From the NCBI GenBank assembly GCA_947474435.1, contig CANJII010000016.1:1-64000 (forward strand): DNA of 64,000 nt. Reading direction: 5' to 3'. The notes beneath the pieces are model-generated. The model ran no database searches. It had not been told where the DNA came from and was given only the letters and a program-made list of their open reading frames with translations. The stretch comes from Chitinophagaceae bacterium. GTDB taxonomy: Bacteria; Bacteroidota; Bacteroidia; Chitinophagales; UBA10324. The translations under genes were made by a program, and so were the position numbers. This document shows positions 1 through 64,000 of this stretch, one piece after another. Position 1 is the first letter of the stretch. Each line of letters begins with the position of its first letter.

Positions 1-888
1 GAGCGCCATGCCAAGCAAGGTGAATATCACATTGATGAATCCAATGCCTACACTGCTTAAGAATGCAGTGCTGCTTCCAATTCCGGCTTCTTCAAATATG
101 CGCGGAGCGTAATACAATATGCCGTTTATACCAGAGAACTGATTGAAGAATGCAATAAAGAATGCGAGCAATAAGGCAGGGCGATATTTCTTCATGAAAA
201 TATTTTCATTCACTGTTGCTTCGTTTGATTTTAATTCCGCCACGAAAGAATTTATATCAGCGTCTGGGTCTATTACTTTCAAAATTTTTTCTGCTTCTGC
301 TGTTCTTCCTTTCATCACCAACCAGTGCGGACTGTTCGGGATAAACAGTACCGCAACAAAATAAATCACAGATGGAAATGCTGCCACGCCAATCATCCAT
401 CTCCACGCATCTTCTCCCACATTTTGCAAAAGATAATTGGAGAGGAAGGCGGTAAGTATGCCAAGCACTATGCTCAACTGATACATGCCCACGAGCCGAC
501 CTCTTTTTTCGGGCGGTGCAATTTCCGATATGTAACCCGGCGCAGCAATGGTTGAAGCGCCTATTCCCAATCCGCCAATGAATCTGAAGAATGCAAAAGT
601 GATTGGGTCGTTTGCCAGCGCAGCACCAACTGCCGAAACAAAGTACAACACACCGATGGCGATGAGCATGTTTTTTCTACCAAATTTGTTTGTGGGTATT
701 CCACCTGTCACGGCACCAATCACTGTTCCCCATAAAGCAGAGGCCATTACCACGAAGCCATGAAAAACATCGGATGTGTTCCACAGCTCCTGCAGCTTTT
801 GATCTGCGCCCGAAATCACAATGGTATCGAACCCGAAAAGCAACCCGGCAAGTGCTACTGAAAATGACCAGAAAAAAATTTTATTCAT
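1..888 (-). CDS. MFS sugar porter (partial, C-terminus outside window)
   Basis: The first 296 codons of a major facilitator of the sugar porter (XylE/GLUT) family, reading off the left edge. The N-terminus (MNKIFFWSFSVALAGLLFGF) is a first membrane helix with the family's GLLFGFD motif followed by a typical TVISGA-like stretch. The loop between helices 2 and 3 has the NKFGRKN form of the (D/N)R-x-GR-(R/K) signature, and PPEKRGRLVGMYQL after helix 4 is the PESPR/RGR-type motif. The part in the window spans about seven helices. It is expected in the inner membrane as a proton or facilitated sugar transporter; the substrate cannot be read from the sequence. It starts at ATG 888 with a 302-bp gap upstream and is probably not part of the hcr operon. 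Confidence 0.85.
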   Translation of the reverse strand, partial: MNKIFFWSFSVALAGLLFGFDTIVISGADQKLQELWNTSDVFHGFVVMASALWGTVIGAVTGGIPTNKFGRKNMLIAIGVLYFVSAVGAALANDPITFAFFRFIGGLGIGASTIAAPGYISEIAPPEKRGRLVGMYQLSIVLGILTAFLSNYLLQNVGEDAWRWMIGVAAFPSVIYFVAVLFIPNSPHWLVMKGRTAEAEKILKVIDPDADINSFVAELKSNEATVNENIFMKKYRPALLLAFFIAFFNQFSGINGILYYAPRIFEEAGIGSSTAFLSSVGIGFINVIFTLLGMAL

Positions 889-1190
889 TGATTATGGATT
901 CTTCAGAATGACTTGTTTGGCAATTATACTTTAAGTACGGTAAGTTTTATAACAATGAATTTAATGATGAAAACAATCAAAGTATCCAACTATTGTTGAA
1001 ATTCATGCAGATGTACAGTATGTATTTATATCAGGATTTTTAGTTTTCTTTTTTGCATGAAAAGAAAAACACTAAGTCTTTTGCAATCAGAACTAAAGTT
1101 ACATTATTGTTTCTCTTTGCATTGAAATCATGGATGCACAAGAGTTGAGTTTTTTATATGGCTAATATTCCGGATTTTATTTTCTTAAAA
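889..1190. other. Intergenic region with no gene
   Basis: About 300 bp of AT-rich DNA between the MFS gene (transcribed leftward) and the end of the PNPOx-like gene. I see no credible ORF, no strong terminator hairpin and no repeat. It must contain the promoter of the MFS gene. Confidence 0.5.
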
Positions 1191-1658
1191 TTAACATGCA
1201 GAAGAATTCAATTCTTTCTTCCATTCCATTCTTTTCCCAAACCCCAATTTATTATCCGTAAATTTTATGGAGTGAAGTTCAATGGCCCACAATTCACCTG
1301 ATACAATTAATGCGTAAGGAAATTTTTTGTAGTAAATATTCTGCGCTGAAGAAAATAATTCTCGCTTAGGTTGAAAAAATTTTCCTGTGAATTGAACACC
1401 CTGAATTCTTTTCTTGTCTAATGAATCAGGAATAATGGTGCCGGCAACTTTATTATTCTTCAATGCAAATTTCAGGTGTGTAGTTTCAGGTTTTGATTTG
1501 AAGATTAATAAATTTTCTTTTTCAGAGAAGGCATAAAAACAATTGGCGCAGTAAGGAATATTATTTTCTGAAACTGCCAGAGTCATATTGGTTTGTGATT
1601 TCAGAAATGAACTAATTTTTTCGTCCATCACGGCTAGGTTTTCAATTACATCATTCAT
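1191..1658 (-). CDS. Pyridoxamine 5'-phosphate oxidase-like (split beta-barrel) protein, YhbP type
   Basis: A 155-aa protein resembling the UPF0306/YhbP branch of the flavin-binding PNPOx-like split-barrel fold: an N-terminal helix, then NMTLAVSENNIPYCANCFYAF, a conserved IFKSKPETTHLKFALKN segment (likely flavin phosphate contact) and GVQFTGKFF. Members of this branch have no settled function. It sits 17 bp downstream of hcrB on the same strand, so it is probably the last gene of the hcr operon. Whether it serves 4-hydroxybenzoyl-CoA reduction or is a passenger is unknown. The family call is good; the role is open. Confidence 0.65.
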   Translation of the reverse strand: MNDVIENLAVMDEKISSFLKSQTNMTLAVSENNIPYCANCFYAFSEKENLLIFKSKPETTHLKFALKNNKVAGTIIPDSLDKKRIQGVQFTGKFFQPKRELFSSAQNIYYKKFPYALIVSGELWAIELHSIKFTDNKLGFGKRMEWKKELNSSAC

Positions 1659-1675
1659 CTTTTATTAGTTTTATT

Positions 1676-2611
1676 TTATAGTTGTGATAATTCTTCAAAA
1701 CTTCTGTTCAGATAAACAGTTATCATTTCTCTTCGATAGGGCCTTGAATAATAATCGTTATCGACCACGCGCGATTTTTTAAAAATGTATTTTATCAGTT
1801 CGTCTTTTTCCGAAACAGATTTTCCTTCTGTTACAATTGGTTTCGGGTCAATACCGCCAACTGCAATTTTTACTCTTCCGTTTTCATCAACTGAAACAGC
1901 GGTTGTTAAAGATGTAAAGTCAGCACTCTCACGCGGACGAAGTTTTTTGAAAACGCATTTATACCTTTTATCAAATGGAAGAATAATTGAAATGATAATT
2001 GCGCTGTCGCTGAGATTGCGTGGCTGCAAACCATCACCGGTATATATATCTTCCAATTTTATTTGTTGAATTCCGTTTTTATCTGCTACTTCAATTTGTG
2101 CATCATATGAAATCAAAACAGGTGCCGTGTCAGAAACAAATTTTGAAAAACAATTTTTCTTTCCGCCCGTTGCAATGCAAATGGCTCCATCGCACTTCAA
2201 ACAATAACCAACTGCTTCGCGCCACCATTTACTTTGATTGTAAAAGATGCAACGATTCTCGCACAAAATATTTCCACCAATGGTTGCGGTTTTTCTCAGC
2301 ATTGGTGTAGCAACAGAATGAGCCGCTTCAAGCAATGCAGGAAAGTTTTCAGAAATAATTTTATGGTTTTTTAATTCATCGAGTTTAACAAGTGATCCGA
2401 TGCGAATAAAATTTCCATCACTCTTCACTTGTTTTAATTCTTCAATTCCTGTTATGTCAATCAAACAATTCTTCTCATCGTTCCCCTGAAATTGATTAAC
2501 AATAACATCAGTTCCTCCTGCTAAATATCTGAAATCATCAGTATGTTCAATTGCCATAGCAATTGCTTCTTCCACTGATTTTACTTTGTGATATATCTTT
2601 TCCGCAATCAT
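1676..2611 (-). CDS. hcrB: 4-Hydroxybenzoyl-CoA reductase beta subunit (FAD, extra [4Fe-4S])
   Basis: A 311-aa FAD-binding subunit of the xanthine oxidase family. FAD motifs are AGGTDVIV (residues 31-38) and ATIGGNI (109-115). Between them and the rest of the domain is an insertion carrying C121, C137, C145 and C154 (spacing C-x15-C-x7-C-x8-C). From memory, the extra [4Fe-4S] cluster of Thauera aromatica HcrB uses Cys122, 138, 146 and 155, the same spacing shifted by one. Ordinary xanthine dehydrogenase FAD subunits lack this insert. The subunit would pass low-potential electrons from ferredoxin through the cluster and FAD to the Mo site, reductively removing the para-hydroxyl of 4-hydroxybenzoyl-CoA to give benzoyl-CoA. 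One base separates it from the HcrC-HcrA fusion gene upstream. Confidence 0.8.
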   Translation of the reverse strand: MIAEKIYHKVKSVEEAIAMAIEHTDDFRYLAGGTDVIVNQFQGNDEKNCLIDITGIEELKQVKSDGNFIRIGSLVKLDELKNHKIISENFPALLEAAHSVATPMLRKTATIGGNILCENRCIFYNQSKWWREAVGYCLKCDGAICIATGGKKNCFSKFVSDTAPVLISYDAQIEVADKNGIQQIKLEDIYTGDGLQPRNLSDSAIIISIILPFDKRYKCVFKKLRPRESADFTSLTTAVSVDENGRVKIAVGGIDPKPIVTEGKSVSEKDELIKYIFKKSRVVDNDYYSRPYRREMITVYLNRSFEELSQL

Positions 2612-2612
2612 T

Positions 2613-5438
2613 TTATACAGCTACCTCTTTTTCAACCTGCTTCATCTTTTTCAATTCACTCAAAATATCTTCCGGCATGATTGGCAATTTTGTAATGCGA
2701 ACTCCAACCGCATCATAAATAGCATTTGCAATTGCAGGAATCACAGGATGCAATGCTCCTTCGCCACATTCCTTTGCACCGAATGGTCCTTCGGGATCAA
2801 TGGTTTCAATAATGTTGGTTACGATATCAGGTGTGTCGAGCGAAGTCGGAATTTTGTAATCGAGAAAATTATTATTTACGATCAGTCCTTTGTAGTACTT
2901 CATTTGCTCGGTCATCGCCTGACCGATTCCCATGTGCCACGAACCTTCCAATTGCCCTTCCACTGCAAGCGGATTAATAGCTTTGCCACAATCGTGAGCG
3001 CCCCATACTTTCAGAATTTTTACCTGACCTGTTTCTAAATCAACTTTCACTTCAGCAGCACACGCGCCAAATGAATAGGAGGGACTCAATCCCGCACCAG
3101 CTCCTTTAAAATCACCACCGAGTTTCGGAGAAATATATTTTCCACTAATGCTGACTGCGCCTCGTTTTGTTGTAAGAATATCAATTGCTTCGAGCCAACT
3201 CAAATCAATTTTTTTATCGTTGCTGAAAATCCGTTCATTAATCAGATTCAATTCTTCAACTGCAATTTCATTTCTCTTTGCAACTGCTTCGAGAATTTCT
3301 TTTCGCAAATTTTCTGCTGCATTTTTCGCCGCATTACCAGCCATAAAAGTTACACGACTCGAATAACTTCCCATATCAACCGGAGTCAATAATGTATCAG
3401 CAGCGAGAACAAAAATTTTCTCCATCGAAATATTCAACACCTCAGCTACAATCATTGCAAGCATGGTATCACTGCCTTGTCCAATATCACTTGCTCCGCT
3501 TGTAACTAAAACCCGTCCGTCAAAATCAACTTTCAGATGAACTGTTGATTGCGGTAACTCATTCCAGATAATGGGCAACGCACTTCCGCTTATAAAAAAT
3601 CCGCACGCAACTCCGAGTCCATGACCGGTATTTAATTTACCGTGACGATTTTTCCAATCACTTTGCTCTGCAACTTTCATTAATGATTCACGACTTCCAT
3701 TTGAAGTGATTCTGTATTCGCCAACTGTTAAAGTATGTGGGGTGAGAAAATTTTTCATCCGCATTTCAACCGGATCCATTTTCAGTTTATGTGCGAGATC
3801 ATCAATTAAACTTTCAGTTGCGAATCGCGAATTCACTGCACCGTGCCCACGCATGGCACCGCATTGTGGCTTGTTTGTATAAACACGAAAAGTTTTAAAT
3901 CCGAAATTATTTAACTTGTATGGAGCTTGTAACAACACACCGTTGTAGTAAGAAGTCACAACACCGAAACTTCCGTATGCACCACCATCAATTGCAATGT
4001 CTGCATCGAGTACATTAAATGTTCCATCGTTTTTCACACCTAACTGCAAAGTCATTTTTGATGGATGCCGACCGTGATTGCTGATGAAAACTTCTTCGCG
4101 TGTGAAACGGATTTTCACCGGTCTTCCTGTTTTGCGTGCGAGATGTGCAATAATCATTTCATGTGGAAACGGATCACTCTTCCCCCCGAAACCACCGCCC
4201 ACATAAGGTTTGATAACACGCACACGACTGAGCGGAACCTCCATCACTTTCGCCAGCGCACGATGCAAGTAATGCGGAACTTGCGTGGCAGTAATTATGG
4301 TCAAACCGTTTTCATCCCAGTAAGCAGTGGCTGCATGTGGTTCAGTAAACGCATGTGTAACTCCTTCAAATTCAAAAGTCATTTTCGAAATAACATCTGA
4401 TTCTTCCAAACCTTTTTGCTGATCACCAAAACGCAACTCCGCTTTTTTATGAATGTTGTTATTGAACTTTCCATACGAATGAATTTTTTCATTTTCACCA
4501 ACATCATTCAATGATTCTTCAATGGAAAGAAATTCTTTTATTGGTTGATATTTTACTTTGATCAATTTCAAAGCAGCACTTGCAATCTCTTCAGTGTCGG
4601 CAGCAACAGCGGCAACGACTTCTCCGATATACCTGACTTTATCAATTGCCATTGCAGTTTCGTCATTCGAAATCGGAAGCACTCCAAACTTTACAGGCAA
4701 TTCTTTTCCTGTTGCAATGGCGCGAACTCCCTGTAATTTTTCTGCTTCGCTTGTATCAATGTTTTCAATTTTCGCATGAGGAAAAATGCTGCGAAGAAAT
4801 TTTGCGTGTAACGAATTTTTTATTCTGATATCGTCAGCATACTCTGCAGAACCGTTTACTTTTTTATTTGCTTCAATGTATGGTCGGCCAATACCAACAG
4901 TCCCCATCCCAACTTTCTCTGAAGAAGAATCACTTAAGGCTTCTTTCTTTTCTATCAACCCTTTTTCTTCCAAGGCATATTCAGCAACTGCTTCAATAAT
5001 TTTTTTATATCCTGTGCACCGACAAACATTCCCTGACAAGCCATCCTTGATTTGTTCAATCATCGAAGCAACTCCATCTTCTTTTGAGAGTGTTGGAGTA
5101 AGGCTAAGTGCTGTCATCACCATACCCGGAGTGCAGAAACCACATTGTATTGCACCTTTCTCTACAAATTTTTCCTGTAGTTTATACAAGGTTGCGTCAG
5201 TTGAAATTCCTTCGATAGTTGTAATGCTTGCACCATCATAACGCAAGGCAGGTGTAATGCAACTCAGTATTGGTTCGTTGTTTACTAAAACAGTGCATGC
5301 TCCACAACTTCCCTGATCGCATCCGATTTTAGTTCCTGTTAATCCAATTTTTTCACGAATGACATTTGATAATTTTTCATGAGCATCAACCAATACTTCG
5401 TGATGCTTTCCGTTGATAGTAAGGTTGAGAATTTTCAT
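2613..5438 (-). CDS. hcrCA: 4-Hydroxybenzoyl-CoA reductase, fused gamma ([2Fe-2S]) and alpha (Mo) subunits
   Basis: A 941-aa fusion. Residues 1-155 are the HcrC-type iron-sulfur subunit: plant-type [2Fe-2S] Cys at C40, C45, C48, C60 and the second cluster at C99, C102, C139, C141. After a linker (about 156-178), residues 180-935 are the molybdopterin subunit, with GGGFGGKSDPFPHE, AMRGHGAVNSRFATE, SDIGQGSDT and GAKECGEGALHP, the last carrying the catalytic Glu region as in HcrA. In Thauera HcrA and HcrC are separate proteins. With HcrB directly downstream, mocA- and xdhC-like maturation genes at 10-12 kb, and a benzoyl-CoA reductase locus in the window, 4-hydroxybenzoyl-CoA is the best substrate guess. 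Other Mo hydroxylases (for instance nicotinate type) are less likely. Residues 111-123 look like a translated copy of a dispersed repeat. An FNR-type box lies about 50 bp upstream. Confidence 0.78.
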   Translation of the reverse strand: MKILNLTINGKHHEVLVDAHEKLSNVIREKIGLTGTKIGCDQGSCGACTVLVNNEPILSCITPALRYDGASITTIEGISTDATLYKLQEKFVEKGAIQCGFCTPGMVMTALSLTPTLSKEDGVASMIEQIKDGLSGNVCRCTGYKKIIEAVAEYALEEKGLIEKKEALSDSSSEKVGMGTVGIGRPYIEANKKVNGSAEYADDIRIKNSLHAKFLRSIFPHAKIENIDTSEAEKLQGVRAIATGKELPVKFGVLPISNDETAMAIDKVRYIGEVVAAVAADTEEIASAALKLIKVKYQPIKEFLSIEESLNDVGENEKIHSYGKFNNNIHKKAELRFGDQQKGLEESDVISKMTFEFEGVTHAFTEPHAATAYWDENGLTIITATQVPHYLHRALAKVMEVPLSRVRVIKPYVGGGFGGKSDPFPHEMIIAHLARKTGRPVKIRFTREEVFISNHGRHPSKMTLQLGVKNDGTFNVLDADIAIDGGAYGSFGVVTSYYNGVLLQAPYKLNNFGFKTFRVYTNKPQCGAMRGHGAVNSRFATESLIDDLAHKLKMDPVEMRMKNFLTPHTLTVGEYRITSNGSRESLMKVAEQSDWKNRHGKLNTGHGLGVACGFFISGSALPIIWNELPQSTVHLKVDFDGRVLVTSGASDIGQGSDTMLAMIVAEVLNISMEKIFVLAADTLLTPVDMGSYSSRVTFMAGNAAKNAAENLRKEILEAVAKRNEIAVEELNLINERIFSNDKKIDLSWLEAIDILTTKRGAVSISGKYISPKLGGDFKGAGAGLSPSYSFGACAAEVKVDLETGQVKILKVWGAHDCGKAINPLAVEGQLEGSWHMGIGQAMTEQMKYYKGLIVNNNFLDYKIPTSLDTPDIVTNIIETIDPEGPFGAKECGEGALHPVIPAIANAIYDAVGVRITKLPIMPEDILSELKKMKQVEKEVAV
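5070..5105 (-). repeat. Diverged copy of a dispersed palindromic repeat inside hcrCA
   Basis: This 36-bp stretch aligns without gaps to the repeat at 27503-27538 with 29 of 36 identical bases. Read on the coding strand it gives SLTPTLSKEDGV, close to SLTPTLSKREGV encoded by the copy at the end of the had gene. The stem of the palindrome is broken here, as expected for an old copy kept for its coding frame. It falls between the second [2Fe-2S] Cys pairs of the HcrC domain. Confidence 0.55.
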
Positions 5439-5483
5439 TGCAATTATTCAACTGCAATTTTCAGATTTATTTTATGTTTTGTA

Positions 5484-5497
5484 ATGACTAAAATCAG
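5484..5497. promoter_or_regulatory. FNR-type box upstream of hcr
   Basis: ATGAC-TAAA-ATCAG, an inverted repeat TGAY-N4-RTCA as in FNR/DNR sites (TTGAT-N4-ATCAA). Its centre is 52 bp upstream of the hcrCA start codon. The 12-bp core is identical to the reverse complement of the box in front of the bcr operon. It is one of six such boxes in this window, all in gaps before anaerobic genes. Confidence 0.55.
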
Positions 5498-5566
5498 TAA
5501 ACACTTCTTGGGATATTTAACGATTTTCGTTTTACATAATTCTTTTCAGAAGTTTATTCCGCAATT

Positions 5567-7999
5567 TTATTTCGTCAGTATCATTTGCTTGGTATCCACT
5601 TTTACTCCATCGTTATAAAGCGAATATTCATATGTACCTGAAGCTAATTGCCCTCCCTGCATTGTAACCGTTCCAAAACCTGCTCGTAAATTATTGAACC
5701 GTTTTATCTCCTTGCCTTGAATATCGCTCACAACAATCATTGCAGATTTAAAAGAAGATGGAATATAGAATTTAATGTAACTGCTTTGTGAAAATGGATT
5801 TGGTATATTCTGTTCCAGCACGGGTAAATCAATTGGTGGCATATTAGCTACTGATGATGTTGATTGAAAATTGGTGCAGCATTGCGACAATGCATTTTCA
5901 AATTGCAGCATTTGATTTTTTAATTCATCAATTTGTTTTTGCTGATCATCAATTTGATAAATCAATTCAGTATTTGTTTGTTTCAACGAATCGTTTTGCA
6001 ACGACAAGGCCTGAATTCCAATCAATGCAACTCCAGCCGGATCAATGGTACTGATATGTTCTCTGTCACCTTCTAATCCAGTTCCGAATAAATCATAAAA
6101 CTGTTGTGCCATTGGTCCAATGTGTTTTTCGGAAATAACTGATCCTTTATAATTCCATGAAGGAATTTTTAGCTCATTAATTTTTGAAAGAACCTCATCT
6201 GCATTCAACTTAGTGAAGTTTTCTTTAATATTTTCATCAGAGCTATTAGTCCATACACCTCCACTGGTCAGGAATGCACCATTTCCATTAGCAGCACTGT
6301 TCCCAACTTTTATTGCTTGACCTGCTCCGCAACTTGGTAATCCAAATGCCCAATTGGTAACTGTGCTGCTACCAAATGACATAGTATTATGTTGGTTTAC
6401 ATATGCATTTGCTCCAATAACAGTTGCATTATTCAGATTAATCGCGGCAACATCAGCATTACGACCAAGCGCTGTATTGTTAGTACCCGTTGTATTTCCC
6501 ATTAATGCCTGATGACCTACTGCTGTATTCCAATCGCCAGTTGTATTGAATAAAGATGCTTCTCCAAGTGCACAATTGAAACTTCCGCTGCTGTTGTAAT
6601 TTAATGCTGCATTTCCAACTGCTACATTGCTACCACCTGATGTGTTTGAATAACCTGCCTCGTGACCAACAACTACATTTCCACCACCGTCAAAGTTTAA
6701 ATACATGGCGTTGTCTCCAATGGCAACATTTCCACCTCCAGTTTGATTACTGTAAAGAGATTTTGATCCAACAGCTGTGTTATATTGACCGGAAGTATTA
6801 CTATATAAAGATTGATTTCCAACCGCCACTAAATCACTTACTGTGCTGGTGCTGTATAAGGTTCGATTGCCAACTGCAACATTTCCTGTACCTGTTGTAT
6901 TACTCCACATCGCGGCGCTACCTAAAGCAGTATTTAATATGCCTTCACTGTTAAGATAAAGTGCCGCATTGCCCATTGCTACATTTCTGCTTCCAATGGT
7001 GTTATTTGATAATGCATAATAGCCAGTTGCTGTATTTAAGATTCCGGTTTGACTTTTTTCCATGGCATTAGAACCGAGTGCCACATTCCCATATCCGATT
7101 GAATTTAATTTTAATGCTGAAGCGCCAACTGCCGTATTCACCCAACCTTCCGCATAATTTACTGCTCCGTTTCCATTGTTGAATAATGCAGAATCACCAA
7201 TGGCAGTGTTTCGAACACCAATTGTATTAGAAGCAAAAGCATCACTGCCGATTGCTGTATTACTGGTAATTAAACCGGCACCTCGTCCAACAGTAATACC
7301 GTTAATTTTTGCATCAGCTCCACCAACTTCAAATAACGCAGATGGAGTTGTAGTACCAATTCCGACATTGCCGGAATTATTTTTATAAATGTTTGATCCT
7401 GACAAAGTCCATACGGAATTAATTGTGGTACCTGAAAAAGAAATTCCTGTTCCGGCTGAATAAGCTGTTCCATTATCGGTACTCCATGTTAAAGTTCCTG
7501 TTCCATTTGTTTTTAATACTTGTCCATTGGTTCCATCAACAGAAGGCAAAGTATAAGCGCCGACTTTTAAATTCCCTTTAAAAATTCCGTTGCCACTGTT
7601 TGCACCAACAGAAAAAACAGAAAGCGCTGTGCTGGTTCTGAACTCATAAAGCAAATTAGTTGAGTTAAAAAACAAACCGTAGTTGGGATTACCTGCATAT
7701 TGAAATGCATACTTGTTTCCTGCTACTTTGTAAGCAGAGTTTCCTACGAAAGAAAGATTTCCTGCCGAATCAATTTTAGCCAGATTACCTGAAGCACCAA
7801 ACTGCCACAAGCCACTTGATTTCACCCGGCCTTTTTCAATGCTATTGGTTTTAAAAACAAAATCTTTTGCATCGGTTGTGCCAATGAAATTAGTGCCGGG
7901 TGTTGTACCTGCATTACCTGTGGTGTTCCAAGTTTGCGCGAGTAATGAACCATGAAGCACTATCATCAGCATGGTTATTGAAAAAAGAATTTTTTTCAT
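5567..7999 (-). CDS. Secreted T9SS protein with YadA-like head repeats and S74 endosialidase-type chaperone domain
   Basis: An 810-aa exported protein. Residues 1-21 are a signal peptide ending LLAQ. Around residues 240-560 are about 16 consecutive repeats of roughly 17 aa built on N(T/V)AxGxxAxxxNTxG, the pattern of trimeric adhesin (YadA-head) beta-rolls and phage tail fibres. Near residue 600, SSDENIKENF starts a peptidase S74 (endosialidase intramolecular chaperone) domain ending with an IGPMAQQF motif, followed by a short coiled coil (DDQQKQIDELKNQ). The last 85 residues, from LEQNIPNPFSQ to a terminal KQMILTK, are a type A T9SS sorting domain. It is probably a trimeric surface fibre or adhesin. 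An FNR-type box lies 66 bp upstream of the start, so expression may rise without oxygen. Confidence 0.8.
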   Translation of the reverse strand: MKKILFSITMLMIVLHGSLLAQTWNTTGNAGTTPGTNFIGTTDAKDFVFKTNSIEKGRVKSSGLWQFGASGNLAKIDSAGNLSFVGNSAYKVAGNKYAFQYAGNPNYGLFFNSTNLLYEFRTSTALSVFSVGANSGNGIFKGNLKVGAYTLPSVDGTNGQVLKTNGTGTLTWSTDNGTAYSAGTGISFSGTTINSVWTLSGSNIYKNNSGNVGIGTTTPSALFEVGGADAKINGITVGRGAGLITSNTAIGSDAFASNTIGVRNTAIGDSALFNNGNGAVNYAEGWVNTAVGASALKLNSIGYGNVALGSNAMEKSQTGILNTATGYYALSNNTIGSRNVAMGNAALYLNSEGILNTALGSAAMWSNTTGTGNVAVGNRTLYSTSTVSDLVAVGNQSLYSNTSGQYNTAVGSKSLYSNQTGGGNVAIGDNAMYLNFDGGGNVVVGHEAGYSNTSGGSNVAVGNAALNYNSSGSFNCALGEASLFNTTGDWNTAVGHQALMGNTTGTNNTALGRNADVAAINLNNATVIGANAYVNQHNTMSFGSSTVTNWAFGLPSCGAGQAIKVGNSAANGNGAFLTSGGVWTNSSDENIKENFTKLNADEVLSKINELKIPSWNYKGSVISEKHIGPMAQQFYDLFGTGLEGDREHISTIDPAGVALIGIQALSLQNDSLKQTNTELIYQIDDQQKQIDELKNQMLQFENALSQCCTNFQSTSSVANMPPIDLPVLEQNIPNPFSQSSYIKFYIPSSFKSAMIVVSDIQGKEIKRFNNLRAGFGTVTMQGGQLASGTYEYSLYNDGVKVDTKQMILTK

Positions 8000-8057
8000 G
8001 AGAATGATTTTATGTAATTGATAGTTGAAAGATATTTTTCGATTAATAAATAATTAC

Positions 8058-8071
8058 ATGATAAAAATCAG
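8058..8071. promoter_or_regulatory. FNR-type box upstream of the T9SS surface protein
   Basis: ATGAT-AAAA-ATCAG, fitting TGAY-N4-RTCA, centred 66 bp upstream of the start codon at 7999. It matches the other five boxes. An AT-rich spacer makes a chance match easier than for the GTCA-containing sites, so it is the less certain member of the set. Confidence 0.4.
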
Positions 8072-8114
8072 GGGAGTGTTTATTCCGGTTTTTAATATTC
8101 CGGAATGTCCGCGC

Positions 8115-8342
8115 TCATAGTTTTTCAAACTTAATAATTTTCACAGGACAATTTTTTGCTGCTTTCAAATTCAATTGGTATTCATCTTCATCCACATCCA
8201 CTCTGTATACTTCGCCTTTTTCTTTACTGCCTATTAAATTGCACTTCCCATCTTTTCTTGAAACCCGCCACCTGCTTCTGTTTGCTTCCACACATGCATT
8301 GCAGCCGATGCACTTGCTGCGCTGAAAAAAAATGCGAACCAT
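8115..8342 (-). CDS. Small single-cluster ferredoxin
   Basis: A 75-aa protein with C11-x2-C14-x2-C17 near the N-terminus and NCPVKII near the C-terminus, the layout of a monocluster [4Fe-4S] (or [3Fe-4S]) ferredoxin. The middle holds a basic segment (ANRSRWRVSRKDGKC) instead of a second cluster. Its ATG overlaps the stop codon of the U32 gene upstream (TAATG), so the two are translationally coupled, and it probably feeds electrons to, or assembles with, that Fe-S enzyme. It is not an obvious BzdM/Fdx-type two-cluster donor for benzoyl-CoA reductase. Confidence 0.75.
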   Translation of the reverse strand: MVRIFFQRSKCIGCNACVEANRSRWRVSRKDGKCNLIGSKEKGEVYRVDVDEDEYQLNLKAAKNCPVKIIKFEKL

Positions 8343-9589
8343 TACACATCAACAATTTTATACAACTTATCTGATGCACGGATTTTTGTTTTGATGGGAA
8401 GTGAAACCACATCGCCTTTCTTCACGCGCTCACGAATGCTGTCCTTCACCCGAAGTTCCCGAACATTCTCCTCGATAACTCCGGTAGTGGGACCGCTGAT
8501 TAAAATTTCGTCGCCCACATCCAATGATTGCGCTTCAATTTTAAATTCTCCGATTCCGATCTTGTCGAAATACTTTACTCCCTTGCCGATGTAAATTTTT
8601 TTCTTCGTTGCCTTTGAGCCGTACTCATCATTCCACTCACCCATTTTTTTTCCGAGATAGTATCCATCCCAGAAACCGCGATTGAAAACTGTCGCTAATT
8701 GTTTTTTCCATTCCTCCACTTTTTCTTTCGAAAATGTTTTTTCGTGAATGGAATCAATGGCTTCTCGATAACATTTTGTGGTGATGAAAACATAATCTTC
8801 ACTTCTTCCTCTTCCTTCAATTTTTAAAACAGAAACTCCGTTGTCAATTATTTTATCAATGAAATCAATGGTGCATAAATCTTTTGCCGACATGATGTAC
8901 TCGTTATCAATTTCCAGTTCTGTTCCATCTTCTTTATCAATCACGATATAATTCCGTCGGCAATTCTGAATGCATGCACCGCGATTAGCTGATGAGAAAT
9001 TTGTATGCAAACTCAGGTAGCATTTTCCTGAAACAGCCATGCACAATGCGCCGTGCGCAAAAATCTCCACGCGCACCAATTCTCCGTAAGGACCTTTTAT
9101 TTTTCGTCTTTTGATTTCACTCACAATATTTTTTACCTGATCAAGTGTGAGTTCACGCGCCATCACCATCACATCGGCAAAGTGAGAATAGAATTCAACC
9201 GATTCAATGTTGGTGATATTGGTTTGCGTTGAAACATGAACAGGCATCCCGATTTTTTTTGCATAACTCATCACGGCATGGTCTGATGCGATGATGGCAT
9301 TGATACCGCATGCTTTTGCATTTTTAACAATGGCACGCATTAATGTTAAATCATGGTCGTACAGAATGGTGTTGAGTGTGATGTAGGTTTTGATTTTATT
9401 TTCTTTCGCGATGGAAGCAATCTGTTCTAAATCTTCCAATGTAAAATTGATGCTTGAGCGTGCGCGCATGTTCAACTGCTCAATGCCAAAATACACAGCA
9501 TTGCATCCACCTTGAATGGCAGCACGCAATGATTCCCACGAACCGCAGGGAGATAATAATTCAACAACAGGGGTATTTGTTTTTTTCAT
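8342..9589 (-). CDS. trhP: Peptidase U32-family RNA hydroxylation protein, TrhP type
   Basis: A 415-aa member of the collagenase-like U32 family. The family signature is complete: VEIFAHGALCMAVSGKCYLS, followed by NRGACIQNCRRNY and MSAKDLCTIDF, which supply the four Cys expected to bind [4Fe-4S]. It begins with ELLSPCGSWESLRAAIQGG, typical of TrhP/RlhA. Known relatives hydroxylate tRNA uridine-34 (TrhP) or 23S rRNA (RlhA), and UbiU/V act in oxygen-independent ubiquinone synthesis. Its length matches TrhP, whereas RlhA is near 650 aa. It is followed by an overlapping ferredoxin gene. Part of the long minus-strand run, 11 bp after the SDR gene. Confidence 0.75.
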   Translation of the reverse strand: MKKTNTPVVELLSPCGSWESLRAAIQGGCNAVYFGIEQLNMRARSSINFTLEDLEQIASIAKENKIKTYITLNTILYDHDLTLMRAIVKNAKACGINAIIASDHAVMSYAKKIGMPVHVSTQTNITNIESVEFYSHFADVMVMARELTLDQVKNIVSEIKRRKIKGPYGELVRVEIFAHGALCMAVSGKCYLSLHTNFSSANRGACIQNCRRNYIVIDKEDGTELEIDNEYIMSAKDLCTIDFIDKIIDNGVSVLKIEGRGRSEDYVFITTKCYREAIDSIHEKTFSKEKVEEWKKQLATVFNRGFWDGYYLGKKMGEWNDEYGSKATKKKIYIGKGVKYFDKIGIGEFKIEAQSLDVGDEILISGPTTGVIEENVRELRVKDSIRERVKKGDVVSLPIKTKIRASDKLYKIVDV

Positions 9590-9600
9590 TTATCAGTTAC

Positions 9601-10341
9601 TTAAAAAAGATTGGCGCCAATACTTTTTCCTCCATCAACATAAATCAATTGACCGGTGATGAATTGTGTTTTAGAATTGGCTAAAAAGGAAACGGCTCTT
9701 GCCACATCTTCCGGTTTGCCCATTGTTTTTGTTGGTTGTGCTTCAATTAATTTTTGCAAAACAGTTTGCTCTAATTTTTGTGTGAGCGGTGTATCAATCA
9801 ATCCGGGTGCAATGGCATTCACAAACACATTGTACCTGCCAAGTTCCAACGCAAGCACTCTGGTGAGTGCAACTATTCCTGCTTTAGATGCGGAGTAATT
9901 GGATTGTCCGGGATTTCCCAGCCACGCGCGTGATGCGATGTTGATGATGCGACCGAAATTTTGTTCCTTCATTAACTGAGCAGCTTCACGACACATCAAC
10001 CAGGTACCGCGAAGGTTAACAGCTATCACTGCATCAAATTCTTCCACGCTCATTTTCCAGATCATATTATCGCGAATGATTCCGGCATTGTTCACCACCA
10101 CATCAATGCTTCCTGAAATTTTTCGCGCGTGTTCAAAAAATTGTTGCACATCATTTTCATTGCTGATGTTGCATGGAATAAATCTGCTGTTCTTGGTTCC
10201 CAATTCTGCTTCGAGCAATTTCCCTCCTTCAACATCCATGTCGGCAATCACCACGAAGAAACCATCGTTCTTCAGTTGCAACGCAATGGCTTTGCCGATC
10301 CCCTTAGCTGCACCCGTTACTATTGAAACCGGCTTCTTCAT
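9601..10341 (-). CDS. Short-chain dehydrogenase/reductase, FabG-like
   Basis: A 246-aa classical SDR. Motifs: TGAAKGIG (cofactor binding), NNAGI, catalytic Ser in INIAS, YSASK (Tyr-x3-Lys), and a C-terminal GQLIYVDGG. I chose ATG at 10341, just before the Rossmann strand (MKKPVSIVTG); a longer reading frame upstream is inside xdhC. It still overlaps the end of xdhC by 38 bp, indicating coupling. In this neighbourhood it may oxidise or reduce a hydroxyacyl-CoA (for example 3-hydroxypimeloyl-CoA), but nothing in the sequence fixes the substrate, and a housekeeping 3-oxoacyl reductase role is possible. Confidence 0.75.
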   Translation of the reverse strand: MKKPVSIVTGAAKGIGKAIALQLKNDGFFVVIADMDVEGGKLLEAELGTKNSRFIPCNISNENDVQQFFEHARKISGSIDVVVNNAGIIRDNMIWKMSVEEFDAVIAVNLRGTWLMCREAAQLMKEQNFGRIINIASRAWLGNPGQSNYSASKAGIVALTRVLALELGRYNVFVNAIAPGLIDTPLTQKLEQTVLQKLIEAQPTKTMGKPEDVARAVSFLANSKTQFITGQLIYVDGGKSIGANLF

Positions 10342-11128
10342 GTTGAGTAATTTTATTTTCAGATTGAATTTCTTTATTATTTGAAACCGCAATAATTTTT
10401 GCAACTATACCTAATGCAATTTCTGCAGGACTGTTTTGTCCGATGTCGAAACCCATTGGCATATCAATTTTTTCTAATTGCTCTTCAGTACAGATATCCT
10501 GATCCAGAAATCTCTTTCGGGTGATAATGATTTTGCGCCTGCTTCCAATCATCCCAAGATACGCATGTGGCTGATGAATACAGTGCGCTAAAATTTCGCG
10601 GTCGTATTCGTGCAGGTGCGTGCAAATGACAATGAAAGTATCAGCATCAAAAGTGAGTTTTGAAAATGCATCACGATGATTCAACAATATATTTTGTGTT
10701 GAATCGAAATTAATTTCATTCAATATTTCTTCACGCTCATCAATGATTATTGTTTTGAAATTCAGCGTTTGTGCGAAGTTGGCAATGTTGCTTCCAACAT
10801 GACCTGCACCGAAAATCAATAATTGTTTTGTGCGCTTGATGGGTTCAATAAATATTTTCATGGTGCCGCCACAACACATTTGTTGCTTGAGCAAATTGTA
10901 TTCTTTCAATTCTGTTTTGCCTGTATTCATTAATTCAACCGCATCTTCAATCACCAGTTTCTCAATATTGCCACCACCAATTGTTCCGAACTGTTTTCCG
11001 TTGTTCCATACAATCATTTTGGCTCCGGCTTTCAATGGAGTGGAACCACTTGTTGCCACAACAGTGCATTGCGCAACGGCTTCTCTTTTATCAATTGCCT
11101 CATTTAATTTTTTAATGAGCGACAGCAT
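10304..11128 (-). CDS. xdhC: XdhC-family molybdenum cofactor maturation factor
   Basis: A 274-aa XdhC/CoxI family protein. The N-terminal domain has TSGSTPLKAGAKM, GTIGGGNIE and the Cys motif QQMCCGGTM; the C-terminal Rossmann domain has LIFGAGHVG, IDERE, HLHEYD and YLGMIGSRRK. XdhC proteins bind molybdopterin, protect the sulfurated cofactor and insert it into xanthine-dehydrogenase-family enzymes. The obvious client here is the Mo subunit of 4-hydroxybenzoyl-CoA reductase at 2.6-5.4 kb. It overlaps mocA by 17 bp at its start and the SDR gene at its end. Confidence 0.85.
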   Translation of the reverse strand: MLSLIKKLNEAIDKREAVAQCTVVATSGSTPLKAGAKMIVWNNGKQFGTIGGGNIEKLVIEDAVELMNTGKTELKEYNLLKQQMCCGGTMKIFIEPIKRTKQLLIFGAGHVGSNIANFAQTLNFKTIIIDEREEILNEINFDSTQNILLNHRDAFSKLTFDADTFIVICTHLHEYDREILAHCIHQPHAYLGMIGSRRKIIITRKRFLDQDICTEEQLEKIDMPMGFDIGQNSPAEIALGIVAKIIAVSNNKEIQSENKITQHEEAGFNSNGCS

Positions 11129-11741
11129 GATTAAAATATTTTAGATAATCTTCCGGTATATTGATGTTCGCATGAATGTTTGCGTCTTCAGTATTTATTT
11201 TAATGGATGAAAATTCTTTCAATACTTCCCGCAGATTTCCATCAGTCGATTTCAGTGCACGAATTTTCTGAAGAACAGAATTTGATAAAAAAACCGGATG
11301 ACCATTCTCCCCGTTATATATCGGAACAACATAATGTTCCAGTTTAATTTCACTCAACATTTTCATAATCAAATCCGATGAAGTGAAAGGATTATCAATG
11401 TTCTGAATAAATGCATGACGATTAGTTTCTAAAAAATCTGCTGCGAGTTTTATACTGGAAAATCTTCCTGCTTCGGGATTTGCATTGTCAATAATACTAA
11501 TGCTCATTTCAGTTGGAAGAATCCTGATTTGATTCAGCACCGCTTCATTTAAATCTTTATTGATAACAACAATTATATTTTTTATTCCGGCTTTGAAATA
11601 TTCGAGAATTAATTTTTGCAGAAAGGAATTTGTTTCATCAAACGGCAATAATGCTTTCGGCTCACCAAACCGCTCAGACTTTCCGGCTGAGAGAATGATG
11701 GCTGAACTGTTTTCACTGTCATTGATAATTCTGTCGTTCAT
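11112..11741 (-). CDS. mocA: MobA/MocA-like nucleotidyltransferase for Mo cofactor
   Basis: A 209-aa NTP-transferase of the MobA-like family. The nucleotide-binding loop is LSAGKSERFGEPKALLPF, followed by the family motifs GRFSSIKLA, QNIDNPF and ENGHPVFL. MocA makes molybdopterin cytosine dinucleotide, the cofactor form used by bacterial xanthine-oxidase-family hydroxylases, which fits the Hcr enzyme nearby. Its ATG overlaps the stop of the preceding gene by one base (TAATG) and its own end overlaps xdhC, so the three genes are coupled. CTP rather than GTP as substrate is inferred from context. Confidence 0.8.
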   Translation of the reverse strand: MNDRIINDSENSSAIILSAGKSERFGEPKALLPFDETNSFLQKLILEYFKAGIKNIIVVINKDLNEAVLNQIRILPTEMSISIIDNANPEAGRFSSIKLAADFLETNRHAFIQNIDNPFTSSDLIMKMLSEIKLEHYVVPIYNGENGHPVFLSNSVLQKIRALKSTDGNLREVLKEFSSIKINTEDANIHANINIPEDYLKYFNHAVAH

Positions 11742-13753
11742 TACTTACCTGCGTATTCTACTTTTTTTCCGATTGATGTTAAACCAAGCAATGCATCTGA
11801 AGTGGAGAAAATTTCTTCGAGGTGATTCAGTTCCGATTCGCATCCCAATGCTTCTTCAATTAACTGGTCGGCAAGTCGAATGGCGATTGGTGCTTTGTAT
11901 GAAATGGTTTTTGCAATTTTTTCCCCTTCATCTTTTGTGAGTGAATGATTGGAAAAATTTCTCGACTGAATTTCTATGATTGAATTTTCTTCGAAAAAAT
12001 CTCTGATGTGTTTCCATTTATCATTCAATTCTTTTTTTGAAATAGTTGGCAACGGTTGATTGCCCGAAAGAATTTCAAAAGCATCATCAGCGGTAATTAC
12101 TTTATCTGCTAATCCGATTTCTTCCGCATCCTTAGCTGATAACATTTTCCCTGTGTGAATCAGGTACTTGCTTAATCCTTTCCCGATTTTTTTTACACTG
12201 CGTTGTGTTCCGCCAAGGCCGGGATAAATTCCGATGCCTGTTTCCGGAAAAGCAAATTGCGCTTTCGGTAATGCAAGAATCACATCGGCACACAATGCCA
12301 GTTCCAATCCACCTCCAAGTGTTAAACCATTGACGATGGCAACTACAGTTTTTTGAGAATGGTCAATGCGCTTAAAAACTTTTTGTCCGAAACCGGTGAA
12401 CGATTCAATGTCGCAAATTTTATTTGACTTGATATTTTTTACAAAGAATTTTATATCAGCTCCTGCAACAAATGCTTTACCTGAACCTGTGATAAAAATT
12501 GTTTTTATCAATGGGTTTTTATCCGCCTCATGAAATTTTTCTGAAAGCTCGTGAACAGTTTCTTCACTCAATGCATTCATGTTTTCCGGTTGGTCCATTG
12601 TGATGATGGCGATGTCATTTCTCTTTTCCAGTTTTACTGAATGCATCTGCCAGAATTTTTCACCAACTGATTCAGGCATTTTCATTTCATATAATTCAGA
12701 AATAAATTTTACCAGGCGATTCACTTCAACTACACCAAGAGATTTCATTAATTCAACAGGCCCTTTCCTCCAGCGTAAACCAATTTTTGCTCCGCGGTTT
12801 AAATCAGTAGCAGTGCAAACCTTCTCATCAAAAATCTGTGAGCACACAAACAGAACCACACCAAGCATGCGTTCGCGAATGATTTTTTCTTTTTCTGCAT
12901 CAACCGGATTATTCCATTCAGGATTTATATCCCACTGTCTACCTGACTCAGCCTGAACTTTTAATAATTCAGCCACCGCATATAATTTTCCAAATACTTC
13001 CAAAGTTTTTTCAGAGTGATAAGCGACAGGAACTCCCGTTGCATTCATCAATGCAAAAGGACCCATTCCTATTCCGAATACTTTCATGCAAACGATATCT
13101 ATTTCTTCCATCGTTCCGATTCCTTCCTGCAATAATCGTGTTGATTCGTTGAGCCACGGAACAAAGAATCTGTTAACCGCAAAACCATAAACATCCTTGC
13201 ACGAGATAGCATCCTTCCCTGCGAGAACACAGAATATTTTAACTGCTTCAAAAGTTTTATCAGAAGTTTTTTCTCCGGGAATAATTTCAACTAACCTGTT
13301 TTTTGCTGCATGATAAAAGAAATGCAAACCAATAAATCGTTCAGGATGAGAAATATTTTTTGCCAGCTCAGTAACAGAATAAGATGAAGTATTAGTGGCA
13401 ACAATGCAATCGTCAGTAATAATTTCACTGAGTGATTTTAACAATTCTGTTTTTGCATTGAAGTTTTCGTAGATGGCTTCAACAATTAAATCACAAGCTT
13501 TCAGGTCAGCTAAATTTTCTGTACCAGTTAATTTTGAAAGTGCATTTTCTACCTGCTCTTTTGTAAAAACACTTTTCTGAACTCCATCTTCCAAGGTTGT
13601 TTTAATATTCGATAATCCTTTCTCTACAAAATTCATTGCACGATCCGCAAGAATTACATTGAATCCTTCCTGTGCAAATTTTTGCGCCAGAGCTGAACCC
13701 ATTGTTCCGGCACCAACCACTCCGACTGTTTTTATTTTTTTCATAGCTGACAA
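11741..13753 (-). CDS. 3-Hydroxyacyl-CoA dehydrogenase / enoyl-CoA hydratase fusion
   Basis: A 670-aa bifunctional protein with the dehydrogenase first, the reverse of FadB. Residues 1-375 are a 3-hydroxyacyl-CoA dehydrogenase: GVVGAGTMGSALA, ATNTSSYSVTELA, a catalytic-His segment IGLHFFYHA and a second C-terminal helical domain. Residues 385-670 are a crotonase domain with AFVAGADIKFF and GGGLELALCADVILALPKAQFAFPE, carrying the oxyanion hole and both acidic residues. In the benzoyl-CoA pathway it could oxidise 3-hydroxypimeloyl-CoA and hydrate crotonyl-CoA later on. It follows dch by 3 bp and is clearly in the same operon. General fatty-acid beta-oxidation is the alternative. Confidence 0.85.
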   Translation of the reverse strand: MSAMKKIKTVGVVGAGTMGSALAQKFAQEGFNVILADRAMNFVEKGLSNIKTTLEDGVQKSVFTKEQVENALSKLTGTENLADLKACDLIVEAIYENFNAKTELLKSLSEIITDDCIVATNTSSYSVTELAKNISHPERFIGLHFFYHAAKNRLVEIIPGEKTSDKTFEAVKIFCVLAGKDAISCKDVYGFAVNRFFVPWLNESTRLLQEGIGTMEEIDIVCMKVFGIGMGPFALMNATGVPVAYHSEKTLEVFGKLYAVAELLKVQAESGRQWDINPEWNNPVDAEKEKIIRERMLGVVLFVCSQIFDEKVCTATDLNRGAKIGLRWRKGPVELMKSLGVVEVNRLVKFISELYEMKMPESVGEKFWQMHSVKLEKRNDIAIITMDQPENMNALSEETVHELSEKFHEADKNPLIKTIFITGSGKAFVAGADIKFFVKNIKSNKICDIESFTGFGQKVFKRIDHSQKTVVAIVNGLTLGGGLELALCADVILALPKAQFAFPETGIGIYPGLGGTQRSVKKIGKGLSKYLIHTGKMLSAKDAEEIGLADKVITADDAFEILSGNQPLPTISKKELNDKWKHIRDFFEENSIIEIQSRNFSNHSLTKDEGEKIAKTISYKAPIAIRLADQLIEEALGCESELNHLEEIFSTSDALLGLTSIGKKVEYAGK

Positions 13754-13756
13754 TTA

Positions 13757-14530
13757 TTAATTGTTATTCCAGACAGGTTTTCTTTTTTCTAAGAATGAAT
13801 TAATTCCTTCATTCGCATCATGTGTTTCCATTAATTGATTTACATACACTGCTTCCAACTGTGGAAGAAAATTACTGAGTACATGATTGAATTTTACTCG
13901 CGCTGCTCGCACAGCATAACGAAGCGAAGAAGCACTCTTTGGTAAAATATTTTTTTCAATCCAGGCATTCACACCTTCATCCAATAAAGTTTTATCATCA
14001 AATACATCATTCACCAATCCATACAATTTTGCTTCATCAGCAGAAATTATTTTTCCGGTAATGAGCATTTCTTCAGCACGGGCATAACCGATTTTTTCAG
14101 GGAGAATGATGGAAGCAGGAGGCGGAAAAACACCAAGAATAATTTCGGGCTGACCAAGTTTTGCCGTTTTATCAGCAAATAAAAAGTTGCACATGATTGC
14201 TACTTCCATTCCACCACCTAAACATTGACCTGAAATTTTTGCGAGTGTAGGAATGGATAAATCGCGAAGTGTAAAAAACAATTGATGAAACGAGCGAAGC
14301 ATGGCGGCTGCTAATTCCTTTGTGTGTTCTTCCACGCTTGCACCAAACGAAAAATGTTTTCCGGCACCTTCCATCACAATCAGTTTCAGTTCTTTTTTTT
14401 CTTTGAATGAATTGAAAACAGACTGCAATTCTTCCATCATAATGTAGTCGAGCACATTACCTTTTCCATCATCGAGCAGCACATGAGCCACTGAATTTTC
14501 ATTGGAGAAAGACAGCTTAATCTTTTGCAT
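13757..14530 (-). CDS. dch: Cyclohexa-1,5-diene-1-carbonyl-CoA hydratase
   Basis: A 257-aa crotonase that matches Dch/BzdW of Thauera and Azoarcus closely: KHFSFGASVEEH, GQCLGGGMEVA, LGQPEIILGVFPPPAS, SASSLRYAVRAAR, and a C-terminal HDANEGINSFLEKRKP ending. It adds water to the diene formed by benzoyl-CoA reductase, giving 6-hydroxycyclohex-1-ene-1-carbonyl-CoA, the substrate of Had at 27.5-28.7 kb. It is the first gene of the block running to at least 9.6 kb. An FNR-type box lies 49 bp upstream. The gene is separated from the other pathway genes by the nitrite/NO cluster. Confidence 0.88.
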   Translation of the reverse strand: MQKIKLSFSNENSVAHVLLDDGKGNVLDYIMMEELQSVFNSFKEKKELKLIVMEGAGKHFSFGASVEEHTKELAAAMLRSFHQLFFTLRDLSIPTLAKISGQCLGGGMEVAIMCNFLFADKTAKLGQPEIILGVFPPPASIILPEKIGYARAEEMLITGKIISADEAKLYGLVNDVFDDKTLLDEGVNAWIEKNILPKSASSLRYAVRAARVKFNHVLSNFLPQLEAVYVNQLMETHDANEGINSFLEKRKPVWNNN

Positions 14531-14572
14531 AAATTAATTTATACAAAGGGAAGGAATTATACCTTTATTGAA

Positions 14573-14586
14573 ATGATATAAATCAG
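14573..14586. promoter_or_regulatory. FNR-type box upstream of dch
   Basis: ATGAT-ATAA-ATCAG, matching TGAY-N4-RTCA, centred 49 bp upstream of the dch start. It sits in the 59-bp gap after the cytochrome b fusion gene, arguing that dch starts its own transcript. Confidence 0.5.
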
Positions 14587-14589
14587 TTG

Positions 14590-16485
14590 TCAGTGTGAAA
14601 GCACGAACTGTTTTTCGCTTAGTGTCAGCACTTCGCTGCCCCTCATTTCAAATAGCGGCGACTCAATAATAATTCCGGCAACTTCTGTTTCAGTTAAAAT
14701 CACTTTTACTTTTCCGTTCAGTAAAACCTCATCATAAATTGTAATGGTTGAATTTTTCCGGAAGCCGTGTGGTGAATATTTTTTGGAATATAATTCTTGT
14801 CCGCTCTCCGAAATTATTTTTATCTCAATGGCACTTCGTTTTAAAACAATCGGCTTGAGTGAACTCATGTGTTTTTCCAAGGTTGCATAACTCTGTGTTT
14901 CCGTTGGTGATGAAGTGTACTTAAAATTCAGAATTAATATTTTTCTGTCCTTTGGAAAAAATGCAACATCACGATTGCTTAACAATGGGATTGACAGAGA
15001 AAGCAGCAATGAAATAATTGTGGCAACAACATAATTTGGTTTTAAATATTCCTTGATAAAAGATTTTTTATCCTGAATTGATATGGCTCCGCTATTTAAT
15101 TCAGATTGAAATTTTTCCAATTCCGATTTCAGATTAGCGGATGGAAGTTTTAAAAACCGGATATTGTTCAACGAATATTTTGATTCGAGAGTTGGTCGCC
15201 GCTTATGCGAGAGCCGTAAAGTTTCCCATTCACTTCCATAGCGATGATAGCAGGACTCGCAGGCAGCAAACACAACTCCCTTCACTCCGTGTTCAAAAAC
15301 TTTTTCTACATCATTCACATGCACAGAACCAACACAGGGCACGACAAATTTTTTTATTTTTTCTGAATCAATATTTGCAATTGGGAAATAACTGCACGAA
15401 TAAATTGCCAGTTCTTTGTTGGCTAAATCATCAGTGGTTTTAAGTGCATCAAGTACACTGAATGTAATTGCACCATGCTTGCATGATGCATTGCAAATCC
15501 CGCAACTCACACATCGCGATTGATTTAATTCTGCTTTCTGTTCTTCACCAAAATATTTTATTGATATGGCATCGTACGGGCAATCGCTCTGGCATTGCTT
15601 GCATGCATTGCAGTTTTCTTTATCAATAACAGGAGTGAGTTTATTCGTTTTGCGAACGAAAAGCGGAATGCTGCTGAGTGCTGCAACAGTAAGTACCAAC
15701 CACAACAACAACCATTTTGCAGAAATAAATTTCAGGAAATAAAAACCTGCGAAGTAATACCAATCGAACGAAGAGTGATAGGGCATTGGCGATGAAGAAG
15801 CAGGCGCATCACTGATTACAGGAAATAAAAAACAAATGAAAACTAAACTGATAGTTACGAGGTACCATAATTTTTTTGGTGGTAAGTACATGGGTTTCGA
15901 TATGCGAACAACATGCAGGTAAAGTATCACCACAAAAAAAAGTGTGAGAAAAAAATGCACAGCGAAAGCAATCCTAAAAAACCCGCTCAGTGCCTGTAGG
16001 TCTTCTGTAATAAACATTCCGGAAAGCGAGGGGTTGACAATGGAAATGGAAGTCAGCAATTTGGTTGATAAAAATCCAATGAGTTTTGCTTTCTCATCCC
16101 ACACTAAAAAAAATCCGGTTAAACCGAGAATCAGTACCAACAAAAAACTAATGAAGCCGGTAACCCAGGGAAGAAACCGTTTGTATTTACCGATAATTAA
16201 CTGATGCAAAAAATGAAGCAATGCGGTAATTACCAAAGCATCAGACGAATAACGATGAAGACTTCGCATGATGCCACCAACCCATTGCCTGGTAATCATC
16301 TCTGTTGAGTTGTAGGCTTCCGACGGGTCAATTTTATAAAAGATGAAAAGATAAAGTCCGGTTATAGTTGCAATGAGAAATGATAAGACCGAAATTGAGC
16401 CAAGGTGATAAAACGGATTGAATTTCGTTGAAAAAAAGCGGCTGAAGAGAGAAGCGAACTTCAGATAAATCTTATGTCCGTTCAT
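14590..16485 (-). CDS. Cytochrome b / two-[4Fe-4S] ferredoxin / MvhD-like fusion membrane protein
   Basis: A 631-aa protein of unusual build. Residues 25-275 are a cytochrome b (b6-like N-terminal) domain with both heme His pairs, H77/H91 and H177/H191, each 14 apart. Residues 285-342 hold two [4Fe-4S] ferredoxin motifs (C292, C295, C298, C302 and C325, C328, C331, C335). Residues 360-440 resemble the hydrogenase iron-sulfur (MvhD/FlpD) domain with C364, C384, C409, C412. A last membrane helix (about 468-488) is followed by a 140-residue soluble tail without obvious homology. It looks like a quinone-linked module that passes electrons to or from a low-potential soluble partner. It is the last gene of the NO-reductase-like operon, 10 bp after the preceding gene. 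Its role is unknown. Confidence 0.75.
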   Translation of the reverse strand: MNGHKIYLKFASLFSRFFSTKFNPFYHLGSISVLSFLIATITGLYLFIFYKIDPSEAYNSTEMITRQWVGGIMRSLHRYSSDALVITALLHFLHQLIIGKYKRFLPWVTGFISFLLVLILGLTGFFLVWDEKAKLIGFLSTKLLTSISIVNPSLSGMFITEDLQALSGFFRIAFAVHFFLTLFFVVILYLHVVRISKPMYLPPKKLWYLVTISLVFICFLFPVISDAPASSSPMPYHSSFDWYYFAGFYFLKFISAKWLLLWLVLTVAALSSIPLFVRKTNKLTPVIDKENCNACKQCQSDCPYDAISIKYFGEEQKAELNQSRCVSCGICNASCKHGAITFSVLDALKTTDDLANKELAIYSCSYFPIANIDSEKIKKFVVPCVGSVHVNDVEKVFEHGVKGVVFAACESCYHRYGSEWETLRLSHKRRPTLESKYSLNNIRFLKLPSANLKSELEKFQSELNSGAISIQDKKSFIKEYLKPNYVVATIISLLLSLSIPLLSNRDVAFFPKDRKILILNFKYTSSPTETQSYATLEKHMSSLKPIVLKRSAIEIKIISESGQELYSKKYSPHGFRKNSTITIYDEVLLNGKVKVILTETEVAGIIIESPLFEMRGSEVLTLSEKQFVLSH

Positions 16486-16494
16486 AATGAGTTT

Positions 16495-18519
16495 TTATTT
16501 CTTCCAATATAACCTGACAAAATAAAACAGGATGGCAACCATAGTAACGAAGCTGATTGCAACTTCGGTTATGAAACTGCTGTCGAGAATAAAAGTTTTT
16601 GAAACAGGGTCCCATGCAAAGCACCGGATGTAAAGTCCATCAAAAACACCAACCGATGTTTGCTCATTGCGTGCTTCGATAACAGAAATGTTTAAGTCGT
16701 GAACCTTAGGGGTGATTCCATAAATATATCGGGAGATTTTTCCGGTGGGAGTTACCATCACCACCAGATTCGGATGGTCGTATTGTTCTGCATCGTTGTT
16801 CCATTCAATATCAAAATCAATGGACGACAATAATTTTTTTATATCATTTCCATTGGCAGAAACAATGTTCCAGTTTGTTTCATCTAATTTCCATCGCTCA
16901 CCAAAAGTTTTTAAATCAGTTACTGCATCAGTAGTGTCGAATGAAAATGTTATGACCTGAAAGTTGGTTCCGAGTCCGCCCATTTCATCCACCACACTTT
17001 TTAAATTACTGGTAATAACAGAGCAGGAGTGAGGGCACTTGGTATAAACTGGGCTCAGTATGGTTGGTTTGTTTTTTATCAGATCGTACAAAAAAAAACT
17101 TTCGGCTTTTGAATTGAACACACGAATGTTTGCGACTTGCTTTCCGAGAAAATTATTTTCGTTCGGAGTTTGAAACGAACAACTGATAAGTGCGATAACT
17201 GAAATCAGTAAAACAGTTTTTTGCCTTGTGCGGATTTTAAATAAAGAACTTACACTGTAAAAAATAAAAAGCATTCCACCCGAAACAGAAAGTGTGGCTC
17301 CGATGGCAAGGAAATTCAAATCACTCAGCACTGATTTATTTACAATCCAGTTGAAGCCAAATGTTTTTCGTGGGGCTCCATAATACCCTGCAAAAAATAA
17401 ACAGAGAATTAATACAATCATTCCGATAGAAAATATGGTTGGTTGAATGCGCGCCAGCTTTTCGTATTTCAGAATGTTATTCTTTTTCAAAATAAAATAA
17501 GTGACTCCCATGAGTGCAACGGTGAGTGCAGCTACTACTCCGTGATAATGTGCTGTAATGCGCAAATCACTTTTCATTCCACCGTAAGCAATAAAAATTC
17601 CGGTGTAATAAAGTATCACTGAAAATAAAAAGGTGTTGCCGGCAAAATTTCCGAATTTCACCTTACGGATTAAAAAAATGGTGTGAATTAAAACAGGAAC
17701 TCCCAATCCGACTCCATAAGAAAATATTGTGAGCAACTTAAATGCAGGTGAAACCGGATCAACAAAAAAACCGAACAGAATCGGAACTATTGAAAGAAGT
17801 AAAACTGCATTTGCAATTTTTATCCAGGTGTTTAATTGCAATCCTTCCGAAAAATCTGGGTTTGATTTTCTCACCAACAAATGCCACGACAACAATAAAA
17901 TAAATGCATTCAGAAATTGTTGAATGTGACCGGGCACCCAAAAAATGCGCAGGAAGTATAATTTGTTATCAGCAATTTGTTCTGTGATGAAATAAGAAAT
18001 TACTCCAGCTGCAATCATCACTATTGAAACAATCATGGAGAAAACAACCAACTGCCCTTCCGTATTTTTTTGAATTAATTTTTTACTGTACGGAAGAAAT
18101 TTAGAGATGGAAAGAATAAATGAAATGAAAAATAACATAATACCAATCCAGAAAACAGGATGACTGATAACCGGTAAATAATCGTTAAGGTATGATTCAC
18201 CTAAATTGATAAAACCTAATGATGCAATTAAAACGCAAGAGATGAGTGCGAATAAAAATGCCATTGTATCAAAGCGGCTTCTGGCTTCAGGAACATACTG
18301 ATGCCACATGCAAACAGTAAACATCATTAACCAGATAATCATAGCAAACACCACATGCACACACAACGCGCGATAAAAATATGTGGCTGAGAAAAAAACA
18401 GAGAATGCTGGAATTCTTGCAAAGGAAATAACCACTGCAAAAAACCCTGTGAAACTAATAGCGACTATTGCTAAAATTAACCAGGCAATATTTAAGTTTC
18501 TTGAAATCCAATTGCTCAT
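16495..18519 (-). CDS. Heme-copper-oxidase-like subunit I lacking CuB His pair, fused to SCO domain
   Basis: A 674-aa protein. Residues 1-430 form about 12 membrane helices related to the neighbouring subunit I. Heme ligands are present: H55 (helix II), and H324 and H326 (TAHYHG, helix X), and H198 of helix VI (PGHIQQ) remains. But the helix VII His-His pair that binds CuB is replaced by F249-G250 (aligned through the shared VDP motif), so a normal binuclear centre cannot form. Residues 445-640 are an SCO1/SenC domain with CPHSC (C495, C499) and H582, the copper ligands, then a last membrane helix. SCO proteins deliver copper to CuA. The gene starts 2 bp after subunit I. It may be an accessory subunit plus built-in copper chaperone. 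Confidence 0.75.
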   Translation of the reverse strand: MSNWISRNLNIAWLILAIVAISFTGFFAVVISFARIPAFSVFFSATYFYRALCVHVVFAMIIWLMMFTVCMWHQYVPEARSRFDTMAFLFALISCVLIASLGFINLGESYLNDYLPVISHPVFWIGIMLFFISFILSISKFLPYSKKLIQKNTEGQLVVFSMIVSIVMIAAGVISYFITEQIADNKLYFLRIFWVPGHIQQFLNAFILLLSWHLLVRKSNPDFSEGLQLNTWIKIANAVLLLSIVPILFGFFVDPVSPAFKLLTIFSYGVGLGVPVLIHTIFLIRKVKFGNFAGNTFLFSVILYYTGIFIAYGGMKSDLRITAHYHGVVAALTVALMGVTYFILKKNNILKYEKLARIQPTIFSIGMIVLILCLFFAGYYGAPRKTFGFNWIVNKSVLSDLNFLAIGATLSVSGGMLFIFYSVSSLFKIRTRQKTVLLISVIALISCSFQTPNENNFLGKQVANIRVFNSKAESFFLYDLIKNKPTILSPVYTKCPHSCSVITSNLKSVVDEMGGLGTNFQVITFSFDTTDAVTDLKTFGERWKLDETNWNIVSANGNDIKKLLSSIDFDIEWNNDAEQYDHPNLVVMVTPTGKISRYIYGITPKVHDLNISVIEARNEQTSVGVFDGLYIRCFAWDPVSKTFILDSSFITEVAISFVTMVAILFYFVRLYWKK

Positions 18520-18520
18520 T

Positions 18521-20188
18521 TTATTTTATTTCCCAAATCACTGACAACCATTTCCAATTCAGGTAGAAGAAAATGACGAAGGTGGCCATGAACACCAATG
18601 CAAAAATTAATGTACCAGGTGCTTCGTATTTTCCTTTCAGGTGAACGGCAGGTGCTTCGGCAACTATTGCCAACTGCATGTCTTCAGGGCCTTTAACTTT
18701 TGGTCCGAAGAAAACAGAAAACACAACAATTAAAATCCAACTCAATGCACCTAAGAATGCAAGCACGCCACCGAGTACTGTTACAATCCAAAGCAAACCT
18801 GTAAGCGGATTAAATTCATTTGTGAAAGGACCACCTGCAAAAGTTGTATCGTAATGTCTTCTCGGAACTCCAAGAAATCCCAACGACATCATGCCAATGG
18901 ATATTAAAGAGATTCCGATTCCGAACATCCATGGTTGCCATTGTGCCAGTTTGAATGCAACAATTTTCCGTCTGAAAATAAGTGGAATTAAATAGTAAGT
19001 GATTCCCATAAAAGTTAAACTGGTTCCTAAAACAACAGTGCCTTTAAAGTGACCGGTAATTCCAATTGTATTGTGAACGATAATATTTGTTTGTTCCATT
19101 CCGAAAATAACTCCGGTTATTCCACCCAAAAATCCAAAACCAACTATCGCAATTATTACTGATGAGAAAGCAGGATTTCCCCATGGAGAATTTTTTAACC
19201 AATCAAATAATCCATTGGTAAATCCATTTCTTCTTTGTGCTGATTCTATTGTCGATGGAACTGCAAACGCATGAATCATGGAAGCTAACACTGCGAGATA
19301 CATGGCGTAACCGGTGTTCCATATTTTCCATGCAGGATTTACTGCTGGGTCAACCAGCAAGTGGTGAGCTGATGCAATACAGATAAATAAAATGTATAAC
19401 ACAAACGCACCGCGCGAAACTTTTTCGTTAATGGATGTTCCGCCAACTGCCAACCGTGATACCAAGTACCAGATTGAAATCATGGCGGCCACATTTATTT
19501 GTTGCGATGAGTGACCGAGTCCCCACCACACTAAGCGATACCAGGATGGGTCAACACTGCCGAGTAACCCGAGTGCCCACAGGTAAGTTGGAATGTATAC
19601 AATGGCACCAGTTGTTAATGTTATGACAGCAATTACTGCCGCCACAAATAATCCGTAAGTAAAGAGCGGAAGAGTTTTGCCCACCTTGCCTTCCTTCTTT
19701 GCATAATATATGTTCACAAAAAACAGACTGGTAGCAACCAAAGCACCAACGGCAAACAAAATTATTCCCAGATAAAAATTCGGACTCGCACGCAGTGGAA
19801 CATACGATGTCATTAACACATCAGCCTGGCCGGTCATTATATTCCAGTCAACTAAAAGAAATCCGGCAACCATTAATGCGAATGCGAGCCAGCCGACTTT
19901 TGGTAAAACCATTCGCGCGTTCAGCACCACTGTGGAACCGAAATACAAACCTGCAATTTCAAAAAACACAATCCAGAAAATCAATGCATTTATTCCATGC
20001 AGCGTAAGAATGCGATAATACCACACCTGCGAAAGCAAGTGCACTTCTTCCCATCTTGTAAAAATTAATAGTATGGCTCCCACCACTGCAATTAGCAATG
20101 TGATGACAGCCAACACAGCGTTAATCCTGATTAAGCTTTGCCCCTTCAGGTCAACTTTTAAACCGGTTATATCACAAGTACGAAACAT
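18521..20188 (-). CDS. norY: Heme-copper oxidase/NO reductase subunit I (B-type-like, no Tyr, HFK motif)
   Basis: A 555-aa subunit I with about 13 helices. Ligands: H64 (helix II, low-spin heme), H226, H275 and H276 (CuB), H380 (high-spin heme). The residue four after H226 is Gln230, so the cross-linked Tyr of O2 reductases (H-x3-Y) is missing, a trait of NO-reducing members. The helix X motif is G-H-F-K: the second His that binds the low-spin heme is Lys382. The surrounding VHNT...GHF pattern places it with B-type (ba3-like) enzymes. With a CuA subunit II upstream and an SCO domain downstream, the locus resembles the norSY-senC (sNOR) operons of ammonia oxidisers, and it lies beside nirK. 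I infer NO reduction; O2 reduction is not excluded. The symbol follows that analogy and is tentative. Confidence 0.7.
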   Translation of the reverse strand: MFRTCDITGLKVDLKGQSLIRINAVLAVITLLIAVVGAILLIFTRWEEVHLLSQVWYYRILTLHGINALIFWIVFFEIAGLYFGSTVVLNARMVLPKVGWLAFALMVAGFLLVDWNIMTGQADVLMTSYVPLRASPNFYLGIILFAVGALVATSLFFVNIYYAKKEGKVGKTLPLFTYGLFVAAVIAVITLTTGAIVYIPTYLWALGLLGSVDPSWYRLVWWGLGHSSQQINVAAMISIWYLVSRLAVGGTSINEKVSRGAFVLYILFICIASAHHLLVDPAVNPAWKIWNTGYAMYLAVLASMIHAFAVPSTIESAQRRNGFTNGLFDWLKNSPWGNPAFSSVIIAIVGFGFLGGITGVIFGMEQTNIIVHNTIGITGHFKGTVVLGTSLTFMGITYYLIPLIFRRKIVAFKLAQWQPWMFGIGISLISIGMMSLGFLGVPRRHYDTTFAGGPFTNEFNPLTGLLWIVTVLGGVLAFLGALSWILIVVFSVFFGPKVKGPEDMQLAIVAEAPAVHLKGKYEAPGTLIFALVFMATFVIFFYLNWKWLSVIWEIK

Positions 20189-20191
20189 AGT

Positions 20192-20770
20192 TTATGGATT
20201 TTTTGGTTGAGTAAGTTTTAAATTCTGAATCTCTTCCTGGGTTTCAACCACAATTATTTTTCCAATCATGGTTTGATGTCCGATGCCGCAAAATTCATTA
20301 CAGAACATTTTGTAATCGCCTGCTGCGTTGGGTTTAAACCGCAACACATAATCATAACCGGGCAGCACCATAAAATTCATGTTGATTGGTTGCACTGAAA
20401 AACCATGACACACATCGGCTGATGATAAATGAAAAGTGTACCACTCATTTTTTACCAGCACCGGAATAGATGACCAGCGCCACATTTGCGCGGTTAAAAA
20501 AACATCGCCGTTTGATGGTGGCGCCACTACCGGAATTCCATTCTCTTCACCTATCTGATGTTTTTTATTAAACGCTTCGGAAAGTTGCATGAACTCTGCC
20601 TCCTTAATTTTATAGGTTTGATGTCCCGGATTTTGTTTTCCGTACACATGCCATATTACCATCCAGAAAAATGTAATAAGACACACGGTGGCTGCTAATG
20701 CAACCCACCATTTTTCATCGCTGGCAACTTTTTTCGAGTACCAACCTTCTGCCGGTGCGTGTAAACTCAT
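20192..20770 (-). CDS. norS: CuA-containing subunit II of the NO reductase/oxidase
   Basis: A 192-aa cytochrome oxidase subunit II. One N-terminal membrane helix (about residues 22-42) anchors a periplasmic cupredoxin domain. The CuA site is complete: H122 (VCHGFS), then C157, C161, H165 and M168 in FCNEFCGIGHQTM. The single helix is typical of B-type enzymes. It receives electrons from cytochrome c, plausibly the product of the c-type cytochrome gene 190 bp upstream, and passes them to subunit I, whose gene begins 3 bp downstream. Symbol by analogy with sNOR and tentative. Confidence 0.82.
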   Translation of the reverse strand: MSLHAPAEGWYSKKVASDEKWWVALAATVCLITFFWMVIWHVYGKQNPGHQTYKIKEAEFMQLSEAFNKKHQIGEENGIPVVAPPSNGDVFLTAQMWRWSSIPVLVKNEWYTFHLSSADVCHGFSVQPINMNFMVLPGYDYVLRFKPNAAGDYKMFCNEFCGIGHQTMIGKIIVVETQEEIQNLKLTQPKNP

Positions 20771-20776
20771 AGCAAT

Positions 20777-20944
20777 TTATTTTAAGGTTTCTTGTTTTAA
20801 CTGATCAGGAAAATCTGGAACCGAACCTATTTCATACATGCCCCAACCGATGTATGAAATAAAATAGATGAGCACGCCCAACACAAACAACAACCAGATG
20901 TTATTGATTAAGCGTTCAAAAAATGGTGAGTCATTACTTTTCAT
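20777..20944 (-). CDS. Small single-helix subunit (55 aa) of the heme-copper complex
   Basis: A short open frame of 55 codons starting MKSNDSPFFERLINN, with one clear membrane helix (IWLLFVLGVLIYFISYIGWG) and a short acidic and polar tail. It fills the gap between the cytochrome c gene (15 bp) and subunit II (6 bp) on the same strand. Its size and position resemble small helper subunits of terminal oxidases (CcoQ, or subunit IIa of ba3). There is no sequence motif to prove the role. Confidence 0.7.
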   Translation of the reverse strand: MKSNDSPFFERLINNIWLLFVLGVLIYFISYIGWGMYEIGSVPDFPDQLKQETLK

Positions 20945-20959
20945 GAGTTAGAAATTAAT

Positions 20960-21448
20960 TTATTGGTTACCTTCTTTTCTTAAATATTCAATCAGCGCTC
21001 TGCGTTCGTCGGCAGTGGTTCCGCCGGGCACCAGCATTTGCACTTTGTTATTTTCTTCAAAAACCTGTTGTGCTATCGGATCCGATTGTACCCACGCGGC
21101 AGGGTCGGTGAGCATGCTGTTAATCCATTGCGAGGTTCTGCGTTTTGTAACATCTCTTAATATTGGACCCACCACTTTCGCATCTAACTGATGGCAACTC
21201 ACACACTTGGTTTTAAAAGTTGCTTTACCGCTTTCATACAATGTGCTGTCAATGGCACCAAGTGCGGTATAGCTCGCTGCAATGTCTTCATCACTCGGTC
21301 CCGTATCAACCATTGATTCAGGAGTGGCATTATTGTTATCGGTTCCGCTGCCCGAACAAGCAACAAATGCAATTGCCATTACAACAGCAAAAATTGAGAG
21401 GAGAAGCAGATGATTCACCTTATAAATACTTTCGATTTTTATTTTCAA
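20960..21448 (-). CDS. Membrane-anchored monoheme cytochrome c (lipoprotein)
   Basis: An exported c-type cytochrome with one heme site, CVSCH, and the distal Met probably in VQMLVPGG. The signal peptide ends in AFVACSGSG, a lipobox, so the mature protein is a lipoprotein with a Ser/Thr/Asn linker before the heme domain. The start is uncertain. The frame opens at GTG 21481, but an FNR-type box centred at 21509 would put the transcription start near 21468, and GTG 21481 would fall in the -10 region. I therefore prefer TTG 21448 (MKIKIESIYKVNH as a basic n-region); GTG 21418 is also possible. Likely electron donor to the CuA subunit. Confidence 0.75.
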   Translation of the reverse strand: MKIKIESIYKVNHLLLLSIFAVVMAIAFVACSGSGTDNNNATPESMVDTGPSDEDIAASYTALGAIDSTLYESGKATFKTKCVSCHQLDAKVVGPILRDVTKRRTSQWINSMLTDPAAWVQSDPIAQQVFEENNKVQMLVPGGTTADERRALIEYLRKEGNQ

Positions 21449-21502
21449 AACAGTGCGATTTTTTATCGCAATAAATATCACACCACCATGTGCCGGTGCT
21501 CA

Positions 21503-21516
21503 ATGATTTATATCAA
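21503..21516. promoter_or_regulatory. FNR-type box upstream of the NO-reductase operon
   Basis: ATGAT-TTAT-ATCAA, nine of ten positions of the FNR/DNR consensus TTGAT-N4-ATCAA. It lies in the gap between the SCO gene and the cytochrome c gene, so the cytochrome-NOR genes probably form their own FNR-activated operon. Confidence 0.6.
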
Positions 21517-21517
21517 G

Positions 21518-21536
21518 ACGAAAAATATTATTTCGT
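21518..21536. promoter_or_regulatory. Inverted repeat ACGAAA-N7-TTTCGT
   Basis: A 6-bp inverted repeat with a 7-bp spacer just upstream of the FNR-type box. The right edge continues as TTTCGTACAG, sharing CGTACA with the palindrome at 25601-25614 before the porin-nirK operon. A second regulator (for example NO-responsive) could bind both; the evidence is weak. Confidence 0.25.
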
Positions 21537-21590
21537 ACAGTTTTATTTATGAATTGAACTCAGCAAAAACATTGATGCAATAAAAATATT

Positions 21591-22214
21591 TCATTCCTCA
21601 CCAAGCAATTTCTCAATCACCGCAACCGTTTCATCGTGTTGAGCATTCAAACCTTCCTTCTGAAATTTTAACACTCCGTTTTTATCAAGCACGGTTATAA
21701 TGTTGCTGTGCGAAAAATTTCCTTCGGCATCTTTTTCAAACTGCACATTCAATAAAACCGAAAGTGTTCGCACTGCCTGTTCGCTGCCGTGCAGTAAAAT
21801 CCATTCAGCATCTAACTTGTTTTCATCAGCAAATTTTTTCAGTGCAGCAGGGTTATCGCGCTCCGAATCAAAACTCACCATCACCATATTTAGATTATCG
21901 CGGTTAGCACCTAATTGTTCAGCAATGGAAATCATGTCGTGTGCAAGACGAGGGCAAGCATAAGTGCAGTGCGTAAAAATCATAGCGAGAACAGTAGGCT
22001 TGCCCTGCAACAATGCTAATTGCACCGGCTTATTATTTTGTGTTTCAAAAGTATCGTTCAAAATAAAAATGCTGTTGGTCGAAATAGTTTTTGCTGTTGA
22101 ATCAGTCGCGGGTTTGCAACACGATTTTGTTTTATCATCAACAGGTGCGTTTTGTTTAGGCGAGCAACTGAATAAAACTGTAAGAATGAAAACTGAAAGA
22201 AGAATTTTTTTCAC
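21591..22214 (-). CDS. SCO1/SenC family copper chaperone lipoprotein
   Basis: A 207-aa lipoprotein (LTVLFSCSPK lipobox) with a thioredoxin-like SCO domain. The copper ligands are C-x3-C in HCTYACP and the later His in NFSHSN. It also has a Cys pair KSCCKP just after the signal sequence, possibly extra copper binding. SCO proteins load copper into CuA. This is a second SCO besides the one fused to the heme-copper protein at 16.5-18.5 kb, and it is followed by the cytochrome-NOR operon. It starts 8 bp after the nirV-like gene, so it is co-transcribed with that gene. Confidence 0.85.
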   Translation of the reverse strand: MKKILLSVFILTVLFSCSPKQNAPVDDKTKSCCKPATDSTAKTISTNSIFILNDTFETQNNKPVQLALLQGKPTVLAMIFTHCTYACPRLAHDMISIAEQLGANRDNLNMVMVSFDSERDNPAALKKFADENKLDAEWILLHGSEQAVRTLSVLLNVQFEKDAEGNFSHSNIITVLDKNGVLKFQKEGLNAQHDETVAVIEKLLGEE

Positions 22215-22222
22215 TGTGTTTT

Positions 22223-23011
22223 TTATTTAAAGTTTTTAGCACAACGGAAGCCGAGATTGGCAATGCAGTAATTTCCTTTTAAACTTCCGCGATAACTGAA
22301 GCGCAAAAATGCAGCGTAGTCTTTCCGGTCATTTACATTAATGGAACCTGCAGCGCAGAACAAATTTTTTTCGTCGTTGGCAGTATCGCGCGAATCACCT
22401 GAACTTATATAACTGTTAAAATTAAAAGTCCATTCCCAAACCAAGCCATGCATATCAAACAAACCATACTCATTGCAATAAGTAGATTTAATATTTGGCA
22501 GCACCGGTAAATTCGGTTTGTTGTACCAGCTCAATATGTATTCAGTCAGCGATTGTATTTTAATATTTTTTGGCAGCGCACTTCCCGCCAGTTCCCATTC
22601 AGCCACAGTGGGCAATCTTTTTCTTTTCCATTTACAATAAGCATCAGCAGCAAACCACGATACATACACCACCGGAGAATTTATCAATTGAAAATTTTTT
22701 ATCCCGATGTTATAATCACTTGCCCAGTACTTCAAATAATTGGTATCGGCAAACAAGCGATTAACATTTGATCGGCTCCAGTTTTTATTGGCGATTACAA
22801 ATTCCAGAAATTCAGCATTGGTCACCGCAGTTTCATCCATTAAAAAAGAATCAACTGCAATTGGCTTGTTGCTTTTGGTAATGAAGAATGGCAAATATTT
22901 TCCTGCTGGAACAAGCACCATCTTTTTTTCCATCAGAATAATTTCAAACGATTTATTGCTTGAAAAAAACAGCGAAGAAAAAATAAGTACGGCGGAGAAA
23001 AACTTCTGCAT
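22223..23011 (-). CDS. nirV: Formylglycine-generating-enzyme-like protein, NirV type
   Basis: A 262-aa SUMF1/FGE-sulfatase-domain protein with an N-terminal signal segment (FFSAVLIFSSLFFSSN). Family motifs: MVLVPAGKYL, DETAVTNAEFLEF, SPVVYVSWFAADAYCKWKRKRLPTVAEWE, FDMHGLVWEWT and a C-terminal YRGSLKGNYCIANLGFRCAK. Proteins of this fold encoded next to nirK are called NirV in Rhodobacter; their function in nitrite reduction is unsettled. It lies directly after nirK, separated by a strong hairpin. No sulfatase gene is in the window, so sulfatase activation is unlikely. Confidence 0.75.
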   Translation of the reverse strand: MQKFFSAVLIFSSLFFSSNKSFEIILMEKKMVLVPAGKYLPFFITKSNKPIAVDSFLMDETAVTNAEFLEFVIANKNWSRSNVNRLFADTNYLKYWASDYNIGIKNFQLINSPVVYVSWFAADAYCKWKRKRLPTVAEWELAGSALPKNIKIQSLTEYILSWYNKPNLPVLPNIKSTYCNEYGLFDMHGLVWEWTFNFNSYISSGDSRDTANDEKNLFCAAGSINVNDRKDYAAFLRFSYRGSLKGNYCIANLGFRCAKNFK

Positions 23012-23063
23012 AAAAAAAAATTCCGTTAAGCAATTGCGAATGTATGCAGGTGCTTAACGGAAT
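23012..23063 (-). terminator. Rho-independent terminator or attenuator after nirK
   Basis: Perfect 13-bp stem ATTCCGTTAAGCA / TGCTTAACGGAAT with an 18-nt loop, followed on the minus strand by a run of nine T. It lies between nirK and the nirV-like gene and would end most nirK transcripts, allowing only partial read-through. Confidence 0.8.
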
Positions 23064-23078
23064 AAACTGATTAAAATC

Positions 23079-24122
23079 TTATTTTTTTATTTCACCGAAT
23101 ATCGAACGGTTCTTTTCACCTTCCACTTTTATTTGTGCTAAGCATCCTTTATTAAATGTGCGGAAAATAGAATGATCAACAATGTGAAACATACCCGGAT
23201 AATCCATTGTCATTTCCACAATAGCTGATCCACCTGCCGGAACAATAGTGGTTTGAACATTTGTATTTATTAAATCGCCACCTTCCACATGCACCTTATC
23301 GAAAATTTCTCCAATCACATGAAACGATGAAACCATATTTGGTCCGCCGTTGCCAACAAACAACCGCACTGTTTCACCAACTTTTGCAGGCAACGCATTC
23401 GGGCCTGCATTGGCATTTACACTTCCATTAAATAAAACATAATCAGGTTCTTCTCTTATTGCTTTATCCATATCAAATTCCTGCAAACCTTTCTCACCAA
23501 ATTTTCCCTTGGTATAATAATCACCCTGCATTAAATAATATTCTTTGTCAACCGCAGGCAACGGATTTTTTTGCGGCTCCACATAAATTAAACCATACAT
23601 GCCATTGGCAATGTGCAAACCAACAGGACCGGTAGCGCAGTGATAAACATACAATCCCGGATTCAATGCTCTGAATTGAAAAGTTGCTGACTGCCCCGGA
23701 GAAACATTGGTAACAGCGGCTCCACCACCGGGACCGGTTACTGCATGCAAATCAATGTTGTGCGGCAGTTTGCTGTCGGGCATATTTATTAAAGTGAAAT
23801 CAACCAGATCACCCTGACGAACGCGTATAAATTTTCCCGGAACTTTTCCACCGAAAGTCCAGAAAGTATAATCAACACCTTCAGCTATCTGCATCACTTT
23901 TTCAATCACTTCCAATTCCACAGTCACTCGTTGTGGTGTGGTGTAGGTCAATGGTTTTGGCATCAGTGGCGCATCAGTCAGTTCTGCTTTTACGGTGCCG
24001 GTTATTACGGTATCAATTCCGGTACTTTCTTTTTTTACCGTTGTGTCTCCGCTGTTATTACACGATGTTTGAATGGCTGCCATGCACACCATTAGTAGAA
24101 AAATTAGCCAATTTGTTTTCAT
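23079..24122 (-). CDS. nirK: Copper-containing nitrite reductase (NO-forming)
   Basis: A 347-aa two-cupredoxin-domain nitrite reductase, made as a lipoprotein (AAIQTSCNN lipobox). Type 1 copper ligands: H121, C162 (YHCATG), H170 and M175 (GLHIANGM). Type 2 ligands: H126, H161 and H317 (VDHSI). The catalytic Asp124 (HNIDLH) and His268 (SSFHVIG) are present. It reduces nitrite to NO in the periplasm, taking electrons from cytochrome c or a cupredoxin. It is 54 bp downstream of a porin gene and followed by a terminator. No nitrate reductase or N2O reductase gene is in the window. Confidence 0.95.
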
Positions 24123-24176
24123 TTTTTTTTGGGGTTTAAGAAAATTTATTTTTAGAGAAAAGTTTTTGATGAATTA

Positions 24177-25523
24177 TTAATTACTCTTTTTGAATAGCAG
24201 AACTTCCGGATTAATGTTTATAGAAGCCCACGCCCAGCATTGCAGCGGACGAATTGTTTTTGTATCCGGAATTCCTTTCACATACTTCATACTCGTTGTT
24301 GCAAACATTTGCGAATAGCCGCACATAATTTTCACACCACTTTTTATTTGCTTCTGAAAAACAACATCAGCTTCATTGCCCAAATTTGTATTGGCAGATT
24401 TTCCACTGAAATCCAAAATGGTAACCGGAGAAATAAAATGATGAACAATCAACTGCACAGTCATAGTAGCTGTTGGTTTATATGCAGCATTCAAGTAGCT
24501 ATCCCACAAGCCGGTGTTTTTGTGTCCGCTCGCTACATAGAAATAATCCATGTGACCATAAAATTTATGATGTGTTCCATACAATGGATTAAAATTGGTT
24601 ACCGTGTTTGTTGAATCATCCATTGCCTTACCGGTTAAATAATCAGTACCGATTCCGGCAGTAAATTTTTTGCTGATGTTATAAGTGCCGTACAACGAAG
24701 CCATCCATGGATTGGTCGTTTGCGATTTTTTTGATTTGAATTCAGCCAATCCCGTTTGATAATAAAAACTTGCAGTGGCATTTACTTTATCATTTTTAAA
24801 AAACACATTGGCTCCTGCGGTTTGCAAATTCGAAAACAATGAATCGCTCCGGTTTTGTTTTCCAATGTTTATTGCCAGTGCCGAAAACGAAATTGATTTT
24901 GTCAGTTCATACTTCATCCATAAAAACTGCATGTACTTGTATGGCTGACTTAAAGTATCGTTATAAAAATTTCCGTTCACACGCTCCGTGTTTTGATTGT
25001 AAGCACCTGCCACATCAGCTTTAAATTTTTTGTTGGTGAAACGCAACAGCGCAGCATCGTGCTTGCGTGCGGCATTGTTCCAATCAAGCGGGCCAAGTAT
25101 GCGTTCATCATCGTAATTAAAAATTTGTCGCCCGGTTTTCAAACTCCAATTTTTACATACTTGTAATTGCGCCCAAGCTTCAAACAAACTCACCGTGTTT
25201 GCAGTTTGTTGTACCTGTGCATCGTTGCCCCACACATTTATTACCTGCATGGTTAACCCAACGGTTATTAAATTGTCTTTCGAATAATTAAGTCCGATTC
25301 TATTTCGCTGCGAAACAAAAATTCCCGGTTGCTGTGTAATAAGTATGGGAGTGTAAAGTCCATTGCGCACTTCGCACCGTGGCCGCACCTGAAAAGTTAA
25401 TTTCAGTTCTTCATTGGCAGTTTCAGTGTTCTGTGCATTTATTGATTGACCAAAACCTGCTATTAAAACTGCCGCAGTTAAAATCCATTTTGTAAATTTT
25501 GTTTTAAAACTTTCTCTATTCAT
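24177..25523 (-). CDS. Outer-membrane porin, alginate-export family
   Basis: A 448-aa outer-membrane beta-barrel. A signal peptide (IAGFGQSINAQ) precedes LKLTFQVRPRCEVRNGLYTP, and the body shows alternating amphipathic strands with aromatic girdles and repeated GTYNISKKF/YELTKSISF units, as in the alginate_exp porin family of Bacteroidota. It is the first gene of the porin-nirK unit, with an FNR-type box 61 bp upstream. It might admit nitrite or organic acids; the substrate is unknown. Confidence 0.75.
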   Translation of the reverse strand: MNRESFKTKFTKWILTAAVLIAGFGQSINAQNTETANEELKLTFQVRPRCEVRNGLYTPILITQQPGIFVSQRNRIGLNYSKDNLITVGLTMQVINVWGNDAQVQQTANTVSLFEAWAQLQVCKNWSLKTGRQIFNYDDERILGPLDWNNAARKHDAALLRFTNKKFKADVAGAYNQNTERVNGNFYNDTLSQPYKYMQFLWMKYELTKSISFSALAINIGKQNRSDSLFSNLQTAGANVFFKNDKVNATASFYYQTGLAEFKSKKSQTTNPWMASLYGTYNISKKFTAGIGTDYLTGKAMDDSTNTVTNFNPLYGTHHKFYGHMDYFYVASGHKNTGLWDSYLNAAYKPTATMTVQLIVHHFISPVTILDFSGKSANTNLGNEADVVFQKQIKSGVKIMCGYSQMFATTSMKYVKGIPDTKTIRPLQCWAWASININPEVLLFKKSN

Positions 25524-25577
25524 TTCGTTTCCCGTTTTATTAAGGGGCGAAATAATTTGTGTCGCTAAATTGTTTTT

Positions 25578-25591
25578 ATGACAACAGTCAG
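25578..25591. promoter_or_regulatory. FNR-type box upstream of porin-nirK
   Basis: ATGAC-AACA-GTCAG, a TGAY-N4-RTCA inverted repeat centred 61 bp upstream of the porin start. If centred at -41.5 it leaves a leader of about 20 nt. Confidence 0.55.
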
Positions 25592-25600
25592 AATAGAAAA

Positions 25601-25612
25601 TACGAAATCGTA
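25601..25612. promoter_or_regulatory. Palindrome TACGA-AA-TCGTA upstream of porin-nirK
   Basis: A 5-bp inverted repeat with a 2-bp centre, ten bases upstream of the FNR-type box. Its right half TCGTACA recurs as TTCGTACA upstream of the NO-reductase operon. It is a candidate second operator. Confidence 0.3.
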
Positions 25613-25621
25613 CAAGATAAT

Positions 25622-26332
25622 TTATACCTCAACCTTCTGCATTCCCGCCATTGATTGCAGCATTTGAAAATTTAAAATAGAAATAGATTTATGGTTGATG
25701 CTGATGATTCCTTCTTTTTCAAATTCAGAAAGAAATTTCGAAACCTGTTCCTTGGTGGTGCAGGCAATCTCGGCTAACTCCTGCCGCAGCAAATGAACTT
25801 CAATGGTTCCATTGGTATCGGCACCAAATTTATTGTGCAGGTAAATTAAAGTGTCGGCAATTTTTTCGCGCACATTCATCTGCACTAATTTCTTCATTCT
25901 GTTTTCGGCGTTTCGTAATTCATCAGCAAAAAACAAAACGATATCAAAAATCAAATCAGGATTCTGTTTAACTATTTCAAGAAATATTTTCAAATCAAGC
26001 GAACACAACACTGAATCTTCCAATGCATAAGCCGATGATGAATGATTGCTGTTACCCCCGATTCCGGTGAGCCCTAAAATGTCGCCGGGCTTTGCCAGCC
26101 ACAATATCTGCTCCTTGTTATAAGGCCCGATGGAAACAATTTTCGCTTTGCCTGAATGAATAAAATAAATTTCTTTAACCGGTTTTCCTTCCGTAATTAT
26201 CTGCTGACCTTTTTTATAAAACTCATAATTTTTTTTCTCATTGATAATGGTCAGCCATTCATCCGAACAATTTTTCATCACCGAACAATCCTTGCAATAA
26301 CACTGGAAACAATCAGGGTTTGAAATTTTCAT
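25622..26332 (-). CDS. fnr: Crp/Fnr-family regulator with FNR-like Fe-S ligands
   Basis: A 236-aa CRP/FNR protein: N-terminal Cys-rich segment, cyclic-nucleotide-binding-like barrel (about 30-145) and winged helix-turn-helix (about 180-225). The N-terminus has C8, C11, C13, C16, C22; C13-x2-C16-x5-C22 has the same spacing as the E. coli FNR ligands Cys20, 23, 29, and C110 corresponds to Cys122. An oxygen-labile [4Fe-4S] is therefore likely. The recognition helix is TTKEQVSKFLSEF, where Glu and Ser match FNR and Lys replaces the Arg that follows Ser, consistent with a TGA-containing half-site. It lies between oah and the porin-nirK unit and probably activates the six boxes in this window; NO sensing is an alternative. 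Confidence 0.85.
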   Translation of the reverse strand: MKISNPDCFQCYCKDCSVMKNCSDEWLTIINEKKNYEFYKKGQQIITEGKPVKEIYFIHSGKAKIVSIGPYNKEQILWLAKPGDILGLTGIGGNSNHSSSAYALEDSVLCSLDLKIFLEIVKQNPDLIFDIVLFFADELRNAENRMKKLVQMNVREKIADTLIYLHNKFGADTNGTIEVHLLRQELAEIACTTKEQVSKFLSEFEKEGIISINHKSISILNFQMLQSMAGMQKVEV

Positions 26333-26388
26333 GTCCGGTTTTTTTATTGAGAAAATAAATTCAGTTCAATTTCTTCAATGAAGTTTTT

Positions 26389-27489
26389 CTACACAGTAAC
26401 TTTTTGATACTGTGGTGAAATTGTTTTATGCAACTCATCATTCCACTCATGCCCTTCGGCAAGCAACTGACGGAGTTTTATAAAATCAACTTCCCGGTTT
26501 TCTTTCGGGCCATCGTTGAACGCACGGAAACCTGCCTTTGCTTCTGTCATCATATTTAACGCAAGCCACTCTCGGCTGCCTTCTTTGTTTTTATCCCAGT
26601 GTTCCAGTTTGAATTTTCGAACCTCACTGATGGTTTTTGTCATACAGTTAGGAAAAGTGTGAAGAATTTTTGCAATGAGATTATTCACTGCTTTATCCAG
26701 CATTGTAAAATCTGTTTCCGCTGTTGCAATTATTTCTTTTGCATTTTTTAATTCGTCACCTGTTTTCTGATTGCCAAAAACAATGTGACCATATTCATCG
26801 GTAATTTTTTCAATCACGACCATCGGGTTTGAAATAAATTTTCCATCAACTTTTAAAACAGGAGTAATGTCAGTTATCACTCCGAAATAATATGCCTGAT
26901 GTGCAGTCCACGGTTCGCAAAGAGTGAGCGACATCATGGCGCGTTCAACACCAACAAAGAGCGGAAGAAAATCTGTTGCTCCACCAATTGGTGCGCTTCC
27001 ATGCTTGGGTCCTGCTTGTCCGAAGCGAGCCATGTCACTGGCGATACTGAAATCGCAAGCCATTCCAATTTCCTGTCCGCCACCAACACGCATTCCGTTC
27101 ACTCTGCAAATAACAGGCTTCTCGCATTTTAAAATCGCACTCACCATGTCATTGAACAAACGCATGTATTGCGAATACTCCTGCGGATTTCCGGAATAAT
27201 ATTCTGCATACTCTTTTGTGTTTCCCCCGGTGCAGAAAGCTTTATCGCCAACAGCGGTGAACACAACAGCCACAATACTTCTGTCATTTGATGCTTCACC
27301 AAAGGCGAGAATAATTTCTTTCACAGCAGATGTTGTGTAAGAATTAAATTGTTTTGGATTATTGAGAATTATCCATGCATTGTATAAACCTTCCACCGGA
27401 TTTCCATCACGATTAATGCAAGGTCTCTTTTCAAAAAGTATTTCTTTGAAAGTGGTTTCAACGAGATTATGATTTTTTAATTCGCTCAT
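26389..27489 (-). CDS. oah: 6-Oxocyclohex-1-ene-1-carbonyl-CoA hydrolase
   Basis: A 366-aa crotonase-family ring hydrolase of the BamA/Oah/BzdY type. It is longer than ordinary crotonases and has the subfamily's EGLYNAWIILNNPKQFNSYTT, GDKAFCTGGNTKEYAEYYSGNP, VNGMRVGGGQEIGMACDF and GQAGPKHGSAPIGGATDFLP segments. It hydrolytically opens the ring of 6-oxocyclohexenecarbonyl-CoA to 3-hydroxypimeloyl-CoA. This family is the usual marker gene for anaerobic benzoyl-CoA degradation. It is 4 bp downstream of had and last of the pathway genes in this operon, with the fnr gene next. Confidence 0.93.
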   Translation of the reverse strand: MSELKNHNLVETTFKEILFEKRPCINRDGNPVEGLYNAWIILNNPKQFNSYTTSAVKEIILAFGEASNDRSIVAVVFTAVGDKAFCTGGNTKEYAEYYSGNPQEYSQYMRLFNDMVSAILKCEKPVICRVNGMRVGGGQEIGMACDFSIASDMARFGQAGPKHGSAPIGGATDFLPLFVGVERAMMSLTLCEPWTAHQAYYFGVITDITPVLKVDGKFISNPMVVIEKITDEYGHIVFGNQKTGDELKNAKEIIATAETDFTMLDKAVNNLIAKILHTFPNCMTKTISEVRKFKLEHWDKNKEGSREWLALNMMTEAKAGFRAFNDGPKENREVDFIKLRQLLAEGHEWNDELHKTISPQYQKVTV

Positions 27490-27493
27490 GATA

Positions 27494-28657
27494 CTATTTT
27501 TTAACTCCCTCTCTTTTGGAGAGGGTTGGGGTGAGGCTGAAGTCCGGTACTAAAACCGAACGCTTAGTGTATTTATGTTCGAGTGTGTTACGAAACACTT
27601 CATTGATTTTTGACATCGGAAATGTTTGAACAAACTGGTCAATCTTTAATTTTCCATTGGCAACCAACTCCACCACTTCGGGATACAACTCCGGCTTGCA
27701 TCCCCAGGTACCAATGAGTTTTGCATCGAATGCCATGAGGTTACTCAACCGCACTTCTACTTTGTCCATTGTAAATCCTACAATAGAAAGCGTGGAAGCG
27801 AAGGTGATTAAGTTGAATGCTAAATCCTGTCCGGCTTTTGTTCCTGAAATTTCAAAAATCTTCCATCCGAATTTTGGTGCCTTTAATTCTTTGGCAATTT
27901 CTTTCACTTTATCCTTCACCGCTTTCGCATCCATGCCTTTTGTGTTGAATGTTGCATCAACACCATTTTGTTTTGCGACAGACAATTTTTCATCATCAAT
28001 ATCAAGCGCTAAAACTTTTGCTCCGAAAATTTTTGCAATCTGAGCTCCGTAAATCCCAACTCCACCCACGCCAATCACAATGGCAAAATCACCGGGAACG
28101 AGTTCTGATTTTTTTATAACCTGGTACGGAGTAGAAATTGCATCAGCAACAACAGCTAATTGTTCAAGCGAATATTTTTCTAAAACTTTTTCAGGAACAG
28201 GACAAAGAAATTTTGAAGGCACAACAATGTGAGAAGCAAACCCACCATGAAAATCATTTCCCGGCATCAATTGATTTCTACAAATGTTGCTTCTGCCTGA
28301 TTTACACAACTCACATTCACCACATGGAAGCACTGCCGGAATAATTACTTTTTTTCCAATCCATTTTTCATCTCCATCCACAACCACTCCGCTTATCTCA
28401 TGACCAAGTGTCAATGGCAATGCATGTTTTGTTTGCACACCGTGATGCCAGAAACTGATATCAGTGTGACACACACCACAGCCTGCAATTTTTATTAATG
28501 CTTCTCCTTCTTTTAATCCAGTAAGTGTGGATTCAATCAACTGAAATTCTTTGTTGAGTTCAACCATTTGCCACTGAAATATTTTTCGAGCCCCATCCCG
28601 ACCTTCCCCTAAGGGGAAGGAGGAGGTTGATTTTATTTTTTCAATTGTATCTGACAT
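27494..28657 (-). CDS. had: 6-Hydroxycyclohex-1-ene-1-carbonyl-CoA dehydrogenase
   Basis: A 387-aa zinc-dependent medium-chain dehydrogenase matching Had/BzdX: catalytic zinc motif CGVCHTDISFWHHGVQTKHALPL followed by TLGHEISG, structural zinc Cys (CGECELCKSGRSNIC), and NAD-binding VIGVGGVGIYGAQ. It oxidises the hydroxyl made by Dch to the ketone opened by Oah. Both ends are odd: residues 14-24 (SFPLGEGRDGA) and the tail SLTPTLSKREGV are translations of dispersed palindromic repeats, lengthening the protein by roughly 20 residues over the Thauera enzyme. It starts 3 bp after thiolase. A start inside the extension (M31) cannot be excluded. Confidence 0.9.
   Translation of the reverse strand: MSDTIEKIKSTSSFPLGEGRDGARKIFQWQMVELNKEFQLIESTLTGLKEGEALIKIAGCGVCHTDISFWHHGVQTKHALPLTLGHEISGVVVDGDEKWIGKKVIIPAVLPCGECELCKSGRSNICRNQLMPGNDFHGGFASHIVVPSKFLCPVPEKVLEKYSLEQLAVVADAISTPYQVIKKSELVPGDFAIVIGVGGVGIYGAQIAKIFGAKVLALDIDDEKLSVAKQNGVDATFNTKGMDAKAVKDKVKEIAKELKAPKFGWKIFEISGTKAGQDLAFNLITFASTLSIVGFTMDKVEVRLSNLMAFDAKLIGTWGCKPELYPEVVELVANGKLKIDQFVQTFPMSKINEVFRNTLEHKYTKRSVLVPDFSLTPTLSKREGVKK
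27503..27538 (-). repeat. Dispersed palindromic repeat forming the 3' end of had
   Basis: Contains a perfect hairpin CCCTCTC-TTTTG-GAGAGGG followed by GTTGGGGTGAGG, a common short repeat type in Bacteroidota. It is read through as the last codons of had. A diverged copy lies in hcrCA at 5070-5105. Confidence 0.7.
28591..28630 (-). repeat. Dispersed palindromic repeat within the 5' end of had
   Basis: A hairpin CCTTCCCC-TAA-GGGGAAGG (28602-28620) beside CCCCATCCCGA. It is translated in frame as SFPLGEGRDGA near the N-terminus of Had. It is a different repeat from the one at the 3' end of the same gene. Confidence 0.65.
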
Positions 28658-28659
28658 GA

Positions 28660-29922
28660 TTAAAGATTTATGTTTTCAAACAATATGGCAGTGCCTTGTC
28701 CGCCACCAATACAGGCTGATGCAATTCCATATTTTACTTTTCTTGAAATCATTTCTCTTGCTATTGTGAGTGATAATCGTGTTCCTGTTGCAGCGAGCGG
28801 ATGCCCCATTGCAATAGCTCCTCCATTTACATTTAATTTGCTTCTGTTGAGGCCTAATTCTATTTCGCAACCGATAACCTGTGCTGAGAATGCTTCGTTG
28901 ATTTCAAACAAACCAATGTCTTCCACCTTCAATCCTGTCATTTCAAGAAGCAATCTGATTGCCGGAACAGGTGCAAGCCCCATGTACTTCGGGTCAATGC
29001 CGCAACTTGCCGAAGCAACAACTCTTGCAATTGGGTTCAGTTTTTTTTGCTGAACAGAATTTTTATTTGCCACTACAACAGCAGCCGAACCATCAACAAT
29101 GCCACTGCAATTTCCGGCAGTCAAAACTCCAACATCAGAAAAAACGGTTGGCAATTTTGCAAGTGCTTCAATGGTTGTTTCGCGCACCTGCTCGTCTGCA
29201 ACAAAATCTTTTACTCCGCCTGCAATGCGAACTTTTCTTGGTTTCAATCCTTCAATTTCAAACACGGTTGAATTGACTGGAGTGATTTCATCTTTATAAA
29301 TAGTATTGTTGCGCGCAGCCACCGAACGCTGAAAGGATGTGAACGCAAACTCGTCACATTGTTGTCGCGTGATGTTATGTTTCTTCGCAACATTCTCTGC
29401 GGTGTAACCCATTGGATAACCTGCTGCAGTATCATCCAACGCTTCCCACAACATGTCTTTAAATACGGGTCTTCCCAATGGATAACCCATTCGGTTTCCG
29501 AAACTTACTGTTGGTGCGAGCGACATGTTTTCTGTTCCGCAACACAAAACGGTATCTGCTTTTCCCAAACTAATTTGTTCGGATGCAGTAATGATAGTTT
29601 CAAATCCTGATGCACAAATCCGTTGCACCATCAATGACGGAACCGCTGTATGCAATCCTGCAAACAATGCAATGTGTCGTGGAAGAAAGTATGCATCGCC
29701 TGAAGCTTGACCGATATTCGCGATGATTGCCTGGTCAATTTCTTTTGGATTCACTCCGCTTTTTTCCATGGCTGCCCGACTTGCAATAATTCCTAAATCA
29801 GTTGGTGAAACATTGGCGAGTGTGCCGCAGAATTTTCCGAATGGAGTTCGCATTCCGTTCACTAAATAAATATCATCGTAAGTAATGGCAATTCCTTTTT
29901 CTATTGAATGAAATGATTTCAT
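28660..29922 (-). CDS. Thiolase (acetyl-CoA acyltransferase), probable 3-oxopimeloyl-CoA thiolase
   Basis: A 420-aa type II thiolase. The nucleophile is in MVQRICASGFETI, the catalytic His in NGGAIAMGHPLAATGTR and the second Cys in ASACIGGGQGTA. I place the start at ATG 29922 (MKSFHSIEKGIAI); the frame continues upstream only into the neighbouring gene. The start directly abuts the fusion gene's stop at 29925. In this operon it most likely cleaves 3-oxopimeloyl-CoA to glutaryl-CoA and acetyl-CoA. No glutaryl-CoA dehydrogenase is in the window. Confidence 0.85.
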   Translation of the reverse strand: MKSFHSIEKGIAITYDDIYLVNGMRTPFGKFCGTLANVSPTDLGIIASRAAMEKSGVNPKEIDQAIIANIGQASGDAYFLPRHIALFAGLHTAVPSLMVQRICASGFETIITASEQISLGKADTVLCCGTENMSLAPTVSFGNRMGYPLGRPVFKDMLWEALDDTAAGYPMGYTAENVAKKHNITRQQCDEFAFTSFQRSVAARNNTIYKDEITPVNSTVFEIEGLKPRKVRIAGGVKDFVADEQVRETTIEALAKLPTVFSDVGVLTAGNCSGIVDGSAAVVVANKNSVQQKKLNPIARVVASASCGIDPKYMGLAPVPAIRLLLEMTGLKVEDIGLFEINEAFSAQVIGCEIELGLNRSKLNVNGGAIAMGHPLAATGTRLSLTIAREMISRKVKYGIASACIGGGQGTAILFENINL

Positions 29923-29924
29923 AA

Positions 29925-31781
29925 TTAATGAATGACAACTTCTTTTTGAATAATCTCTTTTGAATTCTGAGCCAGCCATGTTTGCCGCGCAATCAAAGCA
30001 GCGCCATACGATACAATGTGTTGCGGTTGCTCAACTGTTTTTATTTCCTTATTGAATTTATCGCTGAGAATTTTATTCAGGTATGGATGATGTGCAATCA
30101 CACCGCCAATCATATAAGTCGGAATGTTCGGATACAGGCGCATCTTCGCAACTTTGTTGGCAATTGAAATATAAATTCCGCGTGCAATGTCCTGCCTTGG
30201 CATTCCATCAAAAACCCAATTCATGATTTCTGTTTTTGCAAACACCGTACAAAAACTATTCAGCTCTTTATCGTAATCGGAATTGGATGCAAGACTGCTC
30301 ATATCAGAGATATTTATTTCTGCTCGCTCTGATATTTCTTCTAAGAAAGCTCCGGTTCCTGCTGCGCATTTATCGTTCATGTAAAAATTTGCAACATTAT
30401 TATCGTTGCCACAATGAATGATTTTTATGTCTTCGCCACCAATGTCAATGATGTTTTTTTCTCCACTGAAATATTCTGACACACCTGCACCGGCACAATT
30501 GATTTCTGTTTTAACAATATCGGTCTCAGTAAAATGTTTTCTTCCATAACCTGTAGCGCAACTTTGACTGATATTGAATGTTGCATGAATGGCTTGCAAA
30601 ATATTTTTCATTGAATGACGATCCTTGTTCATGGTTTGCAAAATGTAACGGAACACCGGAATTCCTTTTTCATCAATGATGGTGAACTTGGTAAATGCAG
30701 AACCTAAATCAATTCCGAGAAAACAATTTTGCTCTTTATAAAAAACAGAAGATTTATTTTTTTCTACTAATCCCTTGCTGATAATAATTTTATTCAACTC
30801 ACCATCCACACCCGGAAACCGTGCCAGCACATTTTTATTGGTCATGGCTTTCACCATATTGGTGAAAGCAAGGTTGAGCGAAGTTTTTACATAATGTTTT
30901 TTTCCGTACTCAACAATTTTTCCATTGAAGTAATCAATTTCTGTTTGACGATTATTGATTAAATCAACAGCGAGAGAAGGGAAGTGGTCGCCACCTTTGC
31001 GCAGGTACTGCATGCACTTGCGCACAAAATCGTCAGGGAAACGAATCTTTTCTTTTTCGGCTACATCAATCCCTTCATTGATAATCTGTTCAATTAATTC
31101 CAATGTATCGTTGTCCGACATGGCTTCCGACATTGTTAATCGTCCAACGCCACATAATGCACTGAGTGATGAATTGAGAATGGTTTTTTCCCAACTGCTT
31201 TTTACTAAATCAAATGAATTTAATTTTTCGGTTGCGAAACCAATGCTGTTTAAAATTGCGGCAAATGTTTCTGCCTGCTTGGTTCTGCTGTCGTCAATAG
31301 AGCCGATGTAGTTTGGCGGAGTAACAAATGAAACTCTTACTGAGTTTGGCGCACGCAAATTCCCCGCATAGTTGATGACCATGCGCAGCGTTTTTGATTC
31401 ACCGAAAACCGAAGAAATTATTTTCTCTGAATCAATTCCGTTTTGCGCGGAGATGATAGAAATTTTATCGGAGTTTAAAACCTCAGCCTCCTTTGCTGCA
31501 CCTAAAGTCTGATAAGTTTTAAGAGAGAAAATAAGATAATCCAAATCAAGTGCACGCATTTCACTTATTGAATCATATACTTTATCGAATATTGTTGTTG
31601 AGTCAAAAACATTTTCCAACACAATTCCTTCTTCACGAATTTTTTTCAGTTTGAATTCATCCTTATCACAAATGGCAACATCGCAACCAGCATCTTTCAG
31701 TTTCACAGCCAGTATCATTCCCACCGGACCTAAACCAACAACACCAATTTTTATTTTCGAATTATCAACGCTCTTTTTCAT
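29925..31781 (-). CDS. Fusion of ketopantoate-reductase-like and BcrA/D-type activase ATPase domains
   Basis: A 618-aa protein not known to me as a standard family. Residues 11-335 resemble PanE/ApbA: GVVGLGPVGMILA (NADPH binding), a Lys/Asn region KTILNSSLSALCGV and EIDYFNGKIVEYG. Residues 351-610 are a complete BcrAD/BadFG/HgdC ATPase: CFLGIDLGSAFTKFTI, NIIDIGGEDIKII, NDKCAAGTGAFLEEIS (cluster Cys), FCTVFAKTEI (second Cys) and YMIGGVIAHHPYL. Activases drive one-electron transfer into benzoyl-CoA reductases and 2-hydroxyacyl-CoA dehydratases. It overlaps the upstream small gene by 4 bp (ATGA), and the third BcrB-like subunit gene is just beyond. The partner and reaction are unknown. Confidence 0.8.
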   Translation of the reverse strand: MKKSVDNSKIKIGVVGLGPVGMILAVKLKDAGCDVAICDKDEFKLKKIREEGIVLENVFDSTTIFDKVYDSISEMRALDLDYLIFSLKTYQTLGAAKEAEVLNSDKISIISAQNGIDSEKIISSVFGESKTLRMVINYAGNLRAPNSVRVSFVTPPNYIGSIDDSRTKQAETFAAILNSIGFATEKLNSFDLVKSSWEKTILNSSLSALCGVGRLTMSEAMSDNDTLELIEQIINEGIDVAEKEKIRFPDDFVRKCMQYLRKGGDHFPSLAVDLINNRQTEIDYFNGKIVEYGKKHYVKTSLNLAFTNMVKAMTNKNVLARFPGVDGELNKIIISKGLVEKNKSSVFYKEQNCFLGIDLGSAFTKFTIIDEKGIPVFRYILQTMNKDRHSMKNILQAIHATFNISQSCATGYGRKHFTETDIVKTEINCAGAGVSEYFSGEKNIIDIGGEDIKIIHCGNDNNVANFYMNDKCAAGTGAFLEEISERAEINISDMSSLASNSDYDKELNSFCTVFAKTEIMNWVFDGMPRQDIARGIYISIANKVAKMRLYPNIPTYMIGGVIAHHPYLNKILSDKFNKEIKTVEQPQHIVSYGAALIARQTWLAQNSKEIIQKEVVIH

Positions 31782-32248
31782 TGCGCATTTTTTATAAAAT
31801 AAATTTCTTCATCTGAAGGAACATGCTCTCCGTGTTTTTCATGAAGCAAATTTTTGTATCGGTTAAAAATTATCTGTGATGAAAATGGAGTTCCATGATG
31901 AGTTGGAACATTTTGATTGATGATTGTTGCCAATTTTAATTTTGATGATTCATCTTCAATTGTATGGTTAACTAATTTCAAACAACCTGTGAGACATCTT
32001 CCCAATTCATCGAGATTGCGCGGACAAAAACATCCTTCCTCAGGTGATAATTTATAATCAGGGTTCTCCAATAATTTCTGATTCGGAAAAATCAGTGCGA
32101 CCGGATTTTCATTTTCATCAGCTCCAACAGCCACATATTGAACATAGTGACATTGCATCTCTATCAGTTTTTCTAACTCATCAGCATTTACTTTTTCACC
32201 AGTGGAAAGTTTGTATATCCGGTTTTTAAAAGAATTTATTTCGCTCAT
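31778..32248 (-). CDS. Small Cys-rich protein resembling an acyl-CoA synthetase C-terminal piece
   Basis: A 156-aa protein I cannot name. Residues 17-57 (TGEKVNADELEKLIE, then VALIFPN) resemble the last lid part of long-chain acyl-CoA synthetases. They are followed by a Cys group, C73, C75, C85 and C89 (EGCFCPRNLDELGRCLTGCL), which with C33 could bind a metal or Fe-S cluster. The rest is helical, with a conserved-looking THHGTPFSSQIIFNRYK. It lies between the third BcrB-like subunit (30 bp) and the PanE-activase fusion (4-bp overlap), so it probably works with them. Confidence 0.6.
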   Translation of the reverse strand: MSEINSFKNRIYKLSTGEKVNADELEKLIEMQCHYVQYVAVGADENENPVALIFPNQKLLENPDYKLSPEEGCFCPRNLDELGRCLTGCLKLVNHTIEDESSKLKLATIINQNVPTHHGTPFSSQIIFNRYKNLLHEKHGEHVPSDEEIYFIKNAQ

Positions 32249-32277
32249 GATTTTGTTTTTTAAAATTCATTAATCAA

Positions 32278-33495
32278 TCAGCTTAACACTTTTGTACTTT
32301 CTATCTGCTCCAGAAAAGTTTCGATTTTAGTAGTGGTTTGTCCTTCGGAATAAAAACGCAAATCGCACAAATCACCTTCCACCACTAAAGTTGGAATCCC
32401 GAGTTTTTCAGAAATCCGCTGTGGCATTCCGAATCGTGAGTTGGAATTATTCGCACATGTTTTTGCATCGTGAAAAATCATTCCATCGATTCTGAAATCT
32501 TCCACCAGTCCAGCTAAAATGTTTTCTTTCGCGGCTTCACTTCTGTTGATAAAAATTTCGGTGTATGCTTTTGCTGATGATTCGAAAGGATTCTTTTCAT
32601 CGAATGCATCGAACACCCAACTGTTGCAATAAGTAGATGCAACAACTGCTGCATTGTTCTGAATAAATAAATCAGACATCGGCCGCAGCTTTCCCCAAAT
32701 CGGCATTCCATCCCAATAGATGCGGCTTTGTTCAATGTTGAGGAAACCAATTTTGTTCGTCACATTATCTTCCAGTTCTTTTAATAAAGTGCTGTAGTAT
32801 TTTTTTGCAGTTTGTGTTCCGCGCAAAACCACAATGGGACCCATGTGAATGGTGGCATCAAAAAAACTGATAGGAGATGGAGATGAGGTTGCTGTCCATA
32901 AAACTTTTTTCCATAAATCAGTTGCTTCCTTGCTCAGTCTTAGTGTCTCTCTGAATCTATCAATGTCAAACTTTTGTCCGCTTGCTTTTTCACAGGCAGG
33001 AATCATTGCTTGGAATTGCGCACTTACATCATTGATGTGTGCATCAGTTACTTCATCCACATGGCGAGGAGGTGTGATGCCGACAATCGGACAATTTATT
33101 TCTTTAGCAAAATAGGTGAACCAATCCTGCACTTCGCGGCACTGATTGGTATTGTAAACGATGATATCGGGTTTTGGTGGACCATTTAAACCATAGTGTT
33201 CCTGCAAAGGAGTTTTCTTTTTTAAATACGAACCAATGTCAGAAGTTAAGTAAGAACAGATATCGTTGTTGTAACCAAGACTTGTGCTCTCTGGAATAAA
33301 ATCACCGGCAGTTCGAGTTGCTCCTAATAAGGCTCCGTGATTTTCAGGAAAATGAACTTCAAAACCAAATGAACGCAACAACTCGGCAGGACCAACGCTG
33401 GTGCACCAGGCGTATTTCTTACTCGTTTCCTTCATTCCGAGGAAATAATTTCCCATTACTTCCTTCAAAAATTTTGATGATTGTATTTTATACAT
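32278..33495 (-). CDS. Third 2-hydroxyacyl-CoA dehydratase/benzoyl-CoA reductase-type subunit (BcrB-like)
   Basis: A 405-aa protein of the HgdB/BcrB/BadE family. The three Cys positions of the family are kept: ICSYLTSDIG (compare VCTYVKCDIG in BcrB here), NTNQCREVQDWF and DAKTCANNSNSRFG. It is clearly distinct from BcrB and BcrC encoded 5-7 kb upstream. A full enzyme of this family needs two such subunits plus an activase; only this one lies here, together with the activase fusion at 29.9-31.8 kb. It could pair with BcrC as an alternative subunit, form a homodimer, or belong to a separate dehydratase or reductase. It is 3 bp after the acyl-CoA synthetase gene. Confidence 0.8.
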   Translation of the reverse strand: MYKIQSSKFLKEVMGNYFLGMKETSKKYAWCTSVGPAELLRSFGFEVHFPENHGALLGATRTAGDFIPESTSLGYNNDICSYLTSDIGSYLKKKTPLQEHYGLNGPPKPDIIVYNTNQCREVQDWFTYFAKEINCPIVGITPPRHVDEVTDAHINDVSAQFQAMIPACEKASGQKFDIDRFRETLRLSKEATDLWKKVLWTATSSPSPISFFDATIHMGPIVVLRGTQTAKKYYSTLLKELEDNVTNKIGFLNIEQSRIYWDGMPIWGKLRPMSDLFIQNNAAVVASTYCNSWVFDAFDEKNPFESSAKAYTEIFINRSEAAKENILAGLVEDFRIDGMIFHDAKTCANNSNSRFGMPQRISEKLGIPTLVVEGDLCDLRFYSEGQTTTKIETFLEQIESTKVLS

Positions 33496-33498
33496 GAT

Positions 33499-35649
33499 TC
33501 AATCTTTTTTAATTTTTATTCTTGCGTCAACAACAAATGCTTTGTCTTCAAATGCCATGATTGGATTCAAGTCCATTTCCTGTATCTGCGGAAAATCTGT
33601 AACGAGTTGTGAGATGCGCTGAATAATTTCAATTACACTTTGTTTGTGAATTCCTTTTTCTCCTCTCACTCCATCCAGCAATTTTGAAGTTTTAATTTGT
33701 GAAAGCATTTCGTTTGCCTCCATTTCAGTTACAGGAGAAATTTTAAACACAACATCTTTCATCACTTCAACATAAATTCCTCCAATGCCGAACATGATGA
33801 GGTGACCTAAATCTTTTTTCGCACTTACACCTGCAATCAGTTCTCTGCCATCGGATAAAAATTTCTGGACAAAGAATTTCAAATCTTTCGCTTCAAAAGC
33901 TTTTTTCATTTTCTCTACTGTTGCTTTTACTTCATCTGCATTTTTCAGATTGATAACAACACCACCGGAATCGCTTTTGTGAACCAATGATTCAGCATCT
34001 GCTTTTATCACCACAGGAAATCCGATTTCTTCTGCTGCTTTAATTGCATCGTTCACATCGTTTGCAATTTGCCAATCAGCTACCGGAATTTTATATTGAG
34101 AAAGAATATTGTAAGTCTGTGCTGATTTGAGAAATTCTTTTTTCTCATTCTTAGCTTGCAGTAAAATATTTTCCACTTCAGTTTTATTTACATCATTAAA
34201 AATTTTTGCTTCACCAATATTTCTGTTTTGCACTTTGTAATATTTATACAATGCACCCAATGCTTTTGCAGCAGTAGTGGGGAAGCTGTAACAAGGCACA
34301 CCACCATCTTTTAAAATTTTAGCTGTCACTTGGAAACGCTCCAAACTCATATTCGTCATGAAGTTGCAGACAATGGGTTTGCGTTTCTGTTTGTTGACTT
34401 CAACAATTTGTCTCGCAACTTCATCAGTATCGGTAAATGGTGCTGTTACAAAATTTATATAAACTGAATCAATGGTTTCTTCTTGCATCAACACATCAAG
34501 CGCACTGCGAAAATGTTTTCCTCCACCTGTTGCAACCACATCAATCGGGTTTCCGATGGTTGCTTCAGGAAGCATTGTTTCTATTAAAATATTTTTTGCT
34601 CTATCAGATAAAGCAGGAAGTTGCAAACCTGCACTCACTAATTCATCTGTTGCAATCACTGCCGGCCCTCCGGAGTTGGTGATAATACCAACACGATTTC
34701 CTTTCGGAATGGGTTGTGTAGAAAATGCCATTGCCGCCTGACACATTTCTTCTTCGTTATTGAAAGCAAGAATTCCGGTCTTTTCAAAAATTAATTCAGT
34801 GGTAATATCAACTCCTGCAAGCGAACCGGTGTGTGAAGCTGCCGCTTTCGCGCCTTCTTCAGTACGACCTGATTTCATAGCAAGAATTGGTTTCTTCTTC
34901 GAAACAATTTTTGCCACATCCATAAATTCTTTCGGCTTGTGAAATCCCTCAGTATATAAAATGATGGCTTTAGTTCCATCATCATCGCCATAATATTTCA
35001 CCACTTCAGAAATAGAAACATCACACGCATTTCCGTTGGAAGCGTACATGTGCATTCCGATTTCCAAATCAAACAAACTTTGCATGATGAATGCGCCAAC
35101 ACCACCACTCAGAGCAACAATGGAAATACTTCCGGGTTTCGGAAAAGTGAAAGTGAAATCGCAATACGCATTGTACTGCGGGTCGGCATTAATTATTCCC
35201 TGGCAATTGGGGCCAAAAATCCTGACTCCATATTTTTTTGCATTTGCAAGAAATGCTTTTTGCAATGCTACTCCTTCCTCACCCATCTCACTGAAACCTG
35301 CTGAGTTGATGATAACAGATTTGATTCCGCGCTTACCGCAATCTTCAATGATCTGCGGAACAAATTTGCTCGGGATAATTACATGTGCGAGGTCAATATC
35401 ACCGGGCACATCAAAAATTGTTGGGTATGCTTTTATATCTCTGACTGTTGGTTCCTTCGGATTGATGGGAAAAATTTTTCCGGTGTAACCATAGTGAATC
35501 AGATTTTTCAGAATCACATTGCCGATGGAAAGTTCTTTTGATGAAGCGCCAATGATGGCAATTGCTTTCGGTTTGAAAAGTGAATCAAGTTCATGAACTG
35601 ATTTTTCATTCACTGTTATTTTGGTTTCATTTTCTAAAATCGCTTCCAT
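33499..35649 (-). CDS. NDP-forming acyl-CoA synthetase (fused alpha and beta)
   Basis: A 716-aa ADP-forming acyl-CoA synthetase. Order: CoA-binding Rossmann domain (IAIIGASSKELSIGN, about residues 30-160), succinyl-CoA-ligase-like domain with the phospho-His in AAASHTGSLAG, then an ATP-grasp domain from about residue 495 (IGFPVVIKADAESLVHKSDSGGV). Relatives act on acetate, propionate, phenylacetate or indoleacetate. No AMP-forming benzoate-CoA ligase is visible in the window, so this is the best candidate for activating benzoate or 4-hydroxybenzoate; alternatively it recovers ATP from an acyl-CoA product. It is 11 bp downstream of bcrD. Confidence 0.85.
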   Translation of the reverse strand: MEAILENETKITVNEKSVHELDSLFKPKAIAIIGASSKELSIGNVILKNLIHYGYTGKIFPINPKEPTVRDIKAYPTIFDVPGDIDLAHVIIPSKFVPQIIEDCGKRGIKSVIINSAGFSEMGEEGVALQKAFLANAKKYGVRIFGPNCQGIINADPQYNAYCDFTFTFPKPGSISIVALSGGVGAFIMQSLFDLEIGMHMYASNGNACDVSISEVVKYYGDDDGTKAIILYTEGFHKPKEFMDVAKIVSKKKPILAMKSGRTEEGAKAAASHTGSLAGVDITTELIFEKTGILAFNNEEEMCQAAMAFSTQPIPKGNRVGIITNSGGPAVIATDELVSAGLQLPALSDRAKNILIETMLPEATIGNPIDVVATGGGKHFRSALDVLMQEETIDSVYINFVTAPFTDTDEVARQIVEVNKQKRKPIVCNFMTNMSLERFQVTAKILKDGGVPCYSFPTTAAKALGALYKYYKVQNRNIGEAKIFNDVNKTEVENILLQAKNEKKEFLKSAQTYNILSQYKIPVADWQIANDVNDAIKAAEEIGFPVVIKADAESLVHKSDSGGVVINLKNADEVKATVEKMKKAFEAKDLKFFVQKFLSDGRELIAGVSAKKDLGHLIMFGIGGIYVEVMKDVVFKISPVTEMEANEMLSQIKTSKLLDGVRGEKGIHKQSVIEIIQRISQLVTDFPQIQEMDLNPIMAFEDKAFVVDARIKIKKD

Positions 35650-35659
35650 AAAAAATATT

Positions 35660-36499
35660 TTACACTGCCACCGCTTGTTTTTCTTTTAGTTTAATATGTC
35701 TGAATCCTCCCCACAATGCTGCGCCAATTGCGCCTGCATAACCAGCATCAGGGTGAGTTTTTATTTCGAATTTTTTTCCGGTTTCTGTTAATTGTTCTTC
35801 AATGGCCTGCAACATTCCTTTGTTCAATGCCATGCCTCCGGTGAGAATGATTGGCGATTCACCTTTGAGAGAACTCAATAATTTTATTATTCTGTTTGCA
35901 ATGGAAAGATGAATTCCTTTGATGATATCAGGAGTAGTAATGCCACGCGATACCATATTGATAACATCTGTTTCAGCCAACACTGCACATATTCCGGATG
36001 AAATTTCAGGTGCTGTTGCGGTCAGCGAAACATCTCCTACTTCTTCGATAGATAAACCAAGGTAGCGCGAAATATTTTCTACGAATTGTCCGGAGCCCGA
36101 AGCACATTGACCAGTCATTTTATAATCTTCCACTCTTGCATCAGCAGAAATTTTTACCGCACGCACATACAATGCGCCCATGTCAACCACAGTTCTTGCA
36201 TCAGGAAAAAAGAAGTGAGCGCCTTTGGCGTGAGTGGTCATTCCATAAAAGTGTCCGCGCTTGCGTTTTACCAAATCACCTTCACCTGTTGATGCGAGGT
36301 AGGCGATGTCTTCATACTTCAGATTATTTTTCAGGAGCATTGCTGATATCATTTCATCGGCAACAGTTGTCGGATTCCGCTTTCTGATTTTTTCGGTTTG
36401 CTTATCAATGAGCGTTGGATTTTCGGAGTAATCCATCAAAACCAATTTGATGAAATTGCTTCCGACATCTATTCCCATTGTGAAAAATGAATTTTCCAT
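35660..36499 (-). CDS. bcrD: Benzoyl-CoA reductase subunit D (ATPase)
   Basis: A 279-aa ASKHA-fold ATPase of the BcrD/BadG/BzdQ type: GIDVGSNFIKLVLMD (phosphate 1), VDMGALYVRAVKI, QCASGSGQFVENIS (cluster Cys), SSGICAVLAETDVINM (second cluster Cys), LTGGMALNKGMLQAIE (adenosine motif) and a C-terminal GYAGAIGAALWGG. With BcrA it hydrolyses ATP and passes electrons from a bridging [4Fe-4S] to BcrBC. It is the last gene in the order C-B-A-D, the same order as in Thauera aromatica. Confidence 0.9.
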   Translation of the reverse strand: MENSFFTMGIDVGSNFIKLVLMDYSENPTLIDKQTEKIRKRNPTTVADEMISAMLLKNNLKYEDIAYLASTGEGDLVKRKRGHFYGMTTHAKGAHFFFPDARTVVDMGALYVRAVKISADARVEDYKMTGQCASGSGQFVENISRYLGLSIEEVGDVSLTATAPEISSGICAVLAETDVINMVSRGITTPDIIKGIHLSIANRIIKLLSSLKGESPIILTGGMALNKGMLQAIEEQLTETGKKFEIKTHPDAGYAGAIGAALWGGFRHIKLKEKQAVAV

Positions 36500-36516
36500 T
36501 GTTAGATTTTTGTTTT

Positions 36517-37938
36517 TTATGCTACTGCTTTTTCTTTTTTTGCTGAGGGTAAATCCACATTCATGTTCCTTCTCGCGAACATGGCACCACCTAAGGCTCC
36601 CATGAAAATGGAATCGGTATGAATATTTATTTTGATGTTGTCGCCATAATTTTCTTTCACCAATTGAGTGAGATATTTTATCACTGCAGGATTTCTCGCC
36701 ACACCGCCGGTGAAAGTGAATTCATTAAACACACCACCTGAGCGCGCAATCAATGACATGGCGCGCATGATGATTGCTTTATGCAAACCACCGAGGATGT
36801 CTTCTTTTTTCTCTCCGAGATTGGTTAGTTCGCGTAACTCTGCTCCGGCAAAAACAGTGCAGGTGGAACATATGGTGACTTCTTTTTCTGATTTCATAGC
36901 CATTGGACCGAGTTCATTCAAGGAGATACTCATCTCATCAGCGATGTATCCTAAATATCTTCCGCAACCTGCAGCGCAACGGTCGTTCATCTGGAAACTT
37001 GTAACGAGACCATACTTGTCAACCTGAATTGCTTTTGTATCCTGACCACCAATGTCAAGCACCGTGCGTGTTTCAGGAAAGATGGCATGCGCACCAAATG
37101 CGTGACACAAAATTTCGGAACGAATACAATCTTCAGGAAACGGAAGTAACGCGCGACCATAACCAGTACCGGTCATGTTAGTAATGTTGAAGTCAAGGTT
37201 TGCTATTTCATCAATGTGTTCGCGCAGCGATTCTGAAACTTGCTTGAAATTTCCTTTCAGGAGATTCATCTCCGCATCAAAATTTACGCTGGTATCTTCA
37301 GGTGTAGTTTCAGGAAGGTTGTGATATTTCTCCCGAAGCTCATCCATTGCTTTATGAATGAGTTCCTGGAAGTTGAATTGAACACGAACATTTTCAGCAG
37401 GAGAAATACTCTTATCCCACACGGTCATCAATGGTTCGAAGAGTGACATCTCTAATTTGTTCACCTCCTCATTATACTTCTCTGAAACTATATCGCGGAA
37501 GAATTGATTTTTCGCACCGAGATTATTATACAGATAATCATGCTTGATAACCGGTTTGAAAGCTTTGCGGATATTTCGTAAATGCGTAATCATCTGCAAT
37601 TGCTTTTCTTCATCAGTAAAAAAAGAATAACAGGTTTTCAATAGCTCCTCACCCAATTTATCGAGGCGAACTTTAAATTGTTCGTACTGAAAAACACTTT
37701 CCAGATCAGTAATGTACTTTTTGTACTCGGGCTTCGCTTTCATTTCTTCTTCTAATTTTTTCTGAAGAATGGAAAATCGTGCATTGTAAATTGCTTCGTC
37801 ACGCGCAATGTCTGCAGCAACAGAATAATTAGCGCGCGTGTTGGTTATGCCACGACCAATGATTTCATCCTGTTCATTAATAATTACCGCTTTTGAAGTT
37901 GTGGAACCAAGGTCAACTCCGAGAAAATATTTGTTCAT
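36517..37938 (-). CDS. bcrA: Benzoyl-CoA reductase subunit A (ATPase)
   Basis: A 473-aa ATPase of the BcrA/BadF/BzdP type. Motifs: FLGVDLGSTTSKAVI, LDIGGQDTKAI, MNDRCAAGCGRYLGY, ICSTCTVFAGAEL, and FTGGVARNPAVIKYL. The long helical insert (about residues 45-230, RFSILQKKLEEEM onward) is typical of BcrA and absent from BcrD. I use ATG 37938, directly before the phosphate-binding strand; upstream sequence in frame belongs to the preceding gene. It is slightly longer than the roughly 437-residue relatives. Forms the ATP-hydrolysing half of the reductase with BcrD. Confidence 0.9.
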   Translation of the reverse strand: MNKYFLGVDLGSTTSKAVIINEQDEIIGRGITNTRANYSVAADIARDEAIYNARFSILQKKLEEEMKAKPEYKKYITDLESVFQYEQFKVRLDKLGEELLKTCYSFFTDEEKQLQMITHLRNIRKAFKPVIKHDYLYNNLGAKNQFFRDIVSEKYNEEVNKLEMSLFEPLMTVWDKSISPAENVRVQFNFQELIHKAMDELREKYHNLPETTPEDTSVNFDAEMNLLKGNFKQVSESLREHIDEIANLDFNITNMTGTGYGRALLPFPEDCIRSEILCHAFGAHAIFPETRTVLDIGGQDTKAIQVDKYGLVTSFQMNDRCAAGCGRYLGYIADEMSISLNELGPMAMKSEKEVTICSTCTVFAGAELRELTNLGEKKEDILGGLHKAIIMRAMSLIARSGGVFNEFTFTGGVARNPAVIKYLTQLVKENYGDNIKINIHTDSIFMGALGGAMFARRNMNVDLPSAKKEKAVA

Positions 37939-37960
37939 TGTATTTTTCTTTATTAAAAAA

Positions 37961-38380
37961 TTAATTCTGAGTATTTGAGCGTGCGAGTTTGCGCATCCAT
38001 TTCCAGTGCGTTGTAAAAAGTATAATGCATATGGCCAGCAGAATTCCACTAACTATTATCGTGCGATTGGCATCATGCTTTTCCTTATTTATTTTTTCCG
38101 CTTTCGCTGATTCATACATGGCACGAAGTGTTTGATCATCGGGTGTATAGTTTGAATTAGCTGCTCCACCATTTTGTTGCGAAGATTTCATCATATCCAT
38201 TTTATAATTTTCATAAGATGCAAGTGAGGGTGCGTTTTCGCGCATATAACCGGCATGAAGCGGATCACCAAGATCAATTACTGCGTTGATCATTGAAGTA
38301 GTACAAATCAGAAAAGTGATTACTGAAACGAGGCAAACCAAGTAACCATATACTTGTGCCATTTGATTGGGCTTATTCAT
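37961..38380 (-). CDS. Two-transmembrane protein inserted in the bcr operon
   Basis: A 139-aa protein with an N-terminal helix (YGYLVCLVSVITFLICTTSMI), an extracytoplasmic or cytoplasmic loop of about 75 residues rich in Asn, Lys and Met (SYENYKMDMMKSSQQ, TPDDQTLRAMYESAKAEK), and a second helix (IIVSGILLAICIILFTTHW). No family symbol comes to mind. It lies between bcrB and bcrA, which are adjacent in other class I loci as I remember them. It may tether the soluble reductase or its electron supply to the membrane; that is conjecture. Confidence 0.75.
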   Translation of the reverse strand: MNKPNQMAQVYGYLVCLVSVITFLICTTSMINAVIDLGDPLHAGYMRENAPSLASYENYKMDMMKSSQQNGGAANSNYTPDDQTLRAMYESAKAEKINKEKHDANRTIIVSGILLAICIILFTTHWKWMRKLARSNTQN

Positions 38381-38420
38381 GAGTTTGATTTTTTATTGTT
38401 TGAAATTGAATCTTCGAATT

Positions 38421-39722
38421 TTAAACTGTTGCTTCTTCCTGTGCCATTATTACTTTTCGCTGACCAAGCATCTGGAAATAAGATTCCAAACGATTCTTAA
38501 TGTTTGCATAAGAGAAATAGCGCGGGTCAACCAAATCACTTTCAATAAAACCAACCGGAACTCCGGCGCGCTGTTCTATCTCACGCATAATCATTAACTG
38601 CCCCGCTGAAAAAGAATTACAACTCTTGATGGAGTTAATTAAAAATCCATCGGCTTTGTATTCCTTCACATAATCAGCTAACAGGTTTACACGCTGAGGC
38701 AAATTCAAATTGGTGTAACAGCCCATGCAATATTTTGCCAGACTTTCGAGCGGAAATTTTTCATCGTGACGAAACCCTAAATCATACACGCCGCCAACTT
38801 TTGTATAAGATGATGCAACTATCACCGCGCCCATGTCATAAAATATTTTCCAGAACTCGCGGAAGTTGGTCCAATTCGGTGGACCTTCTACAACAAGTCG
38901 AAATTTTTCTTCTTTCAATTCTCCTTCAGGAGTAATGGGACCTAAACCCAATCGCATTCTTTCCTGCACTTCATTCCACAACTCAGTGTAATATTCCACT
39001 GCTTCATCAGTTCCACGGAATGCAGTGAAGATGGGACCGATGTAATAAACACCTGCGAAGTAGGCATCAATGGGGGATGGTTTATTTTTCGCGCTCTCTA
39101 AAATTTTCACTAACAAATCTTCGGACTTCGCAGAGTTCACCATCATTTCTGATAAGCGCTGCATGTCAAATTTCTTCCCTGCAACCATTTCCATTTTCGG
39201 AATCACCTCTTCTTTCAGTTGCTTCACCATGTAATCAATCTGCTCTTGCGTGATGCAACCATCTTCCTGATAAGGAGTGTGCAACATGGCAACAGGTACT
39301 CCGGGATATAACCGTTCTAAATTTTCAAACCACTTCATAAAAGTGAAACAGCCGGTGTAACTCAGCAACAACAAATCAGGCGGAGGTAATTTTTCTCCTG
39401 TGGGTCCGATGTTTCCGTTGAGCATCATTCCGATATCACACTTCACATAAGTGCATACATCTTCACTGAAGCCAAGTTTCTCGGCTTCCCTAATATATGC
39501 AGCAGATTTTTTTCGCATGCCAGACTGCAACGCATTTATTTCCGGATAAACAGGCAGCATATCAAACGATAAAATCAATTCAGTCAGATTGCCTGGAACA
39601 AAAGTGTAGACCACTTTTTTCCCCGATTCTTTTGTGTTGCTCAGTTCTTTAAAAAGATTGGCCAGCATGTCTTTTTGAATCACCATGCTTTTTTCTTTTA
39701 TCGCTTCTTTCGGGTCTGCCAT
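38421..39722 (-). CDS. bcrB: Benzoyl-CoA reductase subunit B
   Basis: A 433-aa BcrB/BadE/BzdO-type subunit. Cluster Cys candidates are in EDVCTYVKCDIGMML, LSYTGCFTFMKWFENL and NSIKSCNSFSAGQL; NLTELILSFDMLPVYPEINAL and the central SPIDAYFAGVYYIGPIFTAFRGT block are typical of this subfamily. BcrBC carry the clusters and the substrate site, reducing benzoyl-CoA to cyclohexa-1,5-diene-1-carbonyl-CoA. It lies 78 bp after bcrC, a somewhat longer gap than elsewhere in the operon. Confidence 0.9.
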   Translation of the reverse strand: MADPKEAIKEKSMVIQKDMLANLFKELSNTKESGKKVVYTFVPGNLTELILSFDMLPVYPEINALQSGMRKKSAAYIREAEKLGFSEDVCTYVKCDIGMMLNGNIGPTGEKLPPPDLLLLSYTGCFTFMKWFENLERLYPGVPVAMLHTPYQEDGCITQEQIDYMVKQLKEEVIPKMEMVAGKKFDMQRLSEMMVNSAKSEDLLVKILESAKNKPSPIDAYFAGVYYIGPIFTAFRGTDEAVEYYTELWNEVQERMRLGLGPITPEGELKEEKFRLVVEGPPNWTNFREFWKIFYDMGAVIVASSYTKVGGVYDLGFRHDEKFPLESLAKYCMGCYTNLNLPQRVNLLADYVKEYKADGFLINSIKSCNSFSAGQLMIMREIEQRAGVPVGFIESDLVDPRYFSYANIKNRLESYFQMLGQRKVIMAQEEATV

Positions 39723-39800
39723 TTTGAATTAAGATTTTAGATTTTGTTTTCTCGCTTATTTTTTTCTCGCTTATTTTTTGCTAATTGCTAATAGCTTTTC

Positions 39801-40964
39801 TCACGCCCACAGTTTTATTGAATCAGAAAAAGTTCCGGCTTGTTCTTTTATCACTTTGAATTGACCGGTGTTTTCGTGATACTGAAAATTGATGTGCGGA
39901 ATTCCTACGGCATCACATTCCTTTTGCAACTCCGGTCTGTCGAGCAATGCGGGGTCGCAGAAACTTGCTGCACTGAAAATCACACCATCAGCATTTCTGT
40001 TTTTTGCTAACTGAACCAATCTTTTTCCTTTCGGATTTCCAACATCATAAACAGCAGAAGAGAAAGTGCTCTTCGTTAGATAAGCATTCACCAAGGCTCC
40101 CAGCGGGTCGTTGGTATCATCTTCAACATCACCTTGTATCCATCTTGAACCGAGCATGAAGTCATCGTCAACAATGTAACAACCCGCCATCTCTATGGAT
40201 TTTATTAAACCAAGAGGAGGTTGCTCGCAGAACGAACCATTAATAACCACACGGATATTATCCATTGGTTCACCACTTTCTTCAGTGATGTTTCCAATGA
40301 CTTCTTCCAGAATTTTATTGTGGTTTTCCACCGTAATACTTAATCCGGCGCGAACAATTTTGTAAGTATCAACCGCAGATAATCTCCAAGGATATTCCTG
40401 ACGAATGTTATAAATTTCTTCAATCAGTTTTCTGTTTGTGTTATAAAGTTTTATGGATTGATTGAGATTTTCGGTTGTGAGTTTTACTCCGTTCACTTTA
40501 AAAACATCTTCACTGATTTTATGTAATTCCTGATTATAAAAAACACCACCAATAGATGCATCAAAGTTTTGCGGGTAATCAAAGTACCGTTGAAACTGTC
40601 CCTTCTTCGCCAACTTAAACATGCCTGATAAATTGCGAACACAATCGCAAATGGCAGGGAAAATAAATCCATCAAAAGTTTCCAGGCTATGATCGAGCGC
40701 CATTTCTATAATGCCACGAGGCAAGTGACAGATGTAGGATTGATAATAGGCATCGCCTTTAATTATTTGTTTGTGATCGCCGGCACCCATCACACCAATA
40801 GCTAAACCATTTACTGCATGAATAATTTCACGCGGAAAATAGATTGGCAGAAAACCAACCAGCGCACGATTGCTCTTTTCGGTTTTCCATTTCTTGGCGT
40901 AAGTAAAATTCAAGTCGAACGCTACTTCATTGCAATAAGTCAGTATATCATTTAACGGTCTCAT
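39801..40964 (-). CDS. bcrC: Benzoyl-CoA reductase subunit C
   Basis: A 387-aa BcrC/BadD/BzdN-type subunit, the same length class as its relatives. Family segments: GFLPIYFPREIIHAVNG and LAIGVMGAGDHKQI, Cys at YICHLPRGIIEMAL, FPAICDCVRNLSGM and SAASFCDPALLDR, and GSFCEQPPLGLIKSIE in the C-terminal half. It is the partner of BcrB. Its ATG (40964) lies inside the end of the hemerythrin gene, a 17-bp overlap, so the two are translationally coupled. Confidence 0.9.
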   Translation of the reverse strand: MRPLNDILTYCNEVAFDLNFTYAKKWKTEKSNRALVGFLPIYFPREIIHAVNGLAIGVMGAGDHKQIIKGDAYYQSYICHLPRGIIEMALDHSLETFDGFIFPAICDCVRNLSGMFKLAKKGQFQRYFDYPQNFDASIGGVFYNQELHKISEDVFKVNGVKLTTENLNQSIKLYNTNRKLIEEIYNIRQEYPWRLSAVDTYKIVRAGLSITVENHNKILEEVIGNITEESGEPMDNIRVVINGSFCEQPPLGLIKSIEMAGCYIVDDDFMLGSRWIQGDVEDDTNDPLGALVNAYLTKSTFSSAVYDVGNPKGKRLVQLAKNRNADGVIFSAASFCDPALLDRPELQKECDAVGIPHINFQYHENTGQFKVIKEQAGTFSDSIKLWA

Positions 40965-41496
40965 CTAATTTGAATTTGAAATTTTTTATAAAATTTTCCA
41001 GATCGTCCTTTCGCTCAATACCGAGTTCGTTATCTATGTCAATACATCTATAGTATAGATTTTCCAATTCACTCTCACTTAAAATAGTATCAGCCATTGG
41101 AAATAATTCTTCATTCTCAGCTGCAATGTGATCGAGCAAATCATGACTGTACTCTTTAATTTTCTGTTGTGCTTCGGGGTATTTTCTTCCAGCCAAATCA
41201 GTTTTTATTTTCCCAACCAACGCACGAAAGTCTTCGTGATGTTCGAGCAACTCATTGATAACAGCAGTTGCAGAAGGTTCTTCCATTTTTAATAAAGCAG
41301 GAAAAAGAATTTCTTCTTCTTTGTAATGATGATACTGGTCAGAATATTCTTTGAAGAAAACCAGTAACTCCTTTAAATTATTTTCATACAGTTCAGAGTT
41401 GGTTTCCCATGATTTATCAAGGGAAGAAGCAATCTGTATTGCTTCGAGAATGATGGCGTGTTCGCCATACATTACATTGGAAATTTTTGAAACCAT
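40948..41496 (-). CDS. Hemerythrin-like (HHE) protein leading the bcr operon
   Basis: A 182-aa four-helix hemerythrin-like protein with the expected iron ligands: GEHAIIL, YHHYKEEEILFPAL, ELLEHHEDF and LLDHIAAENEELFPMA. Such domains bind a di-iron site and sense or scavenge O2 or NO, or repair Fe-S damage. I use ATG 41496; the frame extends nine codons upstream to TTG. As the first gene of the operon, overlapping bcrC, it may protect the very oxygen- and NO-sensitive reductase. The FNR-type box is 57 bp upstream. Confidence 0.8.
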   Translation of the reverse strand: MVSKISNVMYGEHAIILEAIQIASSLDKSWETNSELYENNLKELLVFFKEYSDQYHHYKEEEILFPALLKMEEPSATAVINELLEHHEDFRALVGKIKTDLAGRKYPEAQQKIKEYSHDLLDHIAAENEELFPMADTILSESELENLYYRCIDIDNELGIERKDDLENFIKNFKFKLDETVK

Positions 41497-41546
41497 AACG
41501 GGATGTTTTCGCGAATGCAATTTCCAACGCCTGAAATTTATTTATC

Positions 41547-41560
41547 ATGATTTTAGTCAT
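41547..41560. promoter_or_regulatory. FNR-type box upstream of the bcr operon
   Basis: ATGAT-TTTA-GTCAT; its core on the minus strand, TGACTAAAATCA, is identical to the hcr box at 5485-5496. It is centred 57 bp from the hemerythrin start in a divergent gap, so it could also act on the rightward HMG-CoA lyase gene. Confidence 0.6.
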
Positions 41561-41676
41561 GAGCATTATATACCCATAATTATACCACGAGAAAAAACGA
41601 ATCACCAATTAATTTGAATCCAAATTTTATATAAATTCATTAGTCTATTCACAATTTCATTTCTTTGCCGGCTGAA

Positions 41677-42549
41677 ATGATTGACAAAATAAAATTAGTT
41701 GAATGTCCGCGCGATGCCATGCAGGGATTGAAAGCATTCATTCCAACTGAAGAAAAAATTTCTTATCTCAATATTTTATTGAAAGTCGGGTTTGATACAC
41801 TCGACTTTGGAAGTTTTGTTTCGCCTCATGCCATTCCGCAATTAGCTGATACCGCATTGTTGCTTCCGAAACTGGACTTGGATAATTCGAAAACAAAATT
41901 GCTGGCTATCATAGCGAATGTTCGTGGTGCGAGAGAAGCGAATATGTTTGAACAGATTTCATTCATGGGTTTTCCGTTTTCCATTTCAGAAACTTTTCAG
42001 AAGAGAAATACAAATTCCACAATTGAAGATTCGCTGAAAGCGGTGGAAGGTATTTGGAATATTTGTGAGCAGAATAAAAAACAATTGGTGGTTTACCTAA
42101 GCATGGGTTTCGGAAATCCATATGGCGATAAATGGAATGCAGATATCGTGATGCAGTGGACAATGCGATTGGCGCAGATGGGAGTAAAAATTATTTCACT
42201 TGCCGATACAGTTGGTTTGGCCAAACCAGATGATATTTCTAATCTGTACAAATTGTTAATTCCTCAATTTCCCTTAGTTGAATTCGGCGGACACTTTCAT
42301 ACAAAGCCAAATGAATGGAAAGAAAAAATTGAGGCGGCATTTAATAATGGTTGCAGAAGATTTGATGGTGCATTAAAAGGATATGGAGGATGTCCAATGG
42401 CTGATGATGAACTTACAGGAAATATGCCGACTGAAAATCTTATTTATTATATGGAGGAAAAAAAATGTTCTATAGAATTAAATAATAATGAATTGGCGAC
42501 CGCATTGAATGCAGCCGATCATTTATTTTCAAAATATAATTCTCACTGA
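41677..42549 (+). CDS. Hydroxymethylglutaryl-CoA lyase family protein
   Basis: A 290-aa HMGL-like TIM-barrel protein: KLVECPRDAMQGL (Arg/Asp catalytic pair), FDTLDFGSFVSP, ISLADTVGLAKP, FGGHFHTKP (metal His-x-His) and FDGALKGYGGCPMADDELTGN (catalytic Cys loop). It should split HMG-CoA to acetoacetate and acetyl-CoA in leucine breakdown. I start at ATG 41677; the frame runs back to TTG 41665. Acetoacetate could be activated by the CoA-transferase at 47.4-48.8 kb. It is transcribed away from the bcr operon. Confidence 0.85.
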   Translation: MIDKIKLVECPRDAMQGLKAFIPTEEKISYLNILLKVGFDTLDFGSFVSPHAIPQLADTALLLPKLDLDNSKTKLLAIIANVRGAREANMFEQISFMGFPFSISETFQKRNTNSTIEDSLKAVEGIWNICEQNKKQLVVYLSMGFGNPYGDKWNADIVMQWTMRLAQMGVKIISLADTVGLAKPDDISNLYKLLIPQFPLVEFGGHFHTKPNEWKEKIEAAFNNGCRRFDGALKGYGGCPMADDELTGNMPTENLIYYMEEKKCSIELNNNELATALNAADHLFSKYNSH

Positions 42550-42567
42550 TTAATTGTATCGTCCTGA

Positions 42568-43509
42568 ATGAAACTACCTAATTTTTTTATTGTCGGTTCA
42601 GCCAAATCAGGAACCACATCTATTTATAATTACCTGAAACAACATCCTGAAATATTTATGTCGCCGATAAAGGAGACACATCATTTTTCAACTGATATCG
42701 ACAACACAAAATTCCGACCGGATTATGCGGCAAACCTTAATTTAAATATTGATGCGTGGTTAGATGGTGATCAGAAAAAAGAAATTTTTCATGCATTTGT
42801 AAAAGATTGGAATAAGTATAAAAAACTTTTTAAACAAGCTGAAAATCAAAAAGCAGTTGGTGAAGTCACTAACTCTTACTTGTATTCATCAACTGCTGCA
42901 AAAAATATTCATGATAAATTTCCTGAAGGAAAAATTATTATGATACTGCGCAATCCGGTTGAGCGAGCCTTTAGTCACTTTTTGATGGACATGAAAAGCG
43001 GAAGAGAAAGCGGAAGTTTTATTAATGCCCTGAAACGAGACATGGCAAAACCAATGAAGGGATGGGGAATTTCAAATGTGTACTTTGAAATTGGTTTGTA
43101 CTACGAACAGGTAAAAAGATATTTGGAAGTATTTCCAAAAGAGCAGGTGAAAATTATTTTGTATGACGATTACAGAAAAGATGCACCAACTGTGTTGAAA
43201 GAAATTTGTGAGTTCCTGACTATTGATTCTGGTTTTGCATTTGAATTTTCGAAAGAACACAATAAAGCAATGCTGCCTAAATCAGCTGCTGTTACTTTAA
43301 TGATGAAACAAAAAGGATTGAAAAACTTTGTGAAAGATTTTTTTCCGAAATCATTGAAGAAAAGTCTTAAGAAAATATTTTTTACGGAAAAAAATTTACC
43401 GAAACTTTCAACTGACGATCGAAAATATTTAGTTGAATTGTATAAAGACGATATTCAGGATCTGTCAAAATTGATTAACCGGGATTTATCTGCCTGGATA
43501 AAAACCTGA
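42568..43509 (+). CDS. Sulfotransferase family protein
   Basis: A 313-aa PAPS-dependent sulfotransferase of the heparan-sulfate N-sulfotransferase-like type. The 5'-phosphosulfate loop is IVGSAKSGTTSIYNYL and the 3'-phosphate site is ILRNPVERAFSHFLMD. The acceptor is unknown; bacterial relatives modify polysaccharides or lipids. It is 18 bp after the HMG-CoA lyase gene on the same strand. A basic C-terminal stretch (KSLKKSLKKIF) could aid membrane contact. Confidence 0.85.
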   Translation: MKLPNFFIVGSAKSGTTSIYNYLKQHPEIFMSPIKETHHFSTDIDNTKFRPDYAANLNLNIDAWLDGDQKKEIFHAFVKDWNKYKKLFKQAENQKAVGEVTNSYLYSSTAAKNIHDKFPEGKIIMILRNPVERAFSHFLMDMKSGRESGSFINALKRDMAKPMKGWGISNVYFEIGLYYEQVKRYLEVFPKEQVKIILYDDYRKDAPTVLKEICEFLTIDSGFAFEFSKEHNKAMLPKSAAVTLMMKQKGLKNFVKDFFPKSLKKSLKKIFFTEKNLPKLSTDDRKYLVELYKDDIQDLSKLINRDLSAWIKT

Positions 43510-43526
43510 TTTCTTTCACAACTGAT

Positions 43527-44234
43527 TTAATTGTTCTTTCTGCTTAATTGCCGGATGGAAACCAGGTGCCCGAATAAAATTACAGGAACTATAAAGGAAG
43601 GCAGTAGCGAAAACGGAAAATAAAACACTGCAATGTTTGGCTGCTCAAATGCAAATTGTTGAAATGAAAATGGTGCTGATAAGATTGCATTGATAACAAT
43701 GTTCAATAAAAGTCCGAGGGAAATAATATTCCAAACCAGTACCCATTTTATTTCAATATTATTTTTTGTAAAACCGAAATATGCAATGAATGGTGCTGTG
43801 ACGCCGGCAAGAATATCAAAATTGCGTCCTTCAAAAGTCATGAGTTGCGGAATGGTATTGCAAACAAACAACGAATACAAAATCAACTCAACCGGAATTC
43901 GAACCACATTGGTGTAAGTGATATTTTCCAATGGTAAACTATCAATGAATTTTCTGCCTGAATTGGTTGTAAATAAAAATGCGATCAAAACAAACGGTGG
44001 AGCAATGGCAAAAATAAATTTAGGCGGGAGCGAATTGGTATCAATATAAAATCCATTCAGTGAAAGAACGCTTTGCAATATCAGCCACAAAATTAAGCCA
44101 ACTTTAATCAGCCATGCCTTTGATTTTATTTTTTCATCAGATGAATTCTTTAGCACTGAATAAAATAAAACCAATGTAGTAATCACTGTTAAAATAAAAA
44201 TAACAGAAATGTGAAGCGGAAGATTTTCAATCAT
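43527..44234 (-). CDS. Multi-pass membrane protein of unknown function
   Basis: A 235-aa protein with about seven hydrophobic helices and no motif that I can tie to a function. I start at ATG 44234 (MIENLPLHISVIF); the frame continues 27 codons upstream, overlapping the terminator region. Conserved-looking loops include SLNGFYIDTNSLPPKF and PLENITYTNVVRIPVELILY. Similar unnamed integral membrane proteins are frequent in Bacteroidota. It is convergent with the sulfotransferase gene. Confidence 0.7.
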   Translation of the reverse strand: MIENLPLHISVIFILTVITTLVLFYSVLKNSSDEKIKSKAWLIKVGLILWLILQSVLSLNGFYIDTNSLPPKFIFAIAPPFVLIAFLFTTNSGRKFIDSLPLENITYTNVVRIPVELILYSLFVCNTIPQLMTFEGRNFDILAGVTAPFIAYFGFTKNNIEIKWVLVWNIISLGLLLNIVINAILSAPFSFQQFAFEQPNIAVFYFPFSLLPSFIVPVILFGHLVSIRQLSRKNN

Positions 44235-44313
44235 GTAGAAAATATTTTGTTTTTTAAAAATCAGTTCTGAAAAATAGCAGATGTATTTAAGACACAAATA
44301 CAAAATTCCTGAC

Positions 44314-44343
44314 AAAAAAAAGGCAGCAGAAATTTCTGCTGCC
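44314..44343 (-). terminator. Rho-independent terminator of the 44367-45998 gene
   Basis: A perfect 11-bp inverted repeat GGCAGCAGAAA/TTTCTGCTGCC followed on the minus strand by a run of T. It lies 23 bp downstream of the secreted-protein gene. The A/T-rich far side could also serve the other direction. Confidence 0.85.
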
Positions 44344-44366
44344 TTTATAAAAAAATTTTAGCCCTT

Positions 44367-45998
44367 CTAATTTGATGTTGGCATTTTTCCAAACCAAAGT
44401 GTTCTTCCGTTTTTTGTTTCACCGAAAAATACGATTGAATTTTTTTCATCAATCGGTAAAAACATAAAACGATTGTTCAGATAATAAGTGTCTTGTCCGA
44501 ATTGTGCGAAGTCGCCGATGGTGGCACCACCGATATTAATTTTGGCAACCGCAGGATACATCAACACTTTATATTTTGAGGCGCCTAATTCAGTTTCAGT
44601 ACGCAATCCTTTTATTTCTCCAATGAGCCAGTAAGCGTTTTTGCCATCGTTGGTTTCAATCAACTGCATTGGACATGGAGACATTTCAGCAAACTTATTA
44701 TTCTCATCGCGATGAACTCCGAATTGTGCTTTCAGTCTTCCGCCATTATCAAACTGAAACATCAATGGATCTTCATACTTGCGGACTTTATCCTGGTTCA
44801 ACGAAAAATTTTGTCCCATAATAAATATGTCGCCTGAGGTGGTGTACGCAACATTGGCGAACGCAAATTTCTTTCCTTTATATGCAGGTGATTTCTTTTG
44901 CGATGGTGGTGTTTGCAATTTATTTTCAAACTCATCTATGGAAATTGCGTTTGTCCAGGCAACTTTTCCGCCGCTAATTTTCATTATCTGAAAATGATCC
45001 CACTTTAAACTCTCAGGATCAATTCCGGCGGTCATCACCTGATTAAAATATTTTTCATCACCTTTCGATGGACCAAAAATCACAACACTTCCCTGAATAT
45101 TCACCATTGCATTCACTCCCCAAACCGACATGCCCGAAGTGAAACTTACTTTAGTATCAATAACTCCGGTAGGATTACAACTTACAAAAGTGTAATGCTT
45201 TGCATCTGCATCAGCAGCTTTACTGAATCCCGCACCACCGGCAGGCGCAAATAAAATTCCGAGATTACTTGCCGATGCATCTTCGTCTTCATCATCAGCA
45301 CCTTCACCTGCTATCAACTGTGATTTTACTATTACCTGTGGGTTTTCAAATTCAAACGGACTATCCTGTACAATATCCAAATCTTTTGTGATTCTTAAAA
45401 AGTGAAATTTTTTCATGTACAAAAACGGATCAGAACCTTTTTGAATTTTTGCTTTCTCGCCCACCAATACCACTACATCACCTGTAACATCGTTCTCTGC
45501 TTTTGAATACACATAATATTTATTTCCCTCGTCAGATTTTGGTTTCAGTTTCTCCAACAGTTTTACATACTTGTCATATCCTCCCCACCACCAATTCCAT
45601 TTGTAAGTAATTTGTTTGCGCTTCAGCACTAATGTTCCCATTAAATTTCCTTCAACTGAAACTGCTTCAACCGTATAATTTTCCCCCTTGAATTTAAACC
45701 AGGTGTATTTCACACTTGCTTTTTCAAATTCAATTTCATCAGCAGTAACTTTTATAAAATTAAATTTTGTATCGAACTGATAAGTTTCAAATTTTGCTTT
45801 TGTATCATTTGCTTTTGTTACATAAGTTAATTCTATCAGGTTACTGGCTTCATCAATATTGATATTACCTAAATAACCACGATTTGCTTTTCCGGTTATC
45901 TCATAAGTTTTTTCGAGCGAAAGTGTTTGTGCTTTTCCACTGCTGAAAAAAAGAGTTACAGCAATCAGCGTTGATGTAATTCGTTTTAATAATTTCAT
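44367..45998 (-). CDS. Secreted protein of unknown function
   Basis: A 543-aa exported protein with a signal peptide ending FFSSGKAQ. It is built of beta-rich segments suggesting a propeller-like fold (GYLGNINIDEASNLI, SGDIFIMGQNFSLNQ, NGRTLWFGKMP at the end). A low-complexity acidic loop (GADDEDEDASASN) sits near residue 240. I know no name for it; similar unannotated proteins occur in Bacteroidota. It has its own terminator and no operon partner. Confidence 0.75.
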   Translation of the reverse strand: MKLLKRITSTLIAVTLFFSSGKAQTLSLEKTYEITGKANRGYLGNINIDEASNLIELTYVTKANDTKAKFETYQFDTKFNFIKVTADEIEFEKASVKYTWFKFKGENYTVEAVSVEGNLMGTLVLKRKQITYKWNWWWGGYDKYVKLLEKLKPKSDEGNKYYVYSKAENDVTGDVVVLVGEKAKIQKGSDPFLYMKKFHFLRITKDLDIVQDSPFEFENPQVIVKSQLIAGEGADDEDEDASASNLGILFAPAGGAGFSKAADADAKHYTFVSCNPTGVIDTKVSFTSGMSVWGVNAMVNIQGSVVIFGPSKGDEKYFNQVMTAGIDPESLKWDHFQIMKISGGKVAWTNAISIDEFENKLQTPPSQKKSPAYKGKKFAFANVAYTTSGDIFIMGQNFSLNQDKVRKYEDPLMFQFDNGGRLKAQFGVHRDENNKFAEMSPCPMQLIETNDGKNAYWLIGEIKGLRTETELGASKYKVLMYPAVAKINIGGATIGDFAQFGQDTYYLNNRFMFLPIDEKNSIVFFGETKNGRTLWFGKMPTSN

Positions 45999-46108
45999 AA
46001 ATTATTTTTTTTGTGTTCGGCGAACTTAACAGGCAAATTGAAATGGAGTACTGAATTCTGTCAACAGACCAAATATGTTTTAATAGAAAGTTTTCCCGGA
46101 TAAATAAA

Positions 46109-46789
46109 TTACAACGAAGTAATGGGTGCTTTCCGCTCACCGAAAATCACACCTCCCAATCGCACCATGTTGCTTCCTTCTTCTACTGCAATTTTATAAT
46201 CGCTGCTCATTCCCATTGATAAAGTTTTCATTTCAATATTATCCGAAGAATATTTTTTACTGATTGTGTCGAACATTTTTTTCAATCCTTTAAATTCTTT
46301 CGCTACTTTTTTTTCATCTTCTGTGTTGGTTGCCATCCCCATTAACCCTTCCATGCGGATGTTTTTCAGTTTTGTTGTTTCCTTATTTTCCAGAAGCGAA
46401 AAACATTCTTCTGCATTCAAACCGAATTTTGTTTTTTCATCTGCAATAAAAATCTGCAACAACACATTTTGAATCCGGGAATTCTTCGATGCCTGTTTAT
46501 TTATTTCCTGTAATAGTTTTAAACTATCCACCGAATGAATAAGCGAAACAAACGGCGCAATAAATTTTACCTTGTTGGTTTGCAGGTGACCAACTAAATG
46601 CCACTGCACATTGGGCGACAACTGACATTCCTTCATCATTATCTCCTGCACTTTGTTTTCGCCGAACATCCGTTGTCCCTGCTTATATAATAGTGCAATG
46701 CTTTCAACCGGATGCGTTTTGCTGATGGCAACCAGATTCACCTTTCGGTCATCGCACCATTTTTTTATTTCCTTAAAATTATTTTGCAT
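46109..46789 (-). CDS. yggS: YggS-family pyridoxal phosphate homeostasis protein
   Basis: A 226-aa PLPBP/YggS protein with a PLP-binding Lys in VAISKTHP, then FGENKVQE, WHLVGHLQTNKVK, IHSVDS, MGMATN, and a C-terminal SMGMSSDYKIAVEEGSNMVRLGGVIFGER that holds the phosphate. These proteins have a PLP-bearing TIM barrel without enzyme activity and control free vitamin B6 levels. It is divergent from the DUF4296 lipoprotein gene. Confidence 0.92.
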   Translation of the reverse strand: MQNNFKEIKKWCDDRKVNLVAISKTHPVESIALLYKQGQRMFGENKVQEIMMKECQLSPNVQWHLVGHLQTNKVKFIAPFVSLIHSVDSLKLLQEINKQASKNSRIQNVLLQIFIADEKTKFGLNAEECFSLLENKETTKLKNIRMEGLMGMATNTEDEKKVAKEFKGLKKMFDTISKKYSSDNIEMKTLSMGMSSDYKIAVEEGSNMVRLGGVIFGERKAPITSL

Positions 46790-46879
46790 AAATTCCGTTT
46801 GATGCTTCTGTTATTACTTTCGCGAAATTAATCCGAATGAAATCGAACATTCACAATTTCCTGTAAAAAGATTTGCAAT

Positions 46880-47320
46880 ATGATTAAATATAAACTAGCT
46901 GTGTTTTTTCTTTTCGTTTTTGTAGCATGCAATTCTTCAAGGGAGCCATCCACATCAAAAGAAAAATTATCGAAAGAAAAAATGGTGGAGGTGTTATTGG
47001 ATGTTCATTTAGCAGAAGCAACATTTAATGTAATAGAGAGAAATAAAAAATCTGCTGATTCAATTATTAATAATGAGTATGCATTGATTTTTAAAAACCA
47101 CAATGTGAAGGCCGATGATTTTTTCAGCACATACAATTATTATATAGCCAATCCTGCCTTAATGGATTCTGCATACGGAGAGTTGGTAACGCACATCACT
47201 ACTTTGCAAAGTCAGGCGTTCAAACAACCCGAATTGAAATTATCAACTGATTCTTCGGCTTATAAAGACAGTATTCGAAATCAAATGGTGCGTCGGTTGA
47301 AATCGCACAAAAATTTGTAA
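46880..47320 (+). CDS. DUF4296 lipoprotein
   Basis: A 146-aa lipoprotein (lipobox FVFVACNSS). The domain pattern LSKEKMVEVLLDVHLAEATFN, then a stretch with YALIFKNHNVKADDF and TYNYYIANPALMDSAYGELV, is the Bacteroidota-specific DUF4296. Function unknown. The C-terminus is basic. It stands alone between the YggS and CoA-transferase genes. Confidence 0.8.
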   Translation: MIKYKLAVFFLFVFVACNSSREPSTSKEKLSKEKMVEVLLDVHLAEATFNVIERNKKSADSIINNEYALIFKNHNVKADDFFSTYNYYIANPALMDSAYGELVTHITTLQSQAFKQPELKLSTDSSAYKDSIRNQMVRRLKSHKNL

Positions 47321-47382
47321 CCAATTTATATCTGTTCTTCTCCTCCTCACTTTTTATATTTTCGCATTCCAATAATTTATTA

Positions 47383-48081
47383 ATGACTACAGTTTACAAT
47401 GATGCTGCAAGCGCGCTCTTCGATTTGAAGGATTATCAGACCATATTATTAGGAGGATTCGGATTGAATGGTATACCGGAAAATTGCATTGCTGAAATGG
47501 TTCGCAAAGGAATTAATGGATTGACTTGTGTGAGCAACAATGCCGGAGTTGATGATTTCGGTTTGGGATTACTTTTACATACGCGCCAGATAAAAAAAAT
47601 GATTTCGAGTTATGTCGGTGAGAATGCAGAGTTCGAGCGACAAATGTTAAGCGGCGAATTGGAAGTTGATTTGGTTCCACAAGGCACACTCGCTACACGA
47701 ATACAAATGGCGGGCATGGGCATTCCGGCTTTTTTTACTCCGGCAGGTTACGGAACTGAAATAGCAATCGGAAAAGAAATTCGTGAGTTCAACGGAAAAA
47801 AATATTTGATGGAGATGGCGCTCAGTGGAGATTTCGCTATAGTAAAAGCATCGAAAGGAGATAAGTACGGAAATTTAGTTTTCAATAAAACCACAAAAAA
47901 TTTTTCTACTTCAATGGCGAAAGCAGGAAAAATTACAATAGCAGAAGTGGAACAATTAGTAGAGCCGGGAGAAATTGGACCGGAAGAAATTGATGTTGCT
48001 GGAGTTTATGTGAACCGGATTTTTCAGGGAGCGAATTACGAAAAGAGAATTGAACGCAGAACAATTGCGATTAAGAAATGA
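47383..48081 (+). CDS. scoA: 3-Oxoacid CoA-transferase subunit A
   Basis: A 232-aa family I CoA-transferase alpha subunit: ILLGGFGLNGIPENCIAEMVRKG, SNNAGVDDFGLGLLL, GELEVDLVPQGTLATRIQMAGMGIPAFFTPAGYGT. It pairs with subunit B 90 bp downstream. The usual reaction is succinyl-CoA plus acetoacetate, fitting the HMG-CoA lyase nearby. A role in activating aromatic acids cannot be ruled out but nothing points to it. A long hairpin lies between the two subunit genes. Confidence 0.9.
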   Translation: MTTVYNDAASALFDLKDYQTILLGGFGLNGIPENCIAEMVRKGINGLTCVSNNAGVDDFGLGLLLHTRQIKKMISSYVGENAEFERQMLSGELEVDLVPQGTLATRIQMAGMGIPAFFTPAGYGTEIAIGKEIREFNGKKYLMEMALSGDFAIVKASKGDKYGNLVFNKTTKNFSTSMAKAGKITIAEVEQLVEPGEIGPEEIDVAGVYVNRIFQGANYEKRIERRTIAIKK

Positions 48082-48093
48082 TTGAAAAAAATA

Positions 48094-48153
48094 ACCGCAG
48101 AGACGCGGAGCCGCAGAGATTGTAACTACTCTGCGCCTCTGCGTCTCTGCGGT
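48094..48153. repeat. Long inverted repeat between scoA and scoB
   Basis: Two 25-bp arms with 23 matching pairs (left arm begins ACCGCAGAGACGCGGAG, right arm ends GTCTCTGCGGT) around a 10-bp loop. The arms consist of repeated GCAGAGACGC units and are far more GC-rich than the surroundings. It is a dispersed repeat type found between genes in many bacteria. Confidence 0.8.
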
Positions 48154-48170
48154 AAAAAACTATAGAGAAA

Positions 48171-48830
48171 ATGGCACTCGATAAATTTCAAATAGCAAAA
48201 CGAATCGCTCAGGAATTGCGCGATGGATACAATGTGAATTTGGGAATTGGAATTCCAACACTCGTGGCAAATTATATTCCCGCAGGAATGAAAATCATGT
48301 TGCAATCCGAAAACGGAATTCTCGGAATGGGACCTTACCCGACAGAAGATAAAATTGATGCGGATTTAATTAATGCCGGAAAAGAAACTGTTACACTTCT
48401 TCCCGGTGGAAGTTTTTTTGATTCGGCTGAAAGTTTCGGAATGATTCGCGCGGGAAAAATTGATATGACTGTGCTCGGTGCTATGGAAGTTTCTGAACAC
48501 GGTGATATTGCCAACTGGAAAATTCCGGGTAAGATGGTGAAGGGAATGGGCGGTGCAATGGACTTGGTCGCTTCTGCCCAAAATATAATTGTTGCCATGA
48601 TGCACACCAATCCAAAAGGGGAATCAAAACTTTTACCAAAGTGCGGATTGCCACTTACAGGTGTTGGATGTGTGAAGAGAATTGTAACTGAGATTGCAGT
48701 GGTGGATGTTACACCCGACGGATTCAAATTAGTGGAGCGCGCTCCCGGTGTTACAGTTGAAGAAATAAAATCAAAAACAGCAGGGCGATTAATTGTGGAA
48801 GGAGAAATTCCGGAGATGAATTTGAATTGA
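48171..48830 (+). CDS. scoB: 3-Oxoacid CoA-transferase subunit B
   Basis: A 219-aa beta subunit with the catalytic Glu in [11 protein letters not shown], plus [38 protein letters not shown], and [21 protein letters not shown]. The Glu forms a thioester intermediate with CoA. Partner of the preceding gene. Confidence 0.92.
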
Positions 48831-48853
48831 AAACATAAAAGATGAATTCTCAA

Positions 48854-49321
48854 CTATTTTATTTCATCAATTATTTCTAACACTGCTAATGATGATGTTG
48901 CACTCGCACCAATTTTTTTCAACCCTTTAATTGTTTTTGAAATTATTATATCTCGATGTCTTTCATTTGAAATTTTATTTGTTATTACTTCAATAATTTT
49001 TTTTGTTCTTTCTTCATTGTCATTTGCAATTAATGCAGTAAGTAAAATCAATTTTAGAATTTTTAATCCTATGTGTCCGACAAATAATATTTCAGTTGGC
49101 GATGCCTTCCTTATACTTTTAATTCTTAGACCATATTCTTCATTCAAATTTCCATACCATTTATTTTTCTCTAAAAGTTCTATTTGACAAGATACTGAAT
49201 GGAGTTCATGAATTCCTTCAAGTATGGAAGTTAGCTCCATAATGGTTGGGTTTCCAATTTCTTTAATTCTGATTTTTATTTCTTGTTCTTCACTGCCAAA
49301 AAGAAAGTACATTATTATCAT
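48854..49321 (-). CDS. Hypothetical protein
   Basis: A 155-aa protein with no family I recognise. The N-terminal half is mixed (PTIMELTSILEGIHELHS), followed by one hydrophobic segment (GLKILKLILLTALIAN) and a basic stretch KIISNERHRDIIISKTIKGLKKIG. No signal peptide. It stands alone, convergent with scoB. An ATG three codons in (MYFLFGSEEQ) is an equally good start. Base composition is more AT-rich than neighbours. Confidence 0.5.
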   Translation of the reverse strand: MIIMYFLFGSEEQEIKIRIKEIGNPTIMELTSILEGIHELHSVSCQIELLEKNKWYGNLNEEYGLRIKSIRKASPTEILFVGHIGLKILKLILLTALIANDNEERTKKIIEVITNKISNERHRDIIISKTIKGLKKIGASATSSLAVLEIIDEIK

Positions 49322-49454
49322 TTTATTTTTTTTTATTTTTTCTAATTAATTGAATGTGATAAAAAAATTCTTCTTTTAAACTTCTCAAAATAAGCAACTC
49401 TTGACTTTTGGAAGAGGTGAACCGGAGGGGATGAAGTGGGTGCAAATGTTTCAA

Positions 49455-51410
49455 TTAGTATGTCTTGACAAAAAATAAATTCGTTGTAGGAGATGGAACT
49501 TCAATTTGCATAACTCCATTTCTTTCGTAGTAGTAGAAATAATAAGAAGCGGGTTGCCCATATCCGTCCGAAAATTGAATACTTATCTTATCACTACTTT
49601 GAGTCCAAGTAAAAGCAAAATTTCCAAATTGAAGGATTTCATCATCAATATAAAGTTTCCCTGTTCCATTTGAATATAACCTAATCCAATCGCTTCCGGA
49701 TGTAGATTCATACATCCCACTGAGGGATGCAGAAGATTGCTGACTTGAATAATTATTTGCAGAAGAATAATTATGTGATGAATAAGAATTGTTATTCTGT
49801 TGTTTTGTTTGATTATATTGTTGTTGAAGTTCCTTATCTTTCTTTTTCTGTTCTGATTCCTTATTTGCAATCAATACCTGTTTCTTTTTATCAAATTCTG
49901 TTTGATAATTTATTTCTGTAAAAGAATATTCTGAACTGTTCACTTGATTTTTTAAATCATAACAAGGAAAAATTTCTTTTGAATTCAAATCAATAAAGCG
50001 ATAGTTCCCATTTAATAAATTAGTAGAAATAGCTGAAGCGGAAACTTGGAAAGATTCAATTTTCAAACTTAAATCACTATACAAAATAAAATGACCGCTA
50101 CCCCAATTTGTCACAACACTTCCTTCCGCAACTTCAAATAATTTGAAAGAATAAAAATCAGCAATTGAATTACAAATATTCGCGCGACAATTATTTAAAC
50201 TCGATGATTTCCATGAAAGTAAACTTTCCATGTTTTGAGTTGGAGCTAATTTCTCACTTGAGAATTTGAGATTAAGGTTTAAATAATAATCACCTGAAGG
50301 ATACTTGCACAAACAATATGTATATGTTGAAAGCAGTTGACTTGCTTTTAAAATTTGATTTTTATCCGCGAGGAAATCTGTTTGTGTATATGATGAATGA
50401 GCAATTTTATTTAATTCATTTACTGCTTGCGTATATTCCTTTGAATCAGGATAGTCAATTATGAAATTACAAAAACTATTTTGAGAGTTAATAAACTCAG
50501 CGTACATAAATGCTGCGCTGTCTCTCAACTCTATAATTCTGTAAATCAAATTTGATTCTTTATATGTCCGTATAAAATCGTTGTACCCATTTACAGTATT
50601 AGTTTGCTTTGCAATTTCAAAAGCTACAGTATACAATGATTGCCTTGCATGATATGCATTTTCTGATTCTGGATATTTACTAAGATAAGTATCATATGCT
50701 TCAACAGTATTTTTATTAGTTGCATAATCATAAGCAACTTTTGCCATCAAGTTACTTCCTTCAATTGAATGAATTGAATTGGGATATTGTTTCAAGTAAT
50801 TTGAATATGCATCTTCTGTATTTTCGCTTTTAGCATTTTCAAATGCAACATCAGATTTTTTCTTTACTGCTTCATCCCTTTCTTTCGAATCCGGATATTT
50901 ATTTAAAAACTCTGAGTATGATTCAACAGTGTTTATGTATGATGCTTTATTAAAGGCAATTTTATTTCTTAGCTTGATTGCTTCGATAGCTTGGGTTGAT
51001 TGTGGGAATGTTGAAATAAAATAATTTAATGAATCTTCTGAGTTATTCTTTTTTGCAATTTGAAACCATTGCTCTATTAATTTACTCAGTTCAGTACTTG
51101 CGGAATATGTAATATCAAGATTTTTGTCTGCATAGTAATTTTGGTCTTTAAAAATTAATGCATCATTCAATGAAATCAAAGCACACTGGATACAAAATTT
51201 AAAGCAGGAAGTATCCGCATACATTAAAGCATTTGCAAGATTAATTGCATAAAGATTTGGAGATTTATCCTTTCTGGCATTGGTGAGTTGATTAATTGCC
51301 TTATTGTATTCTTTATTCTCAATATTCTTAAATATGCCTTTGAAATTTTGCGAACTTGCATCTTGGTAAGCTAATAAGAAAATGATAATTACTTTAAATA
51401 TTGGTTTCAT
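49455..51410 (-). CDS. Secreted protein with six 37-residue helical repeats
   Basis: A 651-aa exported protein (signal peptide ending DASSQ). Residues 123-340 hold six tandem repeats of exactly 37 residues with consensus NTxxxYxxFLxKYPxSxxxxxAxxxxxxVAFxxAKxx, a TPR-like (outer-membrane assembly lipoprotein-like) helical solenoid. Residues 345-500 are Cys- and aromatic-rich without a known fold. Then come a Gln/Lys coiled stretch (about 510-545), a Ser/Asn/Tyr linker, and a C-terminal beta domain of about 85 residues (SGMYESTSGSDWIRLY onward). Function unknown; it may bind envelope polymers or proteins. Confidence 0.75.
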   Translation of the reverse strand: MKPIFKVIIIFLLAYQDASSQNFKGIFKNIENKEYNKAINQLTNARKDKSPNLYAINLANALMYADTSCFKFCIQCALISLNDALIFKDQNYYADKNLDITYSASTELSKLIEQWFQIAKKNNSEDSLNYFISTFPQSTQAIEAIKLRNKIAFNKASYINTVESYSEFLNKYPDSKERDEAVKKKSDVAFENAKSENTEDAYSNYLKQYPNSIHSIEGSNLMAKVAYDYATNKNTVEAYDTYLSKYPESENAYHARQSLYTVAFEIAKQTNTVNGYNDFIRTYKESNLIYRIIELRDSAAFMYAEFINSQNSFCNFIIDYPDSKEYTQAVNELNKIAHSSYTQTDFLADKNQILKASQLLSTYTYCLCKYPSGDYYLNLNLKFSSEKLAPTQNMESLLSWKSSSLNNCRANICNSIADFYSFKLFEVAEGSVVTNWGSGHFILYSDLSLKIESFQVSASAISTNLLNGNYRFIDLNSKEIFPCYDLKNQVNSSEYSFTEINYQTEFDKKKQVLIANKESEQKKKDKELQQQYNQTKQQNNNSYSSHNYSSANNYSSQQSSASLSGMYESTSGSDWIRLYSNGTGKLYIDDEILQFGNFAFTWTQSSDKISIQFSDGYGQPASYYFYYYERNGVMQIEVPSPTTNLFFVKTY

Positions 51411-51552
51411 GTTTTTTAGTTATTTTGATTTCCCTGTAAATAAACAAACCAAAAAGTTGTCCACGGAAGATTTTTCTCAGAAAGAAAAATGAAAATCATT
51501 TCTGCTTAACTCCTTTTCTTTACTTTTGAAATCTGAAAACAGACAACTGAAA

Positions 51553-52677
51553 ATGGAAACGCTAACCAAACCAACCAACGCAACTGATAAAGATTTTCTT
51601 CCGCTCAACGGAACTGATTATATAGAATTTTATGTCGGCAACGCTAAGCAGGCATCGTACTTCTATCGTTCTGCTTTTGGTTTCAGTGCGCTTGCTTATG
51701 CAGGACCTGAAACAGGAGTGCGCGATCGTGCGAGTTATGTGTTGCGCCAGAATAAAATCACTTTGGTTTTAACCACACCGTTACACCCAGGAAATGAAAT
51801 TTCGCAGCACATTGAAAAACATGGCGATGGTGTGAAGGTGCTTGCGTTGATGGTGGATGATGCCTATAAATCTTTTGATGAAACTACAAAGCGCGGAGCA
51901 ACTGCATACCTGCAACCGAAAACTTTGAAAGATGATAATGGCGAAGTGCGCATGTCGGGCATTCAATTATATGGTGATACCGTTCATCTATTTATTGAGC
52001 GAAAAAATTACAAGGGAATTTTTCTTCCGGGTTACAAAGCATGGACCTCAACTTTCGAAACAAAATCAGTTGGCTTAAAACATGTTGACCACTGTGTTGG
52101 AAATGTTGGCTGGGGCGAAATGAATACCTGGGTGGATTTTTATGAAAAGGTGATGGGCTTCCGGAATATTTTATCGTTTGATGATAAAGATATTTCTACT
52201 GAGTACTCCGCGCTTATGAGTAAAGTGATGAGCAATGGAAATGGTTATGTGAAATTTCCAATCAACGAACCGGCTGAAGGAAAAAAGAAATCGCAGATTG
52301 AAGAGTACCTGGAATTTTATCATTCGCAGGGAGTACAGCACATTGCGATGGCAACTGATAATATTATTGAAACTGTTACAGAATTGCGGAAGCGCGGCGT
52401 TGAATTTTTAAGTGTGCCTGATTCCTACTATGAAGAACTGACTGCAAGAGTTGGAAGCATAGATGAAGAAATTCAGATTTTGAAAAAGCTGAACATTTTA
52501 GTTGACCGCGATGATGAAGGTTATCTTTTACAGTTATTTTCAAAACCGGTAGAAGACCGACCAACTTTGTTTTTTGAAATTATACAACGCAAGGGTGCGC
52601 AATCTTTCGGCAAAGGAAATTTCAAAGCATTGTTTGAATCCATTGAACGCGAACAGGAACTCAGAGGAAATTTATAA
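51553..52677 (+). CDS. hppD: 4-Hydroxyphenylpyruvate dioxygenase
   Basis: A 374-aa two-domain vicinal-oxygen-chelate enzyme. Fe(II) ligands are His in KHVDHCVGN, His in GVQHIAMATDN and Glu in LFFEIIQRKG; GRGAT- and FSKPVEDRPT-type motifs are present near the C-terminus. It turns 4-hydroxyphenylpyruvate to homogentisate with O2 in tyrosine breakdown, so this organism also lives aerobically. I start at ATG 51553 (METLTKPT); the frame extends to a TTG nine codons upstream. Confidence 0.93.
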   Translation: METLTKPTNATDKDFLPLNGTDYIEFYVGNAKQASYFYRSAFGFSALAYAGPETGVRDRASYVLRQNKITLVLTTPLHPGNEISQHIEKHGDGVKVLALMVDDAYKSFDETTKRGATAYLQPKTLKDDNGEVRMSGIQLYGDTVHLFIERKNYKGIFLPGYKAWTSTFETKSVGLKHVDHCVGNVGWGEMNTWVDFYEKVMGFRNILSFDDKDISTEYSALMSKVMSNGNGYVKFPINEPAEGKKKSQIEEYLEFYHSQGVQHIAMATDNIIETVTELRKRGVEFLSVPDSYYEELTARVGSIDEEIQILKKLNILVDRDDEGYLLQLFSKPVEDRPTLFFEIIQRKGAQSFGKGNFKALFESIEREQELRGNL

Positions 52678-52703
52678 ATCAGCACGACACATAAAAAAAC
52701 ACC

Positions 52704-53114
52704 ATGAAGAATTTCAATCATTCAATAAAAGCAGGCACTGTTTTATTTTTTCTGTTCTTGTCATTCACTTCTAAAGCACAGGTAAATACCGATGTGATGG
52801 AAGCACGACTTTGTAAAAGCTGGGGTTTAGCAAAAATTGAAGACGGAACAAAAACACAGGTTGCTGATGAAGCGCAAAAGGAATATCGCTTAATCTTTAA
52901 TAAAGATTTAACCGTGCAGCAAGGTTTAGCACCCGATGGTTTTATTCCCGGCACCTGGCAATTGGATGAAACAGCTTCCAACATTACCATCACTGATAAA
53001 AGCACAAAGACTTCTTATAAAATGAAAATCATAAAACTCACAACTGATGAGTTAGTGCTTCAGCAAAATGATGATGCGCGCACAATGATTATTTATTACA
53101 AAGCTGCTTTATAA
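52704..53114 (+). CDS. Secreted lipocalin-like protein
   Basis: A 136-aa exported protein (signal peptide ending FTSKAQ). The mature part (LCKSWGLAKIEDG, then YRLIFNKDLTV, GTWQLDETASNITITDKS, ITTDELVLQQ-like end) matches the short lipocalin-like domain common in Bacteroidota secreted proteins. Ligand unknown. It follows hppD by 26 bp and precedes a YiiX-like gene by 8 bp. Confidence 0.7.
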   Translation: MKNFNHSIKAGTVLFFLFLSFTSKAQVNTDVMEARLCKSWGLAKIEDGTKTQVADEAQKEYRLIFNKDLTVQQGLAPDGFIPGTWQLDETASNITITDKSTKTSYKMKIIKLTTDELVLQQNDDARTMIIYYKAAL

Positions 53115-53122
53115 TTTATTCA

Positions 53123-53761
53123 GTGAAAAAATATTTTTCTGTTTCTGCTTATTCATTGCTTTCTTGTTTATTTTTCATTCAGTTATTTTTCTCATCCTGC
53201 TCACCTGATTTATCAGTTATTAAAGAGGGCGACATTATTTTTCAAACTTCTTTATCTGCACAAAGCAAGGCCATACAATCAGCCACTCATTCAGTTTACA
53301 GTCATTGCGGTTTGGTGTTAAACGACAGTCTTGGAAAATTATTTGTGATTGAAGCTGTGCAACCGGTTTCGAAAACTCCTTTGGAAGAATGGATAAAAAA
53401 AGGAGAAGACAAACATTTTGTTGATTGCCGTTTAAAAAATTCGCAAAACATTTTATCGAAAGGAATTTTAAGCAAGATGAAAAAAATTGCTTCACAACAA
53501 TTGGGAAAAGAATACGATGATGAATTTAACTGGAGTGATGAAAAGATGTATTGTTCCGAACTCGTTTATAAAATTTATTACTACACAACCGGTTTGGAAT
53601 TATCAAAACCTGTTGCGCTTAAAACTTTTGATTTAACATCGCCGGATGTAAAATCAAAAATGGAAGAACAGTATCACGGCAAAATTCCATTGACAGAATT
53701 ATGTATTTCGCCTCAACAATTATTTGAATCGCCGTTGCTCGAAAAAATTTTAGAAGATTAA
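53123..53761 (+). CDS. YiiX/YebB-like permuted NlpC/P60 lipoprotein
   Basis: A 212-aa lipoprotein (lipobox FFSSCSPD) starting at GTG. It has the permuted papain-fold pattern of YiiX: KEGDIIFQTSLSAQSKAIQSAT, the catalytic His in YSHCGLV, then GKEYDDEFNWSDEKMYCSELVYKIYY with the nucleophilic Cys. Such enzymes hydrolyse amide or lipid-ester bonds; substrate unknown. It is translated close behind the lipocalin-like gene. Confidence 0.8.
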   Translation: MKKYFSVSAYSLLSCLFFIQLFFSSCSPDLSVIKEGDIIFQTSLSAQSKAIQSATHSVYSHCGLVLNDSLGKLFVIEAVQPVSKTPLEEWIKKGEDKHFVDCRLKNSQNILSKGILSKMKKIASQQLGKEYDDEFNWSDEKMYCSELVYKIYYYTTGLELSKPVALKTFDLTSPDVKSKMEEQYHGKIPLTELCISPQQLFESPLLEKILED

Positions 53762-54217
53762 TATTTCTGAATTTTATTTTCATTTAATTATTTCAAATTG
53801 AATTTTCTCAATGAAAATTCATGTTCAACAACAACATAAATTCATTTTTGTGATTTCATTTTTTGATTTCAATCAATCAATGTGAAAGAAAATTTATTTA
53901 TATTTTATAAATAAAATATTTTTTGTGCTGATTAGTGAACACATTTTAATTTTCATTTTTGTTCTGCATTGCAAATTTTATTTTGATGAAATCACAAATT
54001 CGGTTTCTGATTTATTATTTAAAAACTGCTTTGAATTAATTTATCAATTCGCTGTAACTATTTACAGCAACATGTTTCAGCGAATTCGTTTTTTTGTCTT
54101 TAAAATATTCTGTTTCGTTGTTAAGTCCGTAACTGAAAAATTTCATTGAAGAAATCTGCTATCACAAAAAATATTTTTGTCGCAACATTGTATAAAGATT
54201 TCATTTCATCATCTGCT

Positions 54218-54237
54218 ATTCACAAATTGTTGTGAAT
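54218..54237. promoter_or_regulatory. Inverted repeat ATTCACAA-N4-TTGTGAAT
   Basis: Perfect 8-bp arms. The core TCACAAATTG-TTGTGA resembles the TATCACAAATTGTGATA core at 58666-58682 with two or three extra bases in the middle. Confidence 0.4.
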
Positions 54238-54282
54238 AAAGAAGCGATAAAATGCAAGCGACTTCATAATGTTTTGTTAGAC

Positions 54283-54293
54283 TTGTGATACCA
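54283..54293. promoter_or_regulatory. Half-site TTGTGATACCA upstream of the mini-gene
   Basis: Exact 11-bp copy of the right arm of the palindrome at 58663-58685, ending 13 bp before the mini-gene start codon. The left arm is not kept. Confidence 0.4.
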
Positions 54294-54306
54294 AAATTTT
54301 TTAACT

Positions 54307-54381
54307 ATGGCTACAAAAGCAAAAAAAGCTGCTAAGAAACCTGCTAAGAAGGCGAAAAAAGCGGCTAAGAAAAAGAAATAG
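54307..54381 (+). CDS. 24-residue Lys/Ala-rich mini-protein
   Basis: ATG followed by 23 codons and TAG. The product begins MATKAKKAAKKPAKKAKK and ends AAKKKK: 14 Lys, 7 Ala, one Thr, one Pro. This is a histone H1/HU-tail-like composition, likely to bind nucleic acid. A strong terminator follows 24 bp after the stop and a palindromic half-site precedes it, so it looks like a real transcription unit. Alternatively the transcript is a small RNA and the frame incidental, though a frame so regular in K/A is unlikely by chance. Confidence 0.6.
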   Translation: MATKAKKAAKKPAKKAKKAAKKKK

Positions 54382-54405
54382 ATTTTCTTTTCTCTTGAAG
54401 AACTC

Positions 54406-54436
54406 AAAGGGCACCAGTGGTGCCCTTTAGTTTTTT
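54406..54436 (+). terminator. Rho-independent terminator of the mini-gene
   Basis: 10-bp stem AAAGGGCACC-AGT-GGTGCCCTTT followed by AG and six T. It is a textbook terminator immediately after the Lys/Ala mini-gene. Confidence 0.9.
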
Positions 54437-54907
54437 ATACAAGTCCCGATTTATATTTTCTGTTTTATTAGAACAGCCTTATCCCCAATGAGAATTCAAT
54501 AAATTGAAGCAACAAAAAATTTTATTCATTTCATATTAATTGAAATAAAAATTGTCCGGATAAATTATTTATGTGTGAATTGAAATTGTATTCATTCAAA
54601 AAAAATTAATGAATTTAATTCCTTTTTTAAAAATAAAATATTGAAATCATTATTTCAAAAAAAGTGAAACGCGAAATTTTTTTCGTAAATTATTATTTCG
54701 AAAAAAAATTATTGATAGAATTATTTAAGCCTTAGTAGAAGATTCCATCAATATATTTTTAAAAATTATTAATTCGTTTGGTATGAAATAAGGTTAGACC
54801 TCAATCATTTTTTTCTATTGAGGTTTATTAATAAGCAATAAATTTCTGAATGAATCGAAAAGGAATTGACTATGAAAAAATTATAGTCAGTAAATAAAAT
54901 TTATAAA
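54437..54907. other. AT-rich intergenic region, no gene seen
   Basis: About 470 bp of extremely AT-rich DNA. Two weak hairpins are visible: ACCTCAAT/ATTGAGGT (54798-54824) and TGACTAT/ATAGTCA (54868-54890), the second perhaps ending the M23 peptidase transcript. No coding frame is credible. Confidence 0.5.
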
Positions 54908-55879
54908 TCAATCAAGTGATTGACCGTTTCGTTCAGCTAACTCGAGCATCTGTTGAAATTCTTCAGGAGTTAAATCACTGTAGAAAAAATTTATCGGATT
55001 TATTTTCCGTCCGTTTTTTATCACTTCGTAATGACAATGTGGTCCGGTTGATTTTCCGGTGTTGCCTACATATCCAATCACATCACCCCGATTTACTTTT
55101 TGTCCGATCTTCACTTTCACTCTGCTCATGTGACCATACAATGTCTGATAACCATAACCGTGAGTGAGTATAACATGGTTACCATAATCACGACTACCAT
55201 AATCAACCAAGCTTACTGTTCCGTTTCCGGTTGCATAAATCGGCGTACCAATCGGTGCAGTGAAATCTATTCCTTCGTGCATGCGAGGTACTTTATATAT
55301 CGGATCAATGCGCACACCGAAACCTGAACCGATTCTTTTTAAATCTTTATTCGCCACGGGTTGAATCGCGGGAATAGAAGAAAGCATTTCAGTTTTATTC
55401 TGAATCAGTTTCGCCAATGCATCATATGATTTTGATTGAATGTACATTTTGTAACGAGTCTGTGTCAACTTCAACCAACTGCTTTTCATTAACTCCGCAT
55501 CATCATAACCATTCAACTCTTCAAACCGATTGGAACCACCGTAACCTGCATCACGCATGCTTGATGGAATTGGTTCAGCTTCAAAAATCACTCTGTATAT
55601 ATTGTCATCTCGGTCCTGCAAATCAATAAGTGCCTCTCCCATTTCATCAAGCTTATCATTCAATACATCATACTGATATTGCAGTTGTGATAATTCGCGC
55701 TTCAGTTTTTTCTCTTTCGGAGAATCCAGATAAGTGTAAGCCAGATACACAATGATAAATGCAAACACACTCGCCGCAGAAAGAAATCCAAGCACCACCC
55801 GGAATTTTTTCCAGGCGCTCTCCACATATTTTTCGTATCGGAGACTTTTTGGATTATAGTAATACTTAATTTTTTTCAT
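54908..55879 (-). CDS. M23-family metallopeptidase, membrane anchored
   Basis: A 323-aa protein: basic N-terminus, one membrane helix (about residues 28-50), a coiled coil (KEKKLKRELSQLQYQYDVLNDKLDEM) and a C-terminal LytM domain. Zinc and catalytic residues are in RMHEGIDFTAP (His, Asp), LYGHMSRVKV and GPHCHYEVIKNG (His-x-His). It cuts or, as an activator, stimulates cutting of peptidoglycan cross-links. It is divergent from alaS by 147 bp, a common arrangement in Bacteroidota. Confidence 0.9.
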   Translation of the reverse strand: MKKIKYYYNPKSLRYEKYVESAWKKFRVVLGFLSAASVFAFIIVYLAYTYLDSPKEKKLKRELSQLQYQYDVLNDKLDEMGEALIDLQDRDDNIYRVIFEAEPIPSSMRDAGYGGSNRFEELNGYDDAELMKSSWLKLTQTRYKMYIQSKSYDALAKLIQNKTEMLSSIPAIQPVANKDLKRIGSGFGVRIDPIYKVPRMHEGIDFTAPIGTPIYATGNGTVSLVDYGSRDYGNHVILTHGYGYQTLYGHMSRVKVKIGQKVNRGDVIGYVGNTGKSTGPHCHYEVIKNGRKINPINFFYSDLTPEEFQQMLELAERNGQSLD

Positions 55880-56026
55880 TTGCTCTCACTGTTAATATTG
55901 TTCTTGTTATTGCTTGTTCACGATTTCCGCTATGCAGGTATCATTTATTACTTTTGACCCTTCCAATTTTCAAACGCAAATTACTAAAAACAAAAGTTTA
56001 AGCAATAGTAGTTTTATCTTTTCATT

Positions 56027-58660
56027 ATGATGACATCTAAAGAAATCAGAAAAACATTTCTCGAATTTTTTAAATCGAAGAATCACTTAATAGTTCCGAG
56101 CGCACCGATTGTGGTGAAGAATGACCCGACATTGATGTTCACGAATGCGGGAATGAATCAGTTCAAAGATTTTTTTCTTGGCAATCAAACTCCGACTGCA
56201 CCGCGTATTGCTGATACACAAAAATGTTTGCGGGTGTCGGGCAAGCACAATGATTTGGAAGAAGTTGGAATTGATACTTATCACCACACGATGTTCGAGA
56301 TGCTGGGCAACTGGAGTTTCGGTGATTACTTTAAGAAGGAGGCGATTGAATGGGCATGGGAATTACTGACAGAAGTTTATAAAATTCCGAAGGAGCAATT
56401 GTATGTAACGATTTTCGAAGGTGATGCGAAAGAAAAATTAGAGCGAGATAATGAGTCCTATACTATATGGTCGAAATTGATTGATGAATCGCGCATCATT
56501 AACGGAAACAAGAAAGATAATTTCTGGGAGATGGGAGAAACCGGTCCGTGTGGTCCGTGTTCTGAAATTCATGTTGACATTCGCCCTGAAGAAGAACGGA
56601 AAAAAGGTGACGGAAAAAATTTCGTGAACGCAAGTCATCCCGAAGTAATTGAAATCTGGAACAATGTATTTATTCAGTTCAATCGAAAAGCAGATGGTTC
56701 ACTTGAACAACTGCCTGCAAAACATGTTGACACCGGAATGGGTTTCGAGCGATTGGTGCGGGTGTTACAGCAGAAGCGAAGCAATTATGATTCGGATGTT
56801 TTTACTCCGCTGATAAATTTTATTGAACAGAAGAGTAAAATAAAATATGGTGCTTCAGGAAAATCCGACATAGCGATGCGCGTGATGAGCGACCATATTC
56901 GCGCTATCAGTTTTGCGATTGCTGATGGGCAACTTCCATCGAACAACGGAGCGGGATATGTGATTCGCAGAATTCTTCGTCGCGCGGTTCGTTATTCATA
57001 TAGTTACCTGAACATTGAATCACCCATAATTAATGAATTGGTTCCGGTGCTTGCTGAACAATTTGACGGCGTGTTTCCTGAATTAAAAGCGCAACAGGAT
57101 TTTGTTCAGAAAGTAATTCTGGAAGAAGAAACTTCTTTCTTAAAAACTTTAGATGCAGGACTGAAACGAATTTCTACACTTGAAGAAAAAGCAGAAAAAG
57201 ATTTTACACTCGATGGTAAAACTGCTTTTGAATTATATGATACTTATGGTTTTCCTCTTGACCTGACTAAATTGATTGTTGCAGAAAAAAACTGGAAGCT
57301 GGATGAAGATGGTTTCAATTCAGAAATGGCGCAACAAAAAGATCGTTCGCGAAAAGATGCGGCGAGTGAAACAGGTGACTGGATAATTCTGAATGATGCT
57401 GACCGAACTGAATTTATCGGGTATGATTTTCTGGACGCGGAAACTGTTGTGCTGAAATACAGAGAACAAAAAGTAAAAGACAAAAAAGTTTTTCAGTTGG
57501 TGCTTGGCAAGACACCCTTCTATGCAGAGAGTGGCGGACAGGTTGGTGATAAAGGATTACTTGATTTCGGTGGAGAAAAAATTTCGGTGCTTGATACGAA
57601 AAAAGAAAACGACCTGAATATTTTGTATGTCAATAAACTTCCGGCGAAGATTGATGGAACTGTTAATGCGAAGGTTGATGTGGGTTTAAGAGGCGCAACT
57701 ATTTTAAATCACAGCGCGACACACTTGCTTCATGCGGCTTTGCGAAAAGTGTTGGGCACGCATGTGCAACAAAAAGGTTCGCTCGTGGCTCCTGATTATC
57801 TGCGATTTGATTTTTCTCATTTCGCAAAAATGACGGAAGAAGAATTAGAGAAAGTGCAAAGCATCGTGAATGAAAAAATCCGTGAGGATATTCATCTCGA
57901 TGAAAAAAGAAATGTTCCAATCAAGCAGGCAACCGAAACCGGAGCAATGGCTTTGTTCGGTGAGAAGTATGGCGACTTTGTTCGCGTGATAACTTTTGAT
58001 AAAAACTATTCAGTGGAATTATGCGGAGGAAATCATGCAAGCAGTACAGGCAAAATTGGATTCTTCATCATCTCTGCTGAAACGGCGGTGGCTGCTGGAG
58101 TGCGGAGGATAGAAGCCATCACTGGTGCTGCTGCTGAAAAATTTATTCGTGCGCAGCTGCAAACTGTTGATGCCATAAAAGCACAACTCAACAATCCGAA
58201 AGATGTGGTGACTTCAATCGTGCAACTGAAGGATGAAAATGAAAAACTGAAAAAGGAAATTGAGCGATACATCAACCTCCAGGTTACAGTGGTGAAAGAT
58301 TCATTGGTAAAAAAAGCAGAAGCCCTGAACGGAATGAATGTGGTGAGCGGTGTGGTGAGTGTGCCTTCGATGGATGCACTGAAGAAATTGTGTTACGATG
58401 TGAAGAATGAAATTAAAAATATTTTCATGGTAGTGGGAACGGAAGCGGAGGGGAAAGCAATGATTGCCGTGATGATTGATGAAGAATTAGTAAAGACAAA
58501 AAATCTGAATGCCGGAAAAATAATTAAAGAAATTTCTGCAGAGATAAACGGTGGCGGTGGTGGTCAACCTCACTTTGCAACAGCGGGGGGAACGAATGCT
58601 AAGGGATTGGAGAAGGCGATTGAATTGGCTAGAGAAAAAATTAATGAGGTGAGTGTTTGA
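56027..58660 (+). CDS. alaS: Alanine--tRNA ligase
   Basis: An 877-aa full-length AlaRS. Class II catalytic core from TSKEIRKTFLEFFKSKNH and PTLMFTNAGMNQFKDFFLG; the editing domain zinc motif is in HSATHLLHAALRKVLG and SVELCGGNHASSTGKIG; the C-Ala domain ends with GGGGGQPHFATAGG. The first two codons are both ATG, so the start could be one codon later. Housekeeping. Confidence 0.97.
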   Translation: MMTSKEIRKTFLEFFKSKNHLIVPSAPIVVKNDPTLMFTNAGMNQFKDFFLGNQTPTAPRIADTQKCLRVSGKHNDLEEVGIDTYHHTMFEMLGNWSFGDYFKKEAIEWAWELLTEVYKIPKEQLYVTIFEGDAKEKLERDNESYTIWSKLIDESRIINGNKKDNFWEMGETGPCGPCSEIHVDIRPEEERKKGDGKNFVNASHPEVIEIWNNVFIQFNRKADGSLEQLPAKHVDTGMGFERLVRVLQQKRSNYDSDVFTPLINFIEQKSKIKYGASGKSDIAMRVMSDHIRAISFAIADGQLPSNNGAGYVIRRILRRAVRYSYSYLNIESPIINELVPVLAEQFDGVFPELKAQQDFVQKVILEEETSFLKTLDAGLKRISTLEEKAEKDFTLDGKTAFELYDTYGFPLDLTKLIVAEKNWKLDEDGFNSEMAQQKDRSRKDAASETGDWIILNDADRTEFIGYDFLDAETVVLKYREQKVKDKKVFQLVLGKTPFYAESGGQVGDKGLLDFGGEKISVLDTKKENDLNILYVNKLPAKIDGTVNAKVDVGLRGATILNHSATHLLHAALRKVLGTHVQQKGSLVAPDYLRFDFSHFAKMTEEELEKVQSIVNEKIREDIHLDEKRNVPIKQATETGAMALFGEKYGDFVRVITFDKNYSVELCGGNHASSTGKIGFFIISAETAVAAGVRRIEAITGAAAEKFIRAQLQTVDAIKAQLNNPKDVVTSIVQLKDENEKLKKEIERYINLQVTVVKDSLVKKAEALNGMNVVSGVVSVPSMDALKKLCYDVKNEIKNIFMVVGTEAEGKAMIAVMIDEELVKTKNLNAGKIIKEISAEINGGGGGQPHFATAGGTNAKGLEKAIELAREKINEVSV

Positions 58661-58662
58661 TG

Positions 58663-58685
58663 TGGTATCACAAATTGTGATACCA
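58663..58685. promoter_or_regulatory. Perfect 23-bp palindrome before the ORF6N gene
   Basis: 11-bp arms TGGTATCACAA and TTGTGATACCA around one central base, two bases after alaS and 45 bp upstream of the ORF6N start. It has no T-run, so it is an operator rather than a terminator. Its right arm recurs before the Lys/Ala mini-gene. Confidence 0.65.
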
Positions 58686-58730
58686 GTACTTTGAGGTTGT
58701 TCAGATTATTTTTGTTTGAATCGAATAAAG

Positions 58731-59249
58731 ATGGAACTTGTAATTATTCAGAAAAAGATTTTTATAATTCGAGGTCAGCGGGTGATGTTGGATATGCATC
58801 TTGCTGAATTGTATGGCGTAGAAACCAAACAATTAAAACGACAAGTAAAAAGAAACCTTGAACGGTTTCCGAAGGATTTTATGTTTGATTTAACTCTTGC
58901 AGAATACAATTTTTTAAGGAGCCAAATTGGCACCTTAGAGAAAGGTAAAGGGCAGCATGCAAAATATCTCCCTTATGCATTTACAGAGCATGGCATCACA
59001 ATGCTCTCAAGTGTTCTGCGCAGTAAAACAGCAATTGATGTAAACATTGCAATTGTTCGTGCGTTCATTTTCCTGAAACAATATAATAATGATTTCAGAT
59101 TACTCCAAAAACAAATGAATGAAATGGAAGCAAGATTTAACCGCAAGATTGAAAACATTAATGAGATAATTGAATACCTCACTGCAAAACCAAAAATTGA
59201 AAAACCAAAAAAGAGAAAGCAAATTGGATTTAAGATTGGTGGAAAATAA
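58731..59249 (+). CDS. ORF6N-domain DNA-binding protein
   Basis: A 172-aa protein with the ORF6N domain in residues 1-95: IQKKIFIIRGQRVMLDMHLAELYGVETKQLKRQVKRNLERFPKDF is the recognisable core (shown here only by its parts VMLDMHLAELYGV and NLERFPKDFMF), then YAFTEHGITMLSSVLRS. A coiled coil (about 115-150) and a very basic tail (KPKIEKPKKRKQIGFK) follow. ORF6N proteins come from phages but are common as single chromosomal genes in Bacteroidota. I start at ATG 58731; the frame reaches back to TTG 58716. It probably binds the palindrome just upstream. Confidence 0.85.
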   Translation: MELVIIQKKIFIIRGQRVMLDMHLAELYGVETKQLKRQVKRNLERFPKDFMFDLTLAEYNFLRSQIGTLEKGKGQHAKYLPYAFTEHGITMLSSVLRSKTAIDVNIAIVRAFIFLKQYNNDFRLLQKQMNEMEARFNRKIENINEIIEYLTAKPKIEKPKKRKQIGFKIGGK

Positions 59250-59289
59250 TTTTAGAAATTCAACTATTTGAAAAGAGAAAAAATAATTC

Positions 59290-60735
59290 ATGAGTCAAAA
59301 CGAAAAATACGAAGCGGTTATCGGGTTGGAAGTGCATGTGCAGTTGCTGACGAAGAGCAAGGCATTTTCGAGCGACGCGAATGAATATGGCGCCGCGCCT
59401 AACACGCAACTGAGTGTGGTTACACTCGGGCATCCGGGCACATTGCCGCGCTTTAACCGGAAGGCATTGGAGTATGCGGTGAAGATTGGGCTGGCGACGA
59501 ACTGTAACATCCGCAGGGAAAATCAATGGGCGCGCAAAAATTATTTCTATCCTGATTTACCGAAAGGATATCAAATCACTCAACATACCACGCCGCTTTG
59601 CACCGATGGATTTTTAATGTTGAAGATGGATGGATACGAAAAGAAAATCGGAATCACGCGCATACACATGGAGGAGGATGCTGGAAAAAGTATGCACGAC
59701 CAGGACCCGTATTTCACATTGATTGATTTGAACCGCGCCGGAATTCCGCTTATAGAAATTGTGAGTGAGCCGGATTTGCGCACTGCTGATGAAGCATATA
59801 CATATGTAAGTGAAATAAGAAAAATTGTGCGCTACTTAGATATTTGCGATGGAAATATGGAGGAAGGAAGTATGCGTTGCGATGCCAATGTGTCAGTGCG
59901 ATTAAAGGGCGCAAAAGAATTCGGGCAGAAGGTGGAAGTGAAAAACATGAACTCCATACGCAATGTGAAGCGCGCCATTGAACATGAAATTATCAGGCAG
60001 ATAGAAATGATTGAAAAAGGTGAGCGCGTTGATATGGATACCAGAAGTTTTGATGCACTGAAAGGCACCACCACTTCCATGCGCTCGAAAGAAGCAGCGA
60101 ATGATTATCGTTATTTTCCCGAACCTGATTTACCTCCCATAATTGTTTCAGAAGAATATGTTCAGAAAGTAAAATCAGCAATGCCATCATTACCTGAACA
60201 ATTGAAACAACAATTTATTTCACTGGGATTATCGGAGTACGATGCATCGGTTTTAACTGAAGAAAAAGAAACGGCAAATTATTTTATGGCTGTTTGTCAC
60301 GAAACAAAAAATGCAAAAGCCGCAGTGAACTGGGTAATGGGTCCTGTAAAATCTTTTTGCAACGAGCAGGCAATTTCTATTTCTGATTTTTCAATTCCGG
60401 CAAAAACTATTTCGGAACTGATAGCGATGATTGATGAAGGTGGAATGAATTTTTCTATTGCTTCACAAAAATTATTTCCTGAGTTATTGAAAAATCCTTC
60501 GGCGAATCCGAAACAGTTAGCCGGTGAAATGAACCTGATACAGCAGAGCGATGAAGGTTTGATATTAAAATACATTGATGAAGCGCTTACAAAATTTCCC
60601 GAAAAGGTGGCAGAGTTCAAAGGTGGAAAAACCGGAATTGCCAGTTTGTTCATGGGTGAAGTGATGAAACTTTCGAAAGGAAAAGCGGATCCGAAGCTGA
60701 CGAATAAATTGTTGTTGGAAAAATTGAATTCATAG
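59290..60735 (+). CDS. gatB: Aspartyl/glutamyl-tRNA amidotransferase subunit B
   Basis: A 481-aa GatB: EAVIGLEVHVQLLTKSKAF at the start, GHPGTLPRFNRKALEYA, NYFYPDLPKGYQITQ, EEDAGKSMHD, GSMRCDANVSVR, and the C-terminal YqeY-like tail domain (GIASLFMGEVMKLSKGKADP). It transamidates Glu-tRNA(Gln) or Asp-tRNA(Asn) with GatA and GatC, which are not in the window. Housekeeping. Confidence 0.97.
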   Translation: MSQNEKYEAVIGLEVHVQLLTKSKAFSSDANEYGAAPNTQLSVVTLGHPGTLPRFNRKALEYAVKIGLATNCNIRRENQWARKNYFYPDLPKGYQITQHTTPLCTDGFLMLKMDGYEKKIGITRIHMEEDAGKSMHDQDPYFTLIDLNRAGIPLIEIVSEPDLRTADEAYTYVSEIRKIVRYLDICDGNMEEGSMRCDANVSVRLKGAKEFGQKVEVKNMNSIRNVKRAIEHEIIRQIEMIEKGERVDMDTRSFDALKGTTTSMRSKEAANDYRYFPEPDLPPIIVSEEYVQKVKSAMPSLPEQLKQQFISLGLSEYDASVLTEEKETANYFMAVCHETKNAKAAVNWVMGPVKSFCNEQAISISDFSIPAKTISELIAMIDEGGMNFSIASQKLFPELLKNPSANPKQLAGEMNLIQQSDEGLILKYIDEALTKFPEKVAEFKGGKTGIASLFMGEVMKLSKGKADPKLTNKLLLEKLNS

Positions 60736-60749
60736 TTTCATGGTGCACG

Positions 60750-60768
60750 CCTGCCTGCCGCAGGCAGG
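60750..60768. repeat. Short palindromic repeat after gatB
   Basis: CCTGCCTG-CCG-CAGGCAGG, an 8-bp stem with a 3-base loop. It is a widespread Bacteroidota intergenic palindrome. The following 70 bp (…TCAGTTCTAATCAGTAATTT…) look like part of another dispersed repeat type. It may act as a transcript end for gatB. Confidence 0.6.
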
Positions 60769-60930
60769 GATTAAAACGGATTGAAACAGATTCACCCTGA
60801 TTTTTAAATCAGTTCTAATCAGTAATTTCAGTGTCCCATTGTATAATTAAAAACAAGAAAAAATTTTTAACTGAACTTTTAAAACAAGAAATTACTTTTA
60901 CAAAAACCTGAATCCGGATAATTAATCTAC

Positions 60931-62064
60931 ATGAAAAAAACATTTTCAACTCTTCTCCTTTTTTGCATGACTGCAATTTCATTTGCACAAAAACCATTTA
61001 CTATAACCGGACATGTAACCGGTTTACCCGAAGGAGCACCGCTCATTTTTGAAAAGCTGAATTATTCTTTTGTAAAACCGATTGACACAATTCTGGTTGC
61101 AAAAGATGGTGGATATATTTTCAAAGAAACGGCTACCGAAGAAGGATTGTACAGAATTAGAATTACTGATCAGATAAATTTTTTAGTAATTGCTGATTCA
61201 AATTCAAAAATTATAAAAATAGAAACGGATGTAAATAAGTTAGTCAATTTTGAATATTCGGTGGAGGGTTCAAAGGTAACCGAGCAGATAAGAGACTTTG
61301 TTATAAATGCGAATAAGCAATACTTAATGGTGCAGACCGTAGCTGCTGATTTGCAAAATCCTGCTCTGCCTGATTCGGTAAAACAATTAAAACAAATGCA
61401 GTACAATTATTATAACAGTGTAGCCCAGCAATTTGTAACACAATATTTAGATACTGTGAGCAATATAGTAATTGGTGCATTTGGCGGATTAAGTTTTTTT
61501 GATGTGAAAAGCAATATCGCATTTGCCACCAAATTAGAAAAGCGACTTTTCGAAATAAATAAAGAAAATTCGCTTGTTCGCGATTTTGTTAAGCACGCTG
61601 AAGAAATAAAAAAAGAAATGGAACCACCGGTTGCTTTTCCAATTGGCACTGCCGTTCCGGATATTATTATGAAAGATTCCAGTGGGCATGAAATGAAATT
61701 ATTCGACCTCAAAGGCAAGTATGTGCTTATAGATTTCTGGGCTTCGTGGTGCGGACCTTGCCGGAAAGAAAATCCGAATGTGGTGGCTGCATTTAATAAG
61801 TATAAAGATAAAGGCTTTACTATATTCAATGTGTCGCTGGATAATGACAGAGCCAAGTGGGTGGCAGCCATAAAGAAAGATAAACTCGCGTGGCCTTATC
61901 ATGTGAGCGAGTTGAAAGGATGGCAATCGCAAATTTGCCAGCCCTGGAAAATTCAATCCATTCCATCCAACTTTTTAATTGATATGGATGGAAAAGTAAT
62001 CGGCACCAACCTTCGCGGAATTGATTTAGAAAATAAACTGGAAGAGATATTTGAAAAGAAATAA
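60931..62064 (+). CDS. TlpA-like disulfide reductase with DUF4369-type N-terminus
   Basis: A 377-aa exported protein (signal peptide ending AISFAQ). Residues 22-120 form the beta-rich DUF4369-like domain (ITGHVTGLPEGAPLIFEKL), the middle is helical, and residues 240-377 are a thioredoxin/TlpA fold with the active site WASWCGPCRKENP and the cis-Pro loop SIPSNFLID. It should act on periplasmic disulfides, perhaps in cytochrome c or envelope protein maturation. It is a tandem paralogue of the next gene. Confidence 0.88.
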   Translation: MKKTFSTLLLFCMTAISFAQKPFTITGHVTGLPEGAPLIFEKLNYSFVKPIDTILVAKDGGYIFKETATEEGLYRIRITDQINFLVIADSNSKIIKIETDVNKLVNFEYSVEGSKVTEQIRDFVINANKQYLMVQTVAADLQNPALPDSVKQLKQMQYNYYNSVAQQFVTQYLDTVSNIVIGAFGGLSFFDVKSNIAFATKLEKRLFEINKENSLVRDFVKHAEEIKKEMEPPVAFPIGTAVPDIIMKDSSGHEMKLFDLKGKYVLIDFWASWCGPCRKENPNVVAAFNKYKDKGFTIFNVSLDNDRAKWVAAIKKDKLAWPYHVSELKGWQSQICQPWKIQSIPSNFLIDMDGKVIGTNLRGIDLENKLEEIFEKK

Positions 62065-62200
62065 TTTTCAAGTTTATAAAACACAAAAAAAAATTGTAGC
62101 AAATCTCTTTTTCTTCGTGTGCACGGGGCGAATTTTTTTCTAATAAATTTTTCAATATCATTTTATAAATAAAATCTCCTCTACTCAATTAATTTCATAA

Positions 62201-63349
62201 ATGAAAAAACAATTTGCTTTCGTTTTCGCCATTCTATTCACTGTTATTTCATCCTGTAAAAAACAGGAAGGATATGTAATCACAGGTAAAATGCTGAACA
62301 TACCTGCGGGATCAAAAATTTATTTTGATGAACTTGAATATAATAAAGTCACAACACTGGATACAACAAATACCGGAGCCGATGGGCAATTTCGATTTGA
62401 AGGTTTTGTATCGCATCTTGGTTTGTATCGCATTCATTGCGATAATCACAATGTTGTTTTTCTGGTGATGGATAAAAATTCCGGAGAAATTAAAGTGGAG
62501 GCCGACACAACTAATTTTTTTGTTAAACCATATAATGTATCAGGTTCAGCATCATCAGAACAATTTCTTAAATTTTTTACTGAAGTAAGCGCTATTTATA
62601 AATCAATAAATGAAGTTACTTCTAAATTACCGGCTCCTGGAGTTGAACTTAGCGATTCAGCCAATCAGGTCGTTAATGATAAAATTCAAGAAGCCACCGA
62701 TGCCGGAAGAAACTGGATAAACAATTATGTTGATACGGTGAGTAATCCAATCATAGCGGTTTTTGCATTGAGTAATTTTCTGAATCCTGATATGGATAAA
62801 GCAACTTTTGAAAAATTTGTTGCGAAAGCAAAATCAAAATATACCGATGTTCCAATGGTGAATGATTTTGCAAAAGATGTTGACCTTGCTTTTAAAAAAA
62901 TGAATCGCAAGGAAGGTGAATCATTGTTTGCCAATGGAACGCAGTTGCCTGAAATAAATATGACTGATTTTAACGGAAATAATATTTCACTCGCTTCACT
63001 GAAAGGAAAATATGTACTGGTTGATTTCTGGGCTTCGTGGTGCGGTCCCTGCCGTCAGGAGAATCCGAATGTGGTGGCTGCTTACAATAAATTTAAAGAC
63101 AAAGGATTTACCATCTATTCGGTTTCATTAGATGATGATAAAGAGAAATGGATGCAGGCAATAGCAAAAGATAAACTCACATGGCCGAATCATGTAAGCG
63201 ATTTGAAAGGATGGGAAAGCGAAGTGAATCATCAGTTTGGTATCAACTCCATTCCAATGAGTTACCTGATTGATAAGGAAGGAAAAATTATTGCTTCCAA
63301 TTTAAGAGGGAAGGAATTGGAAAATATTTTAAGTCAGAGTTTGAAATAA
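62201..63349 (+). CDS. TlpA-like disulfide reductase lipoprotein (paralogue)
   Basis: A 382-aa paralogue of the preceding gene with the same domain order (DUF4369-like, helical middle, thioredoxin fold with WASWCGPCRQENP and SIPMSYLID). Unlike its neighbour it has a lipobox (TVISSCKKQ), so one copy is soluble in the periplasm and the other lipid-anchored. The active-site regions are nearly identical, while the middle parts have diverged. Separate promoter likely in the 136-bp gap. Confidence 0.88.
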   Translation: MKKQFAFVFAILFTVISSCKKQEGYVITGKMLNIPAGSKIYFDELEYNKVTTLDTTNTGADGQFRFEGFVSHLGLYRIHCDNHNVVFLVMDKNSGEIKVEADTTNFFVKPYNVSGSASSEQFLKFFTEVSAIYKSINEVTSKLPAPGVELSDSANQVVNDKIQEATDAGRNWINNYVDTVSNPIIAVFALSNFLNPDMDKATFEKFVAKAKSKYTDVPMVNDFAKDVDLAFKKMNRKEGESLFANGTQLPEINMTDFNGNNISLASLKGKYVLVDFWASWCGPCRQENPNVVAAYNKFKDKGFTIYSVSLDDDKEKWMQAIAKDKLTWPNHVSDLKGWESEVNHQFGINSIPMSYLIDKEGKIIASNLRGKELENILSQSLK

Positions 63350-63358
63350 AATATTTTC

Positions 63359-63481
63359 TTAATACTCAAACCTCCCAAACTCCGATTCGATAGTGAGTTT
63401 AGGTTGTGTGCCTGCTTCGCATCTGCCAATGATTTGTGCTTTGATGCCGAATGATTGTGAGATGCGGATGATTTCATTTAT
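63359..63481 (-). pseudogene. purM: Remnant of the 3' end of purM (AIR synthase)
   Basis: The 40 codons before the stop at 63359 read NEIIRISQSFGIKAQ, IIGRCEAGTQPKLTIE, SEFGRFEY. This is the C-terminal end of phosphoribosylformylglycinamidine cyclo-ligase as found in Bacteroidota. An in-frame stop at 63482 ends the frame upstream, and the remaining enzyme is missing before ftsH. It is a decayed 3' fragment left by a deletion or rearrangement. Confidence 0.65.
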
Positions 63482-63543
63482 TTATTTTTTCTTATTCGAA
63501 TTTGAAATTGATTTTGTTGCAACATATTTCAAAACAAGACACT

Positions 63544-63573
63544 AAAAAAAGGCAACCATTGCTGATTGCCTTT
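63544..63573 (-). terminator. Rho-independent terminator of ftsH
   Basis: 8-bp stem AAAGGCAA/TTGCCTTT around a 10-nt loop, followed on the minus strand by a T-run. It lies 23 bp downstream of the ftsH stop codon. Confidence 0.85.
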
Positions 63574-63595
63574 CATATTATTTATAAAAAATTAT

Positions 63596-64000
63596 TTAAG
63601 CAAGTGGCGGATCTAATTTCGCATTCCACTCAATTTTAGTTTGCTGAGCAGATTCTGCAACAGTTTCAGTTTTCTTTTCTTCCATTTCTTCTTTTGGTGC
63701 TTCAACAATAGGTGGTTGTTTTATTTCCCACTGTCGTTTGCCAATCAATCTTTCCAAATCGACCATGAACAAAACTTCTTTCTTCAATAACTCCTGAGCA
63801 AGTGATTCTAATTGTTCGCGGTGTTCGATTAATATTTTTTTAGTTCGCACATACATTTCATCAATCAGTTTGCGCACTTCCTGGTCAATCATCTTCGCCG
63901 TTTCTTCAGAGTATGGTTTGGTAAATCCATATTCATTATTAGGGTCGTAGTACGAGATGTTTCCGATTTTATCATTCATACCATAAATGGTAATCATGGC
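63596..64000 (-). CDS. ftsH: ATP-dependent zinc metalloprotease FtsH (partial, C-terminal 134 codons)
   Basis: The C-terminal end of FtsH running off the right edge. YGMNDKIGNISYYDP is the typical segment after the protease active site; then PYSEETAKMIDQEVRKLIDEMYVRTKKIL (shown in part: SEETAKMIDQEV) and HREQLESLAQELLKKEVL. The tail is Pro/Glu/Lys-rich (EAPKEEMEEKKTETVAE), as in Bacteroidota. It is a membrane protease for quality control. The AAA and zinc sites lie outside the window. Confidence 0.93.
   Translation of the reverse strand, partial: AMITIYGMNDKIGNISYYDPNNEYGFTKPYSEETAKMIDQEVRKLIDEMYVRTKKILIEHREQLESLAQELLKKEVLFMVDLERLIGKRQWEIKQPPIVEAPKEEMEEKKTETVAESAQQTKIEWNAKLDPPLA

Follow-up and report, generated by a model that had tools for sequence, protein, structure and literature searches.

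A putative class I benzoyl-CoA pathway and a recurrent HadB-like module on a catabolic island in Bacteroidota

Does a Bacteroidota genome carry a complete class I (ATP-dependent) benzoyl-CoA pathway, or are the catabolic genes foreign to it? The question is raised by a 64-kb stretch of DNA (the window), for which a sequence-only reading had named bcrC, bcrB, bcrA, bcrD, dch, had, oah, a thiolase and a 3-hydroxyacyl-CoA dehydrogenase fusion. Using NCBIfam profile scans with curated cut-offs, we matched all seven named genes to those families, the thiolase and the fusion agreed with their description, and a complete class I gene set in a Bacteroidota genome is supported (Table 1). While bcrC, bcrB, oah and had exceeded their cut-offs, bcrA, bcrD and dch scored below theirs, yet the named families were their best matches by far. 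The bcrA open reading frame as listed begins too early, and a Met at residue 38 fits the relatives.

Table 1. Features of the window, with the matches on which each assignment rests
Feature	Coordinates	Strand	Basis
4-Hydroxybenzoyl-CoA reductase-like beta (FAD) subunit, extra [4Fe-4S] loop	1676..2611	-	TIGR03195 best NCBIfam match, 212 bits, cut-off 405
Fused iron-sulfur (gamma) and molybdenum (alpha) subunits, same enzyme	2613..5438	-	alpha TIGR03194 846 bits, cut-off 995; 35/89 loci
FabG-like short-chain dehydrogenase, conserved in cluster	9601..10404	-	NCBIfam FabG families; 50/89 loci
XdhC-type molybdoenzyme maturation factor	10304..11128	-	NF045664/TIGR02964; 38/89 loci
MocA-type molybdenum cofactor nucleotidyltransferase	11112..11741	-	NF045665, TIGR03310 best matches; 42/89 loci
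3-Hydroxyacyl-CoA dehydrogenase / enoyl-CoA hydratase fusion	11741..13753	-	FadB/FadJ-type matches, HACD N-terminal, ECH C-terminal
dch, cyclohexa-1,5-dienecarbonyl-CoA hydratase	13757..14530	-	TIGR03189 best match, 229 bits, cut-off 292.5
NirK/NO-reductase-like block, between oah and dch	14590-26332		
oah, 6-oxocyclohex-1-ene-1-carbonyl-CoA hydrolase	26389..27489	-	TIGR03200, 607 bits > 464
had, 6-hydroxycyclohex-1-ene-1-carbonyl-CoA dehydrogenase	27494..28657	-	TIGR03201, 454 bits > 339
Acyl-CoA thiolase	28660..29979	-	TIGR01930, 396 bits > 241
PanE (ketopantoate-reductase) family dehydrogenase fused to HadI/HgdC-like activase	29925..31781	-	TIGR00745, TIGR00241 above cut-off
p156, stand-alone C-terminal domain of AMP-forming ligase, five Cys kept	31778..32248	-	Pfam AMP-binding_C_3; alignment to full ligases
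HadB2, third BCR/HAD-family protein, HadB-like	32278..33495	-	NF052455 best match, 215 bits, cut-off 750
ADP-forming acyl-CoA ligase (ACD type)	33499..35649	-	NF045493, 566 bits, cut-off 1300
bcrD	35660..36499	-	TIGR02261, 301 bits, cut-off 313; C132, C171 77/77
bcrA (start corrected)	36517..37938	-	TIGR02259, 438 bits, cut-off 578; five Cys 82/82
bcrB	38421..39722	-	TIGR02260, 695 bits, cut-off 487
bcrC	39801..40964	-	TIGR02263, 453 bits, cut-off 421
Hemerythrin-domain protein, often in cluster	40948..41520	-	PF01814; 24/89 loci
Right boundary of island, start of synteny with bcr-less same-genus genomes	41651..41651	.	blastn vs G003, G004

Cluster-type cysteines are conserved in catalytic and ATPase subunits alike over 77-91 rows: besides those of BcrA and BcrD, five are invariant in BcrB (87/87) and five in BcrC (91/91 rows, including second copies of some contigs). 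These residues probably are the cluster ligands. Counts over 89 loci, over the 60 loci described below and of conserved residues in BcrA, BcrB, BcrD, PanE, activase and beta subunit omit L068, L082, L084, L092, L098, L126, L138 and L140, which are second copies of contigs counted under G labels, as well as G545 and G024b; second copies were retained in the cysteine rows of BcrC and HadB2 and in the comparison of ligases and stumps.

The cluster resembles Thauera BcrCBAD and Rhodopseudomonas BadDEFG in its four subunits with their family matches and invariant cysteines and in the co-location of dch, oah and had; the order bcrC-B-A-D is presumably that of Thauera. It differs in its Bacteroidota host, in the scores of bcrA, bcrD and dch, and in a gene run that adds HadB2, a PanE-activase and a ligase and has no recurrent ferredoxin-like gene: among open reading frames of 45-160 aa, one CxxCxxCxxxC motif was found in 5/89 loci and two in 1/89. 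The Thauera bcr run, we assume, contains a ferredoxin gene. On the families, invariant residues, conserved order and host lineage we put the probability that the core is a class I benzoyl-CoA pathway of the Bcr subtype, on a Bacteroidota catabolic island, at about 0.8; activity and substrates are predicted from sequence. BcrABCD would spend ATP to reduce the ring of benzoyl-CoA, ring opening would fall to Dch, Had and Oah, and the chain would be shortened to glutaryl-CoA by the fusion protein and the thiolase. A glutaryl-CoA dehydrogenase encoded elsewhere in the genome could then yield crotonyl-CoA; of its ten best PDB sequences, nine are annotated as glutaryl-CoA dehydrogenase and one as acyl-CoA dehydrogenase. 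A canonical benzoate-CoA ligase (TIGR02262) above cut-off was found in none of 11 genomes.

A molybdenum enzyme at 1676-5438, overlooked in the sequence-only reading, also belongs to the cluster. Like Thauera HcrABC (1rm6) it has the [4Fe-4S] loop in the beta subunit: the best PDB match is 1rm6_B, the four loop cysteines align, and they are kept in 28/28 relatives. Its alpha and beta subunits score best in the 4-hydroxybenzoyl-CoA reductase families. In contrast to HcrABC, gamma and alpha are fused (941 aa), every part lies below its equivalog cut-off, and gamma scores slightly higher as xanthine dehydrogenase XdhC (164 bits) than in TIGR03193 (152 bits, cut-off 258), which ranks third behind two other families. 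The enzyme thus appears nearest to 4-hydroxybenzoyl-CoA reductase rather than a proven equivalog, and probably dehydroxylates 4-hydroxybenzoyl-CoA to benzoyl-CoA.

In this genome, a Bacteroidota assembly 99.9% complete with 0.31% contamination, the cluster is an island. By blastn the contig is syntenic with the bcr-less same-genus genomes G003 and G004 beyond the right boundary, and GC is 38.6% inside the island and 35.5% beyond. No long or strong repeats were found around the boundary, and scanning the window for tRNA genes and Rfam families gave no matches. As contig C16 begins at window base 1 and the congener's left neighbour sits on G000:C37 beside other genes (by eye, a TonB-type receptor, a polyphosphate-kinase-like and a thymidine-kinase-like gene follow there), only the right boundary is defined. 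The sharp boundary, the GC step and the patchy presence of BcrB, which none of five same-genus and none of ten same-family genomes carries, would all fit contamination or a chimeric join that brought in genes foreign to Bacteroidota, the case in which the sequence-only reading held that its claim would fall. Against this stand the low contamination, the single contig that holds both the cluster and the synteny with G003 and G004, the occurrence of BcrB and HadB2 in 14 further members of the order with the other cluster genes around them in the stretches fetched, and the recurrence of the cluster in G450 and G674, two genomes from another class of the phylum that each consist of a single contig. 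In addition, of the 80 best named loci from GTDB, 68 have Bacteroidota in their title and two give no phylum. Of the markers that had been proposed for checking contig origin, AlaS and GatB were found in the genome; AlaS is 90-95% identical in four of five same-genus genomes (92 and 95% in G003 and G004), the fifth giving no match at the limit used. We consider a chimera extremely improbable and rejected it.

Of the 396 genomes in the order, 15 (this one included) carry BcrB with HadB2 alongside, and they fall in 9 of 164 genera. The cluster is spread patchily and, given its absence from the same-genus and same-family genomes, has probably moved horizontally; a plasmid search for BcrB returned nine records, all distant family members of 23-27% identity. 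The class I set in a Bacteroidota is borne out, and the view of a single exceptional genome gives way to many patchily spread carriers. Sediments, groundwater and digesters commonly contain Bacteroidota, which are generally seen as scavengers of polymers and biomass; if many of their genomes have complete class I clusters, they would rank among the primary anaerobic degraders of aromatic compounds. The accompanying statement, in which class I reductases are described from Proteobacteria and a small number of archaea, no longer holds, since the portion of PMC10936416 drawn on here reports bcrABCD from Krumholzibacteriota, another phylum of the FCB superphylum, with all four subunits in 12 of 40 representative MAGs and, in 11 representative MAGs, a route to 3-hydroxypimeloyl-CoA that is complete or nearly so. 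According to the same portion, 37 representative FCB genomes had neither bcr nor bam genes (PMC10936416), a gap that the Bacteroidota clusters would fill. The two share the FCB superphylum and class I bcr genes, but the Krumholzibacteriota are a different phylum with a GC of about 70%, compared here by description, and that partial description does not mention the HadB/PanE module that the Bacteroidota loci have (PMC10936416).

This module is nearly constant. Sixty loci (window excluded) extend 7 kb or more past bcrD. HadB2 was present in 55 of these, PanE, which resembles ketopantoate reductase and is in most cases fused to an activase, in 56, and at least one of the two in 58. The exceptions are L087 and L128 with neither, L109, L119 and L120 without HadB2 in the stretch, and L065 and L131 without PanE in the stretch. 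Among 20 loci with a shorter stretch the counts were 10 and 8; L072, in which no bcrD was found next to bcrA, has neither. HadB2 is closest to HadB both in fold (3o3m_A, TM 0.89) and by profile against solved relatives (197 bits; MbdO 157, BzdO 104). Five cysteines are invariant in 71 rows (seven of them second copies). Three of these, the [4Fe-4S] cysteines, are accompanied by an invariant Glu aligned with BzdO Glu65; the other two, C31 and C290, lie where HadB has no cysteine, so that the cluster may differ from that of HadB. Family scores and a HadB2 tree, built by a quick method and with the long branch of L108 flagged, stand in here for the subunit trees that the sequence-only reading had proposed. 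The best PDB matches of the activase are HadI (128 bits) and HgdC (121 bits), the dehydratase activators 4eht and 1hux; MbdQ and DCCP-R reach 118 bits each, and the margin over MbdQ is small. In all 42 fused relatives the activase keeps C472 and C511, corresponding to the CAAGTG motif and the second cysteine, and PanE keeps Lys199, Ser269, Glu281 and Ser207, the last at a position that we take to be Asn in ketopantoate reductases.

Two unrelated acyl-CoA ligases occur in the clusters in a mutually exclusive manner, an AMP-forming one in 38/89 loci (40 by grouping, 38 with the length limit) and an ADP-forming one (ACD) in 34/89. Three AMP-type loci, G142, G125 and L083, have a further ADP-forming ligase (29-30% identical, 293-300 bits, limit 300), which was not counted as cluster ACD. 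At 20 loci the AMP-forming ligase is reduced to a stump of 147-188 aa; a 225-aa contig-edge fragment, G024b, was left out. The stumps keep the five cysteines in 99 of 100 cells, and the Lys that is invariant in full ligases in 2/20; cysteine is replaced by Tyr in the full ligase of L105 and by Ser in the stump of L074. The 45 full ligases compared include seven second copies, the 20 stumps none, and two stump loci (L128, L133) have no ACD within the stretch. By fold, p156 matches AMP-forming ligases, at best with E 1e-3 and TM 0.40 (model pLDDT 74). As judged by alignment, the five-cysteine domain derives from an AMP-forming ligase, of which it was the C-terminal part.

What might the module do? 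It has the alpha-subunit fold of HadBC/HadI, the (R)-2-hydroxyisocaproyl-CoA dehydratase system, with the three cluster cysteines, and a dedicated HadI-like activase whose two cysteines lie in matching motifs. It differs in its two extra invariant cysteines, in the fusion of the activase to PanE and in a ligase with a cysteine-rich C-terminus in place of the CoA-transferase HadA, which presumably belongs to the HadBC/HadI system. It also differs in the beta subunit: a PF06050 search found exactly three HGD-D proteins (BcrB, BcrC, HadB2) in each of seven bcr carriers and no HadC-type protein. As known 2-hydroxyacyl-CoA dehydratases are described as heterodimers in the part of PMC11971306 cited here, membership of the HadBC type is not claimed. 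Our tentative suggestion, to which we give somewhat less than even odds, is that the module works like a 2-hydroxyacyl-CoA dehydratase, perhaps leading Phe- and Tyr-derived aryl-lactates to benzoyl-CoA. The (R)-2-hydroxyacid formed by PanE would be converted to its CoA ester by the ligase. The activase would charge HadB2, whose partner in place of HadC might be the five-cysteine domain, and HadB2 would remove water from the 2-hydroxyacyl-CoA. For a pathway centred on benzoyl-CoA and 4-hydroxybenzoyl-CoA, phenyllactate and 4-hydroxyphenyllactate would be the natural substrates. The more specific proposal, that HadB2, the PanE-fused activase and the ligase-derived domain form a new branch of BCR/HAD radical enzymes, in which a single dehydratase-type subunit works with a repurposed metal-cluster ligase domain and aryl-lactates pass through cinnamoyl- and coumaroyl-CoA to benzoyl-CoA, seems to us distinctly doubtful. 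If true, aromatic amino acids would have an anaerobic route that is widespread among Bacteroidota and not yet described. A near-constant BCR/HAD module and a decayed ligase that keeps its cysteine domain pose a testable question about radical enzymes that transfer low-potential electrons.

The ligase could instead be an ordinary aromatic-acid CoA ligase feeding the reductases, with HadB2 and its activase as a DCCP-like reductase or an electron relay serving benzoyl-CoA reductase or an unknown reduction. HadB2 and DCCP/DCCP-R both combine one dehydratase-family protein with one activase and have more than three cluster-type cysteines. Three of the five in HadB2 match the [4Fe-4S] ligands of BzdO and HadB, C31 and C290 match by eye BzdN Cys36 and Cys263 of the [8Fe-9S] cluster, and an invariant Gly stands where BzdO has Trp46, the occupant of the lost sub-cluster's place. 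However, the sixth double-cubane cysteine is, by eye, without a counterpart, NF040772 gives 54 bits against a cut-off of 350, and DCCP ranks below HadB, MbdO and BzdO in sequence and fold. A relay would agree with the lack of a recurrent ferredoxin-like open reading frame, but leaves the fused 2-oxoacid reductase without an obvious role. The plain ligase finds a parallel in G545, a genome of the same phylum with a Bzd-type reductase, where an ADP-forming ligase is a near neighbour of the bzd genes. On balance we regard this explanation as rather unlikely. In a reversed 2-hydroxyglutarate route, glutaconyl-CoA from benzoate would take up water to give 2-hydroxyglutaryl-CoA, ATP would be gained through the ADP-forming ligase, and 2-oxoglutarate would be formed by PanE; we regard this as improbable. 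The enzyme types that it needs are all in the gene run and ADP-forming ligases are reversible, but the AMP-forming ligase of 38/89 loci would not harvest ATP, and the genome's glutaryl-CoA dehydrogenase scores highest against the Thermus, Burkholderia-type and human enzymes (460-437 bits) and much lower against 3mpi (230 bits); we take the former to decarboxylate and 3mpi not to. By eye, a lookalike of this dehydrogenase lies in the fetched stretch of five other loci.

In G545, HadB2, two PanE and the activase lie on four other contigs, and their presence in a genome with a Bzd-type reductase counts towards the module reading; the position of its ligase near bzd, away from HadB2 and PanE, equally fits a plain aroyl-CoA ligase. 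G545 also retains a 251-aa BcrC-like fragment, 37% identical to BcrC of the window, so its HadB2 and PanE could be remnants of an earlier bcr operon and not partner proteins of Bzd, and its value as a clean control is weakened. An aminotransferase adjoining one of its PanE genes was dropped as a pointer to aromatic amino acids, because it is the only HisC above cut-off in that genome.

The NirK/NO-reductase-like block, the HadB2/PanE-activase module and the ADP-forming ligase are all absent from the sequence-only reading; a literature search on the name bNOR found no paper. That reading had also listed a T9SS-sorted protein at 5567-7999, which matches no T9SS family, although by eye its C-terminus resembles a type A sorting tail.

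The sequence-only reading had assigned bcrC, bcrB, bcrA, bcrD, oah, had, dch, a thiolase and a 3-hydroxyacyl-CoA dehydrogenase/hydratase fusion (HACD-ECH) to the window, and NCBIfam scans bore all of them out, all on the minus strand. bcrA, bcrD and dch scored under the curated NCBIfam cut-offs, yet the family was the best one in each case; the start of bcrA is at 37938, not 38049. A molybdenum enzyme is encoded in the cluster as well. Its alpha and beta parts scored highest as 4-hydroxybenzoyl-CoA reductase (HCR), under the equivalog cut-offs, and its gamma part scored 164 bits as xanthine dehydrogenase versus 152 bits as HCR. Its FAD subunit has the [4Fe-4S] loop of HcrB, with four cysteines that align with Thauera HcrB (1rm6_B) and are conserved in 28 of 28 relatives, and maturation genes of the XdhC and MocA types lie close by. 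Glutaryl-CoA dehydrogenase is encoded on another contig (locus L185) of the source genome (3.5 Mb in 98 contigs, 99.9% complete and 0.31% contaminated; the window covers bases 1-64000 of its own contig of 70,256 bases). With these genes present, the steps leading from 4-hydroxybenzoyl-CoA to crotonyl-CoA are complete on paper, and the established benzoyl-CoA pathway would apply to the core of the cluster. An extra gene of 139 aa lies between bcrB and bcrA in the window, and a different one, of 372 aa, occupies the same place in locus L072 from another genome.

Between oah and dch lies a block that looks, from its gene content, like a nitrite/NO-reducing chain. It encodes NirK (TIGR02376, 346 bits, above the cut-off of 296), a ba3-like heme-copper subunit I with Gln in place of the ba3 active-site Tyr, a CuA subunit, SCO1, a cytochrome c, a COX1-SCO1 fusion and a cytochrome b/4Fe-4S protein. 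The heme-copper enzyme would be of the type named bNOR. The other compared loci matched the block only with fragments resembling cytochrome c, Crp and porins, at 23-39% identity.

The cluster is an island in this genome. Synteny with the same-genus genomes G003 and G004 starts at 41,651 in the window and extends to 60.6 kb or further, and the sequence before 41,651 gave no match to the 25 kb upstream in G003. GC content is 38.6% before this boundary versus 35.5% after it; the left end of the island lies outside the contig. BcrB was absent from all five same-genus and all ten same-family genomes searched. Four of the five congeners have an AlaS with 90-95% identity, and three have a counterpart of the gene at 44367-45998 with 91-94% identity. 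The native flank carries a 4-hydroxyphenylpyruvate dioxygenase, a 3-oxoacid CoA-transferase subunit and an HMG-CoA-lyase-like gene, probably genes of aerobic Tyr/Leu catabolism adjoining the island boundary.

Within the window's order, 15 of 396 genomes (own included), belonging to 9 of 164 genera, have BcrB; in the other 14 carriers it is 72-90% identical and HadB2, the third BCR/HAD-family protein of the cluster, is present in every one. HadB2 at 65% identity or more was found in 4 of 395 genomes sampled across the phylum (own included), three of them with BcrB. A scan of named GTDB genomes gave at least 594 pattern matches, of which the best 80 loci were retained; by title, these best 80 comprise 68 Bacteroidota, 3 Ignavibacteriota, 3 Chlorobiota, 2 Pseudomonadota, 1 Armatimonadota, 1 Calditrichota and 2 without a phylum. 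Among the carriers, G450 and G674 each consist of a single contig and share the window's GTDB phylum, though not its class. The two loci titled Pseudomonadota (L069, Competibacteraceae, and L097, Gammaproteobacteria) bear a Bacteroidota-type cluster, with BcrB 87 and 76% identical, and would reflect either transfer or mis-binned contigs. No report of class I reductases from Bacteroidota was found among the listings and text consulted in the open-access literature, and no priority is claimed; the comparison drew on PMC10936416, PMC8099898, PMC10477309, PMC10116835 and PMC4846661. According to the text available from the first of these, bcr occurs in Krumholzibacteriota and in none of 37 representative FCB genomes (PMC10936416).

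Coordinates of features (window positions unless a locus is named) and recurrence among 89 loci, from grouping of ORFs of at least 90 aa; many loci end at contig ends or at the 10-kb flank
Feature	Position	Loci (of 89)
BcrB		87
BcrC		83
BcrA		82
BcrD		77
HadB2	32278-33495	63
PanE-activase	29925-31781	63 (+6 in second group)
AMP-forming ligase		40
ADP-forming ligase		34
p156 stump		20
Had		37 (+8)
Oah		34
Dch		24
Thiolase		39
HACD-ECH		11 plus 6
HCR alpha		35
HCR beta		30
XdhC		38
MocA		42
FabG-like		50
Hemerythrin-like		24
Block between oah and dch	14590-26332	
Extra gene, 139 aa	37961-38380	
Extra gene, 372 aa	L072:11376-12494	
HMG-CoA-lyase-like gene	41665-42549	
3-oxoacid CoA-transferase subunit	47383-48081	
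4-hydroxyphenylpyruvate dioxygenase	51526-52677	
Genes upstream of bcr in L112	L112:1507-8506	

The sequence-only inventory held for the core genes and left unmentioned two that recur with bcr loci, HadB2 and the PanE-activase. By the recurrence counts, both are nearly as constant a part of this gene run as the subunits of the reductase. Where at least 7 kb is visible beyond bcrD (60 loci, window excluded), HadB2 is found in 55, PanE in 56 and at least one of them in 58; with less than 7 kb (20 loci) the counts are 10 and 8. The PanE-activase is fused in 42 of the 89 loci and split or partly visible in 21.

By profile the structures closest to HadB2 are HadB (197 bits), MbdO (157) and BzdO (104), and its predicted model (pLDDT 90, pTM 0.89) ranks HadB first by fold (TM 0.89), followed by MbdO, BzdO and the double-cubane cluster protein. 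Exactly five cysteines are invariant (C31, C80, C119, C290 and C347; 71 rows from 64 loci). In a profile alignment to proteins of solved structure, C80, C119 and C347 line up with cysteines of HadB and E51 with Glu65 of BzdO; C31 and C290 correspond to Cys36 and Cys263 of BzdN by eye only. The closest relatives of the activase are HadI and HgdC, and its two motif cysteines are kept in 42 of 42. The PanE part keeps Lys199, Asn203, Ser269 and Glu281 and carries Ser207 (42 of 42 for each), the last at a position that is presumably Asn in ketopantoate reductases. Its closest PDB entries are all named 2-dehydropantoate 2-reductase; we take them to include D-mandelate dehydrogenases. In BzdO the cluster and acid residues are Cys95, Cys128, Cys380 and Glu65, and the [8Fe-9S] ligands of BzdN are six cysteines, according to PMC11971306 (Nat Commun 2025).

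The ligase of the cluster is of one of two types, AMP-forming in 38 of 89 loci or ADP-forming in 34, and never both; in three stretches of the AMP type there is also an ADP-forming ligase of another kind, 29-30% identical. The AMP-forming ligase ends in an unusual C-terminus that contains five cysteines. All 45 rows, 7 of them second copies, keep four of these, and 44 of 45 keep the fifth. A stand-alone protein of 147-188 aa is the sole visible trace of this ligase in 20 loci. These stumps keep 99 of 100 of the C-terminal cysteine cells, and 2 of the 20 keep the Lys that all 45 full ligases share, in a gappy alignment; in six (L078, L085, L127, L128, L131 and L133) a degraded remnant of the adenylation domain can be made out by eye. 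In a HadB2 tree built by a quick method, at least three changes are needed to account for the ADP-plus-stump state, two of them forced by starred branches, so that this pattern of decay and retention probably either arose repeatedly or was transferred between lineages. The domain is most simply read as one retained for its cysteines and not for ligation, and as it is adjacent to HadB2 whether ligase-fused or not, it is a candidate partner of HadB2. Two Bacteroidales-type loci, L112 and L118, have the ADP-forming ligase, a separate PanE and HadB2, with no stump and no third activase within the stretch, which counts against the stump being indispensable. Directly upstream of the bcr locus in L112 lie genes for an aldehyde:ferredoxin-oxidoreductase family protein, an HdrA2-like protein and 4Fe-4S proteins, possibly an electron-bifurcating or class II-like system.

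Read by enzyme type, the module would comprise a 2-oxoacid reductase, a CoA ligase and a 2-hydroxyacyl-CoA dehydratase with its activator, and given the hub of benzoyl-CoA and 4-hydroxybenzoyl-CoA its simplest substrates would be aryl-lactates. A sequence phenyllactyl-CoA to cinnamoyl-CoA to benzoyl-CoA is proposed for a benzene degrader in the accessible part of one paper (PMC13416013). The main result against a dehydratase is that HadC was absent from seven of seven bcr carriers searched; we therefore describe the module as one that, by its sequence, appears to work like a 2-hydroxyacyl-CoA dehydratase, and do not class HadB2 as a member of that family. Since no canonical benzoate-CoA ligase exceeded the cut-off in any of 11 genomes, the cluster ligase may equally be a benzoate or 4-hydroxybenzoate ligase.

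A genome of the same GTDB phylum, G545, leaves two alternatives for the module. It has a Bzd-type reductase over the cut-off (BzdN 485, BzdO 659 and BzdQ 444 bits), no BcrB at the identity limit applied, and the module parts scattered over contigs: HadB2 (65%) on C37, two PanE (47%) on C43 and C116, and the activase (49%) on C82. An ADP-forming ligase near its bzd genes is 59% identical to the window ligase, and a truncated gene on C13 (L183) encodes 251 aa of a BcrC-like protein that shares 37% identity with BcrC of the window. One alternative is that both subtypes of class I reductase make use of the module; the other is that in G545 it is what remains of a bcr operon since lost. The Bzd-type class I reductase lies on contig C15 of this genome (L181, L182), together with a ferredoxin-like gene and the gene for an NAD(P)-binding iron-sulfur protein of 860 aa. 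The HadB2 genes of L127 and L137, from MAGs of separate projects, are nearly alike (tree path about 0.06), which suggests recent movement of the module.
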